Numbered from the stretch's first letter, positions 1-64,000 are shown. The stretch: 64,000 bases of DNA from Gammaproteobacteria bacterium (GCA_029287575.1 JARFQW010000064.1:1-64000); one strand, 5' to 3'. The notes: generated from the letters alone by a model not told the origin. Made by a program: numbers and translations.

Positions 1-1250
1 GCTGGGATCTGTTCCAGATGCCGGCCGGCCCCGTGCCGATCGTGCTGGGTGCCGAGTACCGGGATGAGGACTTCCGCCAGAACTACGACGCCCAGTCGAA
101 CGCCGGCAGCGTCGCGGGTTCCTCCGGTGGTCAGGACAACAGCGGCGCCCGCGTCGTGAAGTCCATCTTCACCGAGATGAACATCCCGATCTTCAGCATG
201 CTGGATGCCACCGTCGCGCTTCGTTACGACGATTACAACGACTTCGGCACGACCCTCACGCCGCAGGCCAAGCTGGCCTTCCGGCCGCTGGACAGCCTGC
301 TGCTCCGGGCCAGCTACGGCGAAGGCTTCCGGGCCCCGTCCATGACCCAGCTCTACAGCGGCCAGTCCCAGAGCTTCGACGGCGCCGTCGACACCTACCG
401 CTGCTCGCTGGATCCGGCGGACACCGATGGTGATGGCGCCCCGAACGTCGATCCCGGCACGCTGCCCCCGGGCAACCCCTGCCGCCTGACGCAGTACCAG
501 AACCTGACCGGCGGCAACCCCAAGCTGGACGCCGAAACCAGCACCCAGTGGGGCGCCGGTGTGGTCTGGAACCCGCTGGACGATCTGACCGTCGCGCTGG
601 ACTACTACAACATCGAGCTGGAAGACGAAATCGGCGTTGCGCCGCTGCAGTCCCTGTTCGACCAGGAGTTCCGCGCACGCCAGGCGGGCCAGACAGGCAA
701 CACCGTCGGTGCCGTTACGCGTATTCCCGGCAACCAGTTCGTCGATTTCGTGGCCAACAACAACACGAACATCGCGAAGACGGAGACCGACGGCCTCGAG
801 CTCGACGCCTCCTACCTGTTCTCTGCCGGTGCCGCGGGCGACTTCCGCACCCAGCTGCTCTGGACCCATGTCCTGGAGTATGAGCGTGACAACGGCGACG
901 GCCTCGGCAAGCGCCGTCTCGAAGGCACGTTCGACCCAGAGAACCGGGCCAGCTTCAACCTGGGCTGGAGCCTCGGCGACTTCAGCGCCAACGCGACCTG
1001 GAACTACATGGACGAGGCCGAGAACGCCGACGACGATTCTCCGGTTTACGCCAAGGTGGACGACTACTCCACGGTGGATCTCAGCTTCGGCTATGCCACC
1101 CCCTGGAACGGTCAGATCACCGTCGGTGCCCGGAACATCTTCGACGAAGATCCGCCGACCTCCACGAACATCGGCAGCCCGTTCTACACGAACTACCTGC
1201 ATGATGTTTACGGTCGTGTACCGTATGTCCGCTACGAACAGGACCTCTAA
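1..1250 (+). CDS. TonB-dependent outer-membrane receptor, C-terminal part (5' end outside window)
   Basis: The reading frame is open from base 3, so the gene begins upstream; 415 residues are visible. They form the C-terminal half of a TonB-dependent receptor beta-barrel. The entry motif (LFQMPAGPVPIVLGAEYR) is the strand that typically follows the plug in this family. Further marks are RASYGEGFRAPSMTQLYSG, an NPKLDAETSTQWGAGV segment, and the late-barrel GARNIFDEDPPTS motif. The role is energy-coupled uptake of a large ligand across the outer membrane; the ligand cannot be read from the sequence. The protein ends YVRYEQDL, without the terminal aromatic residue most barrels carry. A strong terminator follows. 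A TPR/oxygenase/sulfotransferase gene lies 228 nt downstream on the same strand, a neighbourhood that suggests but does not prove a functional link. Confidence 0.93.
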   Translation, partial: WDLFQMPAGPVPIVLGAEYRDEDFRQNYDAQSNAGSVAGSSGGQDNSGARVVKSIFTEMNIPIFSMLDATVALRYDDYNDFGTTLTPQAKLAFRPLDSLLLRASYGEGFRAPSMTQLYSGQSQSFDGAVDTYRCSLDPADTDGDGAPNVDPGTLPPGNPCRLTQYQNLTGGNPKLDAETSTQWGAGVVWNPLDDLTVALDYYNIELEDEIGVAPLQSLFDQEFRARQAGQTGNTVGAVTRIPGNQFVDFVANNNTNIAKTETDGLELDASYLFSAGAAGDFRTQLLWTHVLEYERDNGDGLGKRRLEGTFDPENRASFNLGWSLGDFSANATWNYMDEAENADDDSPVYAKVDDYSTVDLSFGYATPWNGQITVGARNIFDEDPPTSTNIGSPFYTNYLHDVYGRVPYVRYEQDL

Positions 1251-1290
1251 GAATCCTGACGTACGGCAGGTCAGGGATGACCATGGGGAG

Positions 1291-1318
1291 GGCCCGCTTC
1301 GGCGGGCGCTTTCTTTTT
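1291..1318 (+). terminator. Rho-independent terminator after the TonB-dependent receptor gene
   Basis: A perfect 6-bp GC stem (GCCCGC / GCGGGC, 1292-1297 and 1302-1307) closes a TTCG tetraloop and is followed by GCTTTCTTTTT. It lies about 40 nt after the receptor stop codon and separates the receptor from the TPR/oxygenase/sulfotransferase gene. The rest of the 1251-1478 gap shows nothing else I can identify. Confidence 0.85.
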
Positions 1319-1478
1319 GGGTCGCCGGAACCGCTGGCCGGCGCAAGCGCCTGGCGCCCCCGCCGGGCCGGACCCCCCGGAAACTGAGGGTTTCCTTCCA
1401 GAAGGCCACGCCGGGCGGGCCCGGGCTTGATATCATCCGCCGATAGCCCGGAACGGGCGAGTCACCCCAAGTCCTCCG

Positions 1479-4418
1479 ATGACCCCACCCAGTGGCGCAG
1501 GCCCCGGCGCCAGCCCAAGCGAGCTTCTGCAAACCGGCATCGGCCATCATCAGGCCGGACGGCTGGTCGAGGCCGAGCGCGTTTACCGGCGCATTCTCCA
1601 GACGGCCCCGGGCCACCCGGATGCGCTCCATCTGCTGGGTTTGATCGCTCATCAGGCGGGCCAGACCGACGCGGCCCTGCATCTCATAGGCGACGCGATC
1701 GCGCGAAACCCCGGTGCTTCGGGATACCACGCGAACCTGGCCATGATCCTCGAAACCGCGGGCCGGGCCGAGGACGCCGCGAGCGCGGCCCGTCGCGCTC
1801 TGGAACTCGCTCCCGCGCATGCCGGCGCCATGGCCACCCTGGCGAACAGCCTGCGGGCCATGGACCGGCACGGTGAGGCGATCAGCTGGTACGAGCAGGC
1901 CGCCCGCGCCGCGCCCGGCGATCCCGCGGTCTGGTCGAATCTCGGGTCCACCCTGGACATCCTGGGCCGGCACGACGAAGCAGTGGAGGCGTTCACCCGC
2001 GCGGTCGCGCTGGCTCCGGGTCAGGCGGGTCTCCAGTCGAACCTGGGCAGCGCGCTGAAATCCGCCGGCCGGCTTGCCGAGAGCATCGCCGCCCACCGGG
2101 AGAGCATCCGCGTCGATCCGGGATTCGCCGCCGGCCACACGAACCTCGCCACGGCTCTGCTGGAAGCGGGGACTCCCGACGAGGTCCCCCAGGTCCTGGA
2201 GCGGGTCTTGGCGCTCAGGCCGGGCGACCGCAAGGCGCTGGCATTATCGGCGATCGCGGCGGGCGCCCGGGGAGACGTCGCGCAACGGGACCGGCTGCTG
2301 GATTTCGAGGGCCTGATGGCCGACCGGCAGTGGGATGCGCCCGCGGGCTACACCAGCATGGAGGCCTTCAACGACGCGCTGGCCCATGAGGTGCTCGCCC
2401 ACACGACGCTGACCTGGGAGCCGGCTTCGAAGTCGACGCGCCGGGGCAGTCAGACCCGTGAGCTGTCCGGCACCGCGGGCGGCGCGGTGGCCACCCTGGA
2501 ATCCATGGTCTCCGAAGCACTGGCAACGTACCTGGCAAACGTCCCGCCGGACGCCGACCATCCCTACCTGTCGACGGCCCCGGATGACTGGACCCTCACC
2601 TTGTGGGCGACCGTCCTGGAAGAAGGCGGTCACCAGGCCCCGCATATTCATCCCACCGGCTGGCTCAGCGGCGTGTATTACGTCCAGGTACCCGCCGCGG
2701 CGCCGGGCAGCGAGCCCGAAGCCGGCTGGATCGAGTTCGGAAGACCGCCCGCGGTCATGGAACCGCTCGGCGGGTTTCCGTTGCGCTTGTTTGAGCCGAC
2801 CGAGGGCCGCATGCTGCTGTTCCCCTCCTACTTCTATCATCGCACTCTGCCCTTCTCCGGCGCCGGACAACGCATCAGCATTGCGTTCGATCTCATGCCC
2901 GCCAGCGAACCGGCGGCTGTCGCTGCGGGTGTCGCTGCGGCCACGCTCACCGGCCAGGAAGCCGCCAGCGAGCTGGCCCGGGCCGAGCAGCTGCTTCGCG
3001 ACGGCGACCTCGAATCCGCGGAGCAGGTCCTGGCCCGGCTGCCCGGGGACCTGGAGCCCGCCGGGCGGGTCCACCAGCTCCGCGGCCTGGCGGCCCACCG
3101 CCGCGGCCGTCTCGACGACGCGGCAGATCACATGCGCCGGGCGGCGCAGCTGGCAACGCACAATCCGCAGTTCCAGCGGGACCTGGGCGTCCTGCTGCAC
3201 AAGGCCGGTCGGCTCGAAGAAGCCGCCGAGGCGTTCGAATCGGCGGCCGGCCTCGAAGGCGACGGCATCGCGTCCCTGCTGCAACTGGCCAACGTGTACA
3301 GCGACCTGGGGAACGAGACAGCCGCCCGGGATGCCTACAGCCGGGCGCTGGCCAAAAACCCCGCCAGCGGCACCGCCCATTACGGCCTGGCGCTCCTGAA
3401 ACGCTTCGAACCCGACGATCCGCAGATTGCCCAGATCCGCCATGCGCTGACTGACGCCGGCGATACCAACGACACCGCCTCCCTCTGGTATGCCCTGGGG
3501 CGAGCACTCGACCAGACCGGGCAGACCGATGCAGCGTTTGCGGCGTTCGAGCAGGCCAATCGCATCAAGCGAACGCTGACCGACTTTTCCATCGAGGCGG
3601 AGCGCTCCAATACGCGCCGGATCATCGACAGCTTCCCGGCACCGCTGTTCGGACGGCCGGAGCTGCCCGGTTTCCGCTCCGACCTCCCGGTGTTCGTCGT
3701 CGGCATGCCGCGATCCGGAACCACCCTGGTCGAGCAGATTCTCGACAGCCACCCCCAGGTCCACGGCGCCGGTGAGCTGAACGATCTCTGGCGGACGGTG
3801 GCCGGGGTCACCCGTTCGCTGCCCCCGGGCCAGTCGCTTCCGGAGGCCGTCAGCCTGGTCCCGGACGCCGCCTGGCGCTCGCTGGGAGAACAGCTCGTGG
3901 AACGCATGAGCGGGTATGCGCCCCAGGCCCTGCGCGTCGTCGACAAGCTGCCCTTCAACTACACCCTGCTGGGCGTCATCCGGCTCATGCTGCCGGACGC
4001 CCGGATTGTCTACTGCCGCCGCGACCCCCTGGACACCTGCCTGTCCTCTTACATGACCTCGTTCGGCAATGACCGGGGATTTACCTGCGATCTCGCCGAG
4101 CTGGGCGAGACCTGGCGCCTGCACGCCGAGCTCATGGATCACTGGTCCCGGGTTTTGCCCGGCGGAGTGTTTACCATGGTTTACGAAGACCTGGTAACAG
4201 ATCTTGAGGGCCAGTCACGCCGCCTCGTGGACGCCCTTGGGCTGGAGTGGTCCGATAGCTGTCTCGATTTCCACCGCAACACCCGACCGGTCGTGACCGC
4301 GAGCATGACCCAGGTCCGACGGCCTGTTTACACTAGCTCCATCGGCCGCTGGCGGCGTTTTCAGGACCATCTCGGGCCCTTGATCACCGCCCTCGGCGAT
4401 CGGGCCAGCCAAGCATAG
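1479..4418 (+). CDS. TPR - 2OG-Fe(II) oxygenase - TPR - sulfotransferase fusion protein
   Basis: A 979-residue cytoplasmic-looking protein without signal peptide. Residues about 12-270 are TPR repeats. Residues about 285-475 match the putative 2OG-Fe(II) oxygenase family with an HxH pair (H389/H391 in HIHPTGWLSGVYYV), a distal His (H454, YFYHRTLPF) and a 2OG-binding Arg (R465). A second TPR block spans about 495-700. Residues 735-975 are a sulfotransferase: 5'-phosphosulfate loop GMPRSGTTLVEQ (742-753), 3'-phosphate motif CRRDPLDTCLSSY (846-858) and the usual QVRRPVYTSSIGRWRRF tail. Such enzymes use PAPS to sulfate a hydroxyl or tyrosine. Having a hydroxylating fold in the same chain suggests sequential or paired modification, which is inference. 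A stand-alone oxygenase of the same type starts 8 nt downstream. The ATG at 1479 is chosen because the TPR block starts right after it; its ribosome site is weak. Confidence 0.9.
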   Translation: MTPPSGAGPGASPSELLQTGIGHHQAGRLVEAERVYRRILQTAPGHPDALHLLGLIAHQAGQTDAALHLIGDAIARNPGASGYHANLAMILETAGRAEDAASAARRALELAPAHAGAMATLANSLRAMDRHGEAISWYEQAARAAPGDPAVWSNLGSTLDILGRHDEAVEAFTRAVALAPGQAGLQSNLGSALKSAGRLAESIAAHRESIRVDPGFAAGHTNLATALLEAGTPDEVPQVLERVLALRPGDRKALALSAIAAGARGDVAQRDRLLDFEGLMADRQWDAPAGYTSMEAFNDALAHEVLAHTTLTWEPASKSTRRGSQTRELSGTAGGAVATLESMVSEALATYLANVPPDADHPYLSTAPDDWTLTLWATVLEEGGHQAPHIHPTGWLSGVYYVQVPAAAPGSEPEAGWIEFGRPPAVMEPLGGFPLRLFEPTEGRMLLFPSYFYHRTLPFSGAGQRISIAFDLMPASEPAAVAAGVAAATLTGQEAASELARAEQLLRDGDLESAEQVLARLPGDLEPAGRVHQLRGLAAHRRGRLDDAADHMRRAAQLATHNPQFQRDLGVLLHKAGRLEEAAEAFESAAGLEGDGIASLLQLANVYSDLGNETAARDAYSRALAKNPASGTAHYGLALLKRFEPDDPQIAQIRHALTDAGDTNDTASLWYALGRALDQTGQTDAAFAAFEQANRIKRTLTDFSIEAERSNTRRIIDSFPAPLFGRPELPGFRSDLPVFVVGMPRSGTTLVEQILDSHPQVHGAGELNDLWRTVAGVTRSLPPGQSLPEAVSLVPDAAWRSLGEQLVERMSGYAPQALRVVDKLPFNYTLLGVIRLMLPDARIVYCRRDPLDTCLSSYMTSFGNDRGFTCDLAELGETWRLHAELMDHWSRVLPGGVFTMVYEDLVTDLEGQSRRLVDALGLEWSDSCLDFHRNTRPVVTASMTQVRRPVYTSSIGRWRRFQDHLGPLITALGDRASQA

Positions 4419-4426
4419 GGAAAACC

Positions 4427-5077
4427 ATGGAGATAAAGCCCCTGTTCGCCATGCCCCTGGCCGTCGAGCAGATCCCCGAGCACGAGGCCCTGTGCGCCGA
4501 ACTGGCGCCACTGTTCCTCGACAAGGAAGCCGCCGGCGACCGCTGGCGGAACGAGACCCGGAGGGAGACCCAAAAGGGCGCGTTGTTCGAGAGCCGCTTC
4601 GACCTGTTCGATTGGGAGGATCCGCCGGTACGCCGCGTCGCCGGTTTTTGCCACGCGGCCGTCGCACGCCTGGTCACGTCCCTCTCCGACTACGACGCCG
4701 GGGAGCGGACCCGCCTGAGCTTTGATTACCACGCCTGGTTTCACGTCACCCGCACCGGCGGCTACCAGGGCCTGCACCACCACCAGAACGCCAGCTGGTC
4801 GGGGATTTTCTGCGTCGACCCGGGGGACGATCTGCCCGACCGTCCCGACAGCGGGCTGGTACGCTTTCATGATCCGCGCTGGTGCAGCGCCCATTACATG
4901 GACGCGGGCAACCGGCGGCTGAATGCCCCGTTCCATCATGGCGGATATGACGTTCGCCACCGGGCGGGCCAGCTCGTGGTCTTCCCCTCCTACGTCATGC
5001 ACGAAATCTTTCCCTACGTCGGCGAACGACCGCGAATTGTGGTCGCCTTCAACTGCTGGGTGCGCATGAAACCATGA
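4427..5077 (+). CDS. Stand-alone putative 2OG-Fe(II) oxygenase
   Basis: A 216-residue protein of the same putative 2OG-Fe(II) oxygenase family as the domain fused in the upstream gene. The iron-ligand region GLHHHQNASWSGIFCV (H117 and H119) aligns with HIHPTGWLSGVYYV of the fusion protein, with the same eight-residue spacing from the first His to the Ser-Gly. The distal His is H192 (YVMHEIFPYVGERPRIVVAFN) and the likely 2OG-binding Arg is R203. The expected chemistry is hydroxylation of a protein or small-molecule substrate in the cytoplasm, using Fe(II), O2 and 2-oxoglutarate. There is no signal peptide. The gene lies 8 nt after the fusion gene, and its stop overlaps the next start by 4 nt (ATGA), so the three genes form one transcription unit. 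The substrate is unknown. Confidence 0.85.
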   Translation: MEIKPLFAMPLAVEQIPEHEALCAELAPLFLDKEAAGDRWRNETRRETQKGALFESRFDLFDWEDPPVRRVAGFCHAAVARLVTSLSDYDAGERTRLSFDYHAWFHVTRTGGYQGLHHHQNASWSGIFCVDPGDDLPDRPDSGLVRFHDPRWCSAHYMDAGNRRLNAPFHHGGYDVRHRAGQLVVFPSYVMHEIFPYVGERPRIVVAFNCWVRMKP

Positions 5078-6678
5078 CCAACCCGCTCGCCATCCTGCAG
5101 GCGCTGGCCATGGAGAGCCGGTCCAATCCCGCAGCCGCCCTGGCTCGCTGCGAAGCCATGCTGGCCCGGTCGCCACAGCTCGTGCCGATTCTCTGCCTGG
5201 CCGGCCGGCTGCATCGGGAACTGGGTAATCTGCCCCGGTCCCGAGAGCGTCTCGAACAGGCCCTGGCCCTTGCCCCGCAGACCCCGGCAGCCCTGCTGGA
5301 ACTCGGCATGGTGGAACTGGCTTCCGGACGACCGTCCCGGGCGGCGGAGTATTTCGAGCGTCACACCGCGGAGAATCCGGACCGGGCCCAGGGCTGGTAT
5401 CAGCTGGGTGTCGCAAGGGAAATGGGCGGCGCCTGGCCGGAGGCAGCCGACGCCTACCGGAAGGCCATCGGCCACGGTATCAGCGACCCTCGAGACGTGC
5501 GTCTTCGTCTGGCGGGCGTGCTCGCCCGTGCCGGGCGTCCGGCGGAGGCAGCCGACGAATTCCGCCAGGTGCTGGCCGACGCGCCCGAGGACGTGGGCGC
5601 GCACATGGGCCTGGGAATGGTGGCTGCGGCCCTGGGCGACCGGAAGGCCGCCGAGGCCGCCTTCCGGGCCGCGCTGGTCCTCGATCCGGACCTGGCACTG
5701 GCCCGGCAGCAGCTGATCCATCTCAAGACGGTGGACAGCCCGGATGACCCGGACCTCGCGGGTCTCGAGGCCCTCGCCGGTCGGGAGGATCTGCCCCCGG
5801 AGTCCCGCGAACACGCCGGCTACGGCCTGGCAAAGGCATACCTGGACCTGGACCGCCCCGGCGAGGCCTTCGCCGCCGCGGCGCGGGCCAACGCGGACCG
5901 GGAGGCCCGCGTGGGGCTGTTCGATATCCCGGCCTGGCGGCGCCGCGTGGCGGACATTCGCGTTTCGGAATCGGAAGACCCGGCGCGGGGCTCACCCCGA
6001 GGCGGTCCGGCGCCGGTTTTCCTGCTCACCGCGCCGCGCGCCGGGGCCACACTGCTGGAACAGATGCTGACCTCGCTGCCCGGACTCGAATCCCGGGGCG
6101 AGGACCCGGTAATCGAGCAGATTCTGGCGACCCACGCCCCGGACTGGCCCCACGTCCCGCCGACCGATGCCGCCCTGGACGCCATGCGGGACGCCTATGC
6201 GGCCGGCGGCCTCGATTCGGTGAACAAGCTGCCGGGCAACATCCGCCTTGCCGGCATCCTAAGGCGACTGTTTCCCGAGGCCCGGTTTGTGCGCGTGACC
6301 CGGGACATCCGTGACACCGGCCTGTCCATGTTCCTTCGGGATTTCCCCGACGCCGCCCGTTTCACGACCGACCTGGAATCCATTCGCGCCTATCTGGAGG
6401 GCGTCGAGGCACTCGCCGACCGCTGGGACGAACTGTTCGGGCAGGCAATTCACAAGGTGGCGTACGAGTCCCTGGTCGCAGAACCGGAGACCACGCTTAA
6501 GGGCATTCTCGAGTTTCTGGGCCGGCCCTGGGATCCGGCCTGCCTGGAACCCGCCGGCAATACGGGGCCGGTGAGCACCCTGAGCCATGCCGAGGTGCGC
6601 CGGCCGGTGCATACCGGCGCCGTCGGCCGCTGGCGGCGCTTCGAGACGCTCCTCGGCCCCCTGACAGATCCGGACTAG
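5074..6678 (+). CDS. TPR-sulfotransferase with altered phosphosulfate loop
   Basis: A 534-residue protein. TPR repeats fill about residues 15-280 and a sulfotransferase domain about 312-530. The 5'-phosphosulfate loop reads TAPRAGATLLEQ (319-330) instead of the common GMPRSGTTLLEQ: the Ser and the first Thr are both Ala. The 3'-phosphate region VTRDIRDTGLSMFLRDF (408-424) and the closing AEVRRPVHTGAVGRWRRFE motif are kept. Start and upstream stop share ATGA, which implies translational coupling to the oxygenase gene. The loop changes may lower PAPS binding or change specificity; the fold is clear but activity is not. The gene converges on the minus-strand sulfotransferase operon with only 13 nt between stop codons and no visible terminator. 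Confidence 0.88.
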   Translation: MTNPLAILQALAMESRSNPAAALARCEAMLARSPQLVPILCLAGRLHRELGNLPRSRERLEQALALAPQTPAALLELGMVELASGRPSRAAEYFERHTAENPDRAQGWYQLGVAREMGGAWPEAADAYRKAIGHGISDPRDVRLRLAGVLARAGRPAEAADEFRQVLADAPEDVGAHMGLGMVAAALGDRKAAEAAFRAALVLDPDLALARQQLIHLKTVDSPDDPDLAGLEALAGREDLPPESREHAGYGLAKAYLDLDRPGEAFAAAARANADREARVGLFDIPAWRRRVADIRVSESEDPARGSPRGGPAPVFLLTAPRAGATLLEQMLTSLPGLESRGEDPVIEQILATHAPDWPHVPPTDAALDAMRDAYAAGGLDSVNKLPGNIRLAGILRRLFPEARFVRVTRDIRDTGLSMFLRDFPDAARFTTDLESIRAYLEGVEALADRWDELFGQAIHKVAYESLVAEPETTLKGILEFLGRPWDPACLEPAGNTGPVSTLSHAEVRRPVHTGAVGRWRRFETLLGPLTDPD

Positions 6679-6691
6679 GCTGCGCCGGGAC

Positions 6692-8575
6692 TTACAGCGT
6701 CAGGATATCCGCGGGCAGCCAGGGCTCGTAGTTCCGCCAGCGATCGATGGACGACGTGTACACGGACTGTCGGACCTGGGCATGGCTGGCCGTGTGCGCG
6801 GTGCGCGCCAGAAGGTGAAATTGCAGACACCCGGGGTGCCACTGAAGGCCGAGAAATTCCAGAAGCGCCCCGAGTTCTGACCGCGGGTCGGTCACCATAG
6901 CCTCGTAGGACACGGTGTGAGTTTCCAGCCCCGGGGCCTCCAGCCACCGGTCCGCAAGCGCCCGATAGCGGGCCAGCGCTTCGGCCAGCCAGTCCCAGCG
7001 GCAGGCAAACGCCAGCGCCGGATCCATGAAATCGGTGAAATAGCAGGACAGGGCCGTGTCCCGGGGATCCCGACGGCAGAGCACAACCCGCGCCCGGGGC
7101 AGCAGACGGGCAGCCAGGGGCAGGTGCAATACATTCAGAGGCATCTTGTCCGTGAACACCTTGCCGCCGGGTACCGGTTCACGACGATAGACGCGCGCGA
7201 GCCGGCCGGCCTCATCTGCCGTCAGCGGTCCGGCCCGGTTTTCGAGCTCCATTGCGATTCGACCAAGCTCGGCGCGTTCGCCGCCCGCGATCACCCGCGG
7301 GTGCGCCGCCAGCATCTGTTCCACGAGCGTCGTTCCGGAACGGGGCATGCCGACAATGAGCGTGACGCCCTCCCCGGCGCCCGCCCCGGCCGGCGCCGCC
7401 GGCCGCTCCACGGCGACGTTTTTCGTGGGCTCGAATGCCGCTGGATTCCAGCGCGTGGGATTGAGGGCATTGCCGGCGCTGTAGGACGCGAAGGCCTCCT
7501 CGTAGCGGCCCAGCCGGTCGAGCACGTCACCCTTCGCGAATGCGAGCCGGCGCCGGATCGCCGGCTCCGCGCCAACCTTCCGATCCACGTTCTCCAGCAC
7601 GACAGCGGCCTCGTCGTTGCGGTGCAGACGGCCGAGCAGGCGTGCCCGCGCGATGGCCACGGGCCCCTCGTCGTCCGGGCAGCCGGGGCCCAGCAGGTCG
7701 AGGCCCTCCGGGTAACGGCCCGTCCACTCCATCAGCTCTGCCAGTCCGGCCAGGGCGTTCGTGTGCCCGGGATTGATCGCGAGCGCGGAGGTAAAGCCGC
7801 GCTCGGCGGCCGCGACATCTCCACCCGCCTGGTCCAGGCCGGCGAGAAGCGCAATCACGTCCGGGTCGTCGGGACGGGCGGCCAGCAGCCCGCGCACTCG
7901 CGTGCGCGCCTCGTCCACCCGCCCGAGTTCCTGGAGCAAGCGCGCGTATCCGGTCACCGCCTGGCGATGTTCCGGGTGCCGCTCGAGGACTTCGCCGTAC
8001 CGGGTCATGGCCCCTTCGATGTCTCCCGCCATGGCGAGGGCAGCGGCAAGGTTTGCGGTGACCCCCGGGTGCCCCGGACGCAGGGCCAGGCTGCGCTCGA
8101 ATGCGCCGACCGCGCCAGCGGCCTCTCCCTCGGCATGCAGCAGCACGCCCCAGCGATTCCACAGCACCGGGTGGTCGGGAGACGCCTCGACCGCCACCCG
8201 GAGCGTGGCGCGGGCTTCCTCGGGCCGCCCGAGGCTCTCGTGGGCCCCCGCCGCCAGGAGCCGGGCCTCCGCGACCAGCGGCGGAGGCCAGGCCGCCGAA
8301 CCGCTCAGCAGATCCAGCACTTCGCCGTACCTGCCCTGCTCGCTCGCCACCCGCGCCAGAAGAAGACGTGCCGGGGGCCCGCCGGTGGCCTGAATCGGCC
8401 GCAGCACGGCCTCCGCCTCATCCAGCCGCCCGTCCTCGCCCAGGAGCTGGGCCAGCAGCAGCGCGGCGGGTACTGCCGCATCAGCCGAATTCAGGCACTC
8501 CCGGTAAAGCGTTTCCGCGGATTCCCGGTCGCCCTGGCGATGAGCCCGCCGGGCGGCCTTCAGGCGCAGATCCAT
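6692..8575 (-). CDS. TPR-sulfotransferase
   Basis: A 627-residue protein when started at the ATG at 8575. An open frame extends to 8758, but the extra 61 residues are low-complexity and lie inside the end of the upstream gene. The chosen start is 14 nt after that gene's stop, with a TGAGG-like ribosome site. TPR repeats cover about residues 10-375. The sulfotransferase domain at about 403-620 has a canonical loop GMPRSGTTLVEQ (409-420), TDKMPLNVLHL, CRRDPRDTALSCYFTDF (500-516) and SHAQVRQSVYTSSIDRWRNYE. This is the last gene of a minus-strand operon of four sulfotransferases preceded by a secreted TPR protein and an FG-GAP protein. The substrate is unknown; PAPS dependence follows from the family. 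Confidence 0.9.
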   Translation of the reverse strand: MDLRLKAARRAHRQGDRESAETLYRECLNSADAAVPAALLLAQLLGEDGRLDEAEAVLRPIQATGGPPARLLLARVASEQGRYGEVLDLLSGSAAWPPPLVAEARLLAAGAHESLGRPEEARATLRVAVEASPDHPVLWNRWGVLLHAEGEAAGAVGAFERSLALRPGHPGVTANLAAALAMAGDIEGAMTRYGEVLERHPEHRQAVTGYARLLQELGRVDEARTRVRGLLAARPDDPDVIALLAGLDQAGGDVAAAERGFTSALAINPGHTNALAGLAELMEWTGRYPEGLDLLGPGCPDDEGPVAIARARLLGRLHRNDEAAVVLENVDRKVGAEPAIRRRLAFAKGDVLDRLGRYEEAFASYSAGNALNPTRWNPAAFEPTKNVAVERPAAPAGAGAGEGVTLIVGMPRSGTTLVEQMLAAHPRVIAGGERAELGRIAMELENRAGPLTADEAGRLARVYRREPVPGGKVFTDKMPLNVLHLPLAARLLPRARVVLCRRDPRDTALSCYFTDFMDPALAFACRWDWLAEALARYRALADRWLEAPGLETHTVSYEAMVTDPRSELGALLEFLGLQWHPGCLQFHLLARTAHTASHAQVRQSVYTSSIDRWRNYEPWLPADILTL

Positions 8576-8589
8576 GGGCCCGGGCGGCC

Positions 8590-10533
8590 TCAAGGGTTCA
8601 GCCCCTTCGGCCCCGGGTCGCGGGCGGCGACATCCGCGAGGGAGCCAAGCATGTTCTCGTAGTGCCGCCAGGCACCGATTTCCCGATCGTGCAGGGGTTC
8701 GAATACCGGACGATCCCCGGTTCGCGACACATCGATGCGGTGGAATTCGAGCACGCACGGATCCCAGGGCAGTTCCAGAAAACCGAGCACCCCTCGCAGC
8801 GTCTGCTCCGGCTGATGGACCAGGTTCTCGTAGTACACCTCATGCAGCGGCGTCACTTCGGCGCGACGCCAGAGGCCCATCACCCGCTCATAGACAGACA
8901 GCCAGCGACCCAAGGCCTCGATGGAGGTCGTGAACGCGAGGCTGCGTCCGGCAAAGTTTTTGAACAGGCAGCGCAGGGCGAGATCCGCCGGGTGCCTGTG
9001 CAGACCGATGACGCGCGCGCCGGGCAACAACATGCCGATCAGCCCGATGTTGAGAAAGTTGAACGGCATCGTATCCAGGATGCGCGGCGCCGCCGCACCG
9101 GCCGCCTTGAGATAGCGGGCGCCCTCCCGGGCCAGCCGTTCTTGCGTCAGATTTCTTGCGGCAACAGGCCACTGCGGCAAATCGGCGGCGATATCGCCCA
9201 GCGCGGTCAGCTCCCCGGCCGCTGCGATCTCGGGATGCGCCGCCAGCGCCTGCTCCAGGAGACTCTTTCCGGCCCGGGGCAAGCCCACGATCAGAACCGT
9301 GCCGCGACCGTCCAGCCCGGAGCGGGGCAATTCCCCCGAGCCCTCCGCGAAGACCCGTTCCAGGTCGGCGGCCGCTGACTCCAGGCGAGCCAGCTCCTCG
9401 TCCGGGTCCCAGCCCGCGTCTTGCCAGTCCCCGCGACGGTCCGCGTTGGCGCGGACGAGCTCGGCGGCGGCCTCTTCATGGCGACCCGCTTCGTCCAGGG
9501 CCTGGGCAGTGGAGAACGCCGCCTGCCGGCGGGCGTCCGCCGGCGCGGCCGTGTCCCGGCGCACGGCCGCGAGTTCCGCCAGGGCGTCTTCGTGGCGGCG
9601 GAGCCGGCGATACAGCCGCGACCGGTGCAAACGGGTTTCCGGAGCATTGCCCTCCAGCAGGGCCAGGGCCTCGTCGAGGCGGCCATCGCGCTCCCGCCGG
9701 CCGGCGAGGCCCGCCCGGGCAATGGCGTGATCGGGCGCCAGCGCCAGCGCCTCGTGGAGCAGACGTTCACCCGCTTCCGCCTGGCCGTTGGCGAGGAGCA
9801 GCCGGCCCAGGTTCGCGCGCGCGTCGGCCAGCCGCGGATCCAGCTCTATGGCCTTCCGGTAGGCCGCCTCTGCCCCGGTGAAATCCCCCAGGTACTGGCG
9901 TGAAGCGCCGAACCAGGTCCATCCCGGCGCACTGCCCGGCGCCAGCTCGAGGTGCCGGCGCAGGGCCGCGGCGGCCTCCCGGTAGCGCCCGAGCGAATTC
10001 AGCACGCCGCCCCGGTGCAGCCATCCGCCGGCGAACGCCGGGGCCATGGACGTGACCGCCTCGAGCAGCTCGCCGGCCTCGGCGGTCCGGCCCTGGGGCA
10101 TCAGCGCCAGGGCCAGGTTATAGCGTGCGGCCCAGGCCCGGGGCTCCATGCTCGCGGCCCTGCGGAAACAGGCTTCGGCGACCGCAAGATCCCCCAGCTG
10201 GCCGGCGACCTCGCCAAGCCCGTTCAGCATCGATGCGTCTCCCGGCTGGCCCCGCGCCGCCGCGTGCCGGCAGAGCTGCAGGGCGGCCGCGCCCTGGCCT
10301 GATCGCGCGAGCAGCCGGGCACGATCCGCGACCGCCCGCGGCATCACGGCCGGGTCTATCGACGCATTGACCGAAAGCGCGCCTTCCAGGTCACCGCCGG
10401 CCTCGTAAACCCGCGCGAGCAGATGCCGGGCCGCCATGTCGTCCGGCTGACCGGCCAGACAGGCTTCGGCCGCCTCGCGGGCCTCGGCGAGCCGGCCGGC
10501 GCGGAGCGCCGCCAGTCCGGATTCGACGCTCAT
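8590..10533 (-). CDS. Divergent TPR-sulfotransferase, probably altered or lost PAPS chemistry
   Basis: A 647-residue protein from the ATG at 10533, which overlaps the upstream stop by 4 nt. The open frame to 10740 is rejected because it runs into the preceding gene. TPR repeats cover about 5-370. The C-terminal region keeps the sulfotransferase layout, but key motifs have drifted. The loop is GLPRAGKSLLEQ (417-428), with Lys where Thr is usual. The TDKMP segment reads LDTMPFNF. The 3'-phosphate motif is HRHPADLALRCLFKNF (512-527) rather than CRRDPxDTxLSCYF. The ASHAQVRRPVY tail is lost (GDRPVFEPLHDREIGAWRHYE). It may use another donor, be inactive, or scaffold its three intact neighbours. Confidence 0.85.
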   Translation of the reverse strand: MSVESGLAALRAGRLAEAREAAEACLAGQPDDMAARHLLARVYEAGGDLEGALSVNASIDPAVMPRAVADRARLLARSGQGAAALQLCRHAAARGQPGDASMLNGLGEVAGQLGDLAVAEACFRRAASMEPRAWAARYNLALALMPQGRTAEAGELLEAVTSMAPAFAGGWLHRGGVLNSLGRYREAAAALRRHLELAPGSAPGWTWFGASRQYLGDFTGAEAAYRKAIELDPRLADARANLGRLLLANGQAEAGERLLHEALALAPDHAIARAGLAGRRERDGRLDEALALLEGNAPETRLHRSRLYRRLRRHEDALAELAAVRRDTAAPADARRQAAFSTAQALDEAGRHEEAAAELVRANADRRGDWQDAGWDPDEELARLESAAADLERVFAEGSGELPRSGLDGRGTVLIVGLPRAGKSLLEQALAAHPEIAAAGELTALGDIAADLPQWPVAARNLTQERLAREGARYLKAAGAAAPRILDTMPFNFLNIGLIGMLLPGARVIGLHRHPADLALRCLFKNFAGRSLAFTTSIEALGRWLSVYERVMGLWRRAEVTPLHEVYYENLVHQPEQTLRGVLGFLELPWDPCVLEFHRIDVSRTGDRPVFEPLHDREIGAWRHYENMLGSLADVAARDPGPKGLNP

Positions 10534-12497
10534 GGCCGCCCGGCAGCGCCCGCGGCGCGTTCCACGCGCTCCGCAAGACCGCTGGCACGCCACGCCGCCC
10601 AGTCCACCGACTCGCGCAGCTCGCAGATCTGGGCCTCGTAATTCCGGTACCGGCCAACCGATCCCAGGTACATGGGCCGGCGGACCTGGGCGTGGCTTGC
10701 CGTGGACACGAGCCGGTCCTGGTTGTGGAAGTCCAGACACGCCGGCGACCAGGGCAGATCCAGGAACTCCAGCAAGGCCCGCGTAACGCCTTCCTGATCC
10801 GTGGCGAGTTCTTCATAGACCAGCTCGAAACGCTGCAGCCGGCTGACTGACCGCCAGTGCGCCATGGTGCTCAGGTAGCCGTTGTAGTGGGCGGCGATGT
10901 CGCCGAGGTCATAGGAGAACGGAATGCCCTGGCCGGCGAAGTTCTGAAAATAGCAGGACAGGCCGGTGTCCAGCGGGTGGCGCACGCAGTGGATGACACG
11001 CGCCCGCGGAAAGAGCATTTCGATCACACCGATGAACAGGAAATTCGACGGCGTCTTGTCCGTAACACGCAGGACGCGCGGGTCGGTGGCATCGAGCCGC
11101 GCCAGGTAGTCGGCCGCAGCGGGCGCCAGTTCGGCGCCGGCTGCGGTGACCAGATTGTCGGGGAAACGACCGTTACCCAGTCCCATGGCCAGCCGGGGCA
11201 GGTCGGTCAGTTCGCCGGCTCCCGCGGCGTCCGGATGAGCCGCGATGATCTGCTCGGTCAACGAGGTGCCGGACCTGGGCATGCCCACCACGAACACCGG
11301 TCTTTCGCTCGACTCGTCCAGGACCGGCAGCCGGTCCTGCCAGCCGGCGGCGAAGACCCGCCTCAGGCGTTCGACGTCATCCTGGAATTCCGCCCGGTCG
11401 AAGCGAACCGGCTTGAGACGATTGCCGGTTCGGTAAGCCTCGAAGGCTTCGGTGTGGGCCCCTTCGGCGTCGAGAAGATCACCGAGCTGGAAGGCCAGGC
11501 GCTGACGGGTGCTGGCAGTCAGGCCGCGCCCGGCGATCCGTTCACGCACCATCCGTATCCCCTCGCCTGCCCGCCCCAGGTGGCGCAGCACCTGCGCGGC
11601 CGTGATGACGAGTTCCGGATCCTCCGCTCCCCGGTCCAGCCAGGGCCGGAGCAGATCCAGCGCATCCGCATACCGGCCGCGGCGGTCCAGCAGCGCCGCG
11701 AGCCCGGAGACCGCACCCATATGCTCCGGGTCGATTTCCAGGGTCCGTCGGAAGCAGGTCTCCGCCGTCTCGGAGTCTCTCAGACCCTGCCACGCCGTCC
11801 CGAGGTTGTAATGGGCATCGGCCAGGTTCGGGTCGGCGGCGAGGGCCTGCTGGTAGGCGTCCCGCGCCGCTTCGAGATCGCCGGCCATCTGCAGCGCCGC
11901 GCCGAGGCCGGTCCAGGCATCGGCGCGCCCGGGGGCCTGGCGGGTGAGGCGTTCGAAACAGCGGGCGGCGCCGGCGTAGTCCCCCAGCCCCTGGCACAAG
12001 CCACCGAGGCGCAACAGGGTGTCGGCATCTCCCGGAGTGATCTCGAGCAGGCGCTCCAGCTCCGCGACGGCCTCCGCGGCGCGGCCGACACGGTTCAGCG
12101 CCTCCGCCAGATTCTGCCGTGGAGCGGGCTCCGCGGGCGCTGCATCGCGGGCCCTCCGAAATGCACCGACGGCCTTCTCGCCGTCCCCGAGTCCGCCCAG
12201 GCATTCGCCCAGGCCGTTCCAGGACGGCCACCGGCCGGGCGCCGCGGCTACCACCCGTTCGAACAGTGCGGCGGCTTCGGCGTAGCGTCGTTGACGCACG
12301 AGAATCATCGCCAGCAGTTCCGCCGACGCCGGCGTGGGATCAGCATCGGCGGCACGACGGGCCAGTTCCTCCGCCGGCCCGAAACGGCCCCGGGAGGCTT
12401 CGACCCGGGCCCGGGTCAACAGCGACGCGACCATCTCCGGGGCCGCGGGGGCCGCCGGGTGTTCAGCCACGGCGACACCCACGGCGGGGGTCCGCAA
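10530..12497 (-). CDS. TPR-sulfotransferase
   Basis: A 655-residue protein in the longest form. TPR repeats cover about 25-380 and the sulfotransferase domain about 398-625: loop GMPRSGTSLTEQ (405-416), TDKTPSNFLFIG, CVRHPLDTGLSCYFQNF (504-520), and ASHAQVRRPMYLGSVGRYRNYE. The start is uncertain. The first codon at 12497 is TTG with a poor ribosome site. A GTG at 12482 and an ATG at 12434, just before the first TPR, are alternatives. The stop overlaps the next start (ATGA), so translation of the divergent paralogue downstream is coupled. The gene follows its upstream neighbour by 21 nt. No signal peptide, so it is probably cytoplasmic, where PAPS is made. Confidence 0.88.
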   Translation of the reverse strand: MRTPAVGVAVAEHPAAPAAPEMVASLLTRARVEASRGRFGPAEELARRAADADPTPASAELLAMILVRQRRYAEAAALFERVVAAAPGRWPSWNGLGECLGGLGDGEKAVGAFRRARDAAPAEPAPRQNLAEALNRVGRAAEAVAELERLLEITPGDADTLLRLGGLCQGLGDYAGAARCFERLTRQAPGRADAWTGLGAALQMAGDLEAARDAYQQALAADPNLADAHYNLGTAWQGLRDSETAETCFRRTLEIDPEHMGAVSGLAALLDRRGRYADALDLLRPWLDRGAEDPELVITAAQVLRHLGRAGEGIRMVRERIAGRGLTASTRQRLAFQLGDLLDAEGAHTEAFEAYRTGNRLKPVRFDRAEFQDDVERLRRVFAAGWQDRLPVLDESSERPVFVVGMPRSGTSLTEQIIAAHPDAAGAGELTDLPRLAMGLGNGRFPDNLVTAAGAELAPAAADYLARLDATDPRVLRVTDKTPSNFLFIGVIEMLFPRARVIHCVRHPLDTGLSCYFQNFAGQGIPFSYDLGDIAAHYNGYLSTMAHWRSVSRLQRFELVYEELATDQEGVTRALLEFLDLPWSPACLDFHNQDRLVSTASHAQVRRPMYLGSVGRYRNYEAQICELRESVDWAAWRASGLAERVERAAGAAGRP

Positions 12498-12518
12498 TCC
12501 CGTGACGGATCGCCGCGG

Positions 12519-14462
12519 TCATCGGGCGTATTGCTCGGGCAGGTTTCCGCCCTTGTCCAGCGCCTCCAGCAGGGGCCCGAGATGCGGCAGGAAGCGCCGC
12601 GCATTGCCGACGGACTTGGTATAGATCGGCTGGCGGACCTGCAGGTGGCTGGCCGTGCGCACCTGGCGCTTGTTCTCGTAGAACGTCAGGCAGGCGGGAT
12701 GCCAGTCCAGGCCGATAAAATCGAGAACGCCCCTGATGGTCTCTTCGGGCTTCTGGACCACGTCCTCGTAGTTCAGATCGAGGATCTGCACATCCAGGTC
12801 CCGGTGCCAGTGGTCCATCAGGCGCATGTACTCGTTGTAGTACTCACCGATGTGGGCCAGGTCGTAGCTGAACGGCGGACCGGCGGTCCCGAAGCTCTGC
12901 ACGAAGCACGAGACGCCGGTGTCCACGGGATCCCGCCGGCAGTGAATGATGTGGGCCTTGGGAAACATCATCTGGATGAACCCGAGATGCTCGTAGTTCT
13001 GCCACATCTTGTCCGTGAAACGGATTGCGCTGGTATTCATCCCGTAGAGCCGGGTCAGATAGAAACCGCTGAGCTCGTAGAGCTTGCGATCGCCAATGAC
13101 TTCGAGACAGTCGGGATACGGCACGTGCGTGCGGGTCTCGTAGCTGGCACGGATTGCGAGGGTCGTCACCTCCCGAAGCTCGCCGCAGCCATAGGCCTCG
13201 GGATGGGCCGCAATGATTTCCTCCAGGAGAGAAGTCCCCGACCGGGGCATACCGATGATGAAGACCGGGCTCTCCGTATCCCGGTGGGTGCGCGGCAGAA
13301 TGTTGAAACGGTCGCGCGCGAAAAAGGTCATCAGGCGGTTGATCTGTTCGTGGCGCACCTCGGCGCTGAACTGCGCCCGGCGAAGCCGGTTGGCCCGGAC
13401 ATAATGGGCGAAGGCGCGGTCATGGTCACCGCGCTCATCGAGCAGATCCCCGATGACGTAATGTACGGGCGCCATGGTCGCCGGCTCCTCAACCTTCTGC
13501 TTGGCGATCGGAGCGAGGCGGAGCAGGGCCTCGGCCGACCGGCCGGTACGCTTGAGCACGTTGGCGTAGGCCACATCGATGGCCGGCGGCCGGCCGGGCT
13601 GGCCGAGAAACGGACTCAGGAGTTGCTCAGCTTCCGCGAGGTGTCCGTTGACCTCCAGGATCCCCGCGACACCAGCCACCGCGGGCCCGTGGCCCGGATT
13701 CTTCTGGAGCGCGCAGCGGAAGGCGGTGAGCGCCGATTCCGTGTCGCCCGCGGCCTGCAGCGCGCTGCCGAGATTGGAATACACGTCGGCATCCTGCTGG
13801 CCCGCCGCCAGCAGGCGGCGATAGCCGGCAATGGCCTCGTCAAAGCGGCCGAGTTCGTGCAGCGCAAGCGCCAGGTTGTACTGACCGGGCAGGTGCGTCA
13901 TCTCGCGCTGGAGGCCCAGCTGGAGATGCTTGATGGCGGGCAGCAGATGGCCCTCCTCGAACATCATCGAGCCGAGATTGATATTCGCCAGCCCGTGGCG
14001 GCGCTCGTAGCTCAGGGCCTTTCGGAAACAGGCTTGGGCCTCGGTTCGCATTTCGCGGCGCCGCAGAACATGACCCAGGTTGTTCCAGGCGTCGGGGTAC
14101 TCCAGCTTGAGGTCGATGGCGTCCCGGAAGCATTCCTCCGCGGGATCCAGGAAACCGAGGTTGTTGTGATAGCGGCCGAGGAGATTGTGATGCCGGGCAT
14201 CGCGCGGATCTTCGGCCATCAGCTCGCGGATCTGGCGCAGGGCCTCGTCCATATCCTTACGGGCCAGCCGCACTTCCACCATCATCTGCCGCGCGCGGCG
14301 GTTCTCCGGATCGTCTTCCAGAATGCGCGTACAGATGACCTCTACTTCGCCGAACCGGGATTCGGCGAGCGAGCGCTCGGCATGCTGGACATCCGTCAGG
14401 ATGCTCCGGCTACTGCGCTTTTCCTTTTTCTCGCCCTCCGGGGCCAGTTCTTCTTCAGCCAT
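12519..14462 (-). CDS. TPR-sulfotransferase
   Basis: A 647-residue protein with a charged N-terminus (MAEEELAPEGEKKEKRSSRS) and no signal peptide. TPR repeats cover about 30-375. The sulfotransferase domain spans about 397-630: GMPRSGTSLLEEIIAAHPEAY (loop at 404-415), RFTDKMWQNYEHLGFIQ, CRRDPVDTGVSCFVQSF (508-524), and TASHLQVRQPIYTKSVGNARRF. The start overlaps the end of the secreted TPR gene by 8 nt, which ties it to the FG-GAP/TPR pair upstream. Its codon use looks a little less GC-rich than its neighbours', which may mean a separate origin, but the difference is small. Sulfotransferase activity is expected from the intact motifs; the acceptor is unknown. Confidence 0.9.
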   Translation of the reverse strand: MAEEELAPEGEKKEKRSSRSILTDVQHAERSLAESRFGEVEVICTRILEDDPENRRARQMMVEVRLARKDMDEALRQIRELMAEDPRDARHHNLLGRYHNNLGFLDPAEECFRDAIDLKLEYPDAWNNLGHVLRRREMRTEAQACFRKALSYERRHGLANINLGSMMFEEGHLLPAIKHLQLGLQREMTHLPGQYNLALALHELGRFDEAIAGYRRLLAAGQQDADVYSNLGSALQAAGDTESALTAFRCALQKNPGHGPAVAGVAGILEVNGHLAEAEQLLSPFLGQPGRPPAIDVAYANVLKRTGRSAEALLRLAPIAKQKVEEPATMAPVHYVIGDLLDERGDHDRAFAHYVRANRLRRAQFSAEVRHEQINRLMTFFARDRFNILPRTHRDTESPVFIIGMPRSGTSLLEEIIAAHPEAYGCGELREVTTLAIRASYETRTHVPYPDCLEVIGDRKLYELSGFYLTRLYGMNTSAIRFTDKMWQNYEHLGFIQMMFPKAHIIHCRRDPVDTGVSCFVQSFGTAGPPFSYDLAHIGEYYNEYMRLMDHWHRDLDVQILDLNYEDVVQKPEETIRGVLDFIGLDWHPACLTFYENKRQVRTASHLQVRQPIYTKSVGNARRFLPHLGPLLEALDKGGNLPEQYAR

Positions 14463-16029
14463 CGTTGTTCAACCTCGGCGGATAGAATACGGCATCGCCG
14501 GCGGGCCATGGGGCGTCAGCGCGCTGGCCGGCACGATATCGCGCCAGCGCTTGTTGGTCGGCAACACCGGCCAGCGGACGTCCAGCGACCTGGGCCTGCA
14601 GGTCCGCCGCCTCGTCGAAACGCCCGTTCGCCGCCAGCGCCATGGCGAGAGTGGCCGCATGTTCCCGGTTCGCCAGGGCGCCGAAGAGTTGCCGGGCCAC
14701 GTCTTCGGCACTGGCGCGCTCGGCGTCTGACGCAGTCTCGCAGGTCGAGGCGGTGCGTGCCCATGCCTGCATCAGTTCGCCGTTGTCCGGACGCAGGCGC
14801 CGGCCGGCCGAGAAGGCTTGCAGCGCTGCCTCGCAGTTCCCGGACGCCACGGCGGCCAGACCTTCCCGGTAACGAAAGAGCGCGCCGGAGGCGTCCTCGT
14901 CCGGCAGCGCCCCGTAGGCCTCTGCGGCCTCGGCGTAGCGCCCCGCCCGCATGAGGGAATCGCCCAGCAGGAAGCGAGCCTGATGCAGGCCGGGATCCAG
15001 CGCCACCGCGGCTTCGTAGGAAGCCAGCGCCGGCTTCTCCTCGCCGGCGCGCTCCTGGGCCATGCCCAGCCGGAGTCTGGCCACGGGGTCCTCCGGATGG
15101 CGCGCGACCGCCTTGTCCAGCCATTCCCGCGCCTCGGCCGTCGCGCCGGCCTGGTTGAGCCCCTGGGCCAGGCTGAGCATCGCGCTGACATCGTCCGGGC
15201 TGGCCGCCACGGCCCGGCGGAAGGCTTCGACCGCCCGGTCGGTCTGGCCCGCACGGGCCGCGGCGTACCCTTGCTCCAGGAAGAACTGGGCGCTCTGCGA
15301 GCGCTCCCCGATCGAGATCAGCAGCGGGTCGGGCACCGGCACCTGGCCGTTCCCGCGGGCGGCGAAATTGGCGGACGCGGCCCCACGATCGCCCAGCTGC
15401 CGATATGCCATGCCGAGAGGATGACGGAGCCGGGTCGCCGACGGTGCCAGCCGCAGGGCCGACTCGAGATCCCCGGCGGCCTCCTTGTAGCGGCCCTCGC
15501 GGACGGCAATCCTGCCCAGACCCGAGTGGCGCGCCGCCGTCATGCCTGGGCCTCCCGACAAGCCGTCGAACCGTTCCCGTGCCAGCGCGAGATTTCCCGC
15601 GGCGAGCGCCGTCTCGGCGAGCCGCAGGCGAATGATCGCATCGTCCGGACTCAGCTCGGCCGCGGCCGACAGCCTGCTCTCGGCGGCCTCGAAATCACCG
15701 CCTTCCAGGGCGACGAACCCGGCGAGATACGGCCAGCGGGAATCCGCGGGATCCAGGTCCGCAGCCCGCGCATAGCACGTGCTGGCGAGACCCTGCAGAT
15801 GGTGCGCCTGATAGTGCATGCCGAGTTCGCCCCAGGCCTCGCCCGCCGCGCGGGGATCGGGCGCGTCCGCCAGGGCCGACTGAAAGTCGCTGATGGCCGC
15901 TTCCAGGGCCGTGCGGACACCGGGCTCGAACTCGGAGAGGTCCGGGCGGGTCACCGCCTCGGTCGGGGACACGGCGCCGGCTTTCGCCGTGAATCCCAGC
16001 AGCACAAGGGCTGCAGCGAGCCTAATCAC
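14455..16029 (-). CDS. Secreted TPR-repeat protein
   Basis: A 524-residue protein with an N-terminal signal peptide (MIRLAAALVLLGFTAKAGA, cleavage near AGA-V) and TPR repeats across almost all of the rest, so it should act in the periplasm. The start is GTG at 16029, overlapping the stop of the FG-GAP gene by 8 nt (GTGATTAG). It is a paralogue of the protein at 25223-26878. Both begin with a short conserved stretch about an LxxFEPGVR or LSTLKPEIRDR segment, then GMxYQAxxxxxxAxxCYxxAxxLDP, then a row of TPRs. Both sit just downstream of an FG-GAP/ASPIC gene, so the two probably work together, for example the TPR protein as partner or chaperone of the propeller. No enzymatic motif is visible. 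Confidence 0.85.
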   Translation of the reverse strand: MIRLAAALVLLGFTAKAGAVSPTEAVTRPDLSEFEPGVRTALEAAISDFQSALADAPDPRAAGEAWGELGMHYQAHHLQGLASTCYARAADLDPADSRWPYLAGFVALEGGDFEAAESRLSAAAELSPDDAIIRLRLAETALAAGNLALARERFDGLSGGPGMTAARHSGLGRIAVREGRYKEAAGDLESALRLAPSATRLRHPLGMAYRQLGDRGAASANFAARGNGQVPVPDPLLISIGERSQSAQFFLEQGYAAARAGQTDRAVEAFRRAVAASPDDVSAMLSLAQGLNQAGATAEAREWLDKAVARHPEDPVARLRLGMAQERAGEEKPALASYEAAVALDPGLHQARFLLGDSLMRAGRYAEAAEAYGALPDEDASGALFRYREGLAAVASGNCEAALQAFSAGRRLRPDNGELMQAWARTASTCETASDAERASAEDVARQLFGALANREHAATLAMALAANGRFDEAADLQAQVAGRPLAGVADQQALARYRAGQRADAPWPAGDAVFYPPRLNNDG

Positions 16030-17809
16030 CGTCGGGTTTCCCCTGGCCGCGGAGCAGGTCGTGGTACGCGCCCGGCCGCAGCCGGTCGAAACGCTCCCGG
16101 GCCCCGTCCGGCCAGACCACGTGGGCAGTCAGCGGCGCCTCCCCGCGCTCTCCCAGTCCCACCAGCAGGCGCGGATCGCTGGAGGACGCATAGCTGCCGT
16201 CGGACCCCGCGCGGCGCAGGACACGCCGGTCGCCCACGTCGAGCACGAGGGATGCACCATAAAGGTCGCGGCCCCCGCCGTCGGCAAGCCGGAAGCCGAT
16301 CCAGTCGGCGTCCTGGCCCACTTCGTTGATCAGCAAGCGGGCGGGGCCCGCATTGTTGGCGATCAGCACATCGGTGTCACCGTCATTGTCCACGTCCCCG
16401 AAGGCGGCACCCCGGCTTACCAGCGCAACCTCGAAGGCCTTGCCGGCTTCCCCGCTCACCTCCCGGTAACGGCCCTGTCCCTCGTTGCGAAACAGCTGGT
16501 TGGCCTGGCGAAGAGGGAACGGATCGCCGGCCAGCAGCTGTTCCTCGATCCGGGTCACCGCGCCGTTGACTGCGAGAATGTCGAGCCAGCCGTCGTTGTC
16601 GTAGTCGAACCAGGCCGTGCCGAACCCCGTGTACTGGAAACTCGGGTTGGCCAGCCCCATCGCCAGGGTGCGGTCCTCGAACCAGCCTTCACCGTCGTTG
16701 ATGTACAGCGTGTTGGTCTCGCGGGCGAGGTGGGTCATGAACAGGTCCTCGTCCCCGTCGCCGTCGAAGTCGGCCGCATCAACGCCCATGCTGGCTTCCG
16801 GGGACCCGTCCATGTTGACGCCCACGCCGGCAAGCATTGCCTCGTCGCTGAATGTCCCGTCGCGACGGTTGATCCACAGCTGGTTGGCCACGCCGTCGTT
16901 GGCGACGTAGAGGTCCTGCCAGCCGTCGGCATTGAAATCGGCCACGACCACGCCGAGAGCACCGCCGAACTTCGCGCGTATTCCGGCGGCGGCGCTGACG
17001 TCGGTAAAGCGCCCGTCTCCGTCGTTGCGGTAAAGCGTGTCGACGTCCGGCTTGTAGACGAGCGGGGAGCAATAGTCCCGCGCACTGGTGGAGGACCGGC
17101 ACGGCTTGGCGTTGTCGAAGGTATAGCGGACATAGTTGCCCACGTAGAGATCCAGGTCGCCGTCGCGATCGTAGTCGATCCACGCGGCGCTCACGCTCCA
17201 GCGCTCGTCGCCGACGCCGGCGGCCGCCGTCACGTTCTCGAACCGGCCCTCGCCGAGATTCCGCCACAGCTGGTTGGCGCCGAAGTTGGTGACGTAAAGG
17301 TCCACCCGTCCGTCATTGTCGAAGTCGGCGGCCGCGACGCCCATCCCGTAGCCGCCCGAGCGCAGGCCGGAACCGCCGGTGACGTCCGTGTAGCGAACCT
17401 GGGTCTGCCCGTCCAGGGTCACGCTGTCATTGCGGTAGAGCCGATCCACCAGGGGCTTGTCATCGGCGGGCGGAAAGACGGCATCGGCGAGACGCTTCCC
17501 CGGTCCCAGCATCACGCCCTGAACGAGATAGGCGTCCAGGTCGCCATCGCCATCATAGTCGAACAGGGCAGCACCCGAACCCATCATTTCGGGGAAATAC
17601 AGCTCCCCGCTCATGCCGTTGAAATGGACGAAATCCGGCCCGCCGGACGACTCGGAAAACAGGCTACCCGACGACGCCCGGACCACCGCCGGCGCCAACG
17701 CGACGATGCCGAGCAGCCCGGCCCCGAGCGCGAAACGGGCTGACCCCGCCCGCAACTTCGAAAGAGAACCCGGGCGCTTGTCGTCCTGGTGTGTCTGAGA
17801 TTGCTTCAT
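16022..17809 (-). CDS. Secreted FG-GAP/VCBS beta-propeller with ASPIC/UnbV domain
   Basis: A 595-residue exported protein. A long charged n-region precedes a hydrophobic stretch (about 26-43) and a likely cleavage near VRA-SSG. The body contains seven or so Ca-binding loops of the DxDxDGxxD type (DYDGDGDLDAY, DFDNDGRVDLYVTNFG, DYDRDGDLDLYVGNY, DFNADGWQDLYVAND, DFDGDGDEDLF, DYDNDGWLDIL, DVDNDGDTDVL). These are typical of integrin-like FG-GAP propellers. Residues about 500-590 match the ASPIC/UnbV domain of the CRTAC1 family (GRDLYGASLVLDVGD, RRAGSDGSYASSSDPR, VVWPDG). It is the first gene of the operon that also carries four sulfotransferases, and diverges from another sulfotransferase-like gene with 64 nt between starts. 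The function is unknown; extracellular or periplasmic ligand or protein binding is likely. Confidence 0.92.
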   Translation of the reverse strand: MKQSQTHQDDKRPGSLSKLRAGSARFALGAGLLGIVALAPAVVRASSGSLFSESSGGPDFVHFNGMSGELYFPEMMGSGAALFDYDGDGDLDAYLVQGVMLGPGKRLADAVFPPADDKPLVDRLYRNDSVTLDGQTQVRYTDVTGGSGLRSGGYGMGVAAADFDNDGRVDLYVTNFGANQLWRNLGEGRFENVTAAAGVGDERWSVSAAWIDYDRDGDLDLYVGNYVRYTFDNAKPCRSSTSARDYCSPLVYKPDVDTLYRNDGDGRFTDVSAAAGIRAKFGGALGVVVADFNADGWQDLYVANDGVANQLWINRRDGTFSDEAMLAGVGVNMDGSPEASMGVDAADFDGDGDEDLFMTHLARETNTLYINDGEGWFEDRTLAMGLANPSFQYTGFGTAWFDYDNDGWLDILAVNGAVTRIEEQLLAGDPFPLRQANQLFRNEGQGRYREVSGEAGKAFEVALVSRGAAFGDVDNDGDTDVLIANNAGPARLLINEVGQDADWIGFRLADGGGRDLYGASLVLDVGDRRVLRRAGSDGSYASSSDPRLLVGLGERGEAPLTAHVVWPDGARERFDRLRPGAYHDLLRGQGKPDGD

Positions 17810-17873
17810 CGTGGTCCGTCGTACCTCTCGTCGTCCGGGCCGACCCGAAGCCCCGTGCTAACATGCCCGCGCC

Positions 17874-18980
17874 ATGGCGGAGCCCGAAACACCCCGATCC
17901 GATCCGCGCCTGGAACGCCTGACGCTGACCCCTGAGCTGTTCCTCAAGGACTTCAATCCCGACCGGGATCTGGCCATCCTCTCGCCGATGACCGAGGCGA
18001 GCTACCGCCAGTCCGTCTTCATGGACGACCGTCTGGTACGCGGCGGGGCGCGGGACCTGGCCTTGAGTCTCAACGCGCTGGGGCAGGTCTGGCAGCGCAG
18101 CTCCAGTCCCGCCCGTGCGGTGCATTATATCGGCCACATGGGGCATTGCGGCTCAACCCTGCTTTCCCGGCTTCTCGGCGAACTCTCCGGTTTTCACTGC
18201 CTGCGGGAGCCGCCGGTCCTGGTCGGCCTGTCCCGATCGCTCCGCCGCATCGACACGCCGGGTTTCCCGCTGGACGGATACCGCTGGGGACAGCTGCTGG
18301 AACTCGCGGCGCTGATGATGCAGAGAACCTGGCGCCCGGACGACGTGGCGGTGGTCAAGCCCACCAGCGCCGTGGGCAACCTGTTGCCTGCGCTCATGAA
18401 CCGGACCGGGAACGAGCGCGGAGTTCTGCTCTATGTCCACCTGGAGGACTGGCTGCCACTGATGCTGCGCCCCGAGGTCCGGCGGGAGACCCGGCTCTTT
18501 GCCCGGGACTTCCGGCTCGCGGATTTTCGCGAGGCTGCCGGGGCGACGCTGGAAACCCCGGATTCCCCCGGCGCCCTGGCGGCCATGACCTGGCTGCTGC
18601 AGGCCGGCGAATTCGCCAGGCTGCTGCGTCATCCGCAAACCGCCAGCCGGGTCCGGCTGCTGCATCTCGACACGCTGCTCGAGCATCCGCTCGCGATTCT
18701 GGCCCGGCTTTGCGACTGGTTCGGAAAGCCACAGACCGAGGACCGGCTGGAGGCGGTGTGCGCGAGGCTCCTGGGTGCGGACGCCAAACGTCCGGGCCAG
18801 GCCTACGGTCCGCAGGCGCGGCGCGCCGATCTCGAGCGCGCCCGGCTGGAATCGGCGGCCGAAGTCGAAGCCGGCATAGCATGGGCCCACCGAACCGCCG
18901 GCCAGGTCGAGGCGTTTGCCGGCCTTATCGAGGCGTTCCCGGCCGCCACGGCTCTGCCAGCGCCTGCTCCAGCGGCTTGA
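17874..18980 (+). CDS. Sulfotransferase-like P-loop protein
   Basis: A 368-residue protein without TPRs or signal peptide. The motif YIGHMGHCGSTLLSRLLGE (about 85-103) is a phosphosulfate-loop variant in which GHCGST replaces PRSGTT. It is followed by a region like sulfotransferases (VKPTSAVGNLLPAL, LLYVHLEDWLPLML, LLHLDTLLEHPLAILARLCDWFG). The family is usually annotated only as sulfotransferase-like. The gene stands divergent from the FG-GAP operon, and its 3' end overlaps the convergent TPR-sulfotransferase by 56 nt. The C-terminus is Ala/Pro-rich (ALPAPAPAA), and this tail lies in the overlap. Activity is uncertain because the 3'-phosphate motif is not obvious. Confidence 0.7.
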   Translation: MAEPETPRSDPRLERLTLTPELFLKDFNPDRDLAILSPMTEASYRQSVFMDDRLVRGGARDLALSLNALGQVWQRSSSPARAVHYIGHMGHCGSTLLSRLLGELSGFHCLREPPVLVGLSRSLRRIDTPGFPLDGYRWGQLLELAALMMQRTWRPDDVAVVKPTSAVGNLLPALMNRTGNERGVLLYVHLEDWLPLMLRPEVRRETRLFARDFRLADFREAAGATLETPDSPGALAAMTWLLQAGEFARLLRHPQTASRVRLLHLDTLLEHPLAILARLCDWFGKPQTEDRLEAVCARLLGADAKRPGQAYGPQARRADLERARLESAAEVEAGIAWAHRTAGQVEAFAGLIEAFPAATALPAPAPAA

Positions 18981-20652
18981 GGAATTCGGCATAAGGGCGA
19001 TGGCGGCCGACCCCGCGGGCATTGAGCGGCTGGCGGACCTGGAAAAAACTCGCCGTAATACTGGCCGGGGCCTGCTCGTGAAAGCGCAGGCAGGCGGGAT
19101 TCCAGGGCAGGTCCAGGAACTCCAGCAAGCGGCGGGTCTCGGTCTCCGGCTCGGCTACCAGGGCTTCATGCTCGATTCGGGTAAACGCCAGCGGCAACAC
19201 GCGCCGCCAGTGATCCATGAGGTGGTCGGTGGCTTGCCGGTAAAAGCCGATGTGGCCCAGATCGCGAGTGTAGTCCAGGGACTCGGCCTGGAAATCCTGG
19301 GTGAAACAGGACCAGCCCGCATCCATCGGATCGCGTCTTGCCTCGATGATCCGGGCATCCGGGAAGAGCAGCGCGACAAGCCCCAGGTGCAGCACGTTGC
19401 CGGGCATCTTGTCGGTAATGCGCAGGTCACCCGGCTGTATTCGCTCGTCTGACAGGTACGTCCGGGCAATGGCGGCGAGGCGCTCTACCGGGCAGCCGGC
19501 AAGACACTCCGGCCATGTCAGGCCATCCGCCGCGAACGAGCGCACGGCACGGAACAGGCCGGGCCGCTCGCCCAGGGCGCGGACCGAGGGATGCGCACCC
19601 AGGATCTGTTCCAGCAGCGTCGTTCCGGAGCGCGGCATGCCGACGATGAACACCGGCCGCTGCTCGCCGGCCTCCAGCCCCGGCAGGCTCGCCAGGCGCT
19701 CCGGGGTAAAAAACTCGATCAGCGTTTCCACAGCCCGCCGGAACTTCCCGGGCTGGAACGTGGCCCCCTTGGTCCGGTTGGCCAGCGCATAGCTGTGGAA
19801 GGCCTCCCGGTGACGGCCCAGGTCGTCCATCAGGTCGCCGCGCACGTAGGCGAGCCGCGCCGCCTCCGGATGTCCCTGCGGCAGCGGCGGAACCCGGGCG
19901 AGAAGTTCCAGGCTTTTCTGCGGCTCCCGCAGGCGACGCAGCATGCGCGCCCCGGTAATCGCCGCGGACGGGGGAACCGGCTCCTGGGCAAGCGCGTCGG
20001 CAATCAAGTCCAGACCTTCGCGATAGCGGCCCTTCAGCTCCTCGAGCTGGGCCATGCCCAGCCGCACGCGAGGATGTTCGGGGTCGGCATTCATCGCCTG
20101 CTGGTAGGCGCGCTCGGCGCCGGCGTAGTCCCCCATGAGCTGGCACACGCCCCCGAGGTCAGCCAGCGCCTCCGCCGGGTTGCGGGACAGGTCGGCCGCC
20201 CGGCGGTAGGCCTCCACCGCGCCGTCCAGATCGCCGCGGGCCCGGGCCAGGTCCGCGCTGGCAAGCCAGACAATCGGATCCTCCGGCGCCAGCCGGCGGG
20301 CCCGGGCCAGATATTCGGCCGCCTCTTCGGCGGGCCGCAGCGTTGCCAGCTGCAGCCACGCACGGGCCAGGCCGGGATCCAGCACCGTGGATTTCCGGAA
20401 AGCCGATTCGGCCTCCTGCATCCGCCCGCTGGCCCGCAGCACCTGGCCAAGCAGAAGCCATCGAGCTGCCGTGTCGGGATCCAGGCCAATGGCCCGCTGC
20501 GCGGCGGCCTCGGCCTGCCGCAGGCGTCCCGCCCGATAGGCCGCCTTTGCCAGCGCCTCCCAGGCCGCGGTGTTTTCCGGCTCGGCGGCTGCTGCCGATT
20601 CCAGATCCGTCAGCGGCGGCATTTCGGGGGGCGGAGAAGCGGAGCCGTTCAC
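18925..20652 (-). CDS. TPR-sulfotransferase
   Basis: A 575-residue protein. TPR repeats cover about 25-305 and the sulfotransferase domain about 332-570: loop GMPRSGTTLLEQ (338-349), ITDKMPGNVLHLGL, ARRDPMDAGWSCFTQDF (438-454), and ITASFFQVRQPLNARGVGRHRPYAEF. The start is GTG at 20652, ten nt after the stop of the prolyl-hydroxylase-like gene; an ATG at 20622 is the alternative. It is the last gene of a three-gene operon (sulfotransferase, oxygenase, sulfotransferase). The stop lies inside the convergent sulfotransferase-like gene. PAPS use is expected from the family; the acceptor is unknown. Confidence 0.9.
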   Translation of the reverse strand: MNGSASPPPEMPPLTDLESAAAAEPENTAAWEALAKAAYRAGRLRQAEAAAQRAIGLDPDTAARWLLLGQVLRASGRMQEAESAFRKSTVLDPGLARAWLQLATLRPAEEAAEYLARARRLAPEDPIVWLASADLARARGDLDGAVEAYRRAADLSRNPAEALADLGGVCQLMGDYAGAERAYQQAMNADPEHPRVRLGMAQLEELKGRYREGLDLIADALAQEPVPPSAAITGARMLRRLREPQKSLELLARVPPLPQGHPEAARLAYVRGDLMDDLGRHREAFHSYALANRTKGATFQPGKFRRAVETLIEFFTPERLASLPGLEAGEQRPVFIVGMPRSGTTLLEQILGAHPSVRALGERPGLFRAVRSFAADGLTWPECLAGCPVERLAAIARTYLSDERIQPGDLRITDKMPGNVLHLGLVALLFPDARIIEARRDPMDAGWSCFTQDFQAESLDYTRDLGHIGFYRQATDHLMDHWRRVLPLAFTRIEHEALVAEPETETRRLLEFLDLPWNPACLRFHEQAPASITASFFQVRQPLNARGVGRHRPYAEFLKPLEQALAEPWRPGTPR

Positions 20653-20662
20653 GACCCGCTGC

Positions 20663-21298
20663 TCATCGAATCGGGTAGGAGAAACGCCACGCGTCTTCGG
20701 GATCCCGGAAATTCAGATAGCTCGTCACGATGAACTTGTCGCCCGAGCGCGGTGCTTCCCCGCGATGCTCGTACATCCACAGCGGCGGCAGGATCACCAG
20801 GCGCCCGCGCCTCGCCGCAATGTTCAGATCCAGCGCGGGAAAGGCCGTCTGGCCTCCGTCCGCAACATCGTTGAGATACCAGAGAAACGCCAGCACCCGC
20901 ACCGACGTTTTCGCATCGAAGGCATCCACGTGCAGGGGGAAATGATCGCCGTCACCCGTGCTCGCCTCGTAGCGTTTGAGCTTGAGATGCTCGAAGGCGG
21001 AAGGAAACCTCGCGCCGAGGGATCGCGCGGCCGGCTGCGCCGCATAGTCCTTGAGAGCCACCGCCATGCTGTTCAGAAATGTTTTCTCGACCGCTTTCCA
21101 CTCCGGCTCCGGCCGATGGGTGATCAGATACTCAGTCCAGGTATTCTGGCCAGGCCGCCTGAAGTGATGATCCGGGTCCTTCTCGAAGAGCTCGATCACA
21201 TGGTCGCAGAACGGCGCGTCCAGGGCGCCGTCGTAAACGCGGACGAGATCGGCCAGCCGCGGCCCGCCGGTCTGCTCCCGCGTCGGACTAGCGTTCAT
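20663..21298 (-). CDS. Prolyl 4-hydroxylase-like 2OG-Fe(II) oxygenase
   Basis: A 211-residue protein of the P4Hc type, distinct from the two oxygenase domains at 1.5-5.1 kb. The iron-binding triad is visible as HxD (H123-V-D125 in FPLHVDAFD) and a distal His (H178, YEHRGEAP). K188 (GDKFIVTSYLNF) occupies the 2OG-carboxylate position. The intervening VLAFLWYLNDVADGGQTAF is the standard core strand pair of prolyl hydroxylases. There is no signal peptide. It overlaps the upstream TPR-sulfotransferase by 11 nt and is followed 10 nt later by another, so hydroxylation and sulfation enzymes are made together. Members of this fold hydroxylate proline, arginine or small molecules; which applies here is unknown. 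Confidence 0.87.
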   Translation of the reverse strand: MNASPTREQTGGPRLADLVRVYDGALDAPFCDHVIELFEKDPDHHFRRPGQNTWTEYLITHRPEPEWKAVEKTFLNSMAVALKDYAAQPAARSLGARFPSAFEHLKLKRYEASTGDGDHFPLHVDAFDAKTSVRVLAFLWYLNDVADGGQTAFPALDLNIAARRGRLVILPPLWMYEHRGEAPRSGDKFIVTSYLNFRDPEDAWRFSYPIR

Positions 21299-23417
21299 AG
21301 CCGAAGGCCCGTAGATGAGGATCCAGGCGCCCGAGCGCGGGTTCGAGAAAGCCCTGGTAGCGTTTCCAGCGATTGCTGGCCCTGCGATAGAGCGCCTCCG
21401 TTACCTGGTGATAGCTGTTGGTGTTGATCTGGCCGCGTGCCTCGGCGGTGCGGTTGAAGTCCAGTACGTCCGGATCCCACGGCACATCGAGAAACGTCAG
21501 CAAGGCGCGGGCCTCCCGCTCGAGGTCGTCCACCAGCCGCTCGTAGCGCACCTCGTGCACCGCCAGCGGCAGCTTCTCCCGGTAGAGATGCCAGAGGGCC
21601 ATCACACCGTCGTAGACACGAGCGGTCCCGTCGAGGGTCAGGAAGTTGGTGAACGCATCGGTGGGCATGTAGTGCTGCATGAAGTTGGACAACACGACGT
21701 CGCAGGGATGGCGCAGCCCGAACACATAGCGTGCGTCCGGAAAGAGCCGCCACAGCAGACCCACCTGGAAGGACCGGATCGGCATCTTGTCCACGACCAG
21801 CGCGCCGCCGGTATCCCCGGCAGCAGCATCCAGGGCCGCGAAGTATTGCCCCCGCAGGTCGATAATCGCCTCCGCGTCCAGGTCGGCGAGGCTTGCCGGA
21901 TAGCCTCCGGGCCGACGGGCCAGCGTCTCGACCACATCGAGAATCGTATTTTGCTCTTCGACCACCCGGATGGCCGGATGGCCGTCAAGAAGCAGGTCGG
22001 TGAGGGTCGTGCCCGATCGCGGGAACCCGAGCATGAAGACCGGTGACGGCCGTTCGGGCGCGGGCGCCGGTGGCCAGGCCAACGGATCCGCGGACTCGAA
22101 ATAGTCCCGCATCGCCTCGAGCATGGCGAGGAAACGTTCCGGCGAGGCCTTCACCGCCCGCGGCGTGCGCGACGCGAGGTCGTTGGCGGCTTCGAAATGC
22201 CGCCAGGCCGCCTCGGTGTCGCCCGTGCGGTCCAGCAGATAGCCGAGCTGATAGTGGTACTGCTCGGCCAGTCTTGGCGGCAGCCGTTCCGCCGGCACGC
22301 TGCGCAGGCGACGCACGCCGGCCTCGGCGTCGCCGTCCCTTCGGGCGAGCTTGGCCGCTTCAAGATTGAGACGCGGGTGCGCCGGCGCCTGCTCGAGTCC
22401 GGCGGTGAGCGCCTCCCGCATCTCGTCGAGGCGGTTGGACTCCTCATAAAGCGCCGCCAGTTCGGCATAGACATCCGGGTTGGCGGGTGCCAGGCGGCGG
22501 GCCTCCAGGAAGGCTGATTCGGCCTCCTCCGTGCGCCGCTGTTCCCCGAGCACGAGGCCGAGGTTGAGGTGGGCCGGGGCGTGGTCCGGGTCGACGGCCA
22601 GGGCCTGGCGATAGGCTGCGGCCGACTTCTTGAAGCGGCGGATGGTGTGATACGCGACGCCGAGATTCACCAGCGTCGGAACATTGCCGGGTTCGCTCTG
22701 CAGGCTGGCCTCGAAGGCCTCGATCGCCTCTTCGTACTGACCCCGGGACATCAACACCGTGGCCAGGTTCCGGCGGGCACTGACCAGATCCGGATCGATG
22801 CGCAGCGCATGCTCAAAGGCATCCCGTGCTTCGTCCAGTTCGCCCATGGCGCGCAGGACGTGGCCGAGATGATTGTAGGCGCGGGCGAAATCGGGACGGA
22901 TGATCACCGCCCGGCGCAGGGCATTGGCGGCGTCCTGGTAGCGGCCGAGATTGTTCAGGGCCCGGCCGAGATTGTCGAAGGCACCGGCATAGTTACGGTC
23001 CAGTTCCAGCGCCTTGAGGATGGCTTCCATGGCCCCCTCGGCGTCTCCGGCCGCCAGCAGCACGGCGCCCAGGTTGTTGTGAGCCACGGCGAAATCCGGC
23101 TGCATGCCGATGGCCTGAGCGTAAAGTTCGGCGGCCTTGTCGAAACGGCCCCGAGCCTTGAAGATGTTGCCCAGGCTGTTGACGAAGCTCGCCTGAAGCG
23201 GCTTGGCGGCAATAGCGCGACGGATCAGCGACTCGGCCTCGTCCAGGTTCCCGGCACGCGCATCGATATTGCCGAGGGAATGCAGCGCCTCGGCGTGCTC
23301 GGGGGCCTCCCGGAGGAGCTCCAGGAAACGGGCTTTCGCAGCTTCCAGGTCACCCTGGCGCTGCAGATCCTGGGCCTCCCGGTAACGGGCTTCGACAGTG
23401 GCTGAGTCGGCGTTCAT
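21288..23417 (-). CDS. TPR-sulfotransferase with long TPR array
   Basis: A 709-residue protein. About ten or more TPRs fill residues 5-415, with the consensus more regular than in the other paralogues (AHNNLGAVLLAAGD, AFDNLGRALNNLGR, AYNHLGHVLRAMGE). The sulfotransferase domain begins near 458: loop LGFPRSGTTLTDLLLDGHP (463-481), VVDKMPIRSFQVGLL, and 3'-phosphate motif LRHPCDVVLSNFMQHY (568-583). The closing region INTNSYHQVTEALYRRASNRW differs from the QVRRPVYTSSIGRW tail of the other members, so it belongs to a different subfamily. It is the first gene of the three-gene operon. An upstream inverted repeat (AAAGGG/CCCTTT, 23455-23479) is near the start, but its role is unknown. Confidence 0.9.
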   Translation of the reverse strand: MNADSATVEARYREAQDLQRQGDLEAAKARFLELLREAPEHAEALHSLGNIDARAGNLDEAESLIRRAIAAKPLQASFVNSLGNIFKARGRFDKAAELYAQAIGMQPDFAVAHNNLGAVLLAAGDAEGAMEAILKALELDRNYAGAFDNLGRALNNLGRYQDAANALRRAVIIRPDFARAYNHLGHVLRAMGELDEARDAFEHALRIDPDLVSARRNLATVLMSRGQYEEAIEAFEASLQSEPGNVPTLVNLGVAYHTIRRFKKSAAAYRQALAVDPDHAPAHLNLGLVLGEQRRTEEAESAFLEARRLAPANPDVYAELAALYEESNRLDEMREALTAGLEQAPAHPRLNLEAAKLARRDGDAEAGVRRLRSVPAERLPPRLAEQYHYQLGYLLDRTGDTEAAWRHFEAANDLASRTPRAVKASPERFLAMLEAMRDYFESADPLAWPPAPAPERPSPVFMLGFPRSGTTLTDLLLDGHPAIRVVEEQNTILDVVETLARRPGGYPASLADLDAEAIIDLRGQYFAALDAAAGDTGGALVVDKMPIRSFQVGLLWRLFPDARYVFGLRHPCDVVLSNFMQHYMPTDAFTNFLTLDGTARVYDGVMALWHLYREKLPLAVHEVRYERLVDDLEREARALLTFLDVPWDPDVLDFNRTAEARGQINTNSYHQVTEALYRRASNRWKRYQGFLEPALGRLDPHLRAFGYER

Positions 23418-23546
23418 GGGCTACGGGGAATCATCGGACTCGGTGGGCGGTCCAAAGGGATTCGGATTATCGCCCTTTCCCTACGAGGCGCAACCGGCCG
23501 GCCGAAATTCCCGCGGCCGCTCCCGGAGCGAAAAGGAGACCCGGTT

Positions 23547-23978
23547 ATGGGTATGCGGATATTTTTGCTGTTTCTGATCCTCCTGGGCGGAGCCTGCGCC
23601 GAGGTCCGCCAGGCCATACCCGACCGGCCCCATGGGGTCATTGTGGTCGGCCAGAGCGAGATCCCGGACTTCATCTACCCGGTATTCCTGGTCGAGGTGG
23701 ACGGCACGACGGTCCGTGACCGGCGTTCCTCCTGGACTCTGGACCCCGGCGACCACGAGATCGTCGTGGCCGCGGATCTGACCCAGGCCACTGGTTCTGT
23801 CAGGGGCGGATTCACGCCGAGGGACGAGCAGCCCGGCCGGATGAAGATCTTTGTCGAAGCCGGCATGAAGTACTGGGTCGGTGCAAGATTTACCGGGGGT
23901 CGGCGGGACGAATGGGAGGCGGTGATCTATCGGGAGGCGCCGCTGGAGTACTACAACCACTCCATCGACCGCATGTAG
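23547..23978 (+). CDS. Small exported or lipoprotein-like protein of unknown function
   Basis: A 143-residue protein with an N-terminal hydrophobic segment ending LILLGGACAEV. Cys17 could be lipidated, but the residue at -3 is Gly, which is not a good lipobox, so a plain signal peptide is also possible. An AGGAG ribosome site lies a few bases before the ATG at 23547; a second ATG at 23553 is an alternative. The mature part looks like a small beta-sandwich (FLVEVDGTTVRDRRSSWTLDPGDHEIVVAAD), resembling PEGA-like or carbohydrate-binding folds, then KYWVGARFTGGRRDEWEAVIY. I do not recognise a family. It stands alone, divergent from the 23.4-kb sulfotransferase operon. Confidence 0.75.
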   Translation: MGMRIFLLFLILLGGACAEVRQAIPDRPHGVIVVGQSEIPDFIYPVFLVEVDGTTVRDRRSSWTLDPGDHEIVVAADLTQATGSVRGGFTPRDEQPGRMKIFVEAGMKYWVGARFTGGRRDEWEAVIYREAPLEYYNHSIDRM

Positions 23979-24073
23979 CCGGCGAGTTTCGAGCGCTCGT
24001 CTGGACATTGCCCGGGGCGAGGCGTTTATCCTATGCCGAGCAATCGTGCAGGAAATCTCAAAGGAACGCGGCC

Positions 24074-24670
24074 ATGCGCAAGGCCTTCATCATCCTCTGC
24101 CTGACGGTATTTTCGGCGACTGCCCACGCAGATCTCGCCCAGAATCTGCTCGCCTGTGCACGGATCGCGGACGACGCCCGCCGCCTGGCCTGCTACGACC
24201 GCTTTGCCACGGAAGTCATCGAAATCGGCCTGTCCGGCCAGACGCAGGGAACCGCCGCCCCGGCGATCGGCGCAGGCGCCACGGCGGGCGCTGCGGCCAG
24301 TGCCTCGCCCTCCCCGGCGCCCGCCGCGCCGGCATCATCCGCACCCGTGGCATCGCCAGCCCCGGCCCCGGCCGCCCAGCCGCCTTCCACGCAGACGGCC
24401 TCCGCATCACCGGAGGACAATTTCGGCAAGGACACCTCGGGCAATAGTCCGAAAAAGATCAAGACCCGCTACGTGGGCGACTTCACCGGGTGGGACGGCA
24501 AGACGGTCTTCCGTCTGGAAAACGGCCAGGTCTGGCAGCAGGCGGAACAGGGCCGCATGTCGTGGCGCGCGGAGAATCCGGAGGTCACGATTTCCCGTGG
24601 CATGTTCGGCGTCTACCGCCTCTCGGTGAAAGGCGTGAACAAGAAGATCAAGGTCAAGCGCATCGAGTAG
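24074..24670 (+). CDS. Exported protein of unknown function with Ala/Pro linker
   Basis: A 198-residue protein from the ATG at 24074, which has AAGGA upstream and opens directly into a signal peptide (MRKAFIILCLTVFSATAHA); the longer frame from 23912 lacks this logic. After cleavage comes a short Cys-containing motif (LLACARIADDARRLACYDRF) often seen at the N-terminus of exported gammaproteobacterial proteins. An Ala/Ser/Pro-rich linker follows (about 70-115). The C-terminal beta-rich domain reads YVGDFTGWDGKTVFRLENGQ and VYRLSVKGVNKKIKVKRIE. It is probably periplasmic. No enzyme motif is visible, and the function is unknown. Confidence 0.8.
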   Translation: MRKAFIILCLTVFSATAHADLAQNLLACARIADDARRLACYDRFATEVIEIGLSGQTQGTAAPAIGAGATAGAAASASPSPAPAAPASSAPVASPAPAPAAQPPSTQTASASPEDNFGKDTSGNSPKKIKTRYVGDFTGWDGKTVFRLENGQVWQQAEQGRMSWRAENPEVTISRGMFGVYRLSVKGVNKKIKVKRIE

Positions 24671-24699
24671 CCTCTCGTCCAGGCCGCCGGGCACATGCC

Positions 24700-25167
24700 T
24701 CAGGCATTGCCCTCCACGAGCGGTCCCTCGGTGGCCTTCCACATGTCTTCCCGCTCGACGAGCTGATACAGCCCCTCGGCCTGCTGCTGCAGGCGCGCCG
24801 ACACGGATTCCCAGTCCACGCCGGGATCGTTGTCGGCGCCGGTTTCGGCCAGCTTCTCCAACTGGGCGCTCTGCAGCTGCCACTTCATGGAAAAGTGGCG
24901 GGCCGATTCCCGCGCCGTATTCGCCATCGCGCCTTCGAGGTGATCCGTGGGCAGGCCCTCTCCCGAGATGATCCAGAACGAGCGGTCCTTGTCGCCCTGG
25001 GGCCAGGCCTTGCCGATGAAGAGCCGATGGGGCAGGGTCCAGGCCGCATGGCCCATCACCTCTTCGGTGAACAGATCGCTGTCCTGGACATGCTTGACCA
25101 TGCCGCGCATCTGGTCCTTCAGCCACTCTGCGTAGGCATCGAGTTCTTCCTGGGTCTTGAACGCCAT
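24700..25167 (-). CDS. Small cytoplasmic protein, DUF4826-like
   Basis: A 155-residue soluble protein starting at the ATG at 25167; AGGAGA lies 8 nt upstream. An in-frame GTG immediately before (25170) is less likely. The sequence is acidic and helical (EELDAYAEWLKDQMRGMVKHV, HAAWTLPHRLFIGKAWPQGD, RESARHFSMKWQLQSAQLEKL) and resembles the DUF4826 family of proteobacterial proteins; the family name is from memory and should be tested. The role is unknown. It lies 55 nt downstream of the TPR/FG-GAP operon on the same strand and could be read through from it, but it has its own good ribosome site. Confidence 0.75.
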   Translation of the reverse strand: MAFKTQEELDAYAEWLKDQMRGMVKHVQDSDLFTEEVMGHAAWTLPHRLFIGKAWPQGDKDRSFWIISGEGLPTDHLEGAMANTARESARHFSMKWQLQSAQLEKLAETGADNDPGVDWESVSARLQQQAEGLYQLVEREDMWKATEGPLVEGNA

Positions 25168-25222
25168 CACTGTCTCCTGTTCGTTGATTCGCGGAGCGGC
25201 CGGGAGGCCGAGGGGTTGCCCT

Positions 25223-26878
25223 TCAGCCGCCGGACCCGGTGGTGGGCTCGGGCACCGGCTCGGGAACGGACGGCGCCAGCGGCCTCGGCCGATAGACCGG
25301 ATCGCTCAGAGGAAAGGGCACGGTGGCCGCCTGCTGATTCTCGTAAAGGGCAAGATTGGTCTTGTGCCACTGTGCCCGCGACGTATCGCCCTGTTTTAAG
25401 GCTTCGAAAATTGCCTGGGTCTGAAAATCCACGGCATCCTCGAATCGGCCGTTGGCCGCGCACGCCATTGCCAGCGTTTCCGCCTCTGCCAGCCCCGGGC
25501 TGTCCCCATAGCGGGCTTCGGCCGCATCCAGGGCCTGCTGGCGCTGCTCGGCGGTGGCGGCCGGGCACGTGGAATAGGCGCGGGCCAGCGCGACAAGAAT
25601 GTCGCCGTCACCCTTGGACAGCTTCAGCGCCCGCAGCAGGGACTGCTGGGCGAGTTCGCATTCCCCGTCGGCAAGCCACGCCAGACCGAGCAGGTACTGC
25701 ACCTCGGTCTCCTCGGGCAGCTGGCGAATGATCTGTGAGTAGTGCTCCGAGGCCTCGCTGAACTCTCCCTGGCGCATCAGGGAATTGGCCAGAAGCATAC
25801 GTGGCTGAACCAGTTCCGGCCGCGTTTCCAGAGCCCGCGCGTAGTAGCGATCCGCCTCGGGCTGCTGGCCCTTCTGCTCCATGATCATGCCGACGAGAAA
25901 CGCCGCGTCGGGCCGCTCGGGCTGCTGGGACAACACCCGGGCGAAAGTCAGCAAGGCGTCGTCGGTATCGCCCATGCCGGCCTGCAGCTTGCCCATTTCG
26001 ACGAGCGCCTCCGTATTGTCCGGCTCGATGGAGGTGGCCAGTTCATAGAAACGCAGCGCCACGTCCGGGCGGCCCACCTGGACGGCCTTGCGGGCGTCTT
26101 CCAGGTAACCCGAGGCGCCCTGGGTCAGCGCCTGAACAAAGGCAAGCAGCGGATCGTCGATCGTGGGCACCCGCTGCCCGGCCTTGTCCAGCTCGGCCCT
26201 CGCTTCGTCCCGGCGACCCAGCTCCCGATACGCCAGACCCAGCTGGTAGTGCACCTGGGTGGCCTCCGGCTGTTTCTCGAGGGCCCGGCGGTAGAGCCCG
26301 ACCGCGCGCTCGAAATCGCCGTTGCCGGCCGCGACTTCACCCATGCCCGCGAGCCCGGCCGCGGCGTCGGGAGACTGATTCAGCACCACTTCGAAGGCGG
26401 CCTCGGCCTCGCGCAGCATTCCGGCATCGAGAAAAACCCGGCCGATCCGGGCGTAGGCGGCGGTGTAGGTGGGCTGGATCGACAGGGCCTTTCGATAGTT
26501 GGCAATGGCCCCTTCAAGGTCACCGGTTTCCTCGGCATAGACCGCGTAGAGATAGGGCCAGCGAGGGTTCTGGGGATCCAGCGCCATGGCGTTGCGGTAG
26601 CAGGCGGCGGCCGCATCCTGCTGCTCCCAGGCCTGATAGTTCATGCCCATCCGGCCATATGCCAGGCCCAGCTGGCGGCCCTCCAGCCGGCCGCGCTGAC
26701 CGCGAAAATAGTCGACCGCCGGTCCCAGCCGATCCCTGATTTCGGGCTTGAGCGTCGACAGCTCGGGATGGGGCACCAGCTCGAGCGAGGGCGCCGATTC
26801 CTCCTGGGCCCGCGCGGATGAGAGCGCCAGCAAGGCCAGCAGACAACACAAGACGGCTCGAACGGTGAACGTGTTCAT
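25223..26878 (-). CDS. Secreted TPR-repeat protein (paralogue of 14455-16029)
   Basis: A 551-residue protein with a clear signal peptide (MNTFTVRAVLCCLLALLALSSARA, cleavage near ARA-Q), followed by TPRs to near the C-terminus and a Pro/Glu tail (PSVPEPVPEPTTGSGG). Its ATG overlaps the stop of the FG-GAP/ASPIC gene by 4 nt. The N-terminal region (LSTLKPEIRDRLGPAVDYF, GMNYQAWEQQDAAAACYRNAM) is clearly related to the secreted TPR protein at 14.5-16.0 kb, and both follow an FG-GAP/ASPIC gene. It is the last gene of the six-gene operon that starts at 37561. It should act in the periplasm as a binding or assembly factor; this is inference from repeats and context. Confidence 0.87.
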   Translation of the reverse strand: MNTFTVRAVLCCLLALLALSSARAQEESAPSLELVPHPELSTLKPEIRDRLGPAVDYFRGQRGRLEGRQLGLAYGRMGMNYQAWEQQDAAAACYRNAMALDPQNPRWPYLYAVYAEETGDLEGAIANYRKALSIQPTYTAAYARIGRVFLDAGMLREAEAAFEVVLNQSPDAAAGLAGMGEVAAGNGDFERAVGLYRRALEKQPEATQVHYQLGLAYRELGRRDEARAELDKAGQRVPTIDDPLLAFVQALTQGASGYLEDARKAVQVGRPDVALRFYELATSIEPDNTEALVEMGKLQAGMGDTDDALLTFARVLSQQPERPDAAFLVGMIMEQKGQQPEADRYYARALETRPELVQPRMLLANSLMRQGEFSEASEHYSQIIRQLPEETEVQYLLGLAWLADGECELAQQSLLRALKLSKGDGDILVALARAYSTCPAATAEQRQQALDAAEARYGDSPGLAEAETLAMACAANGRFEDAVDFQTQAIFEALKQGDTSRAQWHKTNLALYENQQAATVPFPLSDPVYRPRPLAPSVPEPVPEPTTGSGG

Positions 26879-28608
26879 TGATTGATCTCCTCACCGCCGC
26901 CCTGTTCGAGGCGGTGGTAGCGGCCCGGTGCAAGCCCGGGAAACGCTTCCTCGGTCCCGTCGGGCCACACGACCCGGGCGCGGTAGGCGTTCGTCTCCCT
27001 GTCTCCCAGACCGAACAGAATTCTGGGGTCATTGGACGAAGCGTAGCTGCCATCGGCCCGAACCCGGCGCCACATTTCCACGTCACCGACTTCAAGAACG
27101 GCGCGGGCGCCATAGGCGTCGCGTTTGCCGCCGGGCACCATGAGCCGCAAGCCCAGCCAGCGCGCGTCCTGGCCGGTGACGTTGATCAGGAGCCGGGCGG
27201 GGCCTGCATTGTTGGTGATCAGCACGTCTACGTCGCCGTCATCGTCGATGTCCCCGAAGGCAGCCCCCCGGCTGACCAGCGACACCGCGAATGCGGGCCC
27301 CGCGTCATCGGTGACTTCCTTGTAGCGGCCTTCGCCGAGATTCCTGAACAGCTGGTTGCGCTGGTGCAGGGGATAGGGGTCGCCGGCCCGTACGAGTGCG
27401 TCGATCTTCTTGACTGCGCCGTTGACCGAAAGAATGTCCAGCCAGCCGTCGTTGTCGTAGTCGAACCAGGCCGTGCCGAAGCCGGTGTACTGAAAGCTGG
27501 GATTCCCAACCCCCAGCACCGCGGTGTCGTCGTCGAACCAGCCGCTGCCGTCGTTGACGTAGAGCGTGTTGGTTTCCTGGCGGAGATGGGTCATGAACAG
27601 GTCCTCGTCCCCGTCGCCGTCAAAATCCGCGGCATCCACACCCATGCTGGCCTCCGGCATTCCGTCCCGGTTGACAGCGACTCCGGCAATCAGCGCTTCG
27701 TTCTTGAAGGTCCCGTCCCGCTGATTCATCCAGAGCTGGTTGGCCACGCCGTCGTTGGCGACGTAGATGTCCACCCAGCCGTCGCTGTCGAAATCCGCGG
27801 CAATCACGCCCAGGGCACCTCCCCACGCCGCCTCGATCCCTGACGCCTTGCTGACGTCGGTGAACCGGCCGTTGCCGTCGTTGCGAAACAGCGAGTCCGT
27901 ATCCCCGGCGCTGGCCAGCGGTCCGCAGTAGTCCAGTTCCCTCTTCGACAGCCGGCAGGTCCGGCGGTTCTCCAGGCTGTGCTTGACATAGTTGCCGACA
28001 TAGAGGTCCAGATCGCCGTCATGGTCGTAGTCGACCCAGGCCGAACTCACGCTCCAGCGAAGGTCGTCCACGCCGGCGCTGGAAGTCACTTCCTCGAAAC
28101 GGCCGTTCCCGAGATTGCGCCAGAGCTGGTTGGAACCGTAGTTGGCGACGTAAAGGTCCACATGGCCGTCGTTGTCGTAGTCACCGGCGGCCACACCCAT
28201 GCCGTAGCCCGCGGCCACGATGCCGCTGGCCGCGGTGACGTCGGTAAACACGGCCCCTCCGCCGGGTTCGGTGTCGTTCCGGTAGAGCCGGTCTACCAGT
28301 TTGTCGTGGGCCGGGGGAATCAACGCATCCTCGAGGGCATCCGCCGGATTGAGCATGTGGCCCTGAACCACATAGGCGTCCATGTCTCCGTCGCCGTCAT
28401 AGTCGAAGAATGCGGCTCCGGAACCCATCATTTCCGGAAAGTAATAGGCCCCGGTCATCCCGTTGAAATGCACGAAGTCGAGGCCCGACTCAGGCTCCGC
28501 GAACAAGCCCTCCGCGGCCGCCAGGCGAGGCAGGGCGGCGGCCATCAGCAGGCTCATCAAGAGGAAGCGTGGCACGCTCGGGGACCCCGCTGGCGAAAAA
28601 ACGCTCAC
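26875..28608 (-). CDS. Secreted FG-GAP/VCBS beta-propeller with ASPIC/UnbV domain (paralogue of 16022-17809)
   Basis: A 577-residue exported protein. The frame is open to 29193, but the true start is the GTG at 28608. It lies 4 nt after the stop of the upstream gene, has GGGAG before it, and opens into a signal peptide (VPRFLLMSLLMAAALPRLAAA). Seven Ca-binding FG-GAP loops follow (DYDGDGDMDAY, DYDNDGHVDLYVANYG, DYDHDGDLDLYVGNY, DFDSDGWVDIYVAND, DFDGDGDEDLF, DYDNDGWLDIL, DIDDDGDVDVL). The C-terminal ASPIC/UnbV domain is intact (KRDAYGARAVLEVGDV, RRVRADGSYASSNDPR, VVWPDGTEEAF). It is close to the propeller at 16.0-17.8 kb throughout, so the pair with its TPR partner was duplicated. Its ligand is unknown. 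Confidence 0.92.
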   Translation of the reverse strand: MSVFSPAGSPSVPRFLLMSLLMAAALPRLAAAEGLFAEPESGLDFVHFNGMTGAYYFPEMMGSGAAFFDYDGDGDMDAYVVQGHMLNPADALEDALIPPAHDKLVDRLYRNDTEPGGGAVFTDVTAASGIVAAGYGMGVAAGDYDNDGHVDLYVANYGSNQLWRNLGNGRFEEVTSSAGVDDLRWSVSSAWVDYDHDGDLDLYVGNYVKHSLENRRTCRLSKRELDYCGPLASAGDTDSLFRNDGNGRFTDVSKASGIEAAWGGALGVIAADFDSDGWVDIYVANDGVANQLWMNQRDGTFKNEALIAGVAVNRDGMPEASMGVDAADFDGDGDEDLFMTHLRQETNTLYVNDGSGWFDDDTAVLGVGNPSFQYTGFGTAWFDYDNDGWLDILSVNGAVKKIDALVRAGDPYPLHQRNQLFRNLGEGRYKEVTDDAGPAFAVSLVSRGAAFGDIDDDGDVDVLITNNAGPARLLINVTGQDARWLGLRLMVPGGKRDAYGARAVLEVGDVEMWRRVRADGSYASSNDPRILFGLGDRETNAYRARVVWPDGTEEAFPGLAPGRYHRLEQGGGEEINQ

Positions 28609-28612
28609 GATA

Positions 28613-30469
28613 TCACTCCCCGGCACCCGTCGGCTGCGCCACGAGCCATTCGCCGCCCGTTGCCGGAGCGGCATGCGTCGACATCGCGCCGTCGGGCCAG
28701 CGAATCTCCAGCTCCTCGGCCCGGCCATCGGCACCCAGCCCGAAGGTGAGCACCGGCTCGACCTGAGCAAGGTAGCTTCGGGTCGGCATGACCGCGCGTT
28801 CCTGCACCCCGCCAGACCAGCGCAGCCTGGCAACGGCCCCCAGGGCCTCGCGATTCCCGCCCCGGCCTTCCAGACGCACCCGCAGCCACCGATGGCTGGT
28901 CGCCTGGTCGTTGCGGTACAGACGCACCGCCCTGCCGGGCTGGGTGACCGCGATGTCCAGGTCGCCGTCGCCATCGATGTCGGCATAAGCCGCACCGCGG
29001 CCTGCCACCGGTTCGCCCAGATCACCCATGGCGTCCTGGGCCACCGGGACAAACTGGCGCGGACAACCGTCGCCGCAGTTCCAGAACAGCTGCGGCCGCT
29101 GCTCATAACGCTGGCTGGGCTGAACCGCGTTGATCTGATTCTCCACATGGCCATTGGCCTGAAACAGATCGAGACGGCCATCGAGATCCACATCGAAGAA
29201 AAACAGCCCGAAGCTGAGCACGCTGCGGCTGGCCGGGCCCACGCCGGAAATCACCGCCTCGTCGGTAAACACCACGCTTTGTGTGCCGGCGACGTAAAAC
29301 GAGGTCATCTCGTTGGCGAAATTGGCGATGGCGATGATCCGCTCGTCGCGCTGGGGATCCAGACCGCCGTCGATACCCATGGCGCCCGTCGCGTGCCCGG
29401 CGTTGTCGAAGGCAATTCCCAGGGCAACACCGTCCTCGACGAATCGACCGTCGCCCTGATTCATGAAGACGAAGTTGCGCACCGTATCGTTGGCCACGAC
29501 GAGGTCCTGCCACCCGTCACCGTCGAGATCCATCGGCAGGACCGCAAGCGCCTTGCCGGCTGCCTCACCCGTGGCCGGGTTGACCACGCGCACTCCGGCG
29601 GCCTCGCTGACATCGGCGAACGTCCCGTCGCCGAGATTTTCGAACAGAACGTTGAAGGTTCCCGCGAAATTGGTCGGCGGACCATAGGCTCGCCCAATGC
29701 CTGTCATCCGGTAGTCCACTTCGAAATCGATATCCCGGGACCAGCCCACGTAGTTGCAGACAAACAGATCCAGATCACCGTCCCGATCGTGGTCGAGCCA
29801 GGCGGCGCAGGTGCTCCAGTCCGCGTCGCCGCCGCCGACCCCGGCAGCCGCGGTGACATCGGCGAAGCGGCCGTTCCCGAGGTTCCGGAAGAGCCGGTTG
29901 CGACCAACGGCCGTGACAAAAATATCGGTCTGCCCGTCTGCATCGAAATCCGCCACCGCGACGCCCATTCCGTAGAGGGGCGTGTCCAGCCCGGTGCCGG
30001 CCGGGGCCTCTTCGAATCTGCCGGTCCCGTCGTTGAGATACAGGGCCATGGTCGCCGCCGCTTCCGCATCCCAGGGCCATGCCGAGCTGTTGACGAGCAG
30101 CAGATCCGGATCGCCGTCACCGTCGGGATCGAAAAACGCCAGGCCACCGCCCATGGTTTCCGGCAGCAGGCGATCACCCACGGCGCCGTTGGCGTGCACG
30201 AACGACACCCCGGCTGCCGCCGCGGTTTCGGTAAACGGCAGCGCGGGCGGCTCGGGGACCCCGGCCGTGTCAAGCCGTTCCGGTGCAACCAAGACCTGTT
30301 CCTCCACGGCCTCGGGTCCGTCATCACGGGTCAGCCACCAAGCGCCCAGGGCAACCGCCCCGATGGCTCCGAAGGCCACGAGGGAACGGCGCAGCGCGAC
30401 GCCGATCACGGCATCGTTGCCGCCGCGGTGCGAATCGCCGCGACTCTGGTTGTCGGAAGGATGATTCAA
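28613..30469 (-). CDS. Membrane-anchored FG-GAP/VCBS beta-propeller with ASPIC/UnbV domain
   Basis: A 618-residue protein starting with TTG at 30469, overlapping the upstream stop (TTGA). One hydrophobic segment at about 29-48 (LVAFGAIGAVALGAWWL) should act as an uncleaved membrane anchor, placing the rest in the periplasm. Propeller repeats include DPDGDGDPDLLLVN, DFDADGQTDIFV, DHDRDGDLDLFVCNYVG, DLDGDGWQDLVVAND, DVDLDGRLDLFQANGH and DIDGDGDLDIAV. The C-terminus is an ASPIC/UnbV domain (NREALGAVARLRWSGGV, SYLAQVEPVLTFGLG, EIRWPDG). It differs from the other two propellers in its anchor and in extra inserts, such as the NCGDGC segment with two cysteines. It sits between a membrane cytochrome and a secreted propeller. 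Confidence 0.9.
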   Translation of the reverse strand: MNHPSDNQSRGDSHRGGNDAVIGVALRRSLVAFGAIGAVALGAWWLTRDDGPEAVEEQVLVAPERLDTAGVPEPPALPFTETAAAAGVSFVHANGAVGDRLLPETMGGGLAFFDPDGDGDPDLLLVNSSAWPWDAEAAATMALYLNDGTGRFEEAPAGTGLDTPLYGMGVAVADFDADGQTDIFVTAVGRNRLFRNLGNGRFADVTAAAGVGGGDADWSTCAAWLDHDRDGDLDLFVCNYVGWSRDIDFEVDYRMTGIGRAYGPPTNFAGTFNVLFENLGDGTFADVSEAAGVRVVNPATGEAAGKALAVLPMDLDGDGWQDLVVANDTVRNFVFMNQGDGRFVEDGVALGIAFDNAGHATGAMGIDGGLDPQRDERIIAIANFANEMTSFYVAGTQSVVFTDEAVISGVGPASRSVLSFGLFFFDVDLDGRLDLFQANGHVENQINAVQPSQRYEQRPQLFWNCGDGCPRQFVPVAQDAMGDLGEPVAGRGAAYADIDGDGDLDIAVTQPGRAVRLYRNDQATSHRWLRVRLEGRGGNREALGAVARLRWSGGVQERAVMPTRSYLAQVEPVLTFGLGADGRAEELEIRWPDGAMSTHAAPATGGEWLVAQPTGAGE

Positions 30470-33240
30470 CGTGAGGCTGTTGCCGGTCGCGGCGGCTCGA
30501 GGCCCCAGGCCCCGCTCCGCTGCAGGTCGTAGATGACGACGTCCTCGGCCGCATGATCGGCCGCGGGGTCCGCGCGACGGGCCAGTGCGACGGCCCGATC
30601 CCGCGCATTATCGTCCACTTTGTATTTGCCGTGAAGCGCCCGGTGATGATTCGCGGCCTCGGTGTCGCCCAGTTCGGCGAGAACACGGGACAGGCCCCAG
30701 TGTCCCTCTGCGTTTTCGGGGTCCAGCGCCAGCACGTCCCGGAAGAGGCCGGCAGCCTCGGTCAGAAACCCTTCCCGGGCTGTCCGCCGGGCTTCGCCCC
30801 GTTCGAGACGGGAACGCTCGAACAGCGCGGTGGCCATCTCGTTGAGCAGTCGATAATCCCGCGAGAAGTCCAGCCCGCGACGGCGGGCATCCTCGAAGCG
30901 GGTTGCCGTCAGCTCACGATATCCGGCGATCGCCTCGTCGAGAAAACCGTTCTGGCGGTTCAGAACCGCGGTGAAATAGGCCACGGACCAGGGAAACGCC
31001 GGGGGCTCGACGGCGGCGGCGCGGGCCAGCGCGGCGGACGCTTCGGCCAGCCGCCCCTCCCGGAGATAGACGCGGGCGAGATTCAGCGGCCCATGCGATT
31101 TCCCGGCGGCCTCCACCTGCCGGAACGCTGCCTCCGCCTGACGGAGCTCGCCGGCGCGGAGCAAGCCGATGCCATAGTCGTTCCAGCGCTGCCAGCCCGG
31201 CACGTCGGGGACCTTGTGCGAATCAGGCACGGTCCCGGCCACGGGAAAGACAATGCGGTCCGAGGCAATCGTGGTCACCGGCAGATTGTTGCCCGCGAAA
31301 TCCTCGCCCTGGAAATGCGCCATGTAGGTGGCATCGAATTTCCGGTAGCGCAGAGCCACCTCCAGCTCGACCCGGTCTTCGGCCCAGTCGGGCACCCGGA
31401 AACCGAAGTGGGTGACCGAGGCGGCGCCGGGCGGGATCTGGTGGTTGTAAAGGGCGGTGAAGATATCCTCCGCATTGCGCCGGTCGATGCGCCGGCCGTC
31501 GCGATCGATGACATAGCTGTTGACGAAATAGGACCACGGGTCCACGGCGCCGTCGGTCTCCCGTCGGGCTCCGCTGCGCCCGGCCACGCGGCCGTCGACC
31601 GTGAGCGTCACGTCGAGCCAGATTTCGTTGGAATCCGCCGTACCCTGGGTGAACAGATGGCCGAGGGTCAGGGTCCTGAGCACGACGTCCGCCACATAGT
31701 CGCGGCCCGCGCGGACCGACGGCAGTCCGGGCCGCAGCGGCGCCGATGGCAGGGCGGTGATGTCCCGGCCCTCGCGCAGGCCGAAGACGTCCACGCGCAG
31801 GCTGCCTTCAAGCACCTCGCGATGACGGGCGTTCACCCAGTCGGGCATTGAAGCCAGCGCCGGGATGGCCGTGTTGGCCGCGGGAAACTGGTGGTCGTGC
31901 ACGGCCAGCACGCCGCTGTCGTCGAGCACCCGCGCGCCGAAGTCATCGGACGGCCTTGCGGGCATGTGACAGCCGTTGCAGCCGTCATGCGCCTGCTCGG
32001 GATAGTAGAAGCTACGGATCCCGTGACCCGAAACGCCGCTCAGCAGGAAACTGTCGTAGTGATTCTGACCGCGAAGCCAGCGGTACGCGTTCAACGCCTC
32101 GGGCAGGCTCACCTTATGGCAGGTTCCGCAGAACTCCGGTGTCCGGTGGACCGGTTTGAGAAATGTGCGCCGATGGAAATCCGGCTTTGCCTTGATGAGC
32201 GCCCGGTTCACCCAGGCCAGCGCAGGATTTCCCGAGTCCACGAACGGGTAATGGCGTGGCGGTGTCAGGGTGAAATCGGCGTTGCCGCGCGGACTGTTCA
32301 CGGCCGTGACGGAATGACACACGGTGCAGGTCACCCCGGCGCTTGCCGACGGACTGGATCCCAGATCAAAGGCCGGATCGGCCAATTCGCCGGAGAGCAG
32401 GGGCACGGGATCATGACAGCCGGCGCAGAATCGGGCCGCGTCGAGATTGCCGTCCCTCTCGAGAACCATGGCCCGTGTCTCGTTGACGGAAAAGCGATAA
32501 GCCGGGTTATTGAACGACGCGTGCTTGTGAACGCTGTGAGACCACGCTTCGTGTACGTCGGCGTGACACTCGGCGCAGTATTCGTCGTTCATCAGGCGCT
32601 CGGGAGCCACCGGCCCCTCTGCATTTACGCGGATCAGCGCCGGAAAGAACGGCGGCGCCTCGGGCTGAGGAACCGGCTTGGGCGCAAGCCCGGCGTGCAA
32701 GGCCACGCCCAGCCCCGACAGAGCCATTGCCCCGGCCGCCACCCAGCCGCCGATGCGCCAACGGACGGGGCGGCCGGCGAGCCGGTGCAGCACGAACAGC
32801 CACGCCGCGAAAAAAGGCGCCGCCACGTGCAGCCAGTACGCGACGGTCCGACCGGTCGGGTTTCGGATCTCCACCCAGGGCAAACCCCGGGTCAGGAGCA
32901 GACCGGTGATCAGAAGCCCCAGCCCGGTGAGGAACAGCGCATAGCCCACGCGCACGGCGCGCCGGTTCGGGCGGTGGCGAGCCCGCTGCATGTGCAGGAG
33001 GCCGTAGACAACGAAAGGGACAATCAGGACCAGCCCGAGAACCACGTGGGCCAGAAACATGTACTGGTAAAAGTGGCCCTGCAGGCTGTCCCCCGCCGCG
33101 AACTCCGCGAAGGTCACCGCACCCAGGTAGGCCGAGTTGACCGAGAGCACGGCGAACAGGGCAAATACGACAAACAGAATCCGTCGCAGCCCTGGCCCGA
33201 CGACCGGTCGGGGCGCGCGGCGTGGTTCGGGGCCCGTCAT
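30466..33240 (-). CDS. Membrane five-heme cytochrome c with C-terminal TPR domain
   Basis: A 924-residue protein. Residues about 20-185 contain five predicted membrane helices, resembling a short cytochrome b-type membrane domain. Five CxxCH heme c motifs follow: CAECH (222), CAGCH (272), CTVCH (305), CGTCH (371) and CNGCH (421). Additional His residues nearby could be distal ligands. The arrangement resembles cytochrome c554-like multiheme proteins. Residues about 505-670 look like a beta-sandwich, and 685-880 are TPR repeats. The heme part must be periplasmic, with electrons likely passing to or from the quinone pool; this is inference. The start lies 2 nt after the upstream stop and the end overlaps the next gene by 4 nt. 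A five-heme domain ending in TPRs within an FG-GAP operon is unusual. Confidence 0.88.
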   Translation of the reverse strand: MTGPEPRRAPRPVVGPGLRRILFVVFALFAVLSVNSAYLGAVTFAEFAAGDSLQGHFYQYMFLAHVVLGLVLIVPFVVYGLLHMQRARHRPNRRAVRVGYALFLTGLGLLITGLLLTRGLPWVEIRNPTGRTVAYWLHVAAPFFAAWLFVLHRLAGRPVRWRIGGWVAAGAMALSGLGVALHAGLAPKPVPQPEAPPFFPALIRVNAEGPVAPERLMNDEYCAECHADVHEAWSHSVHKHASFNNPAYRFSVNETRAMVLERDGNLDAARFCAGCHDPVPLLSGELADPAFDLGSSPSASAGVTCTVCHSVTAVNSPRGNADFTLTPPRHYPFVDSGNPALAWVNRALIKAKPDFHRRTFLKPVHRTPEFCGTCHKVSLPEALNAYRWLRGQNHYDSFLLSGVSGHGIRSFYYPEQAHDGCNGCHMPARPSDDFGARVLDDSGVLAVHDHQFPAANTAIPALASMPDWVNARHREVLEGSLRVDVFGLREGRDITALPSAPLRPGLPSVRAGRDYVADVVLRTLTLGHLFTQGTADSNEIWLDVTLTVDGRVAGRSGARRETDGAVDPWSYFVNSYVIDRDGRRIDRRNAEDIFTALYNHQIPPGAASVTHFGFRVPDWAEDRVELEVALRYRKFDATYMAHFQGEDFAGNNLPVTTIASDRIVFPVAGTVPDSHKVPDVPGWQRWNDYGIGLLRAGELRQAEAAFRQVEAAGKSHGPLNLARVYLREGRLAEASAALARAAAVEPPAFPWSVAYFTAVLNRQNGFLDEAIAGYRELTATRFEDARRRGLDFSRDYRLLNEMATALFERSRLERGEARRTAREGFLTEAAGLFRDVLALDPENAEGHWGLSRVLAELGDTEAANHHRALHGKYKVDDNARDRAVALARRADPAADHAAEDVVIYDLQRSGAWGLEPPRPATASR

Positions 33241-33242
33241 GG

Positions 33243-36200
33243 TCAGCGACCTGCCTGGTAGCGGGTCTGGTAACGCTCATCCAGAATCTCGCGCCGGGTC
33301 ACGGCCTCGGGATCGTCCGTGAAGCGGCGGGGCATCGGCCCTACGGCATCACCGTGTTCGGTATACAGGTCCATGTCCTTGGCGTAGCCGTGAACCTCCA
33401 GCACCAGCCGGCGCCGCCATCCCTCCGGTGCCGGTGCCGGTGCCGGAAACTCCGCCTGAACCTCTTCGCCCGGCCCCATGATGACGAGAGCGTCGTCGGC
33501 GGTATCCACCAGCGGGAGCACGGGTCCGAGGGCTGTGTAGAAACCCGGCAGATAGCGGGTGTCCCAGAAGGCCTTGCGAACCGAGTAATCGTAGTCCGGG
33601 CGTCGCTGGGGGCGGGTCAGCCGCTCGGGAAATCCGGTCTTCGCGAGGCGCGCCCGATCGGGTTGTACGACTGCCAGGCGAAGGCCCTCGGGTGCCGGCT
33701 CCGCATAGACGATCTCGATGCGGTCCCAGTAGATTTCCAGGTTGGACGTGAGCCGCAGCGCCACGGTGTCCGGCGGCAGGGCGTCCAGCGGCAGGGCCAT
33801 GCGACGGGGCATTCCCGCCGGATAACCGAAGCCGGCATGGACCGTCTGCCACTGACCTCCGGCAAGCCGGGCCTCGAGGGTCGGCGGCTCGTAGCTTGCA
33901 CCAGCCTGCCAGGCGGCAAATACCGTTTGCGAATACGGATACTCCACCCAACCGTCGGCGGTCAGCACGGGCCGGCTGCCCGGTGGATTGATAACCCTGC
34001 CGAAATCCAGCGTGAGTTCCAGAGGCCGGGCCAGGCGCCCGAGAAAACGCTGGTCCAGCGGACCCGGGTCGGCCGCGCGATGGTCGGCGGCCGCGAGTTC
34101 GGCGGTCATATCCGCGCCATCGCCACGGGTGACCCGCAGCGGGGCGAGGGCCCGACGGTAGAACAATGGCGCCCCGGTCACCGCCGGCTCGCCGGTCTGC
34201 ATGCGCTCGTCAGGAATCACGTCCCACCCCGGCGGCAGATCGAAGACGTGCATGCGTAGCTTGTCCAGGTAGGCGTTCTCTTCCATGGGCTCGGTAATTT
34301 TTACCGCGTACCGCCCTTCCCTCGGCCGGGCCAGGCCTTCCGGAAGCAGGAAATACTCCCACGGGCGAGGCTCGCTGTAACGGCCGGGTTCTATGAGAAA
34401 CCCCAGACCGGCCACACCCAGCACGTCGCTGGTGAAGCGCCACTGGGTTCCGTCCCAGACAAAGAGCACCGGGCAGCTGGACAGCTGGCGCTGGGTCTCG
34501 GGAACGAGATGCGGGCCGCCGGCCTCGAGGCCGAGCTCCGTCTGGAAAACGCCATCCGACCAGTTGACCGCGATGTAGTCGGCGCTGGTGTCCCCGGACA
34601 GGCCGATGGAGAGGGGCTGCAGACTCTGGCCCGGCGCAGAATGGTTATCCAGCACCGCCCCCATGGCCCACCGGTCGCCGACCCGGACGCCGATGTGCGT
34701 CCCGATCCCGGACCGGTTGGACCGCATGGAATCGGCGCGCTCTTCCTTGCCGCTGAACATCAGCGCAAGAAAGGCATGGCGGCCCGGGCCGGGGGGCCAT
34801 TCGCGAAGATCCCCGGCCGCGTCCAAAGCCACCAGGGAAGGCCCGCGCTCGGCCATGCGCAGGAGCGGCAGCGCGGAAGAGACGAGCTCCTGTTCAGGGG
34901 TGATTTCAGCGAGAACCGCCCCGGTTGCCGGCGACGAAACGCGCACCGTTGCTGCTCCCGACAGCAGCAGCTCCGGACCGCCGTCGCCGTCGAAATCCTG
35001 AAGACCGAGGGTATCCGCCCACGGCGCGGGCGGCGTTTCCAGCTCCACGCTCTCCCAGTCCCGGCCAACGCGCCGCCAGAGGCGTATCTCCCCGGCGGTA
35101 CCCAGACCATAAATCTCCACTCGACCGTCGGCATCGGCATCCCCCGCGACAGCGCCGACGAGATGCGCCGAAACGAAGGATTCAAGGCCTTCCGCCGGCC
35201 GATAGCGCCACAACCGGTCATTGAGATAAACCCGGTGCGGCGGCTGACGGTTGAGAATGATCAGATCCAGATCACGGTCCGTGTCCAGATCGGCGGCAAT
35301 CACCTGGCTGCCGGTCTCGGCACCGCCGGCAATGCCCTGCTCCTCGGCCAGCCGCCGGAATGCCCCGTCACGATCGTTGCTGAACAACTCGTCACCAGCC
35401 CCGGCATTGACCACGAATATGTCCAAATCCCCATCATGGTCGGCGTCCAGCATCGCAGTGTCCGCGCAGACCCGATCGCCGTCGTCGGTACCCGACGCCT
35501 CGGCAATCTCTTCCCAGACACCGGGACCGGATTGCCGCCAGAGCTGATTGGGTCCCGAGCGGCACAGGTAGACGTCCGTCAGGCCATCGTTGTCTACATC
35601 GCCCCAGGCAACGGCATTGACGTTCTGTGTGCCCGCGAACGGGATGCCGCTGCGGGTCAGGAAGCGGCCATCGGCCTCCTCCAGCATCGCCAGCCCTTCG
35701 GCCCGGCTGACGATCAACTCGAGGACCCCGTCTCCGTCCGAGTCGCCCGCGGTCAGTCCGGCCCGGCCCGGGCCGGCCACGCCGTCGCCACCGATATCGG
35801 CCGGGGCGCCGAACAGGTCGCCCGCAGGGCGCGGCTTCCGTCTGGCCTCACTCTCGCCGACGGCCTGGGCCTCGCCCCTGGGTCCCATGCGTGTGTACTT
35901 GAACTCCGCGAGCCGCGCCCTCGGATTGTCCTCGAGCTGCTGATATGCCTCGATCATGGCGCGGGCTTCCTCGCGCCTGCCGAGGCGGCGCAGCACCAGG
36001 GCCGAGCCGTAATAGGCGCTGCGCAGATAAGGATCCAGGTTCATGGCCCGCTCGTAATACGCCAGGGTCTCCTCAAGCCGGCCTTCCTGCAGCAAATTCT
36101 GGCCGAGAAAGTAGGCCGCGTACGCGTCGTCCGGATCAGCGGCCAGGACCCGTTCGAAATGCCCGGCGGACAGCGCCGTATCGCCGATATACAGACGCAG

Positions 36201-36554
36201 AAGACCGCTGACGTAGTGGGCGCGGACATGGTCCGCATCGTCGGCCAGGACGCCCTCGAGTATGGTCAGCGCCCGCTCCTCGTCGCCGTCTTCCTGGCGG
36301 TTGAGCGTGGCGATCGCCAGGTTGACCCGCGCATCCAGCCAGCCGGGCTGACGACCCACCAGCTCCTCGAAGGTATCCCTGGCGGCGGGATAATCGAAGT
36401 ATCCCATCAGCCCGACACCCCGATTGTTCAGCGCCACATCCTCTGCGGGATAGGTCGCGGAACTCCCCCGATCACAGGCAGCGACCAGCAGCAGGGCGGC
36501 CAACGCACCCAACGCCGCCGGCGCGCGAAACCAGGCCGCGGCGATTGCCCTCAT
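33243..36554 (-). CDS. Large lipoprotein: TPR, FG-GAP propeller and beta-rich C-terminal region
   Basis: A 1103-residue protein with a lipobox (LLLVAAC, Cys27), so it should be lipid-anchored. Residues about 35-215 are TPRs. Residues about 255-560 carry FG-GAP/VCBS loops (DSDGDGVLELIV, DVDNDGLTDVYLCRSG, DADHDGDLDIFVVNAG, DLDTDRDLDLIILN, DFDGDGGPELLL). Residues about 590-680 resemble an ASPIC/UnbV module (RSNRSGIGTHIGVRVGDRW, YIAVNWSDG). The last 420 residues are beta-rich with no family I recognise (PVLFVWDGTQWRFTSDVLG, YAVKITEPMEENAYLDKL). It overlaps the nitrilase gene by 4 nt. Being a membrane-attached scaffold for the cytochrome and propellers is plausible but inferred. Confidence 0.88.
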   Translation of the reverse strand: MRAIAAAWFRAPAALGALAALLLVAACDRGSSATYPAEDVALNNRGVGLMGYFDYPAARDTFEELVGRQPGWLDARVNLAIATLNRQEDGDEERALTILEGVLADDADHVRAHYVSGLLRLYIGDTALSAGHFERVLAADPDDAYAAYFLGQNLLQEGRLEETLAYYERAMNLDPYLRSAYYGSALVLRRLGRREEARAMIEAYQQLEDNPRARLAEFKYTRMGPRGEAQAVGESEARRKPRPAGDLFGAPADIGGDGVAGPGRAGLTAGDSDGDGVLELIVSRAEGLAMLEEADGRFLTRSGIPFAGTQNVNAVAWGDVDNDGLTDVYLCRSGPNQLWRQSGPGVWEEIAEASGTDDGDRVCADTAMLDADHDGDLDIFVVNAGAGDELFSNDRDGAFRRLAEEQGIAGGAETGSQVIAADLDTDRDLDLIILNRQPPHRVYLNDRLWRYRPAEGLESFVSAHLVGAVAGDADADGRVEIYGLGTAGEIRLWRRVGRDWESVELETPPAPWADTLGLQDFDGDGGPELLLSGAATVRVSSPATGAVLAEITPEQELVSSALPLLRMAERGPSLVALDAAGDLREWPPGPGRHAFLALMFSGKEERADSMRSNRSGIGTHIGVRVGDRWAMGAVLDNHSAPGQSLQPLSIGLSGDTSADYIAVNWSDGVFQTELGLEAGGPHLVPETQRQLSSCPVLFVWDGTQWRFTSDVLGVAGLGFLIEPGRYSEPRPWEYFLLPEGLARPREGRYAVKITEPMEENAYLDKLRMHVFDLPPGWDVIPDERMQTGEPAVTGAPLFYRRALAPLRVTRGDGADMTAELAAADHRAADPGPLDQRFLGRLARPLELTLDFGRVINPPGSRPVLTADGWVEYPYSQTVFAAWQAGASYEPPTLEARLAGGQWQTVHAGFGYPAGMPRRMALPLDALPPDTVALRLTSNLEIYWDRIEIVYAEPAPEGLRLAVVQPDRARLAKTGFPERLTRPQRRPDYDYSVRKAFWDTRYLPGFYTALGPVLPLVDTADDALVIMGPGEEVQAEFPAPAPAPEGWRRRLVLEVHGYAKDMDLYTEHGDAVGPMPRRFTDDPEAVTRREILDERYQTRYQAGR

Positions 36555-37561
36555 GCCGGATCCTCCGGATCGCCGGCGGTTCGGCCCTTGGCGTCGGCGA
36601 CCCGGCGCCGAAGGCTTTCGATCGATGGCGGCGCGGCGCCACCGGGAGCCAGATGCTGCCGGTGCATGTAGGTATACAACTCACTGCGCAAGTGGGCGCG
36701 CATATCGTGACCGAAACGGCGCTTGCGCTCGGCGCGCAGAGCATCCACATCGATGGGCGCCACAACAATTTTTTCGCCCGGGCCCGGATCAGCCTGGGCC
36801 AGAATCCGACCGTCGTAGTCCACGACCATACTCCCGCCCGGCCAGCTGAACGGAGGGTAATGGGCCAGCGACGCCCCCTGATTCGCGGCCACGACGAACG
36901 CGGTATTTTCCAGCGCCCGGGTGCGGTTGACGAGGGACCACCAGTTCATGGGCTCGGCGGTGCCCCAGGGATCCATGTACGCGGAAATCCGGATCAGGAT
37001 CTCGGCGCCCCGGAACGCCAGCTCCCGGATGGTCTCTGGAAACAGCCAGTCATAGCAGGTGGCTACCGCGATTCTGCCAATCTCCGTGTCTGCAACCGGA
37101 AAGGGATCGTCCGGGTAGTCCGGCAGATCGTGGGGACTGGAATGCACCTCCCACGGAATCCAGGGATTCACCTTCCGGTATTTCGTCAGCACGCCCTCGG
37201 GACCCACCAGCACCGTGGTGTTGAAGACCAGGTTGGGATAGGCCGGATCGGCTTCCAGGAAGCTGCCCGTCTGGATGTAACAGCCCTGCTCACGGGCCAG
37301 CCGGACATACCGGTCCGTGTGTTCGTTCGGCACCGGTACAGCGAGGTGACGGCGCAGCTTGTCTACGGTTTCGTGAATCGGCACCGCATGGGCAAACTCG
37401 GGAAAAGCAAACAGGCGGACGTCGAAAAATGGCTCGTATCCCGCCAGGGTCTGCTCGACCATCGAGCACATGTGCTGCACCCGCTCGCCGATTTCCTCGC
37501 GGCTGGTGGGCGCCGGGAAGTCCGTCTGACAGGCGGCAGCGTAGACAGGAGATTGGTTCAT
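36551..37561 (-). CDS. Carbon-nitrogen hydrolase (nitrilase superfamily)
   Basis: A 336-residue soluble enzyme with the Glu-Lys-Cys triad of the family: E55 (LFAFPEFAHA), K130 (KYRKVNPWIPW) and C169 (ATCYDWLFPETIRE). The length and the ENTAFVVAANQG segment fit aliphatic amidases or nitrilases that hydrolyse amides or nitriles; the exact substrate cannot be told. There is no signal peptide, so it is cytoplasmic. It is the first gene of the six-gene operon whose other members are exported or membrane-bound, and it overlaps the lipoprotein gene by 4 nt, which is an odd partnership. It diverges from the histone H1-like gene with 186 nt between, where a shared promoter region must lie. Confidence 0.9.
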   Translation of the reverse strand: MNQSPVYAAACQTDFPAPTSREEIGERVQHMCSMVEQTLAGYEPFFDVRLFAFPEFAHAVPIHETVDKLRRHLAVPVPNEHTDRYVRLAREQGCYIQTGSFLEADPAYPNLVFNTTVLVGPEGVLTKYRKVNPWIPWEVHSSPHDLPDYPDDPFPVADTEIGRIAVATCYDWLFPETIRELAFRGAEILIRISAYMDPWGTAEPMNWWSLVNRTRALENTAFVVAANQGASLAHYPPFSWPGGSMVVDYDGRILAQADPGPGEKIVVAPIDVDALRAERKRRFGHDMRAHLRSELYTYMHRQHLAPGGAAPPSIESLRRRVADAKGRTAGDPEDPA

Positions 37562-37747
37562 GGTGTCGACCTGGGGGAGCCGCTCCGGCAGCCGGTCCGG
37601 CCGGCGGGATTGCGGTCATCCGAAGCGCCGTATTTTACATGGCCGTGAGTTCGCTCCACACCCTGCATGTGGATGCTGGCGGCTTGTGTACTAGTATTCT
37701 TTCAGGCGGATCTTCCGCGCCGAACCCCAAGAACGAGGACAGCATTC

Positions 37748-38497
37748 ATGGCCAAGCAGCTCAGCGACATCGAAAAGGCATTCCAGGAGGCCCGCCGGGA
37801 ATTCACCCGCACTGCCGAGGTGACCTACCGGCGCCTCAGCGAAGAACTCAAGAAGCTCAGCGACCGCGCGAACCGATCCGCCGACGACGTCCGCAAATTG
37901 CGTGACCGGTTGATCGCGCAGGCGGAAACGTCGGCCCGTCCGGTATCGAAGGCCGCCGAAAAGCGCATGACGCAGATGGAAAAGGCTCTGGCCGACGCTC
38001 GCAAGGAACTCGCCCGGATCCGGGAGGACAAGGACTGGGTACGCAACCAGCTCAACGAAGCCAAGGACTTCCTGATGAAGGCCATGGGAGCCGAGAGGGC
38101 CCTGGCCGCCTTCGAGAAGGAATTCGCCGGCCGGGGAGCCGGCGGCCGTCGAAAGGCTGCGACCAAGAAGCGGACCGCAGCCAAGAAGCGTCCGGCCGCC
38201 AAGAAACGTCCGGCCGCCAAGAAAGTCGCGAAGAAGAAACCCGCGACCCGGAAGAAAGCCGCAGCCAAGAAAAAGGCCGTGGCGAAGAAAAAGGCGGTAG
38301 CGAAGAAGAAGACCACGTCGAAAAAGAAAGCACCGGCGAAAAAAACGGCTTCGAAAAAGAAAGCCACCCGCAAGGTCAGCGCGAAGAAAAAGGCCGCGGT
38401 GAAGAAGGCCGTTGCCAAGGCCGCGTCGAAGAAGAAGGCGCCGGCGCGCCGGGTCTCCAAGAAGAAAAAGACTGCGAGCCGCAAAAAGAAAAGCTGA
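37748..38497 (+). CDS. Histone H1-like Lys/Ala-rich nucleoid protein
   Basis: A 249-residue protein from the ATG at 37748, with GAGGA upstream; the longer frame from 37667 is rejected. Residues 1-135 are predicted helical, with coiled-coil character (LSDIEKAFQEARREFTRTAE, KRMTQMEKALADARKELARI). From about 140 to the end the protein is almost only Lys and Ala with some Pro, Thr and Arg (AAKKRPAAKKRPAAKK, KKKAVAKKKAVAKKK). This layout is that of bacterial histone H1-like proteins, such as AlgP-type proteins, that bind DNA nonspecifically. The repetitive DNA of the tail is prone to length changes. A hairpin terminator follows 22 nt after the stop. It is not linked by function to its neighbours. 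Confidence 0.87.
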   Translation: MAKQLSDIEKAFQEARREFTRTAEVTYRRLSEELKKLSDRANRSADDVRKLRDRLIAQAETSARPVSKAAEKRMTQMEKALADARKELARIREDKDWVRNQLNEAKDFLMKAMGAERALAAFEKEFAGRGAGGRRKAATKKRTAAKKRPAAKKRPAAKKVAKKKPATRKKAAAKKKAVAKKKAVAKKKTTSKKKAPAKKTASKKKATRKVSAKKKAAVKKAVAKAASKKKAPARRVSKKKKTASRKKKS

Positions 38498-38518
38498 ATT
38501 CCAGCGATGAACCCGTCC

Positions 38519-38554
38519 GGGCGGTGCCGCGGAAGCGGCGCCGCCCGTTTCGTT
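38519..38554 (+). terminator. Rho-independent terminator after the histone H1-like gene
   Basis: A 12-bp GC-rich stem (38519-38530 with 38535-38546, one G-T pair) closes a GGAA tetraloop and is followed by GTTTCGTT. It ends the H1-like gene before the mod operon. The T-tract is short and broken, so efficiency may be moderate. Confidence 0.75.
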
Positions 38555-38569
38555 GGTTACCATGGATAC

Positions 38570-39403
38570 ATGAATCGAGGGAAATCATGCGGCGCGGGCG
38601 CGCCTGAGGTTCGCGAGGTGAGCCGCCAGGTCGGGCGGCGTGCCGCGATCCTGTCCGGTCTTCTCAGCTGGGTACTCGCGGCTGGACCGGCGGCTGCCGG
38701 GGACAGCGGGCCGCTGAACGTGTTTGCCGCCGCCAGTCTGACGGATCTGGTGAACCGCCTGGACGACGGCTTTTGTACGGAACAGGGACGCGGGCCGGGC
38801 TGCACTCGCGGGGTCTTCGGCGCAAGCTCGATTCTCGCCCGCCAGGTGGCCCAGGGGGCGCCGGCCGACGTCTATCTCACGGCCCACGAAGAGTGGATGG
38901 ACTTCCTGGAGTCCAGCGGCCGGATCGAACCCGGCTCACGCGTCGTCTTCGCGGGCAACCGGTTGGTTGTCGTACAGCCGGTTGGCGCGCGCGTCGAAAC
39001 CGACCCCATCGCCGCGCTGTCCGGCGGCCGAATCGCGGTGGCTGACCCCGACCATGTTCCCGCGGGGCGATACGCCCGGGAGGCGCTACGGTCACTTGGG
39101 CTCTGGGACACGCTCGGGGGGCAAATCATCCCGGCCGACAATGTTCGCCAGGCTTTGTTCCTCGTGGCCCGGGGCGAAGTCAGCGCGGGTATTGTCTATC
39201 TCAGCGATGCCCTCGCCTCCGCACGCGTCTCGGTCGTGGCGATCCTGCCGGAAACCCTCCATTCACCAATCCGCTACACCGCGGCGGTCCTGCGCGGCGG
39301 CGAACCCGGCGCGCGGGAATTCGTACGCTTCCTCGGCGGACCGCGGGCCGGCGTGACGCTCACCGAGCTGGGCTTCGAAACCGCCCGGGCGAGCAATGAT
39401 TGA
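38570..39403 (+). CDS. modA: Molybdate ABC transporter substrate-binding protein
   Basis: A protein of 277 residues from the ATG at 38570, or 261 from a GTG at 38618 that sits directly before a normal signal peptide (RRAAILSGLLSWVLAAGPAAA); the second start may be the real one. The mature part has the ModA pattern: LNVFAAASLTDLVNRL, VFGASSILARQVAQGAPADVYLTA, GNRLVVVQP, IAVADPDHVPAGRYAREAL and GIVYLSDA. Ser residues in AAASL and GASS fit oxyanion binding. It captures molybdate in the periplasm. Its stop overlaps modB by 8 nt, and modC and maturation genes follow in the same operon. Confidence 0.93.
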   Translation: MNRGKSCGAGAPEVREVSRQVGRRAAILSGLLSWVLAAGPAAAGDSGPLNVFAAASLTDLVNRLDDGFCTEQGRGPGCTRGVFGASSILARQVAQGAPADVYLTAHEEWMDFLESSGRIEPGSRVVFAGNRLVVVQPVGARVETDPIAALSGGRIAVADPDHVPAGRYAREALRSLGLWDTLGGQIIPADNVRQALFLVARGEVSAGIVYLSDALASARVSVVAILPETLHSPIRYTAAVLRGGEPGAREFVRFLGGPRAGVTLTELGFETARASND

Positions 39404-40088
39404 CGCCCTGCAGCCAGGAGAATGGGACGCCATTCAGCTGAGTCTCCGGGTTGCCGCGGTCAGTCTCGTGGTGAGCCTGCCGTTTGCCATCGGCGTGGCT
39501 CTGCTGCTGGCACGAAAACAGTTTCCCGGCAAGCTGCTGGTCGAAACCCTGGTCCATCTGCCCCTGGTCTTGCCACCGGTCGCCACCGGCTATGTGCTGC
39601 TCGCCTTGTTCGGAACGGCGGGACCCGTCGGCGGATTTCTCCAGAACACGTTCGGTGTCGAGCTGGCCTTCCGGTGGACGGGCGCGGTGCTCGCCGCAGC
39701 GATTATGGCCTTTCCGCTCATGGTTCGCCCGATGCGCGTCGCGCTCGAAGCCGTGGATCCCGGCCTGGAGCAAGCGGCCGCCACCCTCGGAGCCAGCCGC
39801 CTGCGGACGTTGTTGTCGATCACGCTCCCGCTGGCGGCGCCGGGCGTCATTGCCGGCGCGGTTCTCGGGTTTGCCAAAGCCCTGGGCGAGTTTGGCGCCA
39901 CCATCACGCTGGCGGCGAATATTCCGGGAGAAACCCGGACCGTGCCGCTGGCCATATGGAGCGCCCTGCAAACACCGGGGGGAGAACCGGCCGCCTGGCG
40001 GCTGACCGTGGTGGCAATGATGATCGCCGTGCTCTCCCTGGTCGTTGCCGAGTGGCTCGCGCGCCCACGGAGGCCGCATCGTGCTTGA
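39396..40088 (+). CDS. modB: Molybdate ABC transporter permease
   Basis: A 230-residue membrane protein with about five helices and the permease cytoplasmic loop motif (EAVDPGLEQAAATLGASRLRTL, then LPLAAPGVIAGAVLGFAKALGEFGAT) that docks on the ATPase. The length and the sequence LVLPPVATGYVLL are typical of ModB. The ATG lies inside the end of modA (8-nt overlap), and the modC start lies inside its own end (8 nt), so the three are translationally coupled. Confidence 0.95.
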   Translation: MIDALQPGEWDAIQLSLRVAAVSLVVSLPFAIGVALLLARKQFPGKLLVETLVHLPLVLPPVATGYVLLALFGTAGPVGGFLQNTFGVELAFRWTGAVLAAAIMAFPLMVRPMRVALEAVDPGLEQAAATLGASRLRTLLSITLPLAAPGVIAGAVLGFAKALGEFGATITLAANIPGETRTVPLAIWSALQTPGGEPAAWRLTVVAMMIAVLSLVVAEWLARPRRPHRA

Positions 40089-41196
40089 CCTGAACGTCCG
40101 CCTCGAGCGTGACGGATTTCGGCTGGATGCCTCGCTGTCAGCGTCTGCCGGCGTGACCGCGTTGTTCGGACCCTCCGGGGCCGGCAAGACGACCCTGGCT
40201 CACGTCCTTGCCGGCCTGCTGCGACCGGATGAGGGCCGGATACGGCTGGATGACGACATCCTGTTCGACTCCGATCAGAAACTGTGGAAACCGGCCCGGC
40301 AGCGCCGGATCGGGTGCGTGTTTCAGGAAGCGCGCCTGTTTCCCCATCTGTCGACCGAGGGCAATCTCCGCTTCGCCCTGCGCCAGGCCCGCGGGGCGGA
40401 CCCGGTGATCGGCTGGGACGATGCCGTGGAGATGTTCGAGCTGGCGGCGCTTCTGCCCCGGCGCCCGGACCGTCTGTCGGGTGGCGAACGGCAGCGGGTT
40501 GCGCTGGCCCGCGCCCTGCTGGCGGCGCCGCGCCTGCTCATCCTGGACGAGCCTCTTGCCGCGCTGGATCCGCACCGGCGCAAGCGGCTGGTGGGTTACC
40601 TTCGCCGGCTGCGGGACCACCTGGACCTGCCGCTGGTGTACATCACCCATGAACCCCGGGAGATCGCCCGATTTGCCGACGAAGCCGTGCTGATGCGCGA
40701 GGGCCGGATTCTGCTGGCCGGTGCTGCCCACGACGTCCTTTCCTCCGGGGCCTTCGTGGAGATGACCGGTGATCCGGACCCCTGGTCGGTGCTGGCGCCG
40801 GAGGTCACCGGGCATACGCCAACCGGCGCCACGATGCTTGCCCTCGGGGCCCAGGCCTTCCGGATACCGCGCATCGATGCCCTTCCTGGCGAGCAGGTTC
40901 GCCTGGTGGTCCGCGGCCGCGACCTGTTGTTGTCCACGGCCACGTCGCCACTGGAGGAGATCAGCATTCGCAATGCGTTTGCGGTTGAGATCGGCTCGAT
41001 CGCATCGCAGGATGGGGTGTGCCTTGTCGATCTGATGCTGGGGGCATCCCGCCTGGCCCTGAGGCTGCCCGCCGCCACGGTGCGGGCCCTGGGCCTCGAA
41101 CCCGGACGCCCGGCACAGGTGCTGATCCGATCGGTGGCCTTCGAGGGTCGCAGCCTGGAGCCTGAAACCTGCATTGCTGGAGAATTGGATACATGA
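40081..41196 (+). CDS. modC: Molybdate ABC transporter ATP-binding protein
   Basis: A 371-residue protein from the GTG at 40081; it begins VLDLNVRLERDGFRLDASL, which matches ModC N-termini, while the upstream part of the frame lies in modB. Visible motifs are Walker A GPSGAGKTT, Q-loop FQEARLFPHL, signature LSGGERQRVALARAL, Walker B LLILDEPLAALD and H-loop ITHE. The last 80 or so residues are a TOBE-type molybdate-binding domain (SIRNAFAVEIGSIASQDGVC, RLALRLPAATVRALGL). It powers molybdate import with ModAB. The stop overlaps the XdhC-like start by 4 nt (ATGA). Confidence 0.95.
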   Translation: MLDLNVRLERDGFRLDASLSASAGVTALFGPSGAGKTTLAHVLAGLLRPDEGRIRLDDDILFDSDQKLWKPARQRRIGCVFQEARLFPHLSTEGNLRFALRQARGADPVIGWDDAVEMFELAALLPRRPDRLSGGERQRVALARALLAAPRLLILDEPLAALDPHRRKRLVGYLRRLRDHLDLPLVYITHEPREIARFADEAVLMREGRILLAGAAHDVLSSGAFVEMTGDPDPWSVLAPEVTGHTPTGATMLALGAQAFRIPRIDALPGEQVRLVVRGRDLLLSTATSPLEEISIRNAFAVEIGSIASQDGVCLVDLMLGASRLALRLPAATVRALGLEPGRPAQVLIRSVAFEGRSLEPETCIAGELDT

Positions 41197-42293
41197 ATCC
41201 GGATATACCTGCGCTGCTCCCGGTCTTTCGCGAGCTCACCAGTGACGGCGAGCCGCTGGTGCTCGCCACCATCGTGGAAACCGAGGGCTCGACCTATCGC
41301 AAGCCCGGGGCACGGATGCTGATCGATGCCGGCGGCAACTGGCACGGCATTCTCGGCGGCGGATGCTTTGAGGGCGACCTGGCCGAGCGGGCGGCGAAAA
41401 CCCGGGCCGACGGTACCGGTCAGCTCGTCGAATACGACATGCGGGGAGAAGGCGACCTGCTCTGGGGGCTCGGTCTGGGCTGCGACGGTCTCGTCCGGAT
41501 CCTTCTCCAGCCGCTGGACCCGGAACAAGGCTATCAGCCCTTCGGGTGGCTGGCCGGGCTGGTCGAGGGGAAACGGCAAGGGGTGCTGGCCACCCTGCTC
41601 CGGCCTGCCGGCGACCTCCCGGCAGGTGCATCCCTAGGCGTCGAAGCGGACTGCGCCACAGCGCTGGGAATGGACGGCACCCAGGTTCCGGAGGTCGTAG
41701 CGGCGGCGAGGAAGCACCTCGGCGAAACCCGTTCGGCCCGCCTCCAGGCGGGCGGATCCGACGACCCGCTGGACCTGCTGCTGACTCCCTGCGGTCCGGC
41801 CCCGCACCTGCTGCTGATCGGTGCCGGGCCCGATGCGCAGCCAGTGGCGCGGATGGCCAGAGACCTGCACTGGGACATTACGGTCCTCGACCATCGCGAG
41901 GCCCTGGCCCGTCCCGACCGGTTCCCCGCCGAGTGCCGGGTACAGTCCATGGAGCCCGAGAACCTGGGAGACGACCTCGACCTTGCGGCCGTATCCGCGG
42001 CGCTGCTGATGACCCACAATTTCGCCGCGGACGTGCGCTGGCTGAAGGCAGTGGCCGCCGCTCCTCCCGCATACGTGGGCCTGCTGGGTCCGGCCCGCCG
42101 CAAGCAACGGCTCCTGGACGCACTGGACGACAGCGAGCGCGCCGCGGTTGCCGGTCGCGCCGTGGGACCGGTGGGTTTAGACATCGGCGGCGAAATGCCC
42201 GGGTCCATAGCGCTGTCCGCCCTCGCGGAGATTCACGCCTTTCTCGCAGGCCGCGGCGGCCTCCCGCTCGGCGCAGCGGGCCGTGACGGCTAG
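41193..42293 (+). CDS. XdhC/CoxI-family molybdenum-cofactor maturation protein
   Basis: A 366-residue protein. The N-terminal XdhC/CoxI domain shows ETEGSTYRKPGARMLID, GGGCFEGDLAERA and GLGLGCDGLVRIL. The C-terminal Rossmann-like domain starts near 205 (HLLLIGAGPDAQPVARMARDL) and ends GLLGPARRKQRLL and GLDIGGEMPGSIALSALAEI. Proteins of this family bind molybdenum cofactor, promote sulfuration of the metal, and insert it into xanthine-oxidase-family enzymes. It is coupled by ATGA to modC and by an 11-nt overlap to the next gene. The client enzyme is not in this window. Confidence 0.92.
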   Translation: MNPDIPALLPVFRELTSDGEPLVLATIVETEGSTYRKPGARMLIDAGGNWHGILGGGCFEGDLAERAAKTRADGTGQLVEYDMRGEGDLLWGLGLGCDGLVRILLQPLDPEQGYQPFGWLAGLVEGKRQGVLATLLRPAGDLPAGASLGVEADCATALGMDGTQVPEVVAAARKHLGETRSARLQAGGSDDPLDLLLTPCGPAPHLLLIGAGPDAQPVARMARDLHWDITVLDHREALARPDRFPAECRVQSMEPENLGDDLDLAAVSAALLMTHNFAADVRWLKAVAAAPPAYVGLLGPARRKQRLLDALDDSERAAVAGRAVGPVGLDIGGEMPGSIALSALAEIHAFLAGRGGLPLGAAGRDG

Positions 42294-42879
42294 CGGCCCC
42301 CGACTGGCGGGCGCGGTGCTGGCGGCCGGCGGCGCCACGCGTTTCGGGCGGCCCAAACAGGTGGCACGCTTTCACGGAGAGCCGATGGTCAGGCTCGCCG
42401 CCCGCGTCGCGCTGGAAACCTGCGAAGCCGGCGTAGCCGTCCTCACGGGAGCCCATGCCGAGCTCGTGGCCGCGGCCGTGGCCGATCTGCCGATAGCGCT
42501 GGTGCATCATCCCGGCTGGAGAGCGGGCCTGGGCAGCACACTACGTGCGGCTATCGATGCAGCGCCGGCGTGCCAGGGTCTCCTGGTGCTGGCCTGTGAC
42601 CAGCCGGGCGTGGCCCCCGACGGTGTTGCCGCGCTGGCCGAAGCCTGGCGCCGGGATCCGGAACGGCCAGCGGCGGCTTCCTATGCGGACATACTGGGAG
42701 TGCCGGCCATTTTGCCGCTGCCGGCAGCGCGGCGCGCGGAGTTTCCCGCCGAACGGGGCGCGCAGGCCTGGCTCGAAGCCTGGGCAGGCGGCGCCAGCGC
42801 CGTGGCATTGCCCGCGGCAGCAGATGACGTGGATACGCCTGAGGAACTGGCGCAGCTGGAGTCCGGAGGGAATCGCTGA
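42283..42879 (+). CDS. mocA: MobA/MocA-like nucleotidyltransferase (molybdopterin cytidylyltransferase type)
   Basis: A 198-residue enzyme starting with GTG at 42283, inside the end of the XdhC-like gene. The nucleotide-binding signature is VLAAGGATRFGRPKQ (about 12-26), followed by VLTGAHAE, GWRAGLGSTLRAAI, LVLACDQPGV and the VDTPEEL end motif. This pattern fits MocA-type enzymes that attach CMP to molybdopterin for xanthine-oxidase-family proteins, in line with the XdhC partner. A MobA-type (GMP) role is less likely given the context. The 43-nt gap to the convergent moaE holds no obvious terminator. Confidence 0.85.
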   Translation: MTASGPRLAGAVLAAGGATRFGRPKQVARFHGEPMVRLAARVALETCEAGVAVLTGAHAELVAAAVADLPIALVHHPGWRAGLGSTLRAAIDAAPACQGLLVLACDQPGVAPDGVAALAEAWRRDPERPAAASYADILGVPAILPLPAARRAEFPAERGAQAWLEAWAGGASAVALPAAADDVDTPEELAQLESGGNR

Positions 42880-42922
42880 CGGCCGCGTTTTTCTGCCGCC
42901 GCTCGGGAACGTCGATGCGGCC

Positions 42923-43366
42923 CTAGCCCGCGCCCTCCGCCGACGACTGTTCGGCGGGACAGTGGACCCACCCGGTCACGCCATCGGTGTAGTGCTCTTT
43001 CTTCCAGATCGGCACCCGCGCCTTGACCTCGTCTATCACGTAGCGGCAGGCGGGAAACGCCGCGTCGCGATGCCCGGAAACCACCCCGACCCAGACCGCC
43101 ATGTCACCAAGTTCCAGCGCGCCGATCCGGTGCACGCAAGCGACGTCGAGGAGACCGAACCGGCTCCGAGCCTCCTCGAGGACCTTGCTGCCTTCCTTGA
43201 CCGCCAGCGGCTCGTAGGCTTCGTAGACGAGCCGGGTCACCGAACGCCCGTCGTTGACGTTACGCACCCAGCCCTCGAAGGCCACGAACGCACCGGCATC
43301 ATGACGAAGCAGCGCTTCACGAAGGCGTCCGGAATCCAGGGGCTGCGTCGAGATCGAGAAATTCAT
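42923..43366 (-). CDS. moaE: Molybdopterin synthase large subunit
   Basis: A 147-residue protein with the MoaE signature blocks: AFVAFEGWVRNVNDGRSV, LVYEAYEPLA, RIGALELGDMAVWVGVVSG, HRDAAFPACRYVIDEVKARV and PIWKKEHYTDG (with the active-site Lys residues). With MoaD it adds two sulfurs to cyclic pyranopterin monophosphate. It is the last gene of moaA-C-D-E and overlaps moaD by 4 nt. Confidence 0.96.
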   Translation of the reverse strand: MNFSISTQPLDSGRLREALLRHDAGAFVAFEGWVRNVNDGRSVTRLVYEAYEPLAVKEGSKVLEEARSRFGLLDVACVHRIGALELGDMAVWVGVVSGHRDAAFPACRYVIDEVKARVPIWKKEHYTDGVTGWVHCPAEQSSAEGAG

Positions 43367-43605
43367 CCGCCGGCAACCGGCGGGAAGAACAGCACGGTGT
43401 CGCCATCCTCGACCGGGTCGTCAAAGCTGGCCATCTCGTCGTTGACCGCGACCTTGACCCCCTGCAGGGACTGGTTGAGGTTGTACCGGTCACCCATTTC
43501 CATGAAGAGCTTGCCCAGGTTCGCCGCGTCCGTATCCACCCAGGTCGATTCGGTTCCGGCTTCTTCCCGGAACAACGCAAAGAACTTCACGCACACCCGG
43601 CTCAT
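43363..43605 (-). CDS. moaD: Molybdopterin synthase sulfur-carrier subunit
   Basis: An 80-residue ubiquitin-like protein ending in Gly-Gly (FFPPVAGG), where the thiocarboxylate is formed. The internal VNDEMASFDDPVEDGDTVLF is the usual MoaD pattern. It overlaps moaC by 4 nt at its start and moaE by 4 nt at its end. Confidence 0.96.
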   Translation of the reverse strand: MSRVCVKFFALFREEAGTESTWVDTDAANLGKLFMEMGDRYNLNQSLQGVKVAVNDEMASFDDPVEDGDTVLFFPPVAGG

Positions 43606-44105
43606 GATGCATCCGCCCCGGCGTCCGCCAGCGCGGGATCGCCATCGTAGTCCGACTTGCCGCCGCGCTTTTCAAGCAGCCGGGCCTGCTCGATCCGTAT
43701 GTCGTGGGACAGGCCCTTGCACATGTCGTAAACCGTCAACGCCGCGACGGTGGCGCCGGTCAGCGCCTCCATCTCCACGCCGGTACGATGCCGGACCGCC
43801 GTCTCACATTCGATCATGGCCCGGTTGGGCCCGGCCATCTCGATACGAATATTGCACCGGTCCAGCCCGATCGGATGACAGAAGGGAATCAGTTCGTGGG
43901 TCCGTTTCGCGGCCATGACACCCGCGATGATGGCGGTATGAAACACCGGCCCCTTCTTCGAGTCCAGCACCCCGTCGCGGACATGCCGGGTAACGGCATC
44001 GGGCAGATAGACCTCGCACACGGCTCGGGCCGTGCGGAAGGTTTCGTCCTTGGCGGATACGTCCACCATGCGGGGCCGCCCCGCATCGTCCACATGGGTG
44101 AGCAT
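43602..44105 (-). CDS. moaC: Cyclic pyranopterin monophosphate synthase
   Basis: A 167-residue enzyme with MoaC motifs MVDVSAKDETFRTARA, KKGPVFHTAIIAGVMAAKRT, ELIPFCHPIGL and the catalytic-region KGLSHDI. It converts the MoaA product to cPMP in the first step of cofactor synthesis. Its ATG follows the moaA stop directly (TAGATG) and its end overlaps moaD by 4 nt. Confidence 0.96.
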   Translation of the reverse strand: MLTHVDDAGRPRMVDVSAKDETFRTARAVCEVYLPDAVTRHVRDGVLDSKKGPVFHTAIIAGVMAAKRTHELIPFCHPIGLDRCNIRIEMAGPNRAMIECETAVRHRTGVEMEALTGATVAALTVYDMCKGLSHDIRIEQARLLEKRGGKSDYDGDPALADAGADAS

Positions 44106-45167
44106 CTAGCCTCCCACCTGGTACATTTCCACCTTCCGCAACGGGTGCTCGATGCCCGCCCGCTGCTCGCTGTAGCGGTTGCTGCGCCGGCCCCAGAGTT
44201 CTTCTATGCGCGCCTCGAGTTCGCCGTCGGAGGCGCCTTCGCGCATCATGCCGCGCAAATCGGCACCCTTGCCGGCAAAAAGGCAGGTGTAGAGTTCGCC
44301 GTTGGCGGACAGCCTGGCCCGCGTACAGTCACCGCAGAACGGATCGGTGACCGAGGATATGAAGCCGATTTCACCGCCCCCGTCGTCGAATCGGTAGCGG
44401 GTCGCAACCTCTCCCCGATAGCTTTCCTCCATCGGGGTAAGAGGCCAGCGGCTGCCGATCCGTTCCAGCAGCTCGGCCGACGGAACCACCTGCTCACGGC
44501 TCCAGTGATTGCGCGTGCCCACGTCCATGAACTCGATAAAGCGCAGGATCACGCCGGTACCCCGGAACCGTTCAACCAGGTCAGCCACGCAGGCATCGTT
44601 CACGCCGCGTTTCACGACCGTGTTGATCTTTACCGGGGTTAACCCGTTCTTGAGGGCGGCCTCGATACCGTCCACGACCACCGCGGGATCGCCACGACCG
44701 CCGCTCATGGCGGCAAAGACCTGAGGATCGAGGCTGTCCAGGCTCACCGTGACCCGGTGCAGTCCGGCATCGGCGAGCGCCTCGGCCTGACGGGCAAGGA
44801 GGATGCCGTTCGTCGTGAGAGCGAGGTCCTCGACTCCCGGAATGACCCGCAGCAACCGAACCAGCGCGGACAAATCCTTGCGCAACAACGGCTCGCCACC
44901 GGTGATCCTGAGCTTGGTGACGCCGAGGCCGACGAAACTGCGGGCCACGCGCTCGATTTCGGCGTAAGAAAGCCGCTCGTCCCGGGAGAAAAACTCGTAG
45001 TGCTCGGGATAGTGCTCCTCAGGCATGCAGTACGGACAGCGAAGGTTGCAACGGTCGATGACCGATATGCGGAGATCCCGCAGGGGCCGGCCGAGCTGAT
45101 CGGCGACCGCACTTGTCTCGGGCACCGCCTGGGGTGCCGCACTGGTAATCGGTGGGTTCATCGGCAC
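44106..45167 (-). CDS. moaA: GTP 3',8-cyclase (radical SAM, MoaA)
   Basis: A 353-residue radical SAM enzyme. The N-terminal cluster motif CxxxCxxC is C40/C44/C47 (DRCNLRCPYCMPE). The SAM-binding GGEP is seen in LRITGGEPLLRKDL. The C-terminal cluster is FCGDCTRARLSANGELYTCLF, and the protein ends Gly-Gly as active MoaA must. It rearranges GTP to 3',8-cyclo-7,8-dihydro-GTP for MoaC. Starts at 45167 and 45161 are both ATG and cannot be separated. The 226-nt leader to the next gene was checked for a Moco riboswitch without a convincing hit. Confidence 0.96.
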   Translation of the reverse strand: MPMNPPITSAAPQAVPETSAVADQLGRPLRDLRISVIDRCNLRCPYCMPEEHYPEHYEFFSRDERLSYAEIERVARSFVGLGVTKLRITGGEPLLRKDLSALVRLLRVIPGVEDLALTTNGILLARQAEALADAGLHRVTVSLDSLDPQVFAAMSGGRGDPAVVVDGIEAALKNGLTPVKINTVVKRGVNDACVADLVERFRGTGVILRFIEFMDVGTRNHWSREQVVPSAELLERIGSRWPLTPMEESYRGEVATRYRFDDGGGEIGFISSVTDPFCGDCTRARLSANGELYTCLFAGKGADLRGMMREGASDGELEARIEELWGRRSNRYSEQRAGIEHPLRKVEMYQVGG

Positions 45168-45358
45168 GAGTCTACCATTCTAATTCCACGTCGATCTAAC
45201 CCTTCGGATCGCGGCCCCCGGCCCGGAAAGCGCCAGTTTTCAGCAGCCTAGGCCGGAAACGTCCGCCGCGGCCGGGCGACGCCGCCGCCAGGCAGCTCCC
45301 CTGGAGCCCGTCTCCTATCGACGTTGCCCCGCCGGAATCGTTCCCTAATAGCGGGGTC

Positions 45359-45383
45359 GGGCCCGTGTCCCGGTGCCGGGCCC
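45359..45383. terminator. GC-rich hairpin beside the patatin gene stop, possible terminator
   Basis: An inverted repeat GGGCCCG (45359-45365) and CGGGCCC (45377-45383) flanks an 11-nt loop, just past the patatin stop on the minus strand. No T-tract follows, so intrinsic termination is doubtful. The rest of the 45168-45393 gap is GC-rich and holds no identifiable gene. Confidence 0.3.
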
Positions 45384-45393
45384 CCGGGGCGGC

Positions 45394-47664
45394 TCAGTTG
45401 ACGGCCGAGCCCGTCGGGCGGCCGAGAAACAGGTAGGCTGATTTGTCTCCGCCCTCGGCCAGTCCCACGGCCAGATAAAGTGGGCCGACAAAGGAATCCA
45501 TGCCGAGAAACAGGCTTCCCGCCCCGCGCAGGTCATCGATGTCCGGCGTTTCGTCATACACGTCGCCGTATTCGATCGAACCGCCGAAATAAATCGGCGC
45601 CAGCTGAATGTTGCCCATCCGCCGATAAAAGATCACTCGGCCGATGGCATAGTTTTCTCCCGCAAACTGGTTGGTCTCGTAGCCGCTCAGATTGAAGAGC
45701 CCGCCCGCGCGAATCAGGCCGTATACGGGCGCTCTGCCGGAGACTGTCCGTTGCAGGGTCACGCTCGGAAGCAGCGTGTAGCGACCCCAGGTCAGGGCCT
45801 GGGCGCCTTCGACGGTGAGCTGATCGAAATCCTCGTCGTCTCCGAGCCCGGGCCGATGGACACGGTACTCGAGAATGACCTGCCGCCCGGCGGTGGGGAA
45901 GTTGGCGCTGTTGAGCCGGTCCAGCCCGAAACGCCCGAACGCAAAGCCGATATCGAAGTCGGGCTCTTCCAGGCTGGTATCACCGACCCGCCGGTCACTC
46001 TCGCCGAACGCCCGCTGATAGCCCAGCCGGAACTCGCCCCACTGACCGAATTCCCGGCCCGCCTCGAGCCCGGCTCCGAGCTGTTCCAGGTTGAATCGGG
46101 CGGTTTCCTGATTGTTATCGAAAATATTGAAGTCCTGCCTCTGCCAGAAGGCCTTCGGATTGACGAACCATTTGCCCTGGGTGTCCAGCGGCTGGTACCA
46201 CTCGGTGAAGATCAGCGGTTCCTGGCCCGCCGCGACCTGGCTGCGCCACTCCGCGCCGAGGGCATTCATTTCCGTACGGGTGTAGGCCATGGCCAGCGTG
46301 TAGTTGGCATCGCCGTTGAAATCGTCCTCCAGACGCATGCCGAACTGCAGGTAGTCCGGGCCCCATGACTTGGCCCGCGCGCTGACCCGAAGCCCGGTCG
46401 CGCCGGCGGCCGATTCGATGCTGTAGCTGACTTTTTCGAAGTTCTCGAGCCCGTAGATCGCCTCGATGTTTTTTTCCAGGGCGCGGACATCCAGCCGTTC
46501 GCCGACCTGAACGCCGAGCCGGTCGGCGATCACCCGGTCCGACAGGCCCGAATCGTTGTGGATGTCGACGAATTCCACGACCGGCGGCAGACGGGAACGT
46601 GTCTCGCGCCGGGTCAGGTAATCGTCCCAGGCGTCGGCTGACAACGACAACGCGCGCAGCTCGGCGAGCCGCTTCCGCGCCGCCGCCTCACCGATGGGAA
46701 TGGCCTCCGCCGCGCGGTCGAACTGGGCCGTCGTGATATCCCCCAGGTCCGGCACGATCTGTATGTCCCGGGCACCCAGACCCTCCAGCTGCTCCTCCGT
46801 GTTACGGCGGGTCATGATGTTTGCCAGCTGGTCGGCCACGGCAAACACGGAATTGATGCGTTCCTCCTCGAGCAGCGGGGTACTGATATCCACCGCGATG
46901 ACAACGTCGCCGCACATGGCCCGGCCAACGCCAACGGGCAAATTCATGCTGACCCCGCCGTCCACGAGCAGGCGCTCGCCGATGCGTACCGGCGCAAAGG
47001 CGCCAGGCACGGCCATGCTGGCGCTCATCGCCTCGGCGAGGCTGCCTGCCGCGAGCACGACCGGCTCGCCGCTGACGATGTCCGTGGCCACCGCTCGAAA
47101 CGGCAGCGCCAGTTCATCGAAGTCGTCGATGCCCGCCGAGGAAAGGGTGAGATCCTGGAGCACCATGAACGTCTTCTGGCCCTGGATCGCCCCCTGGGGA
47201 AACTTCAGCTTGCCATCGCTGAAACCGGGGCTGGCCTTGACCAGGAACAGATCGTCGTCGCGTTTTCGCCGATAGCTCCGGTCCTCGCGAGCCGGCCGAT
47301 CGTCGAAGGTATCCAGCCAGTCGATGCGGTCGACAGTCGCCTGGATCTCCTGCGCGCTCATGCCGGTCGCATACAGCCCTCCCACGATGGCGCCCATGCT
47401 GGTGCCGGCCACGCAGTCGACCGGCACCTGCAACTCGTCGAGGACTTTCAGCACGCCAATGTGGGCTGCGCCTCGGGCGCCGCCGCCACTCAGAACGAGG
47501 GCAACGCGAGGGCGCTGGCCGTGGTCACGCGATTCCGGGGCCATTGCGCCCGCCGCCTTCGTGCCGGTATCCCCATTGTGCTCCGGTACAGGGGAAGCGA
47601 CCGCGTACGCTGCAGACAGAAGCAGCGATGGGAGGATCAGGGCAGCGAATCGTCGGCGATGCAT
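45394..47664 (-). CDS. Patatin-like phospholipase with POTRA and outer-membrane barrel (PlpD type)
   Basis: A 756-residue protein with a signal peptide (LILPSLLLSAAYAVA). The patatin domain spans about 52-330 with oxyanion motif SGGGARGAAHIG, nucleophile GTSMG (S89) and Asp of the dyad in LLVDGGVSM (D235). A POTRA-like region (about 355-430: VVEFVDIHNDSGLSDRVIADR, RLDVRALEKNIEAIYGLENF) and a C-terminal surface-antigen/BamA-type barrel (about 430-756) follow. This layout is that of PlpD, the type Vd secretion or surface phospholipase group. It should hydrolyse lipids at or beyond the outer membrane. The start is 19 nt from the ion-channel gene's stop, so the two may share a transcript. Confidence 0.92.
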   Translation of the reverse strand: MHRRRFAALILPSLLLSAAYAVASPVPEHNGDTGTKAAGAMAPESRDHGQRPRVALVLSGGGARGAAHIGVLKVLDELQVPVDCVAGTSMGAIVGGLYATGMSAQEIQATVDRIDWLDTFDDRPAREDRSYRRKRDDDLFLVKASPGFSDGKLKFPQGAIQGQKTFMVLQDLTLSSAGIDDFDELALPFRAVATDIVSGEPVVLAAGSLAEAMSASMAVPGAFAPVRIGERLLVDGGVSMNLPVGVGRAMCGDVVIAVDISTPLLEEERINSVFAVADQLANIMTRRNTEEQLEGLGARDIQIVPDLGDITTAQFDRAAEAIPIGEAAARKRLAELRALSLSADAWDDYLTRRETRSRLPPVVEFVDIHNDSGLSDRVIADRLGVQVGERLDVRALEKNIEAIYGLENFEKVSYSIESAAGATGLRVSARAKSWGPDYLQFGMRLEDDFNGDANYTLAMAYTRTEMNALGAEWRSQVAAGQEPLIFTEWYQPLDTQGKWFVNPKAFWQRQDFNIFDNNQETARFNLEQLGAGLEAGREFGQWGEFRLGYQRAFGESDRRVGDTSLEEPDFDIGFAFGRFGLDRLNSANFPTAGRQVILEYRVHRPGLGDDEDFDQLTVEGAQALTWGRYTLLPSVTLQRTVSGRAPVYGLIRAGGLFNLSGYETNQFAGENYAIGRVIFYRRMGNIQLAPIYFGGSIEYGDVYDETPDIDDLRGAGSLFLGMDSFVGPLYLAVGLAEGGDKSAYLFLGRPTGSAVN

Positions 47665-47682
47665 GGCGGCGCCCGTCCCGGG

Positions 47683-48411
47683 TCAGGACTTGTCGGGCTC
47701 GTCGGGCGATTCCTGGGCGATCTGCATGCCCACCAGCCGCGCGACGAGGATGGTCAGGTACAGCTGGCCGATGATCGCTTCGGTCACCGACAGCATGCGA
47801 GCAAGATTGGTCGTGGGCGTGATGTCGCCATACCCCAGCGTGGACAGCGTAACGAAGCTGAAGTACAGCGTGTCATTGGGCCGTGCGACGTTCCCTACGG
47901 GAATCAACCCCCGAAACGCGTCGGGATCGATCAGGTGGGCGACCATATAGATAATCGAGAAGGTGATGCCGATCAGCAGATAGACCGCCGTGGCCCCGGC
48001 AATGAGCCCCGGACTGATACCGCGGCCGTGCCCTCCCGTCACGATATCCACGAGCAGGGCGAAGGTCACAGTAAGGAGAAACAGAACCGCGGCGATTCCC
48101 GCGGGCAGATCCCAAACCGGTGACGCCCCAAGCAGGCTCAGAAAGGCGAGTACAGCGAACACCAGGCCCAGCCCGAGGACCCAGACCAGCATGGCCCGGC
48201 TGTCGACGACCGAGTAGCCCGCGGAGATCAGCGACAGGGCAAAGACCATGCTGAGCAGGAAGCGGGTCATTGGCGTTTCTTGCAGCGAAAGGCTGAGAAC
48301 CACCAAGACCGCAAGCAGTGAACACAGGACGAAATAGCCCCGGCTTTGACTGTCCCTGCCCAGGCTGAGGATGGCGGTGAATGGCCCCCCCGGCTTTTTT
48401 TCGATAGTCAT
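47683..48411 (-). CDS. Six-helix ion channel with K+-type filter
   Basis: A 242-residue membrane protein from the ATG at 48411, which has GGAAGG just upstream; the frame to 48474 adds 21 non-membrane residues and is rejected. About six hydrophobic helices are visible. The filter-like TLGYGDITP sits between the fifth and sixth (SFVTLSTLGYGDITPTTN), matching the potassium channel TVGYGD signature with Leu for Val. The last helix continues EAIIGQLYLTILVARLVGM. It is likely a two-pore-helix type or S1-S6-like bacterial channel without a voltage-sensor charge row. It lies next to the patatin gene and may be co-transcribed. Confidence 0.88.
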   Translation of the reverse strand: MTIEKKPGGPFTAILSLGRDSQSRGYFVLCSLLAVLVVLSLSLQETPMTRFLLSMVFALSLISAGYSVVDSRAMLVWVLGLGLVFAVLAFLSLLGASPVWDLPAGIAAVLFLLTVTFALLVDIVTGGHGRGISPGLIAGATAVYLLIGITFSIIYMVAHLIDPDAFRGLIPVGNVARPNDTLYFSFVTLSTLGYGDITPTTNLARMLSVTEAIIGQLYLTILVARLVGMQIAQESPDEPDKS

Positions 48412-48579
48412 GAACCTTCCCGCTCGTCGCCAGCACACCGCCATCACGATGCATGGACCCGCCGCCGCGATCAATCCTTGTGAATTCCGGCGCGCTGGAG
48501 GCCGGGGGCCAGAGACGCTAGGCTACGGCCCCCTGACAACCCCCGTCATGGATTCCCGCTCCGGAACAGGTTTGCCGCT

Positions 48580-49011
48580 ATGCCATTGTGTACTCACCGT
48601 GTCGAGGTCCATGCACCCGCCCACGTGGTCTGGGAATTCCTCGTCGACAAGATCCAGCACCCCGAGCGCTACGTGCCGGGCGTGCACGGTGCCGTGGTCG
48701 AGGAGATGGGGGATCCCCAGTGCCTGGTGCGCACGGTTGAACTCGACGGGGACCGGCGCATCAAGGAACGGGTGTCCTGGACGCCGTCAACCCGCACGGT
48801 CTGCTTCGTACTGCTGGACGATCCCGAGTTCACCGGCTTTGTCATCAATCAGGTCATGGAAGACGAGGGCCGTGTCCTGCTCGAGCATACGATGAACTGG
48901 AGGCCACGCACCGGCTCGGAAGCCGAGGCGGAAGCCTGGGCCACGAAGGTCCGGGAAGCCGCCCTGCACACGGCCGCCCAGGCCGAGCGGCGCGCGGCGG
49001 GTATCGGCTAG
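48580..49011 (+). CDS. SRPBCC-family protein
   Basis: A 143-residue soluble protein with the START/Bet v1-like pattern: HRVEVHAPAHVVWEFLVDKIQHPERYVPGV at the start, then alternating strands and a long C-terminal helix (EAEAWATKVREAALHTAAQAERRA). Such proteins bind hydrophobic or aromatic ligands, and some are polyketide cyclases; no ligand can be inferred. The gene is divergent from the channel gene, with 168 nt between starts and no strong ribosome site. Confidence 0.8.
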   Translation: MPLCTHRVEVHAPAHVVWEFLVDKIQHPERYVPGVHGAVVEEMGDPQCLVRTVELDGDRRIKERVSWTPSTRTVCFVLLDDPEFTGFVINQVMEDEGRVLLEHTMNWRPRTGSEAEAEAWATKVREAALHTAAQAERRAAGIG

Positions 49012-49218
49012 GTCAACGCAAGTCCGGTTTCTGCCCGGACAATCGTTCACCTGATCGCGCACACGTCTCATTCCGTCCCGTCACACCCTCTCCGGCAGCC
49101 GCGGCCACCCACAATGGATGGCGCTCATGCGGAGCCCGCTGCTGGCGCTCGCCCTTGCGACCGGTCAGGCCGGCAGATTTCCGCTGGGCGGCGCCATCCG
49201 CTTTTGGGGAGAAACACG

Positions 49219-50766
49219 ATGACCGTTGATCAGGAGAAAACCCGCCCTGCGATTGCCACGATGCCGTTGCTGTGCCGCATCAGGGGGCTTGCCGTGATGT
49301 CCGCCGCAGCGGTCCTGGCCGGCGGACCGGCCCATGCCCAGGACTTTTTCGATTCCTATGCGCAGGCCCAGCCCGTCATTGCACGCGCGGTGGACGCCTT
49401 CGGGGGCGCAGAACGAATCGAGGGCATACGCCAGGTCCATTTGCGAACGGAGGGGCCGGTCCACCTCCGCTACCAGAGCCGCCGTCTCGGGCCGCCGTTC
49501 GACACAAACGAAGGCTGGACCGAGATCGCGCTTGACCGGGACAGCGGGTCGTTGGCCGTGGAAACGGGCGGGCCGATCTTCGTCAACCGCCAGGTCGTTA
49601 CGGCAGACGGCGCATGGGGCATGGACCTGGTCCGCCAGACCTGGAGCGAGCCGGCCAATCCGCCGGACCCGGGCACCCACTTCGTGCATCGCGTGATACC
49701 GGCGCTGCTCGTGCAAAAGCTCTATCAGAGGGCCGCCAGCGTGCGACATGCCGGGACCTCGACCGTTGCCGGGCGTCCCCAGGACGTGTTGTCCGTGGCC
49801 TGGGACAACGGGACCGTCTATGGCGTTCATGTGGATCGAGGGTCCGGACTGATCAGCCGCTACGACATACTCGCCCCGGACCCGGTGGTAGGCGACGTGG
49901 TCTATGAAAGCTACTTCGAGGACTATCGCCCGGTTGACGGCGTGCCCTTCCCCTACCGCCGCTGGCAGCAGGTTGACGGCGAGAAAACCTATGAGGCCCG
50001 CACGGTCGCCGTCTCGATCAATAGCGATGTTTCCGGATTCATGGCCCTGCCCGAGGGCTTTACGGAAATCCCGGCGGCGGCGCCTCCGGCCACGACCCTG
50101 CGCGAGCTGGCCGACGGCGTCTATCTGGGCAACGGCAACTATCAGAACCTGTATGTGGACACGGGCGAATACCTGGTCAGCGTGGATGCGGGCGGCGGTA
50201 CCGGCCAGATCCGGGGTGAGCTGAAGCAGCTCGCTGAGCTGACCGGCGGCAAGCCGCTGAGATACGCGGTCATCACACACCATCACAGCGACCACACCGC
50301 CGGTATCGATGCGCTTGCGGCCGCCGGGGCCACCATCGTGACCACGAAGACCCATCGGGATTACCTGACCGGTATCATCAAGGGCCGCCGGTATCTTTCA
50401 GCGGCCTCGCAGACCTCGGAAGTGGACGACGTCGCGTTCCTGTTCGTCGACGACTCGCATACCTTTGCCGGTGACAACGAGGTAAGCATCCATCGGGTCC
50501 CGAACGGCCACGCGGACGACTATTTCGTGGCCTTCGTGCCTGCCGCCAGACTCCTCTACGGCGCTGACGTGTTCAACGTTCCCGCCACCGGACCGCTGGC
50601 ACCGAGCAATCCGCAGTTCGCGGAATTCTACGCAAACCTCACCCGGCTGGACCTCGATTTCGAGACGGTAGCCAACAGTCACGGCCGGGTGGGCAGCGCC
50701 GATGAACTGGCCCAACGAGCCGCCACGGACGCGACCCGCACCGCCACAGCAAGCGGCGACCCCTAG
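49219..50766 (+). CDS. Exported metallo-beta-lactamase-fold hydrolase
   Basis: A 515-residue protein from the ATG at 49219 (GGGGAGA upstream); the longer frame from 49114 is rejected. A Sec signal peptide with a long n-region ends GGPAHA-QD. A domain of about 260 residues follows, beta-rich and lipoprotein-carrier-like (DAFGGAERIEGIRQVHLRTE, RYDILAPDPVVGDVVYESYFEDYR). The C-terminal metallo-beta-lactamase domain has HxHxDH as H354, H356, D358 and H359 (THHHSDHTAG), with a later His in VPNGHADDYF and NSHGRVG. It is a zinc-dependent periplasmic hydrolase with an unknown substrate. It stands alone. Confidence 0.85.
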   Translation: MTVDQEKTRPAIATMPLLCRIRGLAVMSAAAVLAGGPAHAQDFFDSYAQAQPVIARAVDAFGGAERIEGIRQVHLRTEGPVHLRYQSRRLGPPFDTNEGWTEIALDRDSGSLAVETGGPIFVNRQVVTADGAWGMDLVRQTWSEPANPPDPGTHFVHRVIPALLVQKLYQRAASVRHAGTSTVAGRPQDVLSVAWDNGTVYGVHVDRGSGLISRYDILAPDPVVGDVVYESYFEDYRPVDGVPFPYRRWQQVDGEKTYEARTVAVSINSDVSGFMALPEGFTEIPAAAPPATTLRELADGVYLGNGNYQNLYVDTGEYLVSVDAGGGTGQIRGELKQLAELTGGKPLRYAVITHHHSDHTAGIDALAAAGATIVTTKTHRDYLTGIIKGRRYLSAASQTSEVDDVAFLFVDDSHTFAGDNEVSIHRVPNGHADDYFVAFVPAARLLYGADVFNVPATGPLAPSNPQFAEFYANLTRLDLDFETVANSHGRVGSADELAQRAATDATRTATASGDP

Positions 50767-50833
50767 GCGTTCGGAGTTCGCCGCCCGGGCACGCTAAACT
50801 GCCGTCCCGCAAAGCCCGGACGGATGGAGTGCC

Positions 50834-51526
50834 TTGACCCCCGGCAATCGCAAAGGCGTCACATTGAGGCGGCCGCTGGACGCACAGGGCCTTGATGAGG
50901 GTGTCCGCTGGCTGACCCGGCGAGACCGGCACCTGCGGCGCATCGTCCGACACCATGGTCCGCCCCCCTTGTGGGAACGGCCGGGCGGGTTCCGGACGCT
51001 GGTCCAGATTGTCCTCGAGCAGCAGGTCAGCCTCGCGGCAGGCAAGGCCGCTCTCGGACGGATCGAACGCCGATACGGCAGGCTGTCGCCGGCTCGGCTG
51101 ATCGAAGCGGGAGACGAGGGCCTGAGGGAGGTGGGCATCACGCGTCAGAAGTCCCGTTACATCGTGGGCCTTGCGCGGGCCTGTGGTGAGGGGAGCCTGA
51201 ATCTGCGCCGCCTGCCGAGTCGCTCCGATCATGAAATCCGCGAGGCCCTCACCCGCCACAAGGGCATCGGCCAGTGGACCGCGGATGTCTATCTTCTGAT
51301 GGCCATGCGCCGGCCGGATATCTGGCCTCCGGGAGATCTTGCTCTACAGAAAGCGCTGCAGTGGGCGATGGCCCTTCCCGAACGCCCGACCGGCGAGGGG
51401 GAACTGGCCATCGCCGCCGCCTGGTCCCCCTGGCGGGCCGTGGCGGCGCGGATCCTCTGGCACGGCTATCTGTGCGAAGGTCGTACGGCGGCGAAGCAGG
51501 CCTCACGCAACGGCGCATCAGCCTAG
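50834..51526 (+). CDS. DNA-3-methyladenine glycosylase II-like (AlkA/HhH-GPD family)
   Basis: A 230-residue protein with TTG start at 50834 (GGAG four bases upstream); no ATG or GTG in frame is nearby. The helix-hairpin-helix is HKGIGQWTADVYLLMAMRRP, and the catalytic Asp (D168) is in IWPPGDLAL, the GPD-loop equivalent. The N-terminal FRTLVQIVLEQQVSLAAGKAAL also matches AlkA-like enzymes. It would excise alkylated bases in DNA repair. The protein is shorter than Escherichia coli AlkA, whose extra N-terminal domain is missing here. Confidence 0.88.
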   Translation: MTPGNRKGVTLRRPLDAQGLDEGVRWLTRRDRHLRRIVRHHGPPPLWERPGGFRTLVQIVLEQQVSLAAGKAALGRIERRYGRLSPARLIEAGDEGLREVGITRQKSRYIVGLARACGEGSLNLRRLPSRSDHEIREALTRHKGIGQWTADVYLLMAMRRPDIWPPGDLALQKALQWAMALPERPTGEGELAIAAAWSPWRAVAARILWHGYLCEGRTAAKQASRNGASA

Positions 51527-51708
51527 GAGACAACCCGCGATCGGTGTACCAGCACGGCAAGCGGCGGCCGCCGCCCGCTGGTTGCAAAACGAACTCCGGC
51601 GCCGGGAGCCGATGGCCCCGCGGCGCCGGAACATTCGAATCCGGGAGTCCGGCCCGGCCAGGCGCCCCGACGGATTCGCCCCGACGAATTCCTGCGCGGA
51701 TCCTTCCG

Positions 51709-53019
51709 CTAGTTGTTCTTCAGCGAGAAGTCCACCTTCAGGGAGTACTGGACGCGGAAGTCCTCGCCATCGGTGCCGTCCACGTCTTCCCGCTGGCCCC
51801 AGCTGAATTCAAAACCGGTCAGGACGTGATCCGTGGGCCGGTAGAGGAGGTTCGTCGAGGCGATCTGCCCCTTCTTGAACTCCTCATCGCCCATGCCGTC
51901 TTCTTCATCGAGTTCGGTCATGCTCCAGCCGATCGTGCTGGACCAGCGGTCGTTCCAGTAGTGATCGTAGTAGGCAACGATGCCGAGAATCGTGACCGCG
52001 GTGGCGTCGACGCGTGTCAGGTCCTCATCGTCGGGGGCCAGATCCAGGCCGCCGTCGTTGAAGTAGTTGCCGATGCCGTCCCCATAGGCGACCTGCAGCT
52101 TCAGCTGATCGGAGCCAAAGGTGTTGATCACCGTGCTGGCGTTCAGACCATACCCCGTCTCGTAGTCGCTGTTGCCGTTGTCCAGCCGCTCGTAGCCCAG
52201 CTTGCGAACGATGCCGGCCAACTGCCAGTGGCCCCAGCCGTTGTTGCTGCGGTAACGGGCGGTGACGTCCGGCACGTCGTTCTTGGCCTGGACGACGTCA
52301 TTGATTGTCGAGTCGCAGTTTCCTATGGGCGCGCCTGGGATCTCGCAGCTCGATTCGTCGCGAAAGCGGCCCACGGTCAGGGCCGTGCCGGGATCTTCCA
52401 GGGAGAAGGCCAGCTCATCGTCATCGCCAACCGCGAAGGTGTAGCGAATCTGCTGGTTGCGGTAGAAGATCATGCCGGTCGGACCCCAGTAGTCGATCGT
52501 GTTCGGAAACACGTCGGCGTCCATGAAGTTGGACCAGTACTGGCCGGCGCCCAGGTTCTTCCAGGTGGCCCAAGCGTGGCGAAGACGGGGCGTGGTCTGG
52601 CCCGCGTCGCCGCCGGTGCCGAACCACTCGAACTCCAGAAGCGCCGTCACGTCGCCGTTGCTGGTCGGGTAGCTGGCCGACACGCCGAACCGGGACTGGC
52701 GGACACTCGTGACGAATTCACCGTCGCCGCCATAGGGCTCGCCCCGTGTCGGGATGGTGGAGACACGCAGCGTATCGTTCCAGTCCGGGTCAACGCGCTT
52801 GAAATCATAAATGGCATCGGCCATTACAAAGCCGTAGACATTCAGGCTCAGATCTCCCAGGTCGATGGACTGACCGTCGTCGGCTGCTGCCGGACCGGTC
52901 CCGCATGCGAGCAGGAGCGCGCCGGCGGCGGCACTGACCAGGGGGCGAAGCGACGGCCGATGACGACGGGGGACCGGGGAGACATCGGTTCGAACTGCAG
53001 CAACGGTAGACTCGGGCAT
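51709..53019 (-). CDS. DcaP-like trimeric outer-membrane porin
   Basis: A 436-residue exported protein. A signal peptide (SAAAGALLLACGTGPAAA) precedes the barrel. The N-terminal mature part has LSLNVYGFVMADAIYDFKRVDPDW, LRVSTIPTRGEPYGGDGEFV and SVRQSRFGVSASY, typical of DcaP-family porins. The rest is barrel strands with tight aromatic girdles (YWGPTGMIFYRNQQIRYTF, QLKLQVAYGDGIGNYF). The C-terminus (FSLKNN) ends in Asn rather than the usual Phe. It probably passes organic acids or other small anions. The ribosome site GGAGGG lies 10 nt before the ATG. No neighbour indicates the substrate. Confidence 0.87.
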   Translation of the reverse strand: MPESTVAAVRTDVSPVPRRHRPSLRPLVSAAAGALLLACGTGPAAADDGQSIDLGDLSLNVYGFVMADAIYDFKRVDPDWNDTLRVSTIPTRGEPYGGDGEFVTSVRQSRFGVSASYPTSNGDVTALLEFEWFGTGGDAGQTTPRLRHAWATWKNLGAGQYWSNFMDADVFPNTIDYWGPTGMIFYRNQQIRYTFAVGDDDELAFSLEDPGTALTVGRFRDESSCEIPGAPIGNCDSTINDVVQAKNDVPDVTARYRSNNGWGHWQLAGIVRKLGYERLDNGNSDYETGYGLNASTVINTFGSDQLKLQVAYGDGIGNYFNDGGLDLAPDDEDLTRVDATAVTILGIVAYYDHYWNDRWSSTIGWSMTELDEEDGMGDEEFKKGQIASTNLLYRPTDHVLTGFEFSWGQREDVDGTDGEDFRVQYSLKVDFSLKNN

Positions 53020-53206
53020 GACTGAATTCCCTCCGGCCTGGACGCGATACCTTACCGTTGCAATATAGTCGATGGTGCGACAGCGATCATTGTGGTTTTC
53101 CGACTCTATAACCTGGGCACGGGATTCCCTGCACCGGGGCTTCGGGGCACCGGTTGCTCAAGTTGATTGGCGCGGAACTACCCGGATCGGGAAGACCCGC
53201 CGCGAC

Positions 53207-55354
53207 CTATGCGACCGGACGTGCGGCGCGCACGTGGTAGAGCGCGAGTGACCCATGTTTCTTTGCCAGCTGGGCCCGGCCGATGTAGCTGAAGCGCAAA
53301 TCCTTGACGTTCGTGGCTGTCGCCACCGCGGCGAAGGCGCCGCTGGCATACACCTGGCCGACGGGCGTGATGGGCTCGATGCGGGCCGTGCGACTCGTAT
53401 GCGGGCCCGTGTACATCGGGTTGCCGGTGATCGGATCGCGGGTACAGAAAACCGGACCGCAGTGCAGGGCGATCCGTATCCCCATGGACGGCGGCAAACC
53501 GGCATCCCGCCAGTCCCGCCCGCTGACGATCCGGCTGAGGTCGAGGGCGAACCGGCCCGCCGCACCCACCTGCTCGAACACCATGTAGAGCCCGTCACCC
53601 GCGGTTTCCACGTGAATGGGGCCGTCCGGGCTGTCCAGTCGAAGCCGTGCGATATCGCCGAGGAACTGCTCGATGAATGCCGGGATCTGGTCTTCGGTCA
53701 GCTTCGAGTAGCCCACGGCGTCGGCAAAGAGCATGGCCTTCATTTCGTGGCTGAATCCGGGCCGCGGAGCCGAACCCGGCGGCGATGGCACCCTGGGGCT
53801 CTTGTCCGCCGCCGGGTCGGCTGCGGCCACCGGCGGTCGGGGTGCATCGGGTTCCGGCATGGGCACGATCGTGGTCGCCACGTCGTGCCGCTCCCAGGTA
53901 CGGATCATTGACGCCGTGCCCACGGGCCCGTCACCGGGGTGACCGTCCCAGACGGCCAGCCCCCGGACCGACGTTTCCAGCATCCGGGCCCGAAGCTTGC
54001 CAAGGCCGGTAAGCACCAGGTTGGCATACTCGAAGGTCGACTCGCTGCCGGTGGCGAAATGGTCGCTGACCACGTGTACCGAGACCGCTGTTTCCAGCAG
54101 TCGGTCAAAACGCTCGCCCCACCCGGGACCGGGGAACGCCACGCAGACGCGGCGGAAATCCGCGGGCGGAAACGGCAGCACGATATGCAACTCTCCGCCG
54201 GCACGGGACACGGCCTCGAGGCAGAGGATGTCGGCCCCGCAGGCCGCCGATCCGTAGGCGGCCGCCGGTCGAACCGCGTCCACCACCGCGCGGATTCGCG
54301 ACGCAATCTCCGCCTCGAGCTCCGCGGGGAACCGTGCGCGGGCCCGGCCCGCCTTGTCCATCATGTGGCCCGAAAAGAGGAGCACCGGGGGCACGGACAG
54401 GGTCGCCTCGAGCCACTGCGTGTCCTGGCCCAGAGTATCCAGAATCAGCCGAGCCTGCTGTCGTGTGCGGGAAATATCGCCGTAACGCCGGCCGGCGATC
54501 CGCCGGGCAGCGACGTAGTCCCGCTCCGCCGCCTCCAGGTCACCCAACAGCAAGCCGGTTTCGGCCAGCGTTGCGCGCAGCCAGTAATCCTCGGCGGCTG
54601 CGGTGTCGGCCTCGGCCAGCGCAGTACAGAGTTCCTGGACCTCCAGCGCAATCGCCCGCGCCCGGTCCTGCTGGCCGCGAAGCAGCGCCAGAGCAGCGGC
54701 GTTGACGCCGTTGTAGTAGGCGTCGGCCGCCATCCCGGACTCCATCGCATTGCGGTACGCGAAATCGTAGATCCGGAACGCGGCCGCCAGGTGGCGCTCG
54801 CGCACCTCGGCGCGCAGCGCGGCCAGACCCAGGTCCTTGTGAGTCCTGGCCAGCAAACCCAGGGTTTCGCCATCGGCGGCGCCCGCATCGTAGAGGCGCC
54901 GGAGCGTCTTGTTGGCCCGCCGCAGCGCCCCGCTGCGAGCCAGTGACAAGCCCTCGAGCTGCCTGAGCCTGATCAGGTTCGGATACAGGCGCAGCCCCCG
55001 CTGGATGGCGTTATAGGCCATCAGCGGCTCACCCGCCTGGAGGTGACGCTCGGCTTCCTCGACGAACCGGTCGGACTGGTTCTCCGACGGGCCTGCCGAA
55101 CCGGGTGCATCATCAGCTTCGGGGGAAAATCTGCCGGGGCGCAGAATCCGGAGGCTGTCAAGGGCCGCGGCCGCCCGGTTTCTCCAGATCTGCCGGGCAG
55201 CGTCGGGAAGATGCCCCCAGGACATGCCCGCACTGGCCTCGGCGGCGTAGAGCCGTTCGGCCAGCGCGTCAACGAGTTCGGGATCCTGGCCCGAATTCCG
55301 CGCGATATCGGCCGGGGCGGACAGAGAGCGCCCTATGCCCATGGTGGGCGGCAT
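53207..55354 (-). CDS. TPR - SLOG-like - class III nucleotide cyclase protein
   Basis: A 715-residue cytoplasmic protein. Residues about 95-310 are TPR-like (ERHLQAGEPLMAYNAIQRGL, RTHKDLGLAALRAEVRERHL), resembling the TPR-S/TRAFs-binding repeats of bacterial signalling proteins. Residues about 322-500 have a Rossmann-like fold with VLLFSGHMMD and AYGSAACGADILCLEAV plus HIVLPF, reminiscent of SLOG/nucleotide-sensor domains. Residues about 538-690 are a class III cyclase: metal-binding Asp in LFADAVGYSKL (D545) and GDGLYMVFE (D587), and the HTSRTARIEPITPVGQVYAS segment with R655. It would make a cyclic nucleotide from NTP; the base cannot be told. The long intergenic region of 485 nt upstream separates it from the divergent sulfotransferase gene. 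Confidence 0.85.
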   Translation of the reverse strand: MPPTMGIGRSLSAPADIARNSGQDPELVDALAERLYAAEASAGMSWGHLPDAARQIWRNRAAAALDSLRILRPGRFSPEADDAPGSAGPSENQSDRFVEEAERHLQAGEPLMAYNAIQRGLRLYPNLIRLRQLEGLSLARSGALRRANKTLRRLYDAGAADGETLGLLARTHKDLGLAALRAEVRERHLAAAFRIYDFAYRNAMESGMAADAYYNGVNAAALALLRGQQDRARAIALEVQELCTALAEADTAAAEDYWLRATLAETGLLLGDLEAAERDYVAARRIAGRRYGDISRTRQQARLILDTLGQDTQWLEATLSVPPVLLFSGHMMDKAGRARARFPAELEAEIASRIRAVVDAVRPAAAYGSAACGADILCLEAVSRAGGELHIVLPFPPADFRRVCVAFPGPGWGERFDRLLETAVSVHVVSDHFATGSESTFEYANLVLTGLGKLRARMLETSVRGLAVWDGHPGDGPVGTASMIRTWERHDVATTIVPMPEPDAPRPPVAAADPAADKSPRVPSPPGSAPRPGFSHEMKAMLFADAVGYSKLTEDQIPAFIEQFLGDIARLRLDSPDGPIHVETAGDGLYMVFEQVGAAGRFALDLSRIVSGRDWRDAGLPPSMGIRIALHCGPVFCTRDPITGNPMYTGPHTSRTARIEPITPVGQVYASGAFAAVATATNVKDLRFSYIGRAQLAKKHGSLALYHVRAARPVA

Positions 55355-55839
55355 TCAGGCATTGCCCGTTGTGGCTCGATGGTCGTGAGCTGCATTTCCT
55401 GTCGATAACCGACTAACGTAGAAAGAGTGTAGCCGGACGGGGTGTCACCGGGACAATCCGGAGGCGTTCCGATGGGCCGGAAGGGACGTGACATCGCCTC
55501 TCGTCCCCGGTTGAAGCAGAACGCTTCCCGGAGGCGCACCGAGGCTCGGGACGCCCGCGCCGGCGAACCGGCGGAAGACTCCCGCGTTCGAGGCGCGTTC
55601 GGCGCAAAACCCGGGGCACAGTATCGAACGACCGGCCAGCCGTACCACCAAGAGCCGATGGACTGGCGTTCGGGTCACGGCGATCCGGCCCGGGCCAGCG
55701 CCCGCGAAGCACGATAGACTCCGATCCCGGTCGCAGCCGCGTATCAGCAATATCTTCGGCAGCCCATGCCGGTAACATCCGGAAACGCAACCCTCGCCCG
55801 GCGAGTCCTGGATTACGCGAAGAACCCGGTTGGACTTTC
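55355..55839. other. 485-nt intergenic region, no gene identified
   Basis: This stretch lies between the divergent cyclase and sulfotransferase genes, so it must hold two promoters. Short open frames exist on both strands, but they lack a signal peptide, a family match and good ribosome sites. I did not find a convincing -35/-10 pair, hairpin terminator, repeat or RNA gene. Confidence 0.5.
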
Positions 55840-56676
55840 ATGAGCAGCATTGTGTGGCTGGCGTCCTATCCAAAATCCGGCAATACCTGGATACGGGCCT
55901 TCCTGCATAACTATCTTGACGACGGGCCCGAGGCCGCCGATATCAACGCGCTGGACAAACACTTCGCCGATGAGTCGAAACCCAACTGGTATGCCCCCTA
56001 TGTGGAAAAACCGCTCGAGGACCTGGGCCTCACCGAGCTCTGCGCGCTGCGTCCGCGGGTGCACCGGGACATAGCCGCCAGCCGCCGGGGCACGATCATC
56101 GTCAAGACCCACGGCTTCATGGGTGCCTATGAAGGTCATCCGCTACACGACATGAGCGTCACCGCGGGCGCGATTTACGTGATCCGGCATCCGCTGGACG
56201 TGGCGCTTTCGGTTGCCGACCACTTCGGGCTGTCCCTGGACGAAGCCAGCCGCTTCATGAACGATTCCCTGACCGGCTCACCGACGGACGAGGCCAACGT
56301 GGGCACCGTTCTGACGTCCTGGTCCAACCACGTGGCGAGCTGGACGGAACCGGACAATCAGCGGGTGCATGTCGTGCGCTACGAAGACCTGCTGGACAAG
56401 CCGGCGAAGACCTTTGGGGCGATCCTTAGATTCCTGAACATGGCGGGCGACAAAGCCCGGATCCGGCGGGCCATTGCCCGCAGCGCCTTCGGGGCGCTGA
56501 GAAAACAGGAGGCGGCTTCAGGATTCGTCGAACGCAGCCCGAACGCGAGGCGATTCTTCCGGGCCGGAAAGAAAAACCAGTGGCCGGGGCAGATGAGTTC
56601 CGCCCAGGTCGACGCCCTGGTCTCGGTCCATCGCCGGCAGATGCGGCGGTTCAGGTACACCGCGCCCGGTGTCTGA
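55840..56676 (+). CDS. Classical sulfotransferase (Sulfotransfer_1 type)
   Basis: A 278-residue enzyme without TPRs. The N-terminal phosphosulfate loop is ASYPKSGNTWIRAFLHNYL (8-26). The KTHGFMG motif, the 3'-phosphate region IRHPLDVALSVADHFGLS and the closing FFRAGKKNQWPGQMSSAQ (equivalent of the RxGxxGxW motif) are all present. It is from a different branch than the ten TPR-associated sulfotransferase-type genes in the first 23 kb. It should use PAPS to sulfate a small molecule, lipid or carbohydrate. It stands alone between the cyclase gene and the TIR operon, and the ribosome site is weak. Confidence 0.92.
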   Translation: MSSIVWLASYPKSGNTWIRAFLHNYLDDGPEAADINALDKHFADESKPNWYAPYVEKPLEDLGLTELCALRPRVHRDIAASRRGTIIVKTHGFMGAYEGHPLHDMSVTAGAIYVIRHPLDVALSVADHFGLSLDEASRFMNDSLTGSPTDEANVGTVLTSWSNHVASWTEPDNQRVHVVRYEDLLDKPAKTFGAILRFLNMAGDKARIRRAIARSAFGALRKQEAASGFVERSPNARRFFRAGKKNQWPGQMSSAQVDALVSVHRRQMRRFRYTAPGV

Positions 56677-56734
56677 CCGCCGGCGCGCGCCGTCAACCCG
56701 GACGTTCGTCTGACTCATTCGGAGCCTGCCGAGG

Positions 56735-57274
56735 CTAGTCGTGGGTGGAGCTCTTGATCCTCGGATCGACAATGCCCACGGGGAACAACACATCGTTGTA
56801 GTCGATGGCCTGGATGACGAGCAGAAAATCCCAGGTGGCATCCTCCACGTTCTTGATCTTGTCGAAGGTTAGCGCCCGCATTGTCTGCTTGTTGCCATCG
56901 CCGTCCGTGACGTCCATGGACCCGATGGCAACGGACGGAAATTCGTTGGTTCCCAGAGGATCCGCGGGCTCCTGGCCTTCACCATGCTCGGCCTTTAGCG
57001 CGATTCCCACCGGCACGAACTGCGTATACGGCCCCGAGTACGATGAATCCGGCGCGACGACGAAACTCAGGGTCGTGTTGCTGCCCGGCTTGTTGAGGTT
57101 GATCGTAAACTTCGTCGCGTCCTTCGGATCGGTGGTCAGGCTGATCTTGTCGGTATCGCTGGAATTCAGGCTTGCCGTCGCTTTGCAGCAGTTGGCGGGA
57201 TCGGCCAGGGCGGCACTCGCATCCCACGGGACGAACGACTGGATATTCAGGGTCACAACGGCTTTCACGGACAT
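56735..57274 (-). CDS. Small protein of unknown function downstream of the TIR gene
   Basis: A 179-residue protein from the ATG at 57274 (GGGAGAA upstream); the frame to 57388 would overlap the TIR gene and is rejected. There is no signal peptide or membrane helix. The sequence is beta-rich (MSVKAVVTLNIQSFVPW, FTINLNKPGSNTTLSFVVA) with two adjacent Cys (NCCKATASL), and ends with an IDYNDVLFPVGIVDPRIK segment. I do not recognise the family. It begins 98 nt after the TIR gene on the same strand, so it may be co-transcribed with it. Confidence 0.7.
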   Translation of the reverse strand: MSVKAVVTLNIQSFVPWDASAALADPANCCKATASLNSSDTDKISLTTDPKDATKFTINLNKPGSNTTLSFVVAPDSSYSGPYTQFVPVGIALKAEHGEGQEPADPLGTNEFPSVAIGSMDVTDGDGNKQTMRALTFDKIKNVEDATWDFLLVIQAIDYNDVLFPVGIVDPRIKSSTHD

Positions 57275-57372
57275 CAGGCATTCTCCCGGCGTGTGATCGT
57301 GGCGCGTCTGTCGAACAACGTCGTTTCCGGGCCGGGCCTCCGGCCGGATACACGGCCAAGAATACTTGACGG

Positions 57373-59526
57373 CTAACCCTCCGGCCACAGACCGGGAATC
57401 GCCAGACCTGTCGCGCGCAGTGCTGCCAGGTGCGCATCGGCCCGGTCGGTTTTGCGCGCGCTGGCCCGGACATACGCTTCGGCGACGCGGGGGTCCAGGG
57501 TGTCTCCGAGGCGAGCCTCGGCGAGACGCCTTGCCGAGCGCCAGGCCTCTCTCGCTTTGTCCCGGTGGCCCTGGGCTGCCAGCGCATCGCCAAGCACCAT
57601 GAGCGCCAGGGTCTCCTCGATATCGATGCGCCGCTCGGTGCGCCAGGGCTCGCGCAGGCCCTGTAACAAGCCCAGCGCGGTTTCAGCGTCCCGCTCGGCG
57701 CCACGGGCGTCTCCGGCCTGGAGCCGCAAACGACCTCTGACATGGTGCGCTCTGGCAAAGTTGGCCTTGTCGTTCAGCGCCGGAGCCTCGCTTTGGAAAA
57801 TCGTCCGGAAATCGGCCAGCGCGGCTTCGGCTTTCGCTTCGGCCTCAGCGTTTCGACCCTGCGTCGAATCAATCCTCGCCAGGGTCAGAAGGGCTCCCGC
57901 CGACAGCGACCGCCACTTGAGATTCTCCGGATCATGCGCCACCAGGTCCGATGCAACACCGGCACCCTCTTCCAGGAGTGCACGCGCCTGCCCGGTGCGG
58001 CCCAGCCAGTAGGCGGCGCGGCCGGCATTCAGCACCTCGTCGGCGTACTCGTAGCGCAGGCTCCGATTGTCCGGCGCGGCGCCCAGGAGATCCGCATGCC
58101 ACGTGCGGGATTCCAGGAAATGGCCCAGCGCCGCCTCCAGCTGCCCCTGCTTCAGAGCCGTCAGAGCCTGCCAGCCCACCGCGTCCGCCAGATCTTCCTT
58201 TATGCCGTCGCAGCGCGGTTCGTCACAGTCGAGTTCAGCGTAGATCCGCACCTGATCCCGAAAGACACTGGCCGCCCGGTCCAGGTCGCCGTGATTGAGC
58301 TCCAGCACCGCCAGGTTGTGCTGGGCATAGGTAAGCTCGAGCAACCACTCCTCGCTGTCCGGATCCATTGCGACCAGCCCCGCACTGGTGTCGAGATAGC
58401 GGGTAAACCATTCCCGTGCCCGCTCGATGTCGCGTCGCTGCCAGGCCACGTAGCCGATCCAGAACTCCGCCTGTCCGCGGTCGAACAGCCGGCCGCCCGC
58501 GCCCGGCTGCCGCTGCACCAGTTCCACGCTGCGCTCGTAGGCCCGGCTGAAGCTGGCCAGGGCTTCGTCGTAGCGAGCCTGGGAGAGACGTACTTCCCCG
58601 ATCTGGGTAAGGGCCTGGGCCTGCCGCGACAGACCGTCGTCGGTCAGATCGCCGGGCTCGACCGAGGAGAAATAGGCCATGGCCTCGTCACCCACCTTGT
58701 CGAGTAGATCCAGCCGACCCAGGGGCTCGAGGCTGTCACGCAGATCTCCCACCATGAAGCCGAGCAGATTCTCGGCCTGGGTGCGGCGGCGCTCGGCGTC
58801 TTCCCGGGCAAGATAGGCGGCCAGCGCGAGCCCCACGGTCACGGCCATGCCGAGAATGGATGCGGCGGTGATGGCGATCAGGCGCTGATTACGCCGCTGC
58901 ACTTCACGCTGGCGCAGGTCGTCGTAACCCACACCTATCATCCCGGCGATCAGTTTGCCCAACGCCCGCTGCCGGCCATCGCCCTCGGGCCGCGCGTCGG
59001 CGGCAATCGGCTCGAGCAGCTCGCCGGTGAGCTCCCCGTCAGGTCCGGATCGGAAACGCAGCGCCTCGGGGAAGCACGCCTCATCCCCGACGACCGCCGC
59101 CGGATCACCGTCGACGACGAATGCGAATATGCGATCGCCTCGGCCGGAACGGATGAAGGCGCGGATTTCTTCGTTGACCCAGCGAGAGCGGGCCGCGGCC
59201 GGCGACGCCAGAACAATCAGGGAAGCGGAGTCCTCGAGCGCGTCCACAATGCGGGCCGACAGGTCGCTGGCCGAAGCCAGCTCCTCCCGATCCCGGAACA
59301 CGGGCGCGAGGCGGCGGGGAACCGGACCCACAGGGCTGGGCAGACCCACGAGCCGCTTCGGCACGCGGTACCCCTCGAGGCGCCGCATGAGCCAGCGGGC
59401 CCACTTCCGGTCTGTGTGGCTGTAGCTGAGAAAAGCCCGGTAGCGACAGGGGCGGGGTAGGTCGGTGGCAGGCTCAGTATCCAGGGCTGCCGGCGTCAGG
59501 CTCACGGGCTCGAACGTCCTTGCCAT
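57373..59526 (-). CDS. TIR domain - transmembrane - TPR protein
   Basis: A 717-residue protein. Residues about 28-145 are a TIR domain (YRAFLSYSHTDRKWARWLM, then LIVLASPAAARSRWVNEEIRAF). The Glu in the WxxxE position is E119 or E120, as needed for NAD-cleaving TIRs. One membrane helix lies at about 215-240 (LIAITAASILGMAVTVGLALA), followed by a coiled region and TPRs to the end. The TIR part should be cytoplasmic, and the TPR part then periplasmic. Architectures like this are common in gammaproteobacteria, and their roles are mostly unknown; signalling or an NADase is possible. A small unknown gene follows. It diverges from the DUF885 gene, with the two 3'/5' ends about 65 nt apart. Confidence 0.88.
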   Translation of the reverse strand: MARTFEPVSLTPAALDTEPATDLPRPCRYRAFLSYSHTDRKWARWLMRRLEGYRVPKRLVGLPSPVGPVPRRLAPVFRDREELASASDLSARIVDALEDSASLIVLASPAAARSRWVNEEIRAFIRSGRGDRIFAFVVDGDPAAVVGDEACFPEALRFRSGPDGELTGELLEPIAADARPEGDGRQRALGKLIAGMIGVGYDDLRQREVQRRNQRLIAITAASILGMAVTVGLALAAYLAREDAERRRTQAENLLGFMVGDLRDSLEPLGRLDLLDKVGDEAMAYFSSVEPGDLTDDGLSRQAQALTQIGEVRLSQARYDEALASFSRAYERSVELVQRQPGAGGRLFDRGQAEFWIGYVAWQRRDIERAREWFTRYLDTSAGLVAMDPDSEEWLLELTYAQHNLAVLELNHGDLDRAASVFRDQVRIYAELDCDEPRCDGIKEDLADAVGWQALTALKQGQLEAALGHFLESRTWHADLLGAAPDNRSLRYEYADEVLNAGRAAYWLGRTGQARALLEEGAGVASDLVAHDPENLKWRSLSAGALLTLARIDSTQGRNAEAEAKAEAALADFRTIFQSEAPALNDKANFARAHHVRGRLRLQAGDARGAERDAETALGLLQGLREPWRTERRIDIEETLALMVLGDALAAQGHRDKAREAWRSARRLAEARLGDTLDPRVAEAYVRASARKTDRADAHLAALRATGLAIPGLWPEG

Positions 59527-59591
59527 GTTGAGCGGAGTCTACCGCAAGGCGAAACGTCGGGCCCCCGATCTGATCAACCGGCAGTTCGGCC

Positions 59592-61364
59592 CTATCGGCC
59601 CGCAGCGTCCGAACCCCCGCGCTGAACCGGAACGAATTCCTCCATCACGGCAGCCCGCAGCAGATCCGGGGGCAACAGGCCCTGGGCCAGCACGAAGTCG
59701 TGAAAGGCCTGCTGATCGAAACGGTCCCTCAAGGCAAGCTCCGTCTGGGTCCGCAGAGCCTGCATCTTCGCGTAGCCGTAGTAATAGGCCGTGGCCTGAC
59801 CGGGAATCCGGTAGGTGTATCGCTCGATCTCGTTCTGCGCCCAACCCGCTCCCAGGACCACGTCCTCGACCAGCAGACGCTTGGCCTCCTCGGTCGACAC
59901 CTGACCGAGATTGAGCATGGGATCGAGGAACATCCTCGCGGCCCGGGCAAGGCGGAACTGCAGGGAGATCATCTGCCCGTCGAGGGGCATGAACGGCTTG
60001 GCAATGGCTTCGGCATAGAGTGCCCAGCCTTCGACGTTGGCGCTGTTGAAGGCGAACAGGGCCCGGGTGATGGAGATGTCGCCCTCGAGCATGGTGGAGA
60101 ACTGGAGCTCGTGGCCCGGACGGGCCTCGTGAGCGGTCAGTGTCCAGCTTCCGGCCTCGTAGGTATCGTCGCTGCCGACCCAGCGCCCCTCAGCGTCTTT
60201 CGTGAGCAGGGGCAGCACGAAGTCCGGATACTCCCCGGTGTTCCCGATCAGGCGCGGGATGTCCAGATGGGGTGAGGGCTGGGCGGCGGTCTCGGCCGCC
60301 GATCCGATACGGATCCCCGCTTCCCGATCCGGCAGGGAAACGAGCCCCTCGCGGCGGATGATGGCCTCCAGCTCGCCGAGCCGTGCCCGATAGAAATCCA
60401 GCACCTGGTCGCCGGGAATCTGTTCCTTTTTCAGCAGACGGATGACTTCCCGGTAGTCATTCGTTTCGTAGCCCTTTTGCTTCGCGACGAGCGGCGCAAG
60501 CGCCTGCATTTCGTTGCGAATATCCATGTAGGCCTGGGTGGCCTGTTCGATCAGCGCCGCCGGCGCGGTCTCCACTCCCCACTGCTTCAGGGCGTCGTCA
60601 TACATCGCCCTGGGCAGGCGGAAATCGTCACGGGCCCGCGGAAGCACTTCCGCGCGCAGCCAATCATTGTAGTCTCGCAACTGCTCTGCGAGGACGGCGT
60701 ACGGTTCCTGCCAGTCCTCCAGATCCGCTCCGGCGAGGAGCTGCTCGATGCCATCGATAAACGTTGGCGAACGCTCGAGGTCCTGCTCCAGCTGGCCCCG
60801 GTACGGACCACTGAGGCCCTCGACACCCATGCGCTCCTCGGTCCGGGCGCGCGCCAGGTCCGTGATCGGCGTATAGCCCTCCTCCAGGCCCGCATAACGG
60901 CGGACACGAACGACCGCGGCCGGGTAGCGCTCAGCGGGAATCTGGGGATCAATCAGGCCGCGAACGCCCTGGAAGACGGTCTGGCTGACGTTGAAATACG
61001 GCAGCATGTTGTCGCGTTCGAGCTGGCTCGTATGCAGATTGCTCTCAACCGCCTCGATCAGGATCTCCAGGTCCTGGCGGACCTTGGGATGGGGTTCGTC
61101 GGCCAGCCGCCCCTGCAGCTCCGCGAGCACCGCTTCGCTGGCCTTTCGACCGCGCTCGTAAATGCCGGGCTTCAGATCGAGGATGTCCTCGTCCAGGCCA
61201 TCCACACCGATGCTTCCGGCGCCCTCGGGACTGAATTCCGCGAGCAGCTGCAGGACCTGCTGGGCATTCTCGTTGCTGGTCGCCACCCAGTTGGTGTCGG
61301 CGGCCTGGGCTGTCCACGCCGCAAACAGGAGACCGAACACAAATAGACGTAAGGCTGGCGCCAT
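59592..61364 (-). CDS. Exported DUF885 metallopeptidase-like protein
   Basis: A 590-residue protein with a signal peptide (LRLFVFGLLFAAWTAQA-AD). The metal-binding motif HEARPGHELQ (H412, E413, H418) fits the HExxPGH pattern of DUF885 proteins, and a downstream Glu (E445 or E452 in NVEGWALYAE) would be a third ligand. The rest is helical with the conserved PSPHLDIPRLIGNTGEYP region. A periplasmic or secreted zinc peptidase role is likely but untested for this protein. The GGGAGCG ribosome site is seen before the ATG. Its stop is 65 nt from the TIR gene's start. Confidence 0.9.
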   Translation of the reverse strand: MAPALRLFVFGLLFAAWTAQAADTNWVATSNENAQQVLQLLAEFSPEGAGSIGVDGLDEDILDLKPGIYERGRKASEAVLAELQGRLADEPHPKVRQDLEILIEAVESNLHTSQLERDNMLPYFNVSQTVFQGVRGLIDPQIPAERYPAAVVRVRRYAGLEEGYTPITDLARARTEERMGVEGLSGPYRGQLEQDLERSPTFIDGIEQLLAGADLEDWQEPYAVLAEQLRDYNDWLRAEVLPRARDDFRLPRAMYDDALKQWGVETAPAALIEQATQAYMDIRNEMQALAPLVAKQKGYETNDYREVIRLLKKEQIPGDQVLDFYRARLGELEAIIRREGLVSLPDREAGIRIGSAAETAAQPSPHLDIPRLIGNTGEYPDFVLPLLTKDAEGRWVGSDDTYEAGSWTLTAHEARPGHELQFSTMLEGDISITRALFAFNSANVEGWALYAEAIAKPFMPLDGQMISLQFRLARAARMFLDPMLNLGQVSTEEAKRLLVEDVVLGAGWAQNEIERYTYRIPGQATAYYYGYAKMQALRTQTELALRDRFDQQAFHDFVLAQGLLPPDLLRAAVMEEFVPVQRGGSDAAGR

Positions 61365-61627
61365 GCTGCGCTCCCAATGATGGTTTCCGGTGAAGGCGCC
61401 TACTATAGAGGCATTGGCTCCGAAGTCGCCGGCACGAGTGGTCGGTCCGTCGCAGAAATCCGCATTCTGGTCTCAATCGTGGTTCGACGCCGGTACGCGG
61501 CGAGGCGATGAGCCGCGGCGGCGTGCGGCGGGCCTGTAGCGCGGTTCCGGATCACCAGGGGTCTTTGTGACGCCGCGTTGCGCTGATCCATCGAGATTGA
61601 GGGTAGTCTGGCCCCTGGCCGCTACGG

Positions 61628-61659
61628 AAAAAAACGGCGAGTACCAGTGGAACTCGCCG
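61628..61659 (-). terminator. Strong Rho-independent terminator for the decayed PEP-CTERM gene
   Basis: On the minus strand the stem CGGCGAGT (61659-61652) pairs with ACTCGCCG (61642-61635), around a 9-nt loop, and is followed by seven T residues (61634-61628). It lies 35 nt after the stop of the PEP-CTERM remnant, in the same relation as the terminators after the two intact PEP-CTERM genes. Confidence 0.9.
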
Positions 61660-61694
61660 CCGTTACCCCCCCAGGGAGCGTTGGGATTAGCGCG

Positions 61695-61927
61695 TCAGGC
61701 CGCGGCCGCCCGACGGCGGAACGCCAACCCCGCAAGACCGATGCCGTCGTAGTTGCAGGCCAGGAGCGCGCCACACACGCTTCCCGGCACGTTGGCGTCG
61801 GAGCTCCAGGTGGCCTGGGCATTGCCGTTGGCGCCGGCCCAGAGATGCCTCGTGAAGTCGATCATGCCGGCGCTGGCTGTTCCCGGCAGGCAGTGACGGC
61901 GAAAGAGACGGTTCTTCGGCGCTGCAT
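61695..61927 (-). pseudogene. Decayed PEP-CTERM protein gene (frameshifted remnant)
   Basis: On the minus strand an ATG at 61927 with AGGA close upstream begins MQRRRTVSFAVTAC, which looks like a signal-peptide start, but that frame stops after about 20 residues. The frame shifted by one base continues CLPGTASAGMIDFTRHLWA and AGANGNAQATWSSDANVPGS, ending GIGLAGLAFRRRAAAA and a stop at 61695. The ending is the Gly/Leu helix plus Arg cluster of a PEP-CTERM signal, but the VPEP box is replaced by VPGS and the helix is broken by CNYD. Together with a sigma-54 promoter upstream and a terminator downstream this fits a dead PEP-CTERM gene. A programmed frameshift is possible but less likely because the signal itself is damaged. 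Confidence 0.65.
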
Positions 61928-61974
61928 CGATCCTGATCCCTGATCGCGCGGTCAGTCCGCCCTGCCGGGGAAGC

Positions 61975-61990
61975 TGCAACTGGCGGGCCA
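61975..61990 (-). promoter_or_regulatory. Sigma-54 (-24/-12) promoter of the decayed PEP-CTERM gene
   Basis: Minus-strand sequence TGGCCCGCCAGTTGCA matches the consensus TGGCACG-N4-TTGCW at every position but one, with the required 10 nt between GG and GC. The expected transcription start near 61964 leaves a leader of about 37 nt to the ATG at 61927, almost the same as at the intact gene at 62443. Confidence 0.8.
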
Positions 61991-62040
61991 AGCATCTCTT
62001 AAGCCTCTGATAAATTAAGACTGATATATCAGGAGCCGCG

Positions 62041-62377
62041 CTCTGGGCCCTCCCTGTATGAATTTCTGACAGCCAATCACTCGGTGGCCGTTTCCGACCC
62101 GCTGACCCAACGGCAATTCGGATCGACTCACCCTGGACCGATCGGACAGCGGAGCGGAAAAGACCCGGCCTCGAATTACCGGCCCAGGCCGACGGATTTG
62201 TCAAACCTGTCTCCGCCCGCCTCGGTCAGCGGAAACGCCAGACCTCGTGTTGGCCATCGGAGACAGGGCGCTTTCACGTCGTGACCGAAATAACATAATG
62301 TCGGGGCGGTTTACACTCCGGCGGCTCACCCGAAACCTGAATGGCATAACTGATTGTTTTAGAAGGGGAGGCGTTTT
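62041..62377. other. Intergenic stretch upstream of the PEP-CTERM gene, nothing identified
   Basis: This region lies between the divergent sigma-54 promoters of the remnant and the first intact PEP-CTERM gene. Enhancer sites for a sigma-54 activator would be expected here, but I cannot pick them out by eye. Short open frames show no family match. Confidence 0.4.
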
Positions 62378-62393
62378 TGGCACGCAGGTTGCT
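62378..62393 (+). promoter_or_regulatory. Sigma-54 (-24/-12) promoter of the PEP-CTERM gene at 62443
   Basis: TGGCACGCAGGTTGCT is a full match to the consensus TGGCACG-N4-TTGCW with GG and GC 10 nt apart (62379-62380 and 62391-62392). The expected start near 62404 leaves a leader of about 39 nt. The match also rules out the longer reading frame that would begin at 62377. Confidence 0.9.
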
Positions 62394-62442
62394 TCTCAAT
62401 CGGACGCGGAACGATTTTTTGAAACATGATGCCGAGGATGGA

Positions 62443-62931
62443 ATGGTGAAACTGCGTCGCGCCCTTGCCCTGCTCACTCTCCTGACACTGCCTGTGGGCG
62501 TTCAGGCCATGCTCGTTGACGTCACCGTTTCCGACGCCAGCGGCGTCGTTTTCACGGCTCAGTTCGACAATGTCGGAACCGCCAGCTGGGATCTCGCGCA
62601 GCTGACGCGTGACGAGCTTGTCAGCGTCACATTTGCCTCAGGGGCCACGGCTGACGGCACCGCCATTGGGTCTGGCTCCTCCATTACCAATGCGTTGATC
62701 ACCGGTCTGAGGAACTTTCGGTACAACCTGGACTCCAGCAGCCTTCTCAGGCTCGCCTTTCAGGTCTTTCAAGGGACCAGCTTCGGGCTGGACGTGGATG
62801 AAAGTCTCTACACCGTCCGCACGGGCACTGCGGGAGTGGTGGGCGTTCCGGAGCCAGCAGGCCTGGCCCTTCTCGGCGTCGGCCTGATTGGATTGGCATG
62901 GCGGGGACGGCACCGTCGGCAGAACGCCTGA
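62443..62931 (+). CDS. PEP-CTERM sorting-domain protein
   Basis: A 162-residue exported protein from the ATG at 62443 (GAGGATGGA upstream). A signal peptide (LRRALALLTLLTLPVGVQA) is followed by a short beta-rich body (MLVDVTVSDASGVVFTAQF, LVSVTFASGATADGTAIGS). The C-terminus has the full sorting signal: VPEPAGLALLGVGLIGLAWR, then an Arg-rich end. An exosortase elsewhere in the genome should cut the PEP signal and attach the protein at the surface or to extracellular polymer. The sigma-54 promoter upstream agrees with the known RpoN/PrsK-PrsR control of PEP-CTERM genes in some bacteria. The function of the body is unknown. Confidence 0.92.
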   Translation: MVKLRRALALLTLLTLPVGVQAMLVDVTVSDASGVVFTAQFDNVGTASWDLAQLTRDELVSVTFASGATADGTAIGSGSSITNALITGLRNFRYNLDSSSLLRLAFQVFQGTSFGLDVDESLYTVRTGTAGVVGVPEPAGLALLGVGLIGLAWRGRHRRQNA

Positions 62932-62965
62932 CCGCTCGGACCGAGGCGCTCATACTGCATTTTCA

Positions 62966-62990
62966 GGCCCCGCACAGCGGGGCCTTTTCG
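62966..62990 (+). terminator. Rho-independent terminator after the PEP-CTERM gene at 62443
   Basis: A perfect 8-bp stem (GGCCCCGC 62966-62973 / GCGGGGCC 62977-62984) with an ACA loop is followed by TTTTCGTT. It lies 34 nt after the stop codon. Confidence 0.9.
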
Positions 62991-63217
62991 TTCCCCCGGG
63001 TGGCCCATCCCGGCAATGCTGAGAACACCTACCATGCGGCCGCGCGGCGACCGAAACCCGGCATCACAAGGCTTTCTGGCCAGCATCGTGCGGTCAAGGC
63101 ATGCGGCCGGCGCGGCAGATGTCGTGCATTGGATATAACGTCGGCTCGCCTTACAAACGCCCAGACCGTCGGATCGATGGAGCGCGTAACGTCTTGTTTT
63201 CATAGTGCAAAGTTGCT

Positions 63218-63233
63218 TGGCATGCGCTTTGCA
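63218..63233 (+). promoter_or_regulatory. Sigma-54 (-24/-12) promoter of the PEP-CTERM gene at 63314
   Basis: TGGCATGCGCTTTGCA matches TGGCACG-N4-TTGCW at all but one position, with 10 nt between GG (63219-63220) and GC (63231-63232). The expected start near 63244 leaves a leader of about 70 nt. The rest of the 62991-63313 gap shows no gene or other site I can support. Confidence 0.85.
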
Positions 63234-63313
63234 TCCAACCCTTTGAATCAGCTGGCAACGCACCACGGTGCGCAACGCTGCAGCATTCGAACAAGAACAA
63301 GACGGGCAAGAAT

Positions 63314-63760
63314 ATGAAAAAGACCCTAGCCATTTTTGTCATCGCTCTCGGACTGCTGCCGGTGGCCGCGTCTGCCAGCCTGATCCGTATAACCGGACAC
63401 TCTTATCTTCCCGGGCTGTATTCCAGCTGGGAGGTCGTTGGCTATAACAGCAACAACGACGCTTACCTCAGCACCTCCGAAGTCACGAGCTTCAGCGGTT
63501 TCGAATTTCTCGGCTTCGAATTCAACGAACTTATCAGGTTCGTATTCGACCTCGATGACGACGCTCTCCGGCGCCTGGTCGTCGCCAGCGAACATGGCCA
63601 CTATCTCCCGCTGTCGCCGCACAAGTTCTGGGTCTCCATCGAGGGAGCCCCCACCGGCATCCCCGAGCCAGGCGCGCTGCTGTTGCTAGGTGCCGGTCTG
63701 ATCGGCCTGGCTTTCCGGCGGCGACCGAACCGGGATCAGGGCCAGCCCGAGACCGCCTGA
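63314..63760 (+). CDS. PEP-CTERM sorting-domain protein
   Basis: A 148-residue exported protein. The signal peptide is MKKTLAIFVIALGLLPVAASA. The body is aromatic and acidic (YLPGLYSSWEVVGYNSNND, SFSGFEFLGFEFNELIRFVF). The C-terminal signal is IPEPGALLLLGAGLIGLAFR, followed by an Arg-containing tail. It is not closely similar to the PEP-CTERM protein at 62443 outside the signal. The ribosome site before the ATG is weak, but promoter, signal peptide and sorting motif support the call. A strong terminator follows. An exosortase is expected elsewhere in the genome. Confidence 0.92.
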   Translation: MKKTLAIFVIALGLLPVAASASLIRITGHSYLPGLYSSWEVVGYNSNNDAYLSTSEVTSFSGFEFLGFEFNELIRFVFDLDDDALRRLVVASEHGHYLPLSPHKFWVSIEGAPTGIPEPGALLLLGAGLIGLAFRRRPNRDQGQPETA

Positions 63761-63789
63761 GTGTAGGAACCCGCAAAGGCAAAACCCCA

Positions 63790-63823
63790 TACAAGGCCCT
63801 GTCCGGCGGGGCCTTGTATTTTT
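63790..63823 (+). terminator. Rho-independent terminator after the PEP-CTERM gene at 63314
   Basis: A 10-bp stem (TACAAGGCCC 63790-63799 / GGGCCTTGTA 63809-63818) closes a 9-nt loop and is followed by TTTTT. The remaining bases to the window end hold no supported gene. Confidence 0.92.
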
Positions 63824-64000
63824 CGCGTCCCCCACTACCCACCCCGCCGTGGCGAACTCGAAAACTAGCCGGCTCCCGACAGATCTCCGTACCTGCCGGC
63901 ATCTCCTGGTGCAGTCAGAGACGAAACGGCCACAGGACCCGCTTCGAAGGGTAGTGGACGTGGAGTTGAACAGTGAACACCGTGACGAGACGGGCGGCCA

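Follow-up and report, generated by a model that had tools for sequence, protein, structure and literature searches.

The window analysed here is a stretch of 64,000 nucleotides from a member of the Gammaproteobacteria (GCA_029287575.1, JARFQW010000064.1:1-64000), corresponding to the start of contig C139. As had been proposed from the sequence alone, positions 1479-23417 encode eight TPR-sulfotransferases, all of which carry a PF13469 domain scoring above the Pfam cut-off together with TPR arrays. ST1 (1479-4418, plus strand) is a 979-aa fusion of TPRs, a Fe/2OG oxygenase domain (PF13759), further TPRs and a sulfotransferase domain; the others are ST2 (5074-6678, plus), ST3 (6692-8575, minus), ST4 (8590-10533, minus), ST5 (10530-12482, minus), ST6 (12519-14462, minus), ST7 (18925-20622, minus) and ST8 (21288-23417, minus). 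A genome-wide search returned 28 PF13469 match segments in the whole 3.75-Mb genome; about 0.2 would be expected in 22 kb, so that eight genes lie far above chance. The three Fe/2OG domains claimed earlier are likewise recovered by Pfam: one within ST1, one in the stand-alone 2OG5 (4427-5077, plus; PF13759) and one in 2OG3 (20663-21298, minus; PF13640), which is syntenic in three related genomes (G002, G003 and G005). A stand-alone sulfotransferase, STlike (17874-18980, plus), converges on ST7 and overlaps its end. The secreted TPR protein secTPR1 (14455-16029, minus) and the secreted FG-GAP/ASPIC propeller FGGAP1 (16022-17809, minus, starting at 17809; PF13517 and PF07593) belong to the families ascribed to them, and both carry signal peptides. 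The reported gene overlaps are also present, at 5077/5074, 10533/10530, 14462/14455, 16029/16022 and 21298/21288. Genes were called by a simple script based on codon usage instead of a curated annotation, and some starts are uncertain. Three minus-strand frames (17664-18146, 18153-19022 and 23481-24008) were judged spurious and discarded because of atypical composition or the lack of a family match.

The limits of 1479-23417 set by the sequence-only reading proved too narrow: a TonB-dependent receptor to the left (3-1250, plus) and a block to the right (25223-37462, minus) share a syntenic locus with the island in sister genera. The receptor, of which the window holds the C-terminal part (PF00593, E 4e-44) with the N-terminus past the contig end, was absent from the earlier gene list and is the partner that most widely follows the oxygenase. 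The right-hand block, all on the minus strand, starts with secTPR2 (25223-26878), an exported paralogue of secTPR1 (34% identical; Pfam and signal peptide), and two more CRTAC1-like propellers, FGGAP2 (26875-28557, 68% identical to FGGAP1) and the diverged FGGAP3 (28613-30409). These are followed by a membrane-anchored pentaheme c-type cytochrome with C-terminal TPRs (30466-33240; PF13435, five CxxCH motifs, start at either 33150 or 33240), a TPR/FG-GAP lipoprotein with the probable lipobox LLVAAC (33243-36554) and a carbon-nitrogen hydrolase of the nitrilase family (36551-37462), syntenic in relatives. The module of propeller, cytochrome, lipoprotein and nitrilase (28613-37462) is conserved as such. 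To the right of the island, positions 38618-45026 hold molybdate-type ABC transporter genes, XdhC and a MoaA-like radical SAM protein, an ordinary molybdenum cofactor neighbourhood. Further on, positions 53207-59505 hold, in close proximity, genes for a TPR-S protein, a small stand-alone PF00685 sulfotransferase and a TIR-TPR protein, with no PADLOC match.

The same cluster was sought in other genomes, mostly metagenome assemblies. It occurs in conserved order in G002 and G003, sister genera of the same family as the window genome, and in part, as a shorter version, in G028 and G051 of another family. The order in G002 and G003 is nitrilase, lipoprotein, cytochrome, propeller, secTPR2, ST8, 2OG3, ST7, STlike, ST6, an extra sulfotransferase, ST5, ST4, ST3, ST2, 2OG5, ST1 and TonB receptor; the nitrilase is present in the G002 locus, whereas in G003 the contig breaks off within the lipoprotein gene. 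G002 also has the propeller-secTPR1 pair between STlike and ST6. On the single-contig chromosome of G005 the parts are found at separate places: receptor-ST1-2OG5-ST2-ST3, a sulfotransferase array, 2OG3-ST7-propeller-secTPR1 and the cytochrome block. The window genome has a ninth TPR-sulfotransferase at a contig end of C96 (G000:C96:83-1927, L012); by synteny with G002 and G003 it may flank the receptor, so that C96 would abut the left end of the window.

The catalytic domains of the eight sulfotransferases, searched as a profile, have the animal tyrosylprotein sulfotransferases TPST1/2 as best solved relatives (E 3e-28 to 2e-26), followed by polyketide-synthase sulfotransferases (about 1e-15), SULTs (2e-8 and weaker) and heparan 3-O-sulfotransferases (about 1e-4). 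In the alignment the counterpart of the catalytic Glu99 of TPST2 is invariant in all eight, the P-loop Arg is conserved, and the counterpart of the catalytic Lys158 (DK motif) is present in seven, with Thr in ST4. The PAPS-binding P-loop PRSGTT/S and the 3'-binding motif RxxxDxxxS occur in 6/8 (ST1, ST3 and ST5-ST8), whereas the fast-evolving ST2 has the variants PRAGAT and RDIRDTGLS. TPSTs differ in being Golgi-lumenal membrane enzymes without TPRs, and Arg101, a residue beyond the catalytic Glu with which they read acidic substrate motifs, has no conserved Arg counterpart in the aligned window proteins; we do not claim these as members of the tyrosylprotein sulfotransferases proper. ST6 combines a TPST2-like catalytic part with TPRs whose leading natural protein match is O-GlcNAc transferase (OGT). 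An N-terminal TPR superhelix feeding a transferase domain is common to OGT and the island enzymes; the latter move sulfate, not sugar, and the catalytic domains are unrelated.

STlike, singled out earlier as sulfotransferase-like, lies in a family that no curated model matches: NCBIfam gives no match, and the genome-wide PF13469 search did not hit it. The assignment is nevertheless borne out by its AlphaFold model (pLDDT 88), which among solved structures matches human TPST1/TPST2 best. The motifs GHxGSTL, REP and KxTS are invariant, and orthologues are found in G002, G003 and G005.

In a maximum-likelihood tree of 80 sulfotransferase domains, each of the eight window enzymes clusters with its G002 and G003 counterparts, joined by that of G005 if there is one, rather than with its neighbours. 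Paralogues in the window are mostly 27-36% identical, orthologues 34-58%. The presence of separate orthologues for all eight in sister genera indicates that the paralogues are old and not interchangeable. ST4 had failed a motif filter, and we considered whether it and its sister group might be dead enzymes. We rejected this and report them as a variant subfamily because the alignment shows a shared lysine swap: ST4 (P-loop PRAGKS) and the extra sulfotransferase of the relatives form sister clades in which, in every genome checked, the P-loop reads PR[SA]GKS, DK has become DT and the 3'-site Ser is lost. In effect a lysine has shifted out of the DK motif and into the P-loop, both in the window (8590-10533) and in G002:C53:67954-69825, and the change is kept across genera.

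The PF13759 domain of 2OG5 scores above the cut-off, and its model (pLDDT 93.5) has a double-stranded beta-helix fold with conserved putative metal-site histidines. Its best structural matches are two uncharacterised structures, followed by Pseudomonas prolyl-4-hydroxylase and PHD2, suggesting a prolyl-hydroxylase-like fold. Both PF13759 domains of the window (4427-5077 and within 1479-4418) share an invariant HxH...H...R, the usual Fe/2OG pattern being HxD/E...H...R. The fusion architecture of ST1 is the same in G002, G003, G005, G028, G015 and G056. Fold is no proof of substrate, yet both enzyme types point to polypeptides, and the combination of a sulfotransferase domain nearest to TPST with an oxygenase nearest to prolyl hydroxylases favours protein substrates. 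A second copy of 2OG5 is found in the f1 genomes checked (L084:10794-11465, equal to G000:C26:85794-86465, L085 and L087), and its fetched flanks contain no TonB receptor; by eye, its neighbours are L,D-transpeptidase-like upstream and amidase-like downstream.

Homologues of 2OG5 are found nearly all in Gammaproteobacteria, and their most consistent neighbour is a TonB receptor. Carriers of 2OG5 among culturable relatives include the isolates Pleionea sp. CnH1-48, Kangiella aquimarina, Sinimarinibacterium flocculans and Dokdonella immobilis. The receptor adjoins 13 of 39 gene copies, compared with 31 of 564 other genes at the same loci (Fisher p 6e-7), and lies at most two genes away in 19/39 versus 68/564 (Fisher p 1e-7). 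The remaining 20 of 39 copies have no TonB receptor within two genes, which counts against the link. The pairs often lack a nearby sulfotransferase and also occur in genomes without the island. The window receptor is 58-62% identical to those at the same place in G002, G003 and G005. An intrinsic terminator-like site separates it from ST1 (1292-1307), and a similar stem-loop with a T run is seen in the gap after the receptor in all three relatives; receptor and ST1 are therefore probably on separate transcripts. The arrangement resembles the pairs CciT-CciO, PiuA-PiuC and Fiu-YbiX, in which a TonB receptor gene and a cytosolic Fe/2OG dioxygenase gene stand side by side and are co-conserved. 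It differs in that the island oxygenase is of the PF13759 family, that no clear Fur box is seen and that many sulfotransferases are added; CciO, PiuC and YbiX we take to be PF13640-type oxygenases.

The island enzymes are predicted to lack signal peptides, while the propeller, TPR, cytochrome and lipoprotein products are predicted to be exported from their signal peptides or lipobox. FGGAP1 matches human CRTAC1 (cartilage acidic protein 1; 9etn) with E 1e-21 and shares with it the FG-GAP propeller and ASPIC domain; unlike CRTAC1, it is bacterial and paired with an exported TPR protein. This pairing is strict: the propeller adjoins a secTPR partner in all 21 propeller hits among relatives. Acid-flanked tyrosines, at about 2 per 1000 aa in the propellers versus 0.5 in other proteins, were considered as a substrate signature and rejected, since the FG-GAP calcium motif DYDxDG, in which Phe can replace Tyr, accounts for them.

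In our view the conserved block most likely serves to decorate proteins of the cell surface chemically ahead of their export, something almost unknown in bacteria. In its specific form, to which we give a probability of about 0.48, the enzymes would carry out TPR-guided sulfation and hydroxylation of envelope polypeptides in the cytosol, in the service of the TonB receptor and possibly of the propeller proteins. Like the TPR arm in OGT, the TPR superhelix would dock a polypeptide in extended form, here one still awaiting export; the TPST-like domain would transfer sulfate from PAPS onto it; the Fe/2OG domains, with 2OG5 acting as a prolyl-hydroxylase-type enzyme, would hydroxylate it; and export of the finished product would follow. 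The cytosol is suggested as the site because PAPS is available there, APS kinase being present in the genome. The adjacent receptor would most probably be the functional partner and might itself be a client, with the propeller/TPR pair as the next candidate. We place the receptor first because its linkage to the oxygenase is the widest association found and because in Caulobacter the receptor CciT requires the dioxygenase CciO (PMC12004947). Gene content, predicted compartments, orthology, folds, synteny and 2OG5-TonB linkage are observed, whereas polypeptide substrates, the residues modified and the client protein are inferred; as proposed earlier, the targets may form one class of exported proteins. 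The missing Arg101 counterpart, the terminator after the receptor and the split of the locus in G005 count against this explanation. A bolder version, which we consider doubtful, sees in the island a bacterial counterpart of OGT and TPST together: a set of eight to ten TPR-guided enzymes, sulfotransferases and hydroxylases without redundancy, would write a multi-site pattern of sulfated and hydroxylated residues on the receptor and/or the secreted propeller partners before export, and so tune receptor binding.

Alternatively, the enzymes might make or process a small compound or peptide bearing sulfate and hydroxyl groups, such as a metallophore, for uptake through the TonB receptor. Receptor-oxygenase pairs of the CciT-CciO, PiuA-PiuC and Fiu-YbiX kind do exist for iron uptake, and a TonB receptor, a sulfotransferase and a cytochrome occur together in methanobactin operons. 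However, the genes scanned include no NRPS, PKS, precursor peptide or exporter and none of the core biosynthetic families of a RiPP or methanobactin-like cluster. The gaps hold no conserved small ORF that could be a precursor: the cross-genome protein matches found there represent an extended N-terminus encoded by the cytochrome gene and short similarities immediately upstream of the nitrilase. Upstream of the receptors there is no Fur-like box in G002 or G003 and a weak one in G005, and we rejected iron control of the receptor on the absence in the first two. Eight TPR arrays would also exceed the needs of a small acceptor. Taken together, this makes import of such a product unlikely.

The island might also be a loose neighbourhood of three independent modules with a common locus but no joint function. 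Modules found alone in other genomes show that it joins three units able to live apart, namely receptor and enzymes, propeller and TPR protein, and cytochrome, lipoprotein and nitrilase. TonB-2OG5 pairs occur alone. Among 350 genomes drawn from the class, 10 have the cytochrome, mostly with a propeller, and no sulfotransferase in the fetched flanks; G005 has its modules apart. The expectation that propeller and TPR genes always accompany sulfotransferases did not hold, since a sulfotransferase lies within 10 kb in only 9 of 21 propeller hits; the pair stands apart from sulfotransferases in G004, G014, G027 and one of its two places in G005. Nevertheless, the nine hits compare with 1.2 expected. 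This enrichment is indicative, since some of the loci were chosen by eye, one split gene accounts for two of the hits and the hits are non-independent. The 12 hits without a nearby sulfotransferase must further be set against a gene order that three genera share and another family shares in part. We therefore consider a mere neighbourhood quite unlikely, and retain the modification of envelope polypeptides before export as the preferred reading.

Action of the sulfotransferases on a surface polysaccharide or lipid, with the oxygenases working elsewhere, is distinctly improbable: other sulfotransferases of the genome do adjoin nucleotide-sugar genes (contigs C167 and C96), but the scanned island genes include no glycosyltransferase, flippase or polymerase, the flank in G002 and G003 is an OmpA-family gene and not sugar genes, and the catalytic domain is nearer to TPST than to heparan sulfotransferases. 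The sugar genes beside the ninth TPR-sulfotransferase on C96 are not conserved in relatives, and we discarded them as polysaccharide context.

To our knowledge, bacterial protein sulfation rests essentially on one worked-out case, RaxST-RaxX. RaxST is a single sulfotransferase without TPRs. For Xanthomonas, PAPS-dependent sulfation of an exported polypeptide encoded beside the enzyme is reported (PMC6637879). The Rax system has a dedicated small precursor and an exporter, whereas no RaxX-like precursor was found in the gaps of the island and no dedicated exporter among its genes. Our full-text literature searches found no paper on TPR-sulfotransferases and nothing relevant on the island itself. 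With eight sulfotransferase orthologues separately maintained next to a TonB receptor and the exported propellers, the locus provides a concrete short list of possible substrates, and it links two questions, the targets of TPR-sulfotransferases and the frequent adjacency of TonB receptors and Fe/2OG oxygenases.

PF13469 sulfotransferases, most of them in TPR-sized frames, are present in 207 of 236 genomes of the order. Other families of the order have compact clusters of a TonB receptor with TPR-sulfotransferases, STlike, 2OG5 or PF13640 oxygenases. One such locus (L146:3274-16960, G109:C18) contains a PF13640 oxygenase, a TPR-sulfotransferase, two 2OG5-like genes, a TonB receptor, a TPR-aspartyl/asparaginyl hydroxylase, another TPR-sulfotransferase and STlike; the TPR-aspartyl/asparaginyl hydroxylase was found once among these compact clusters.
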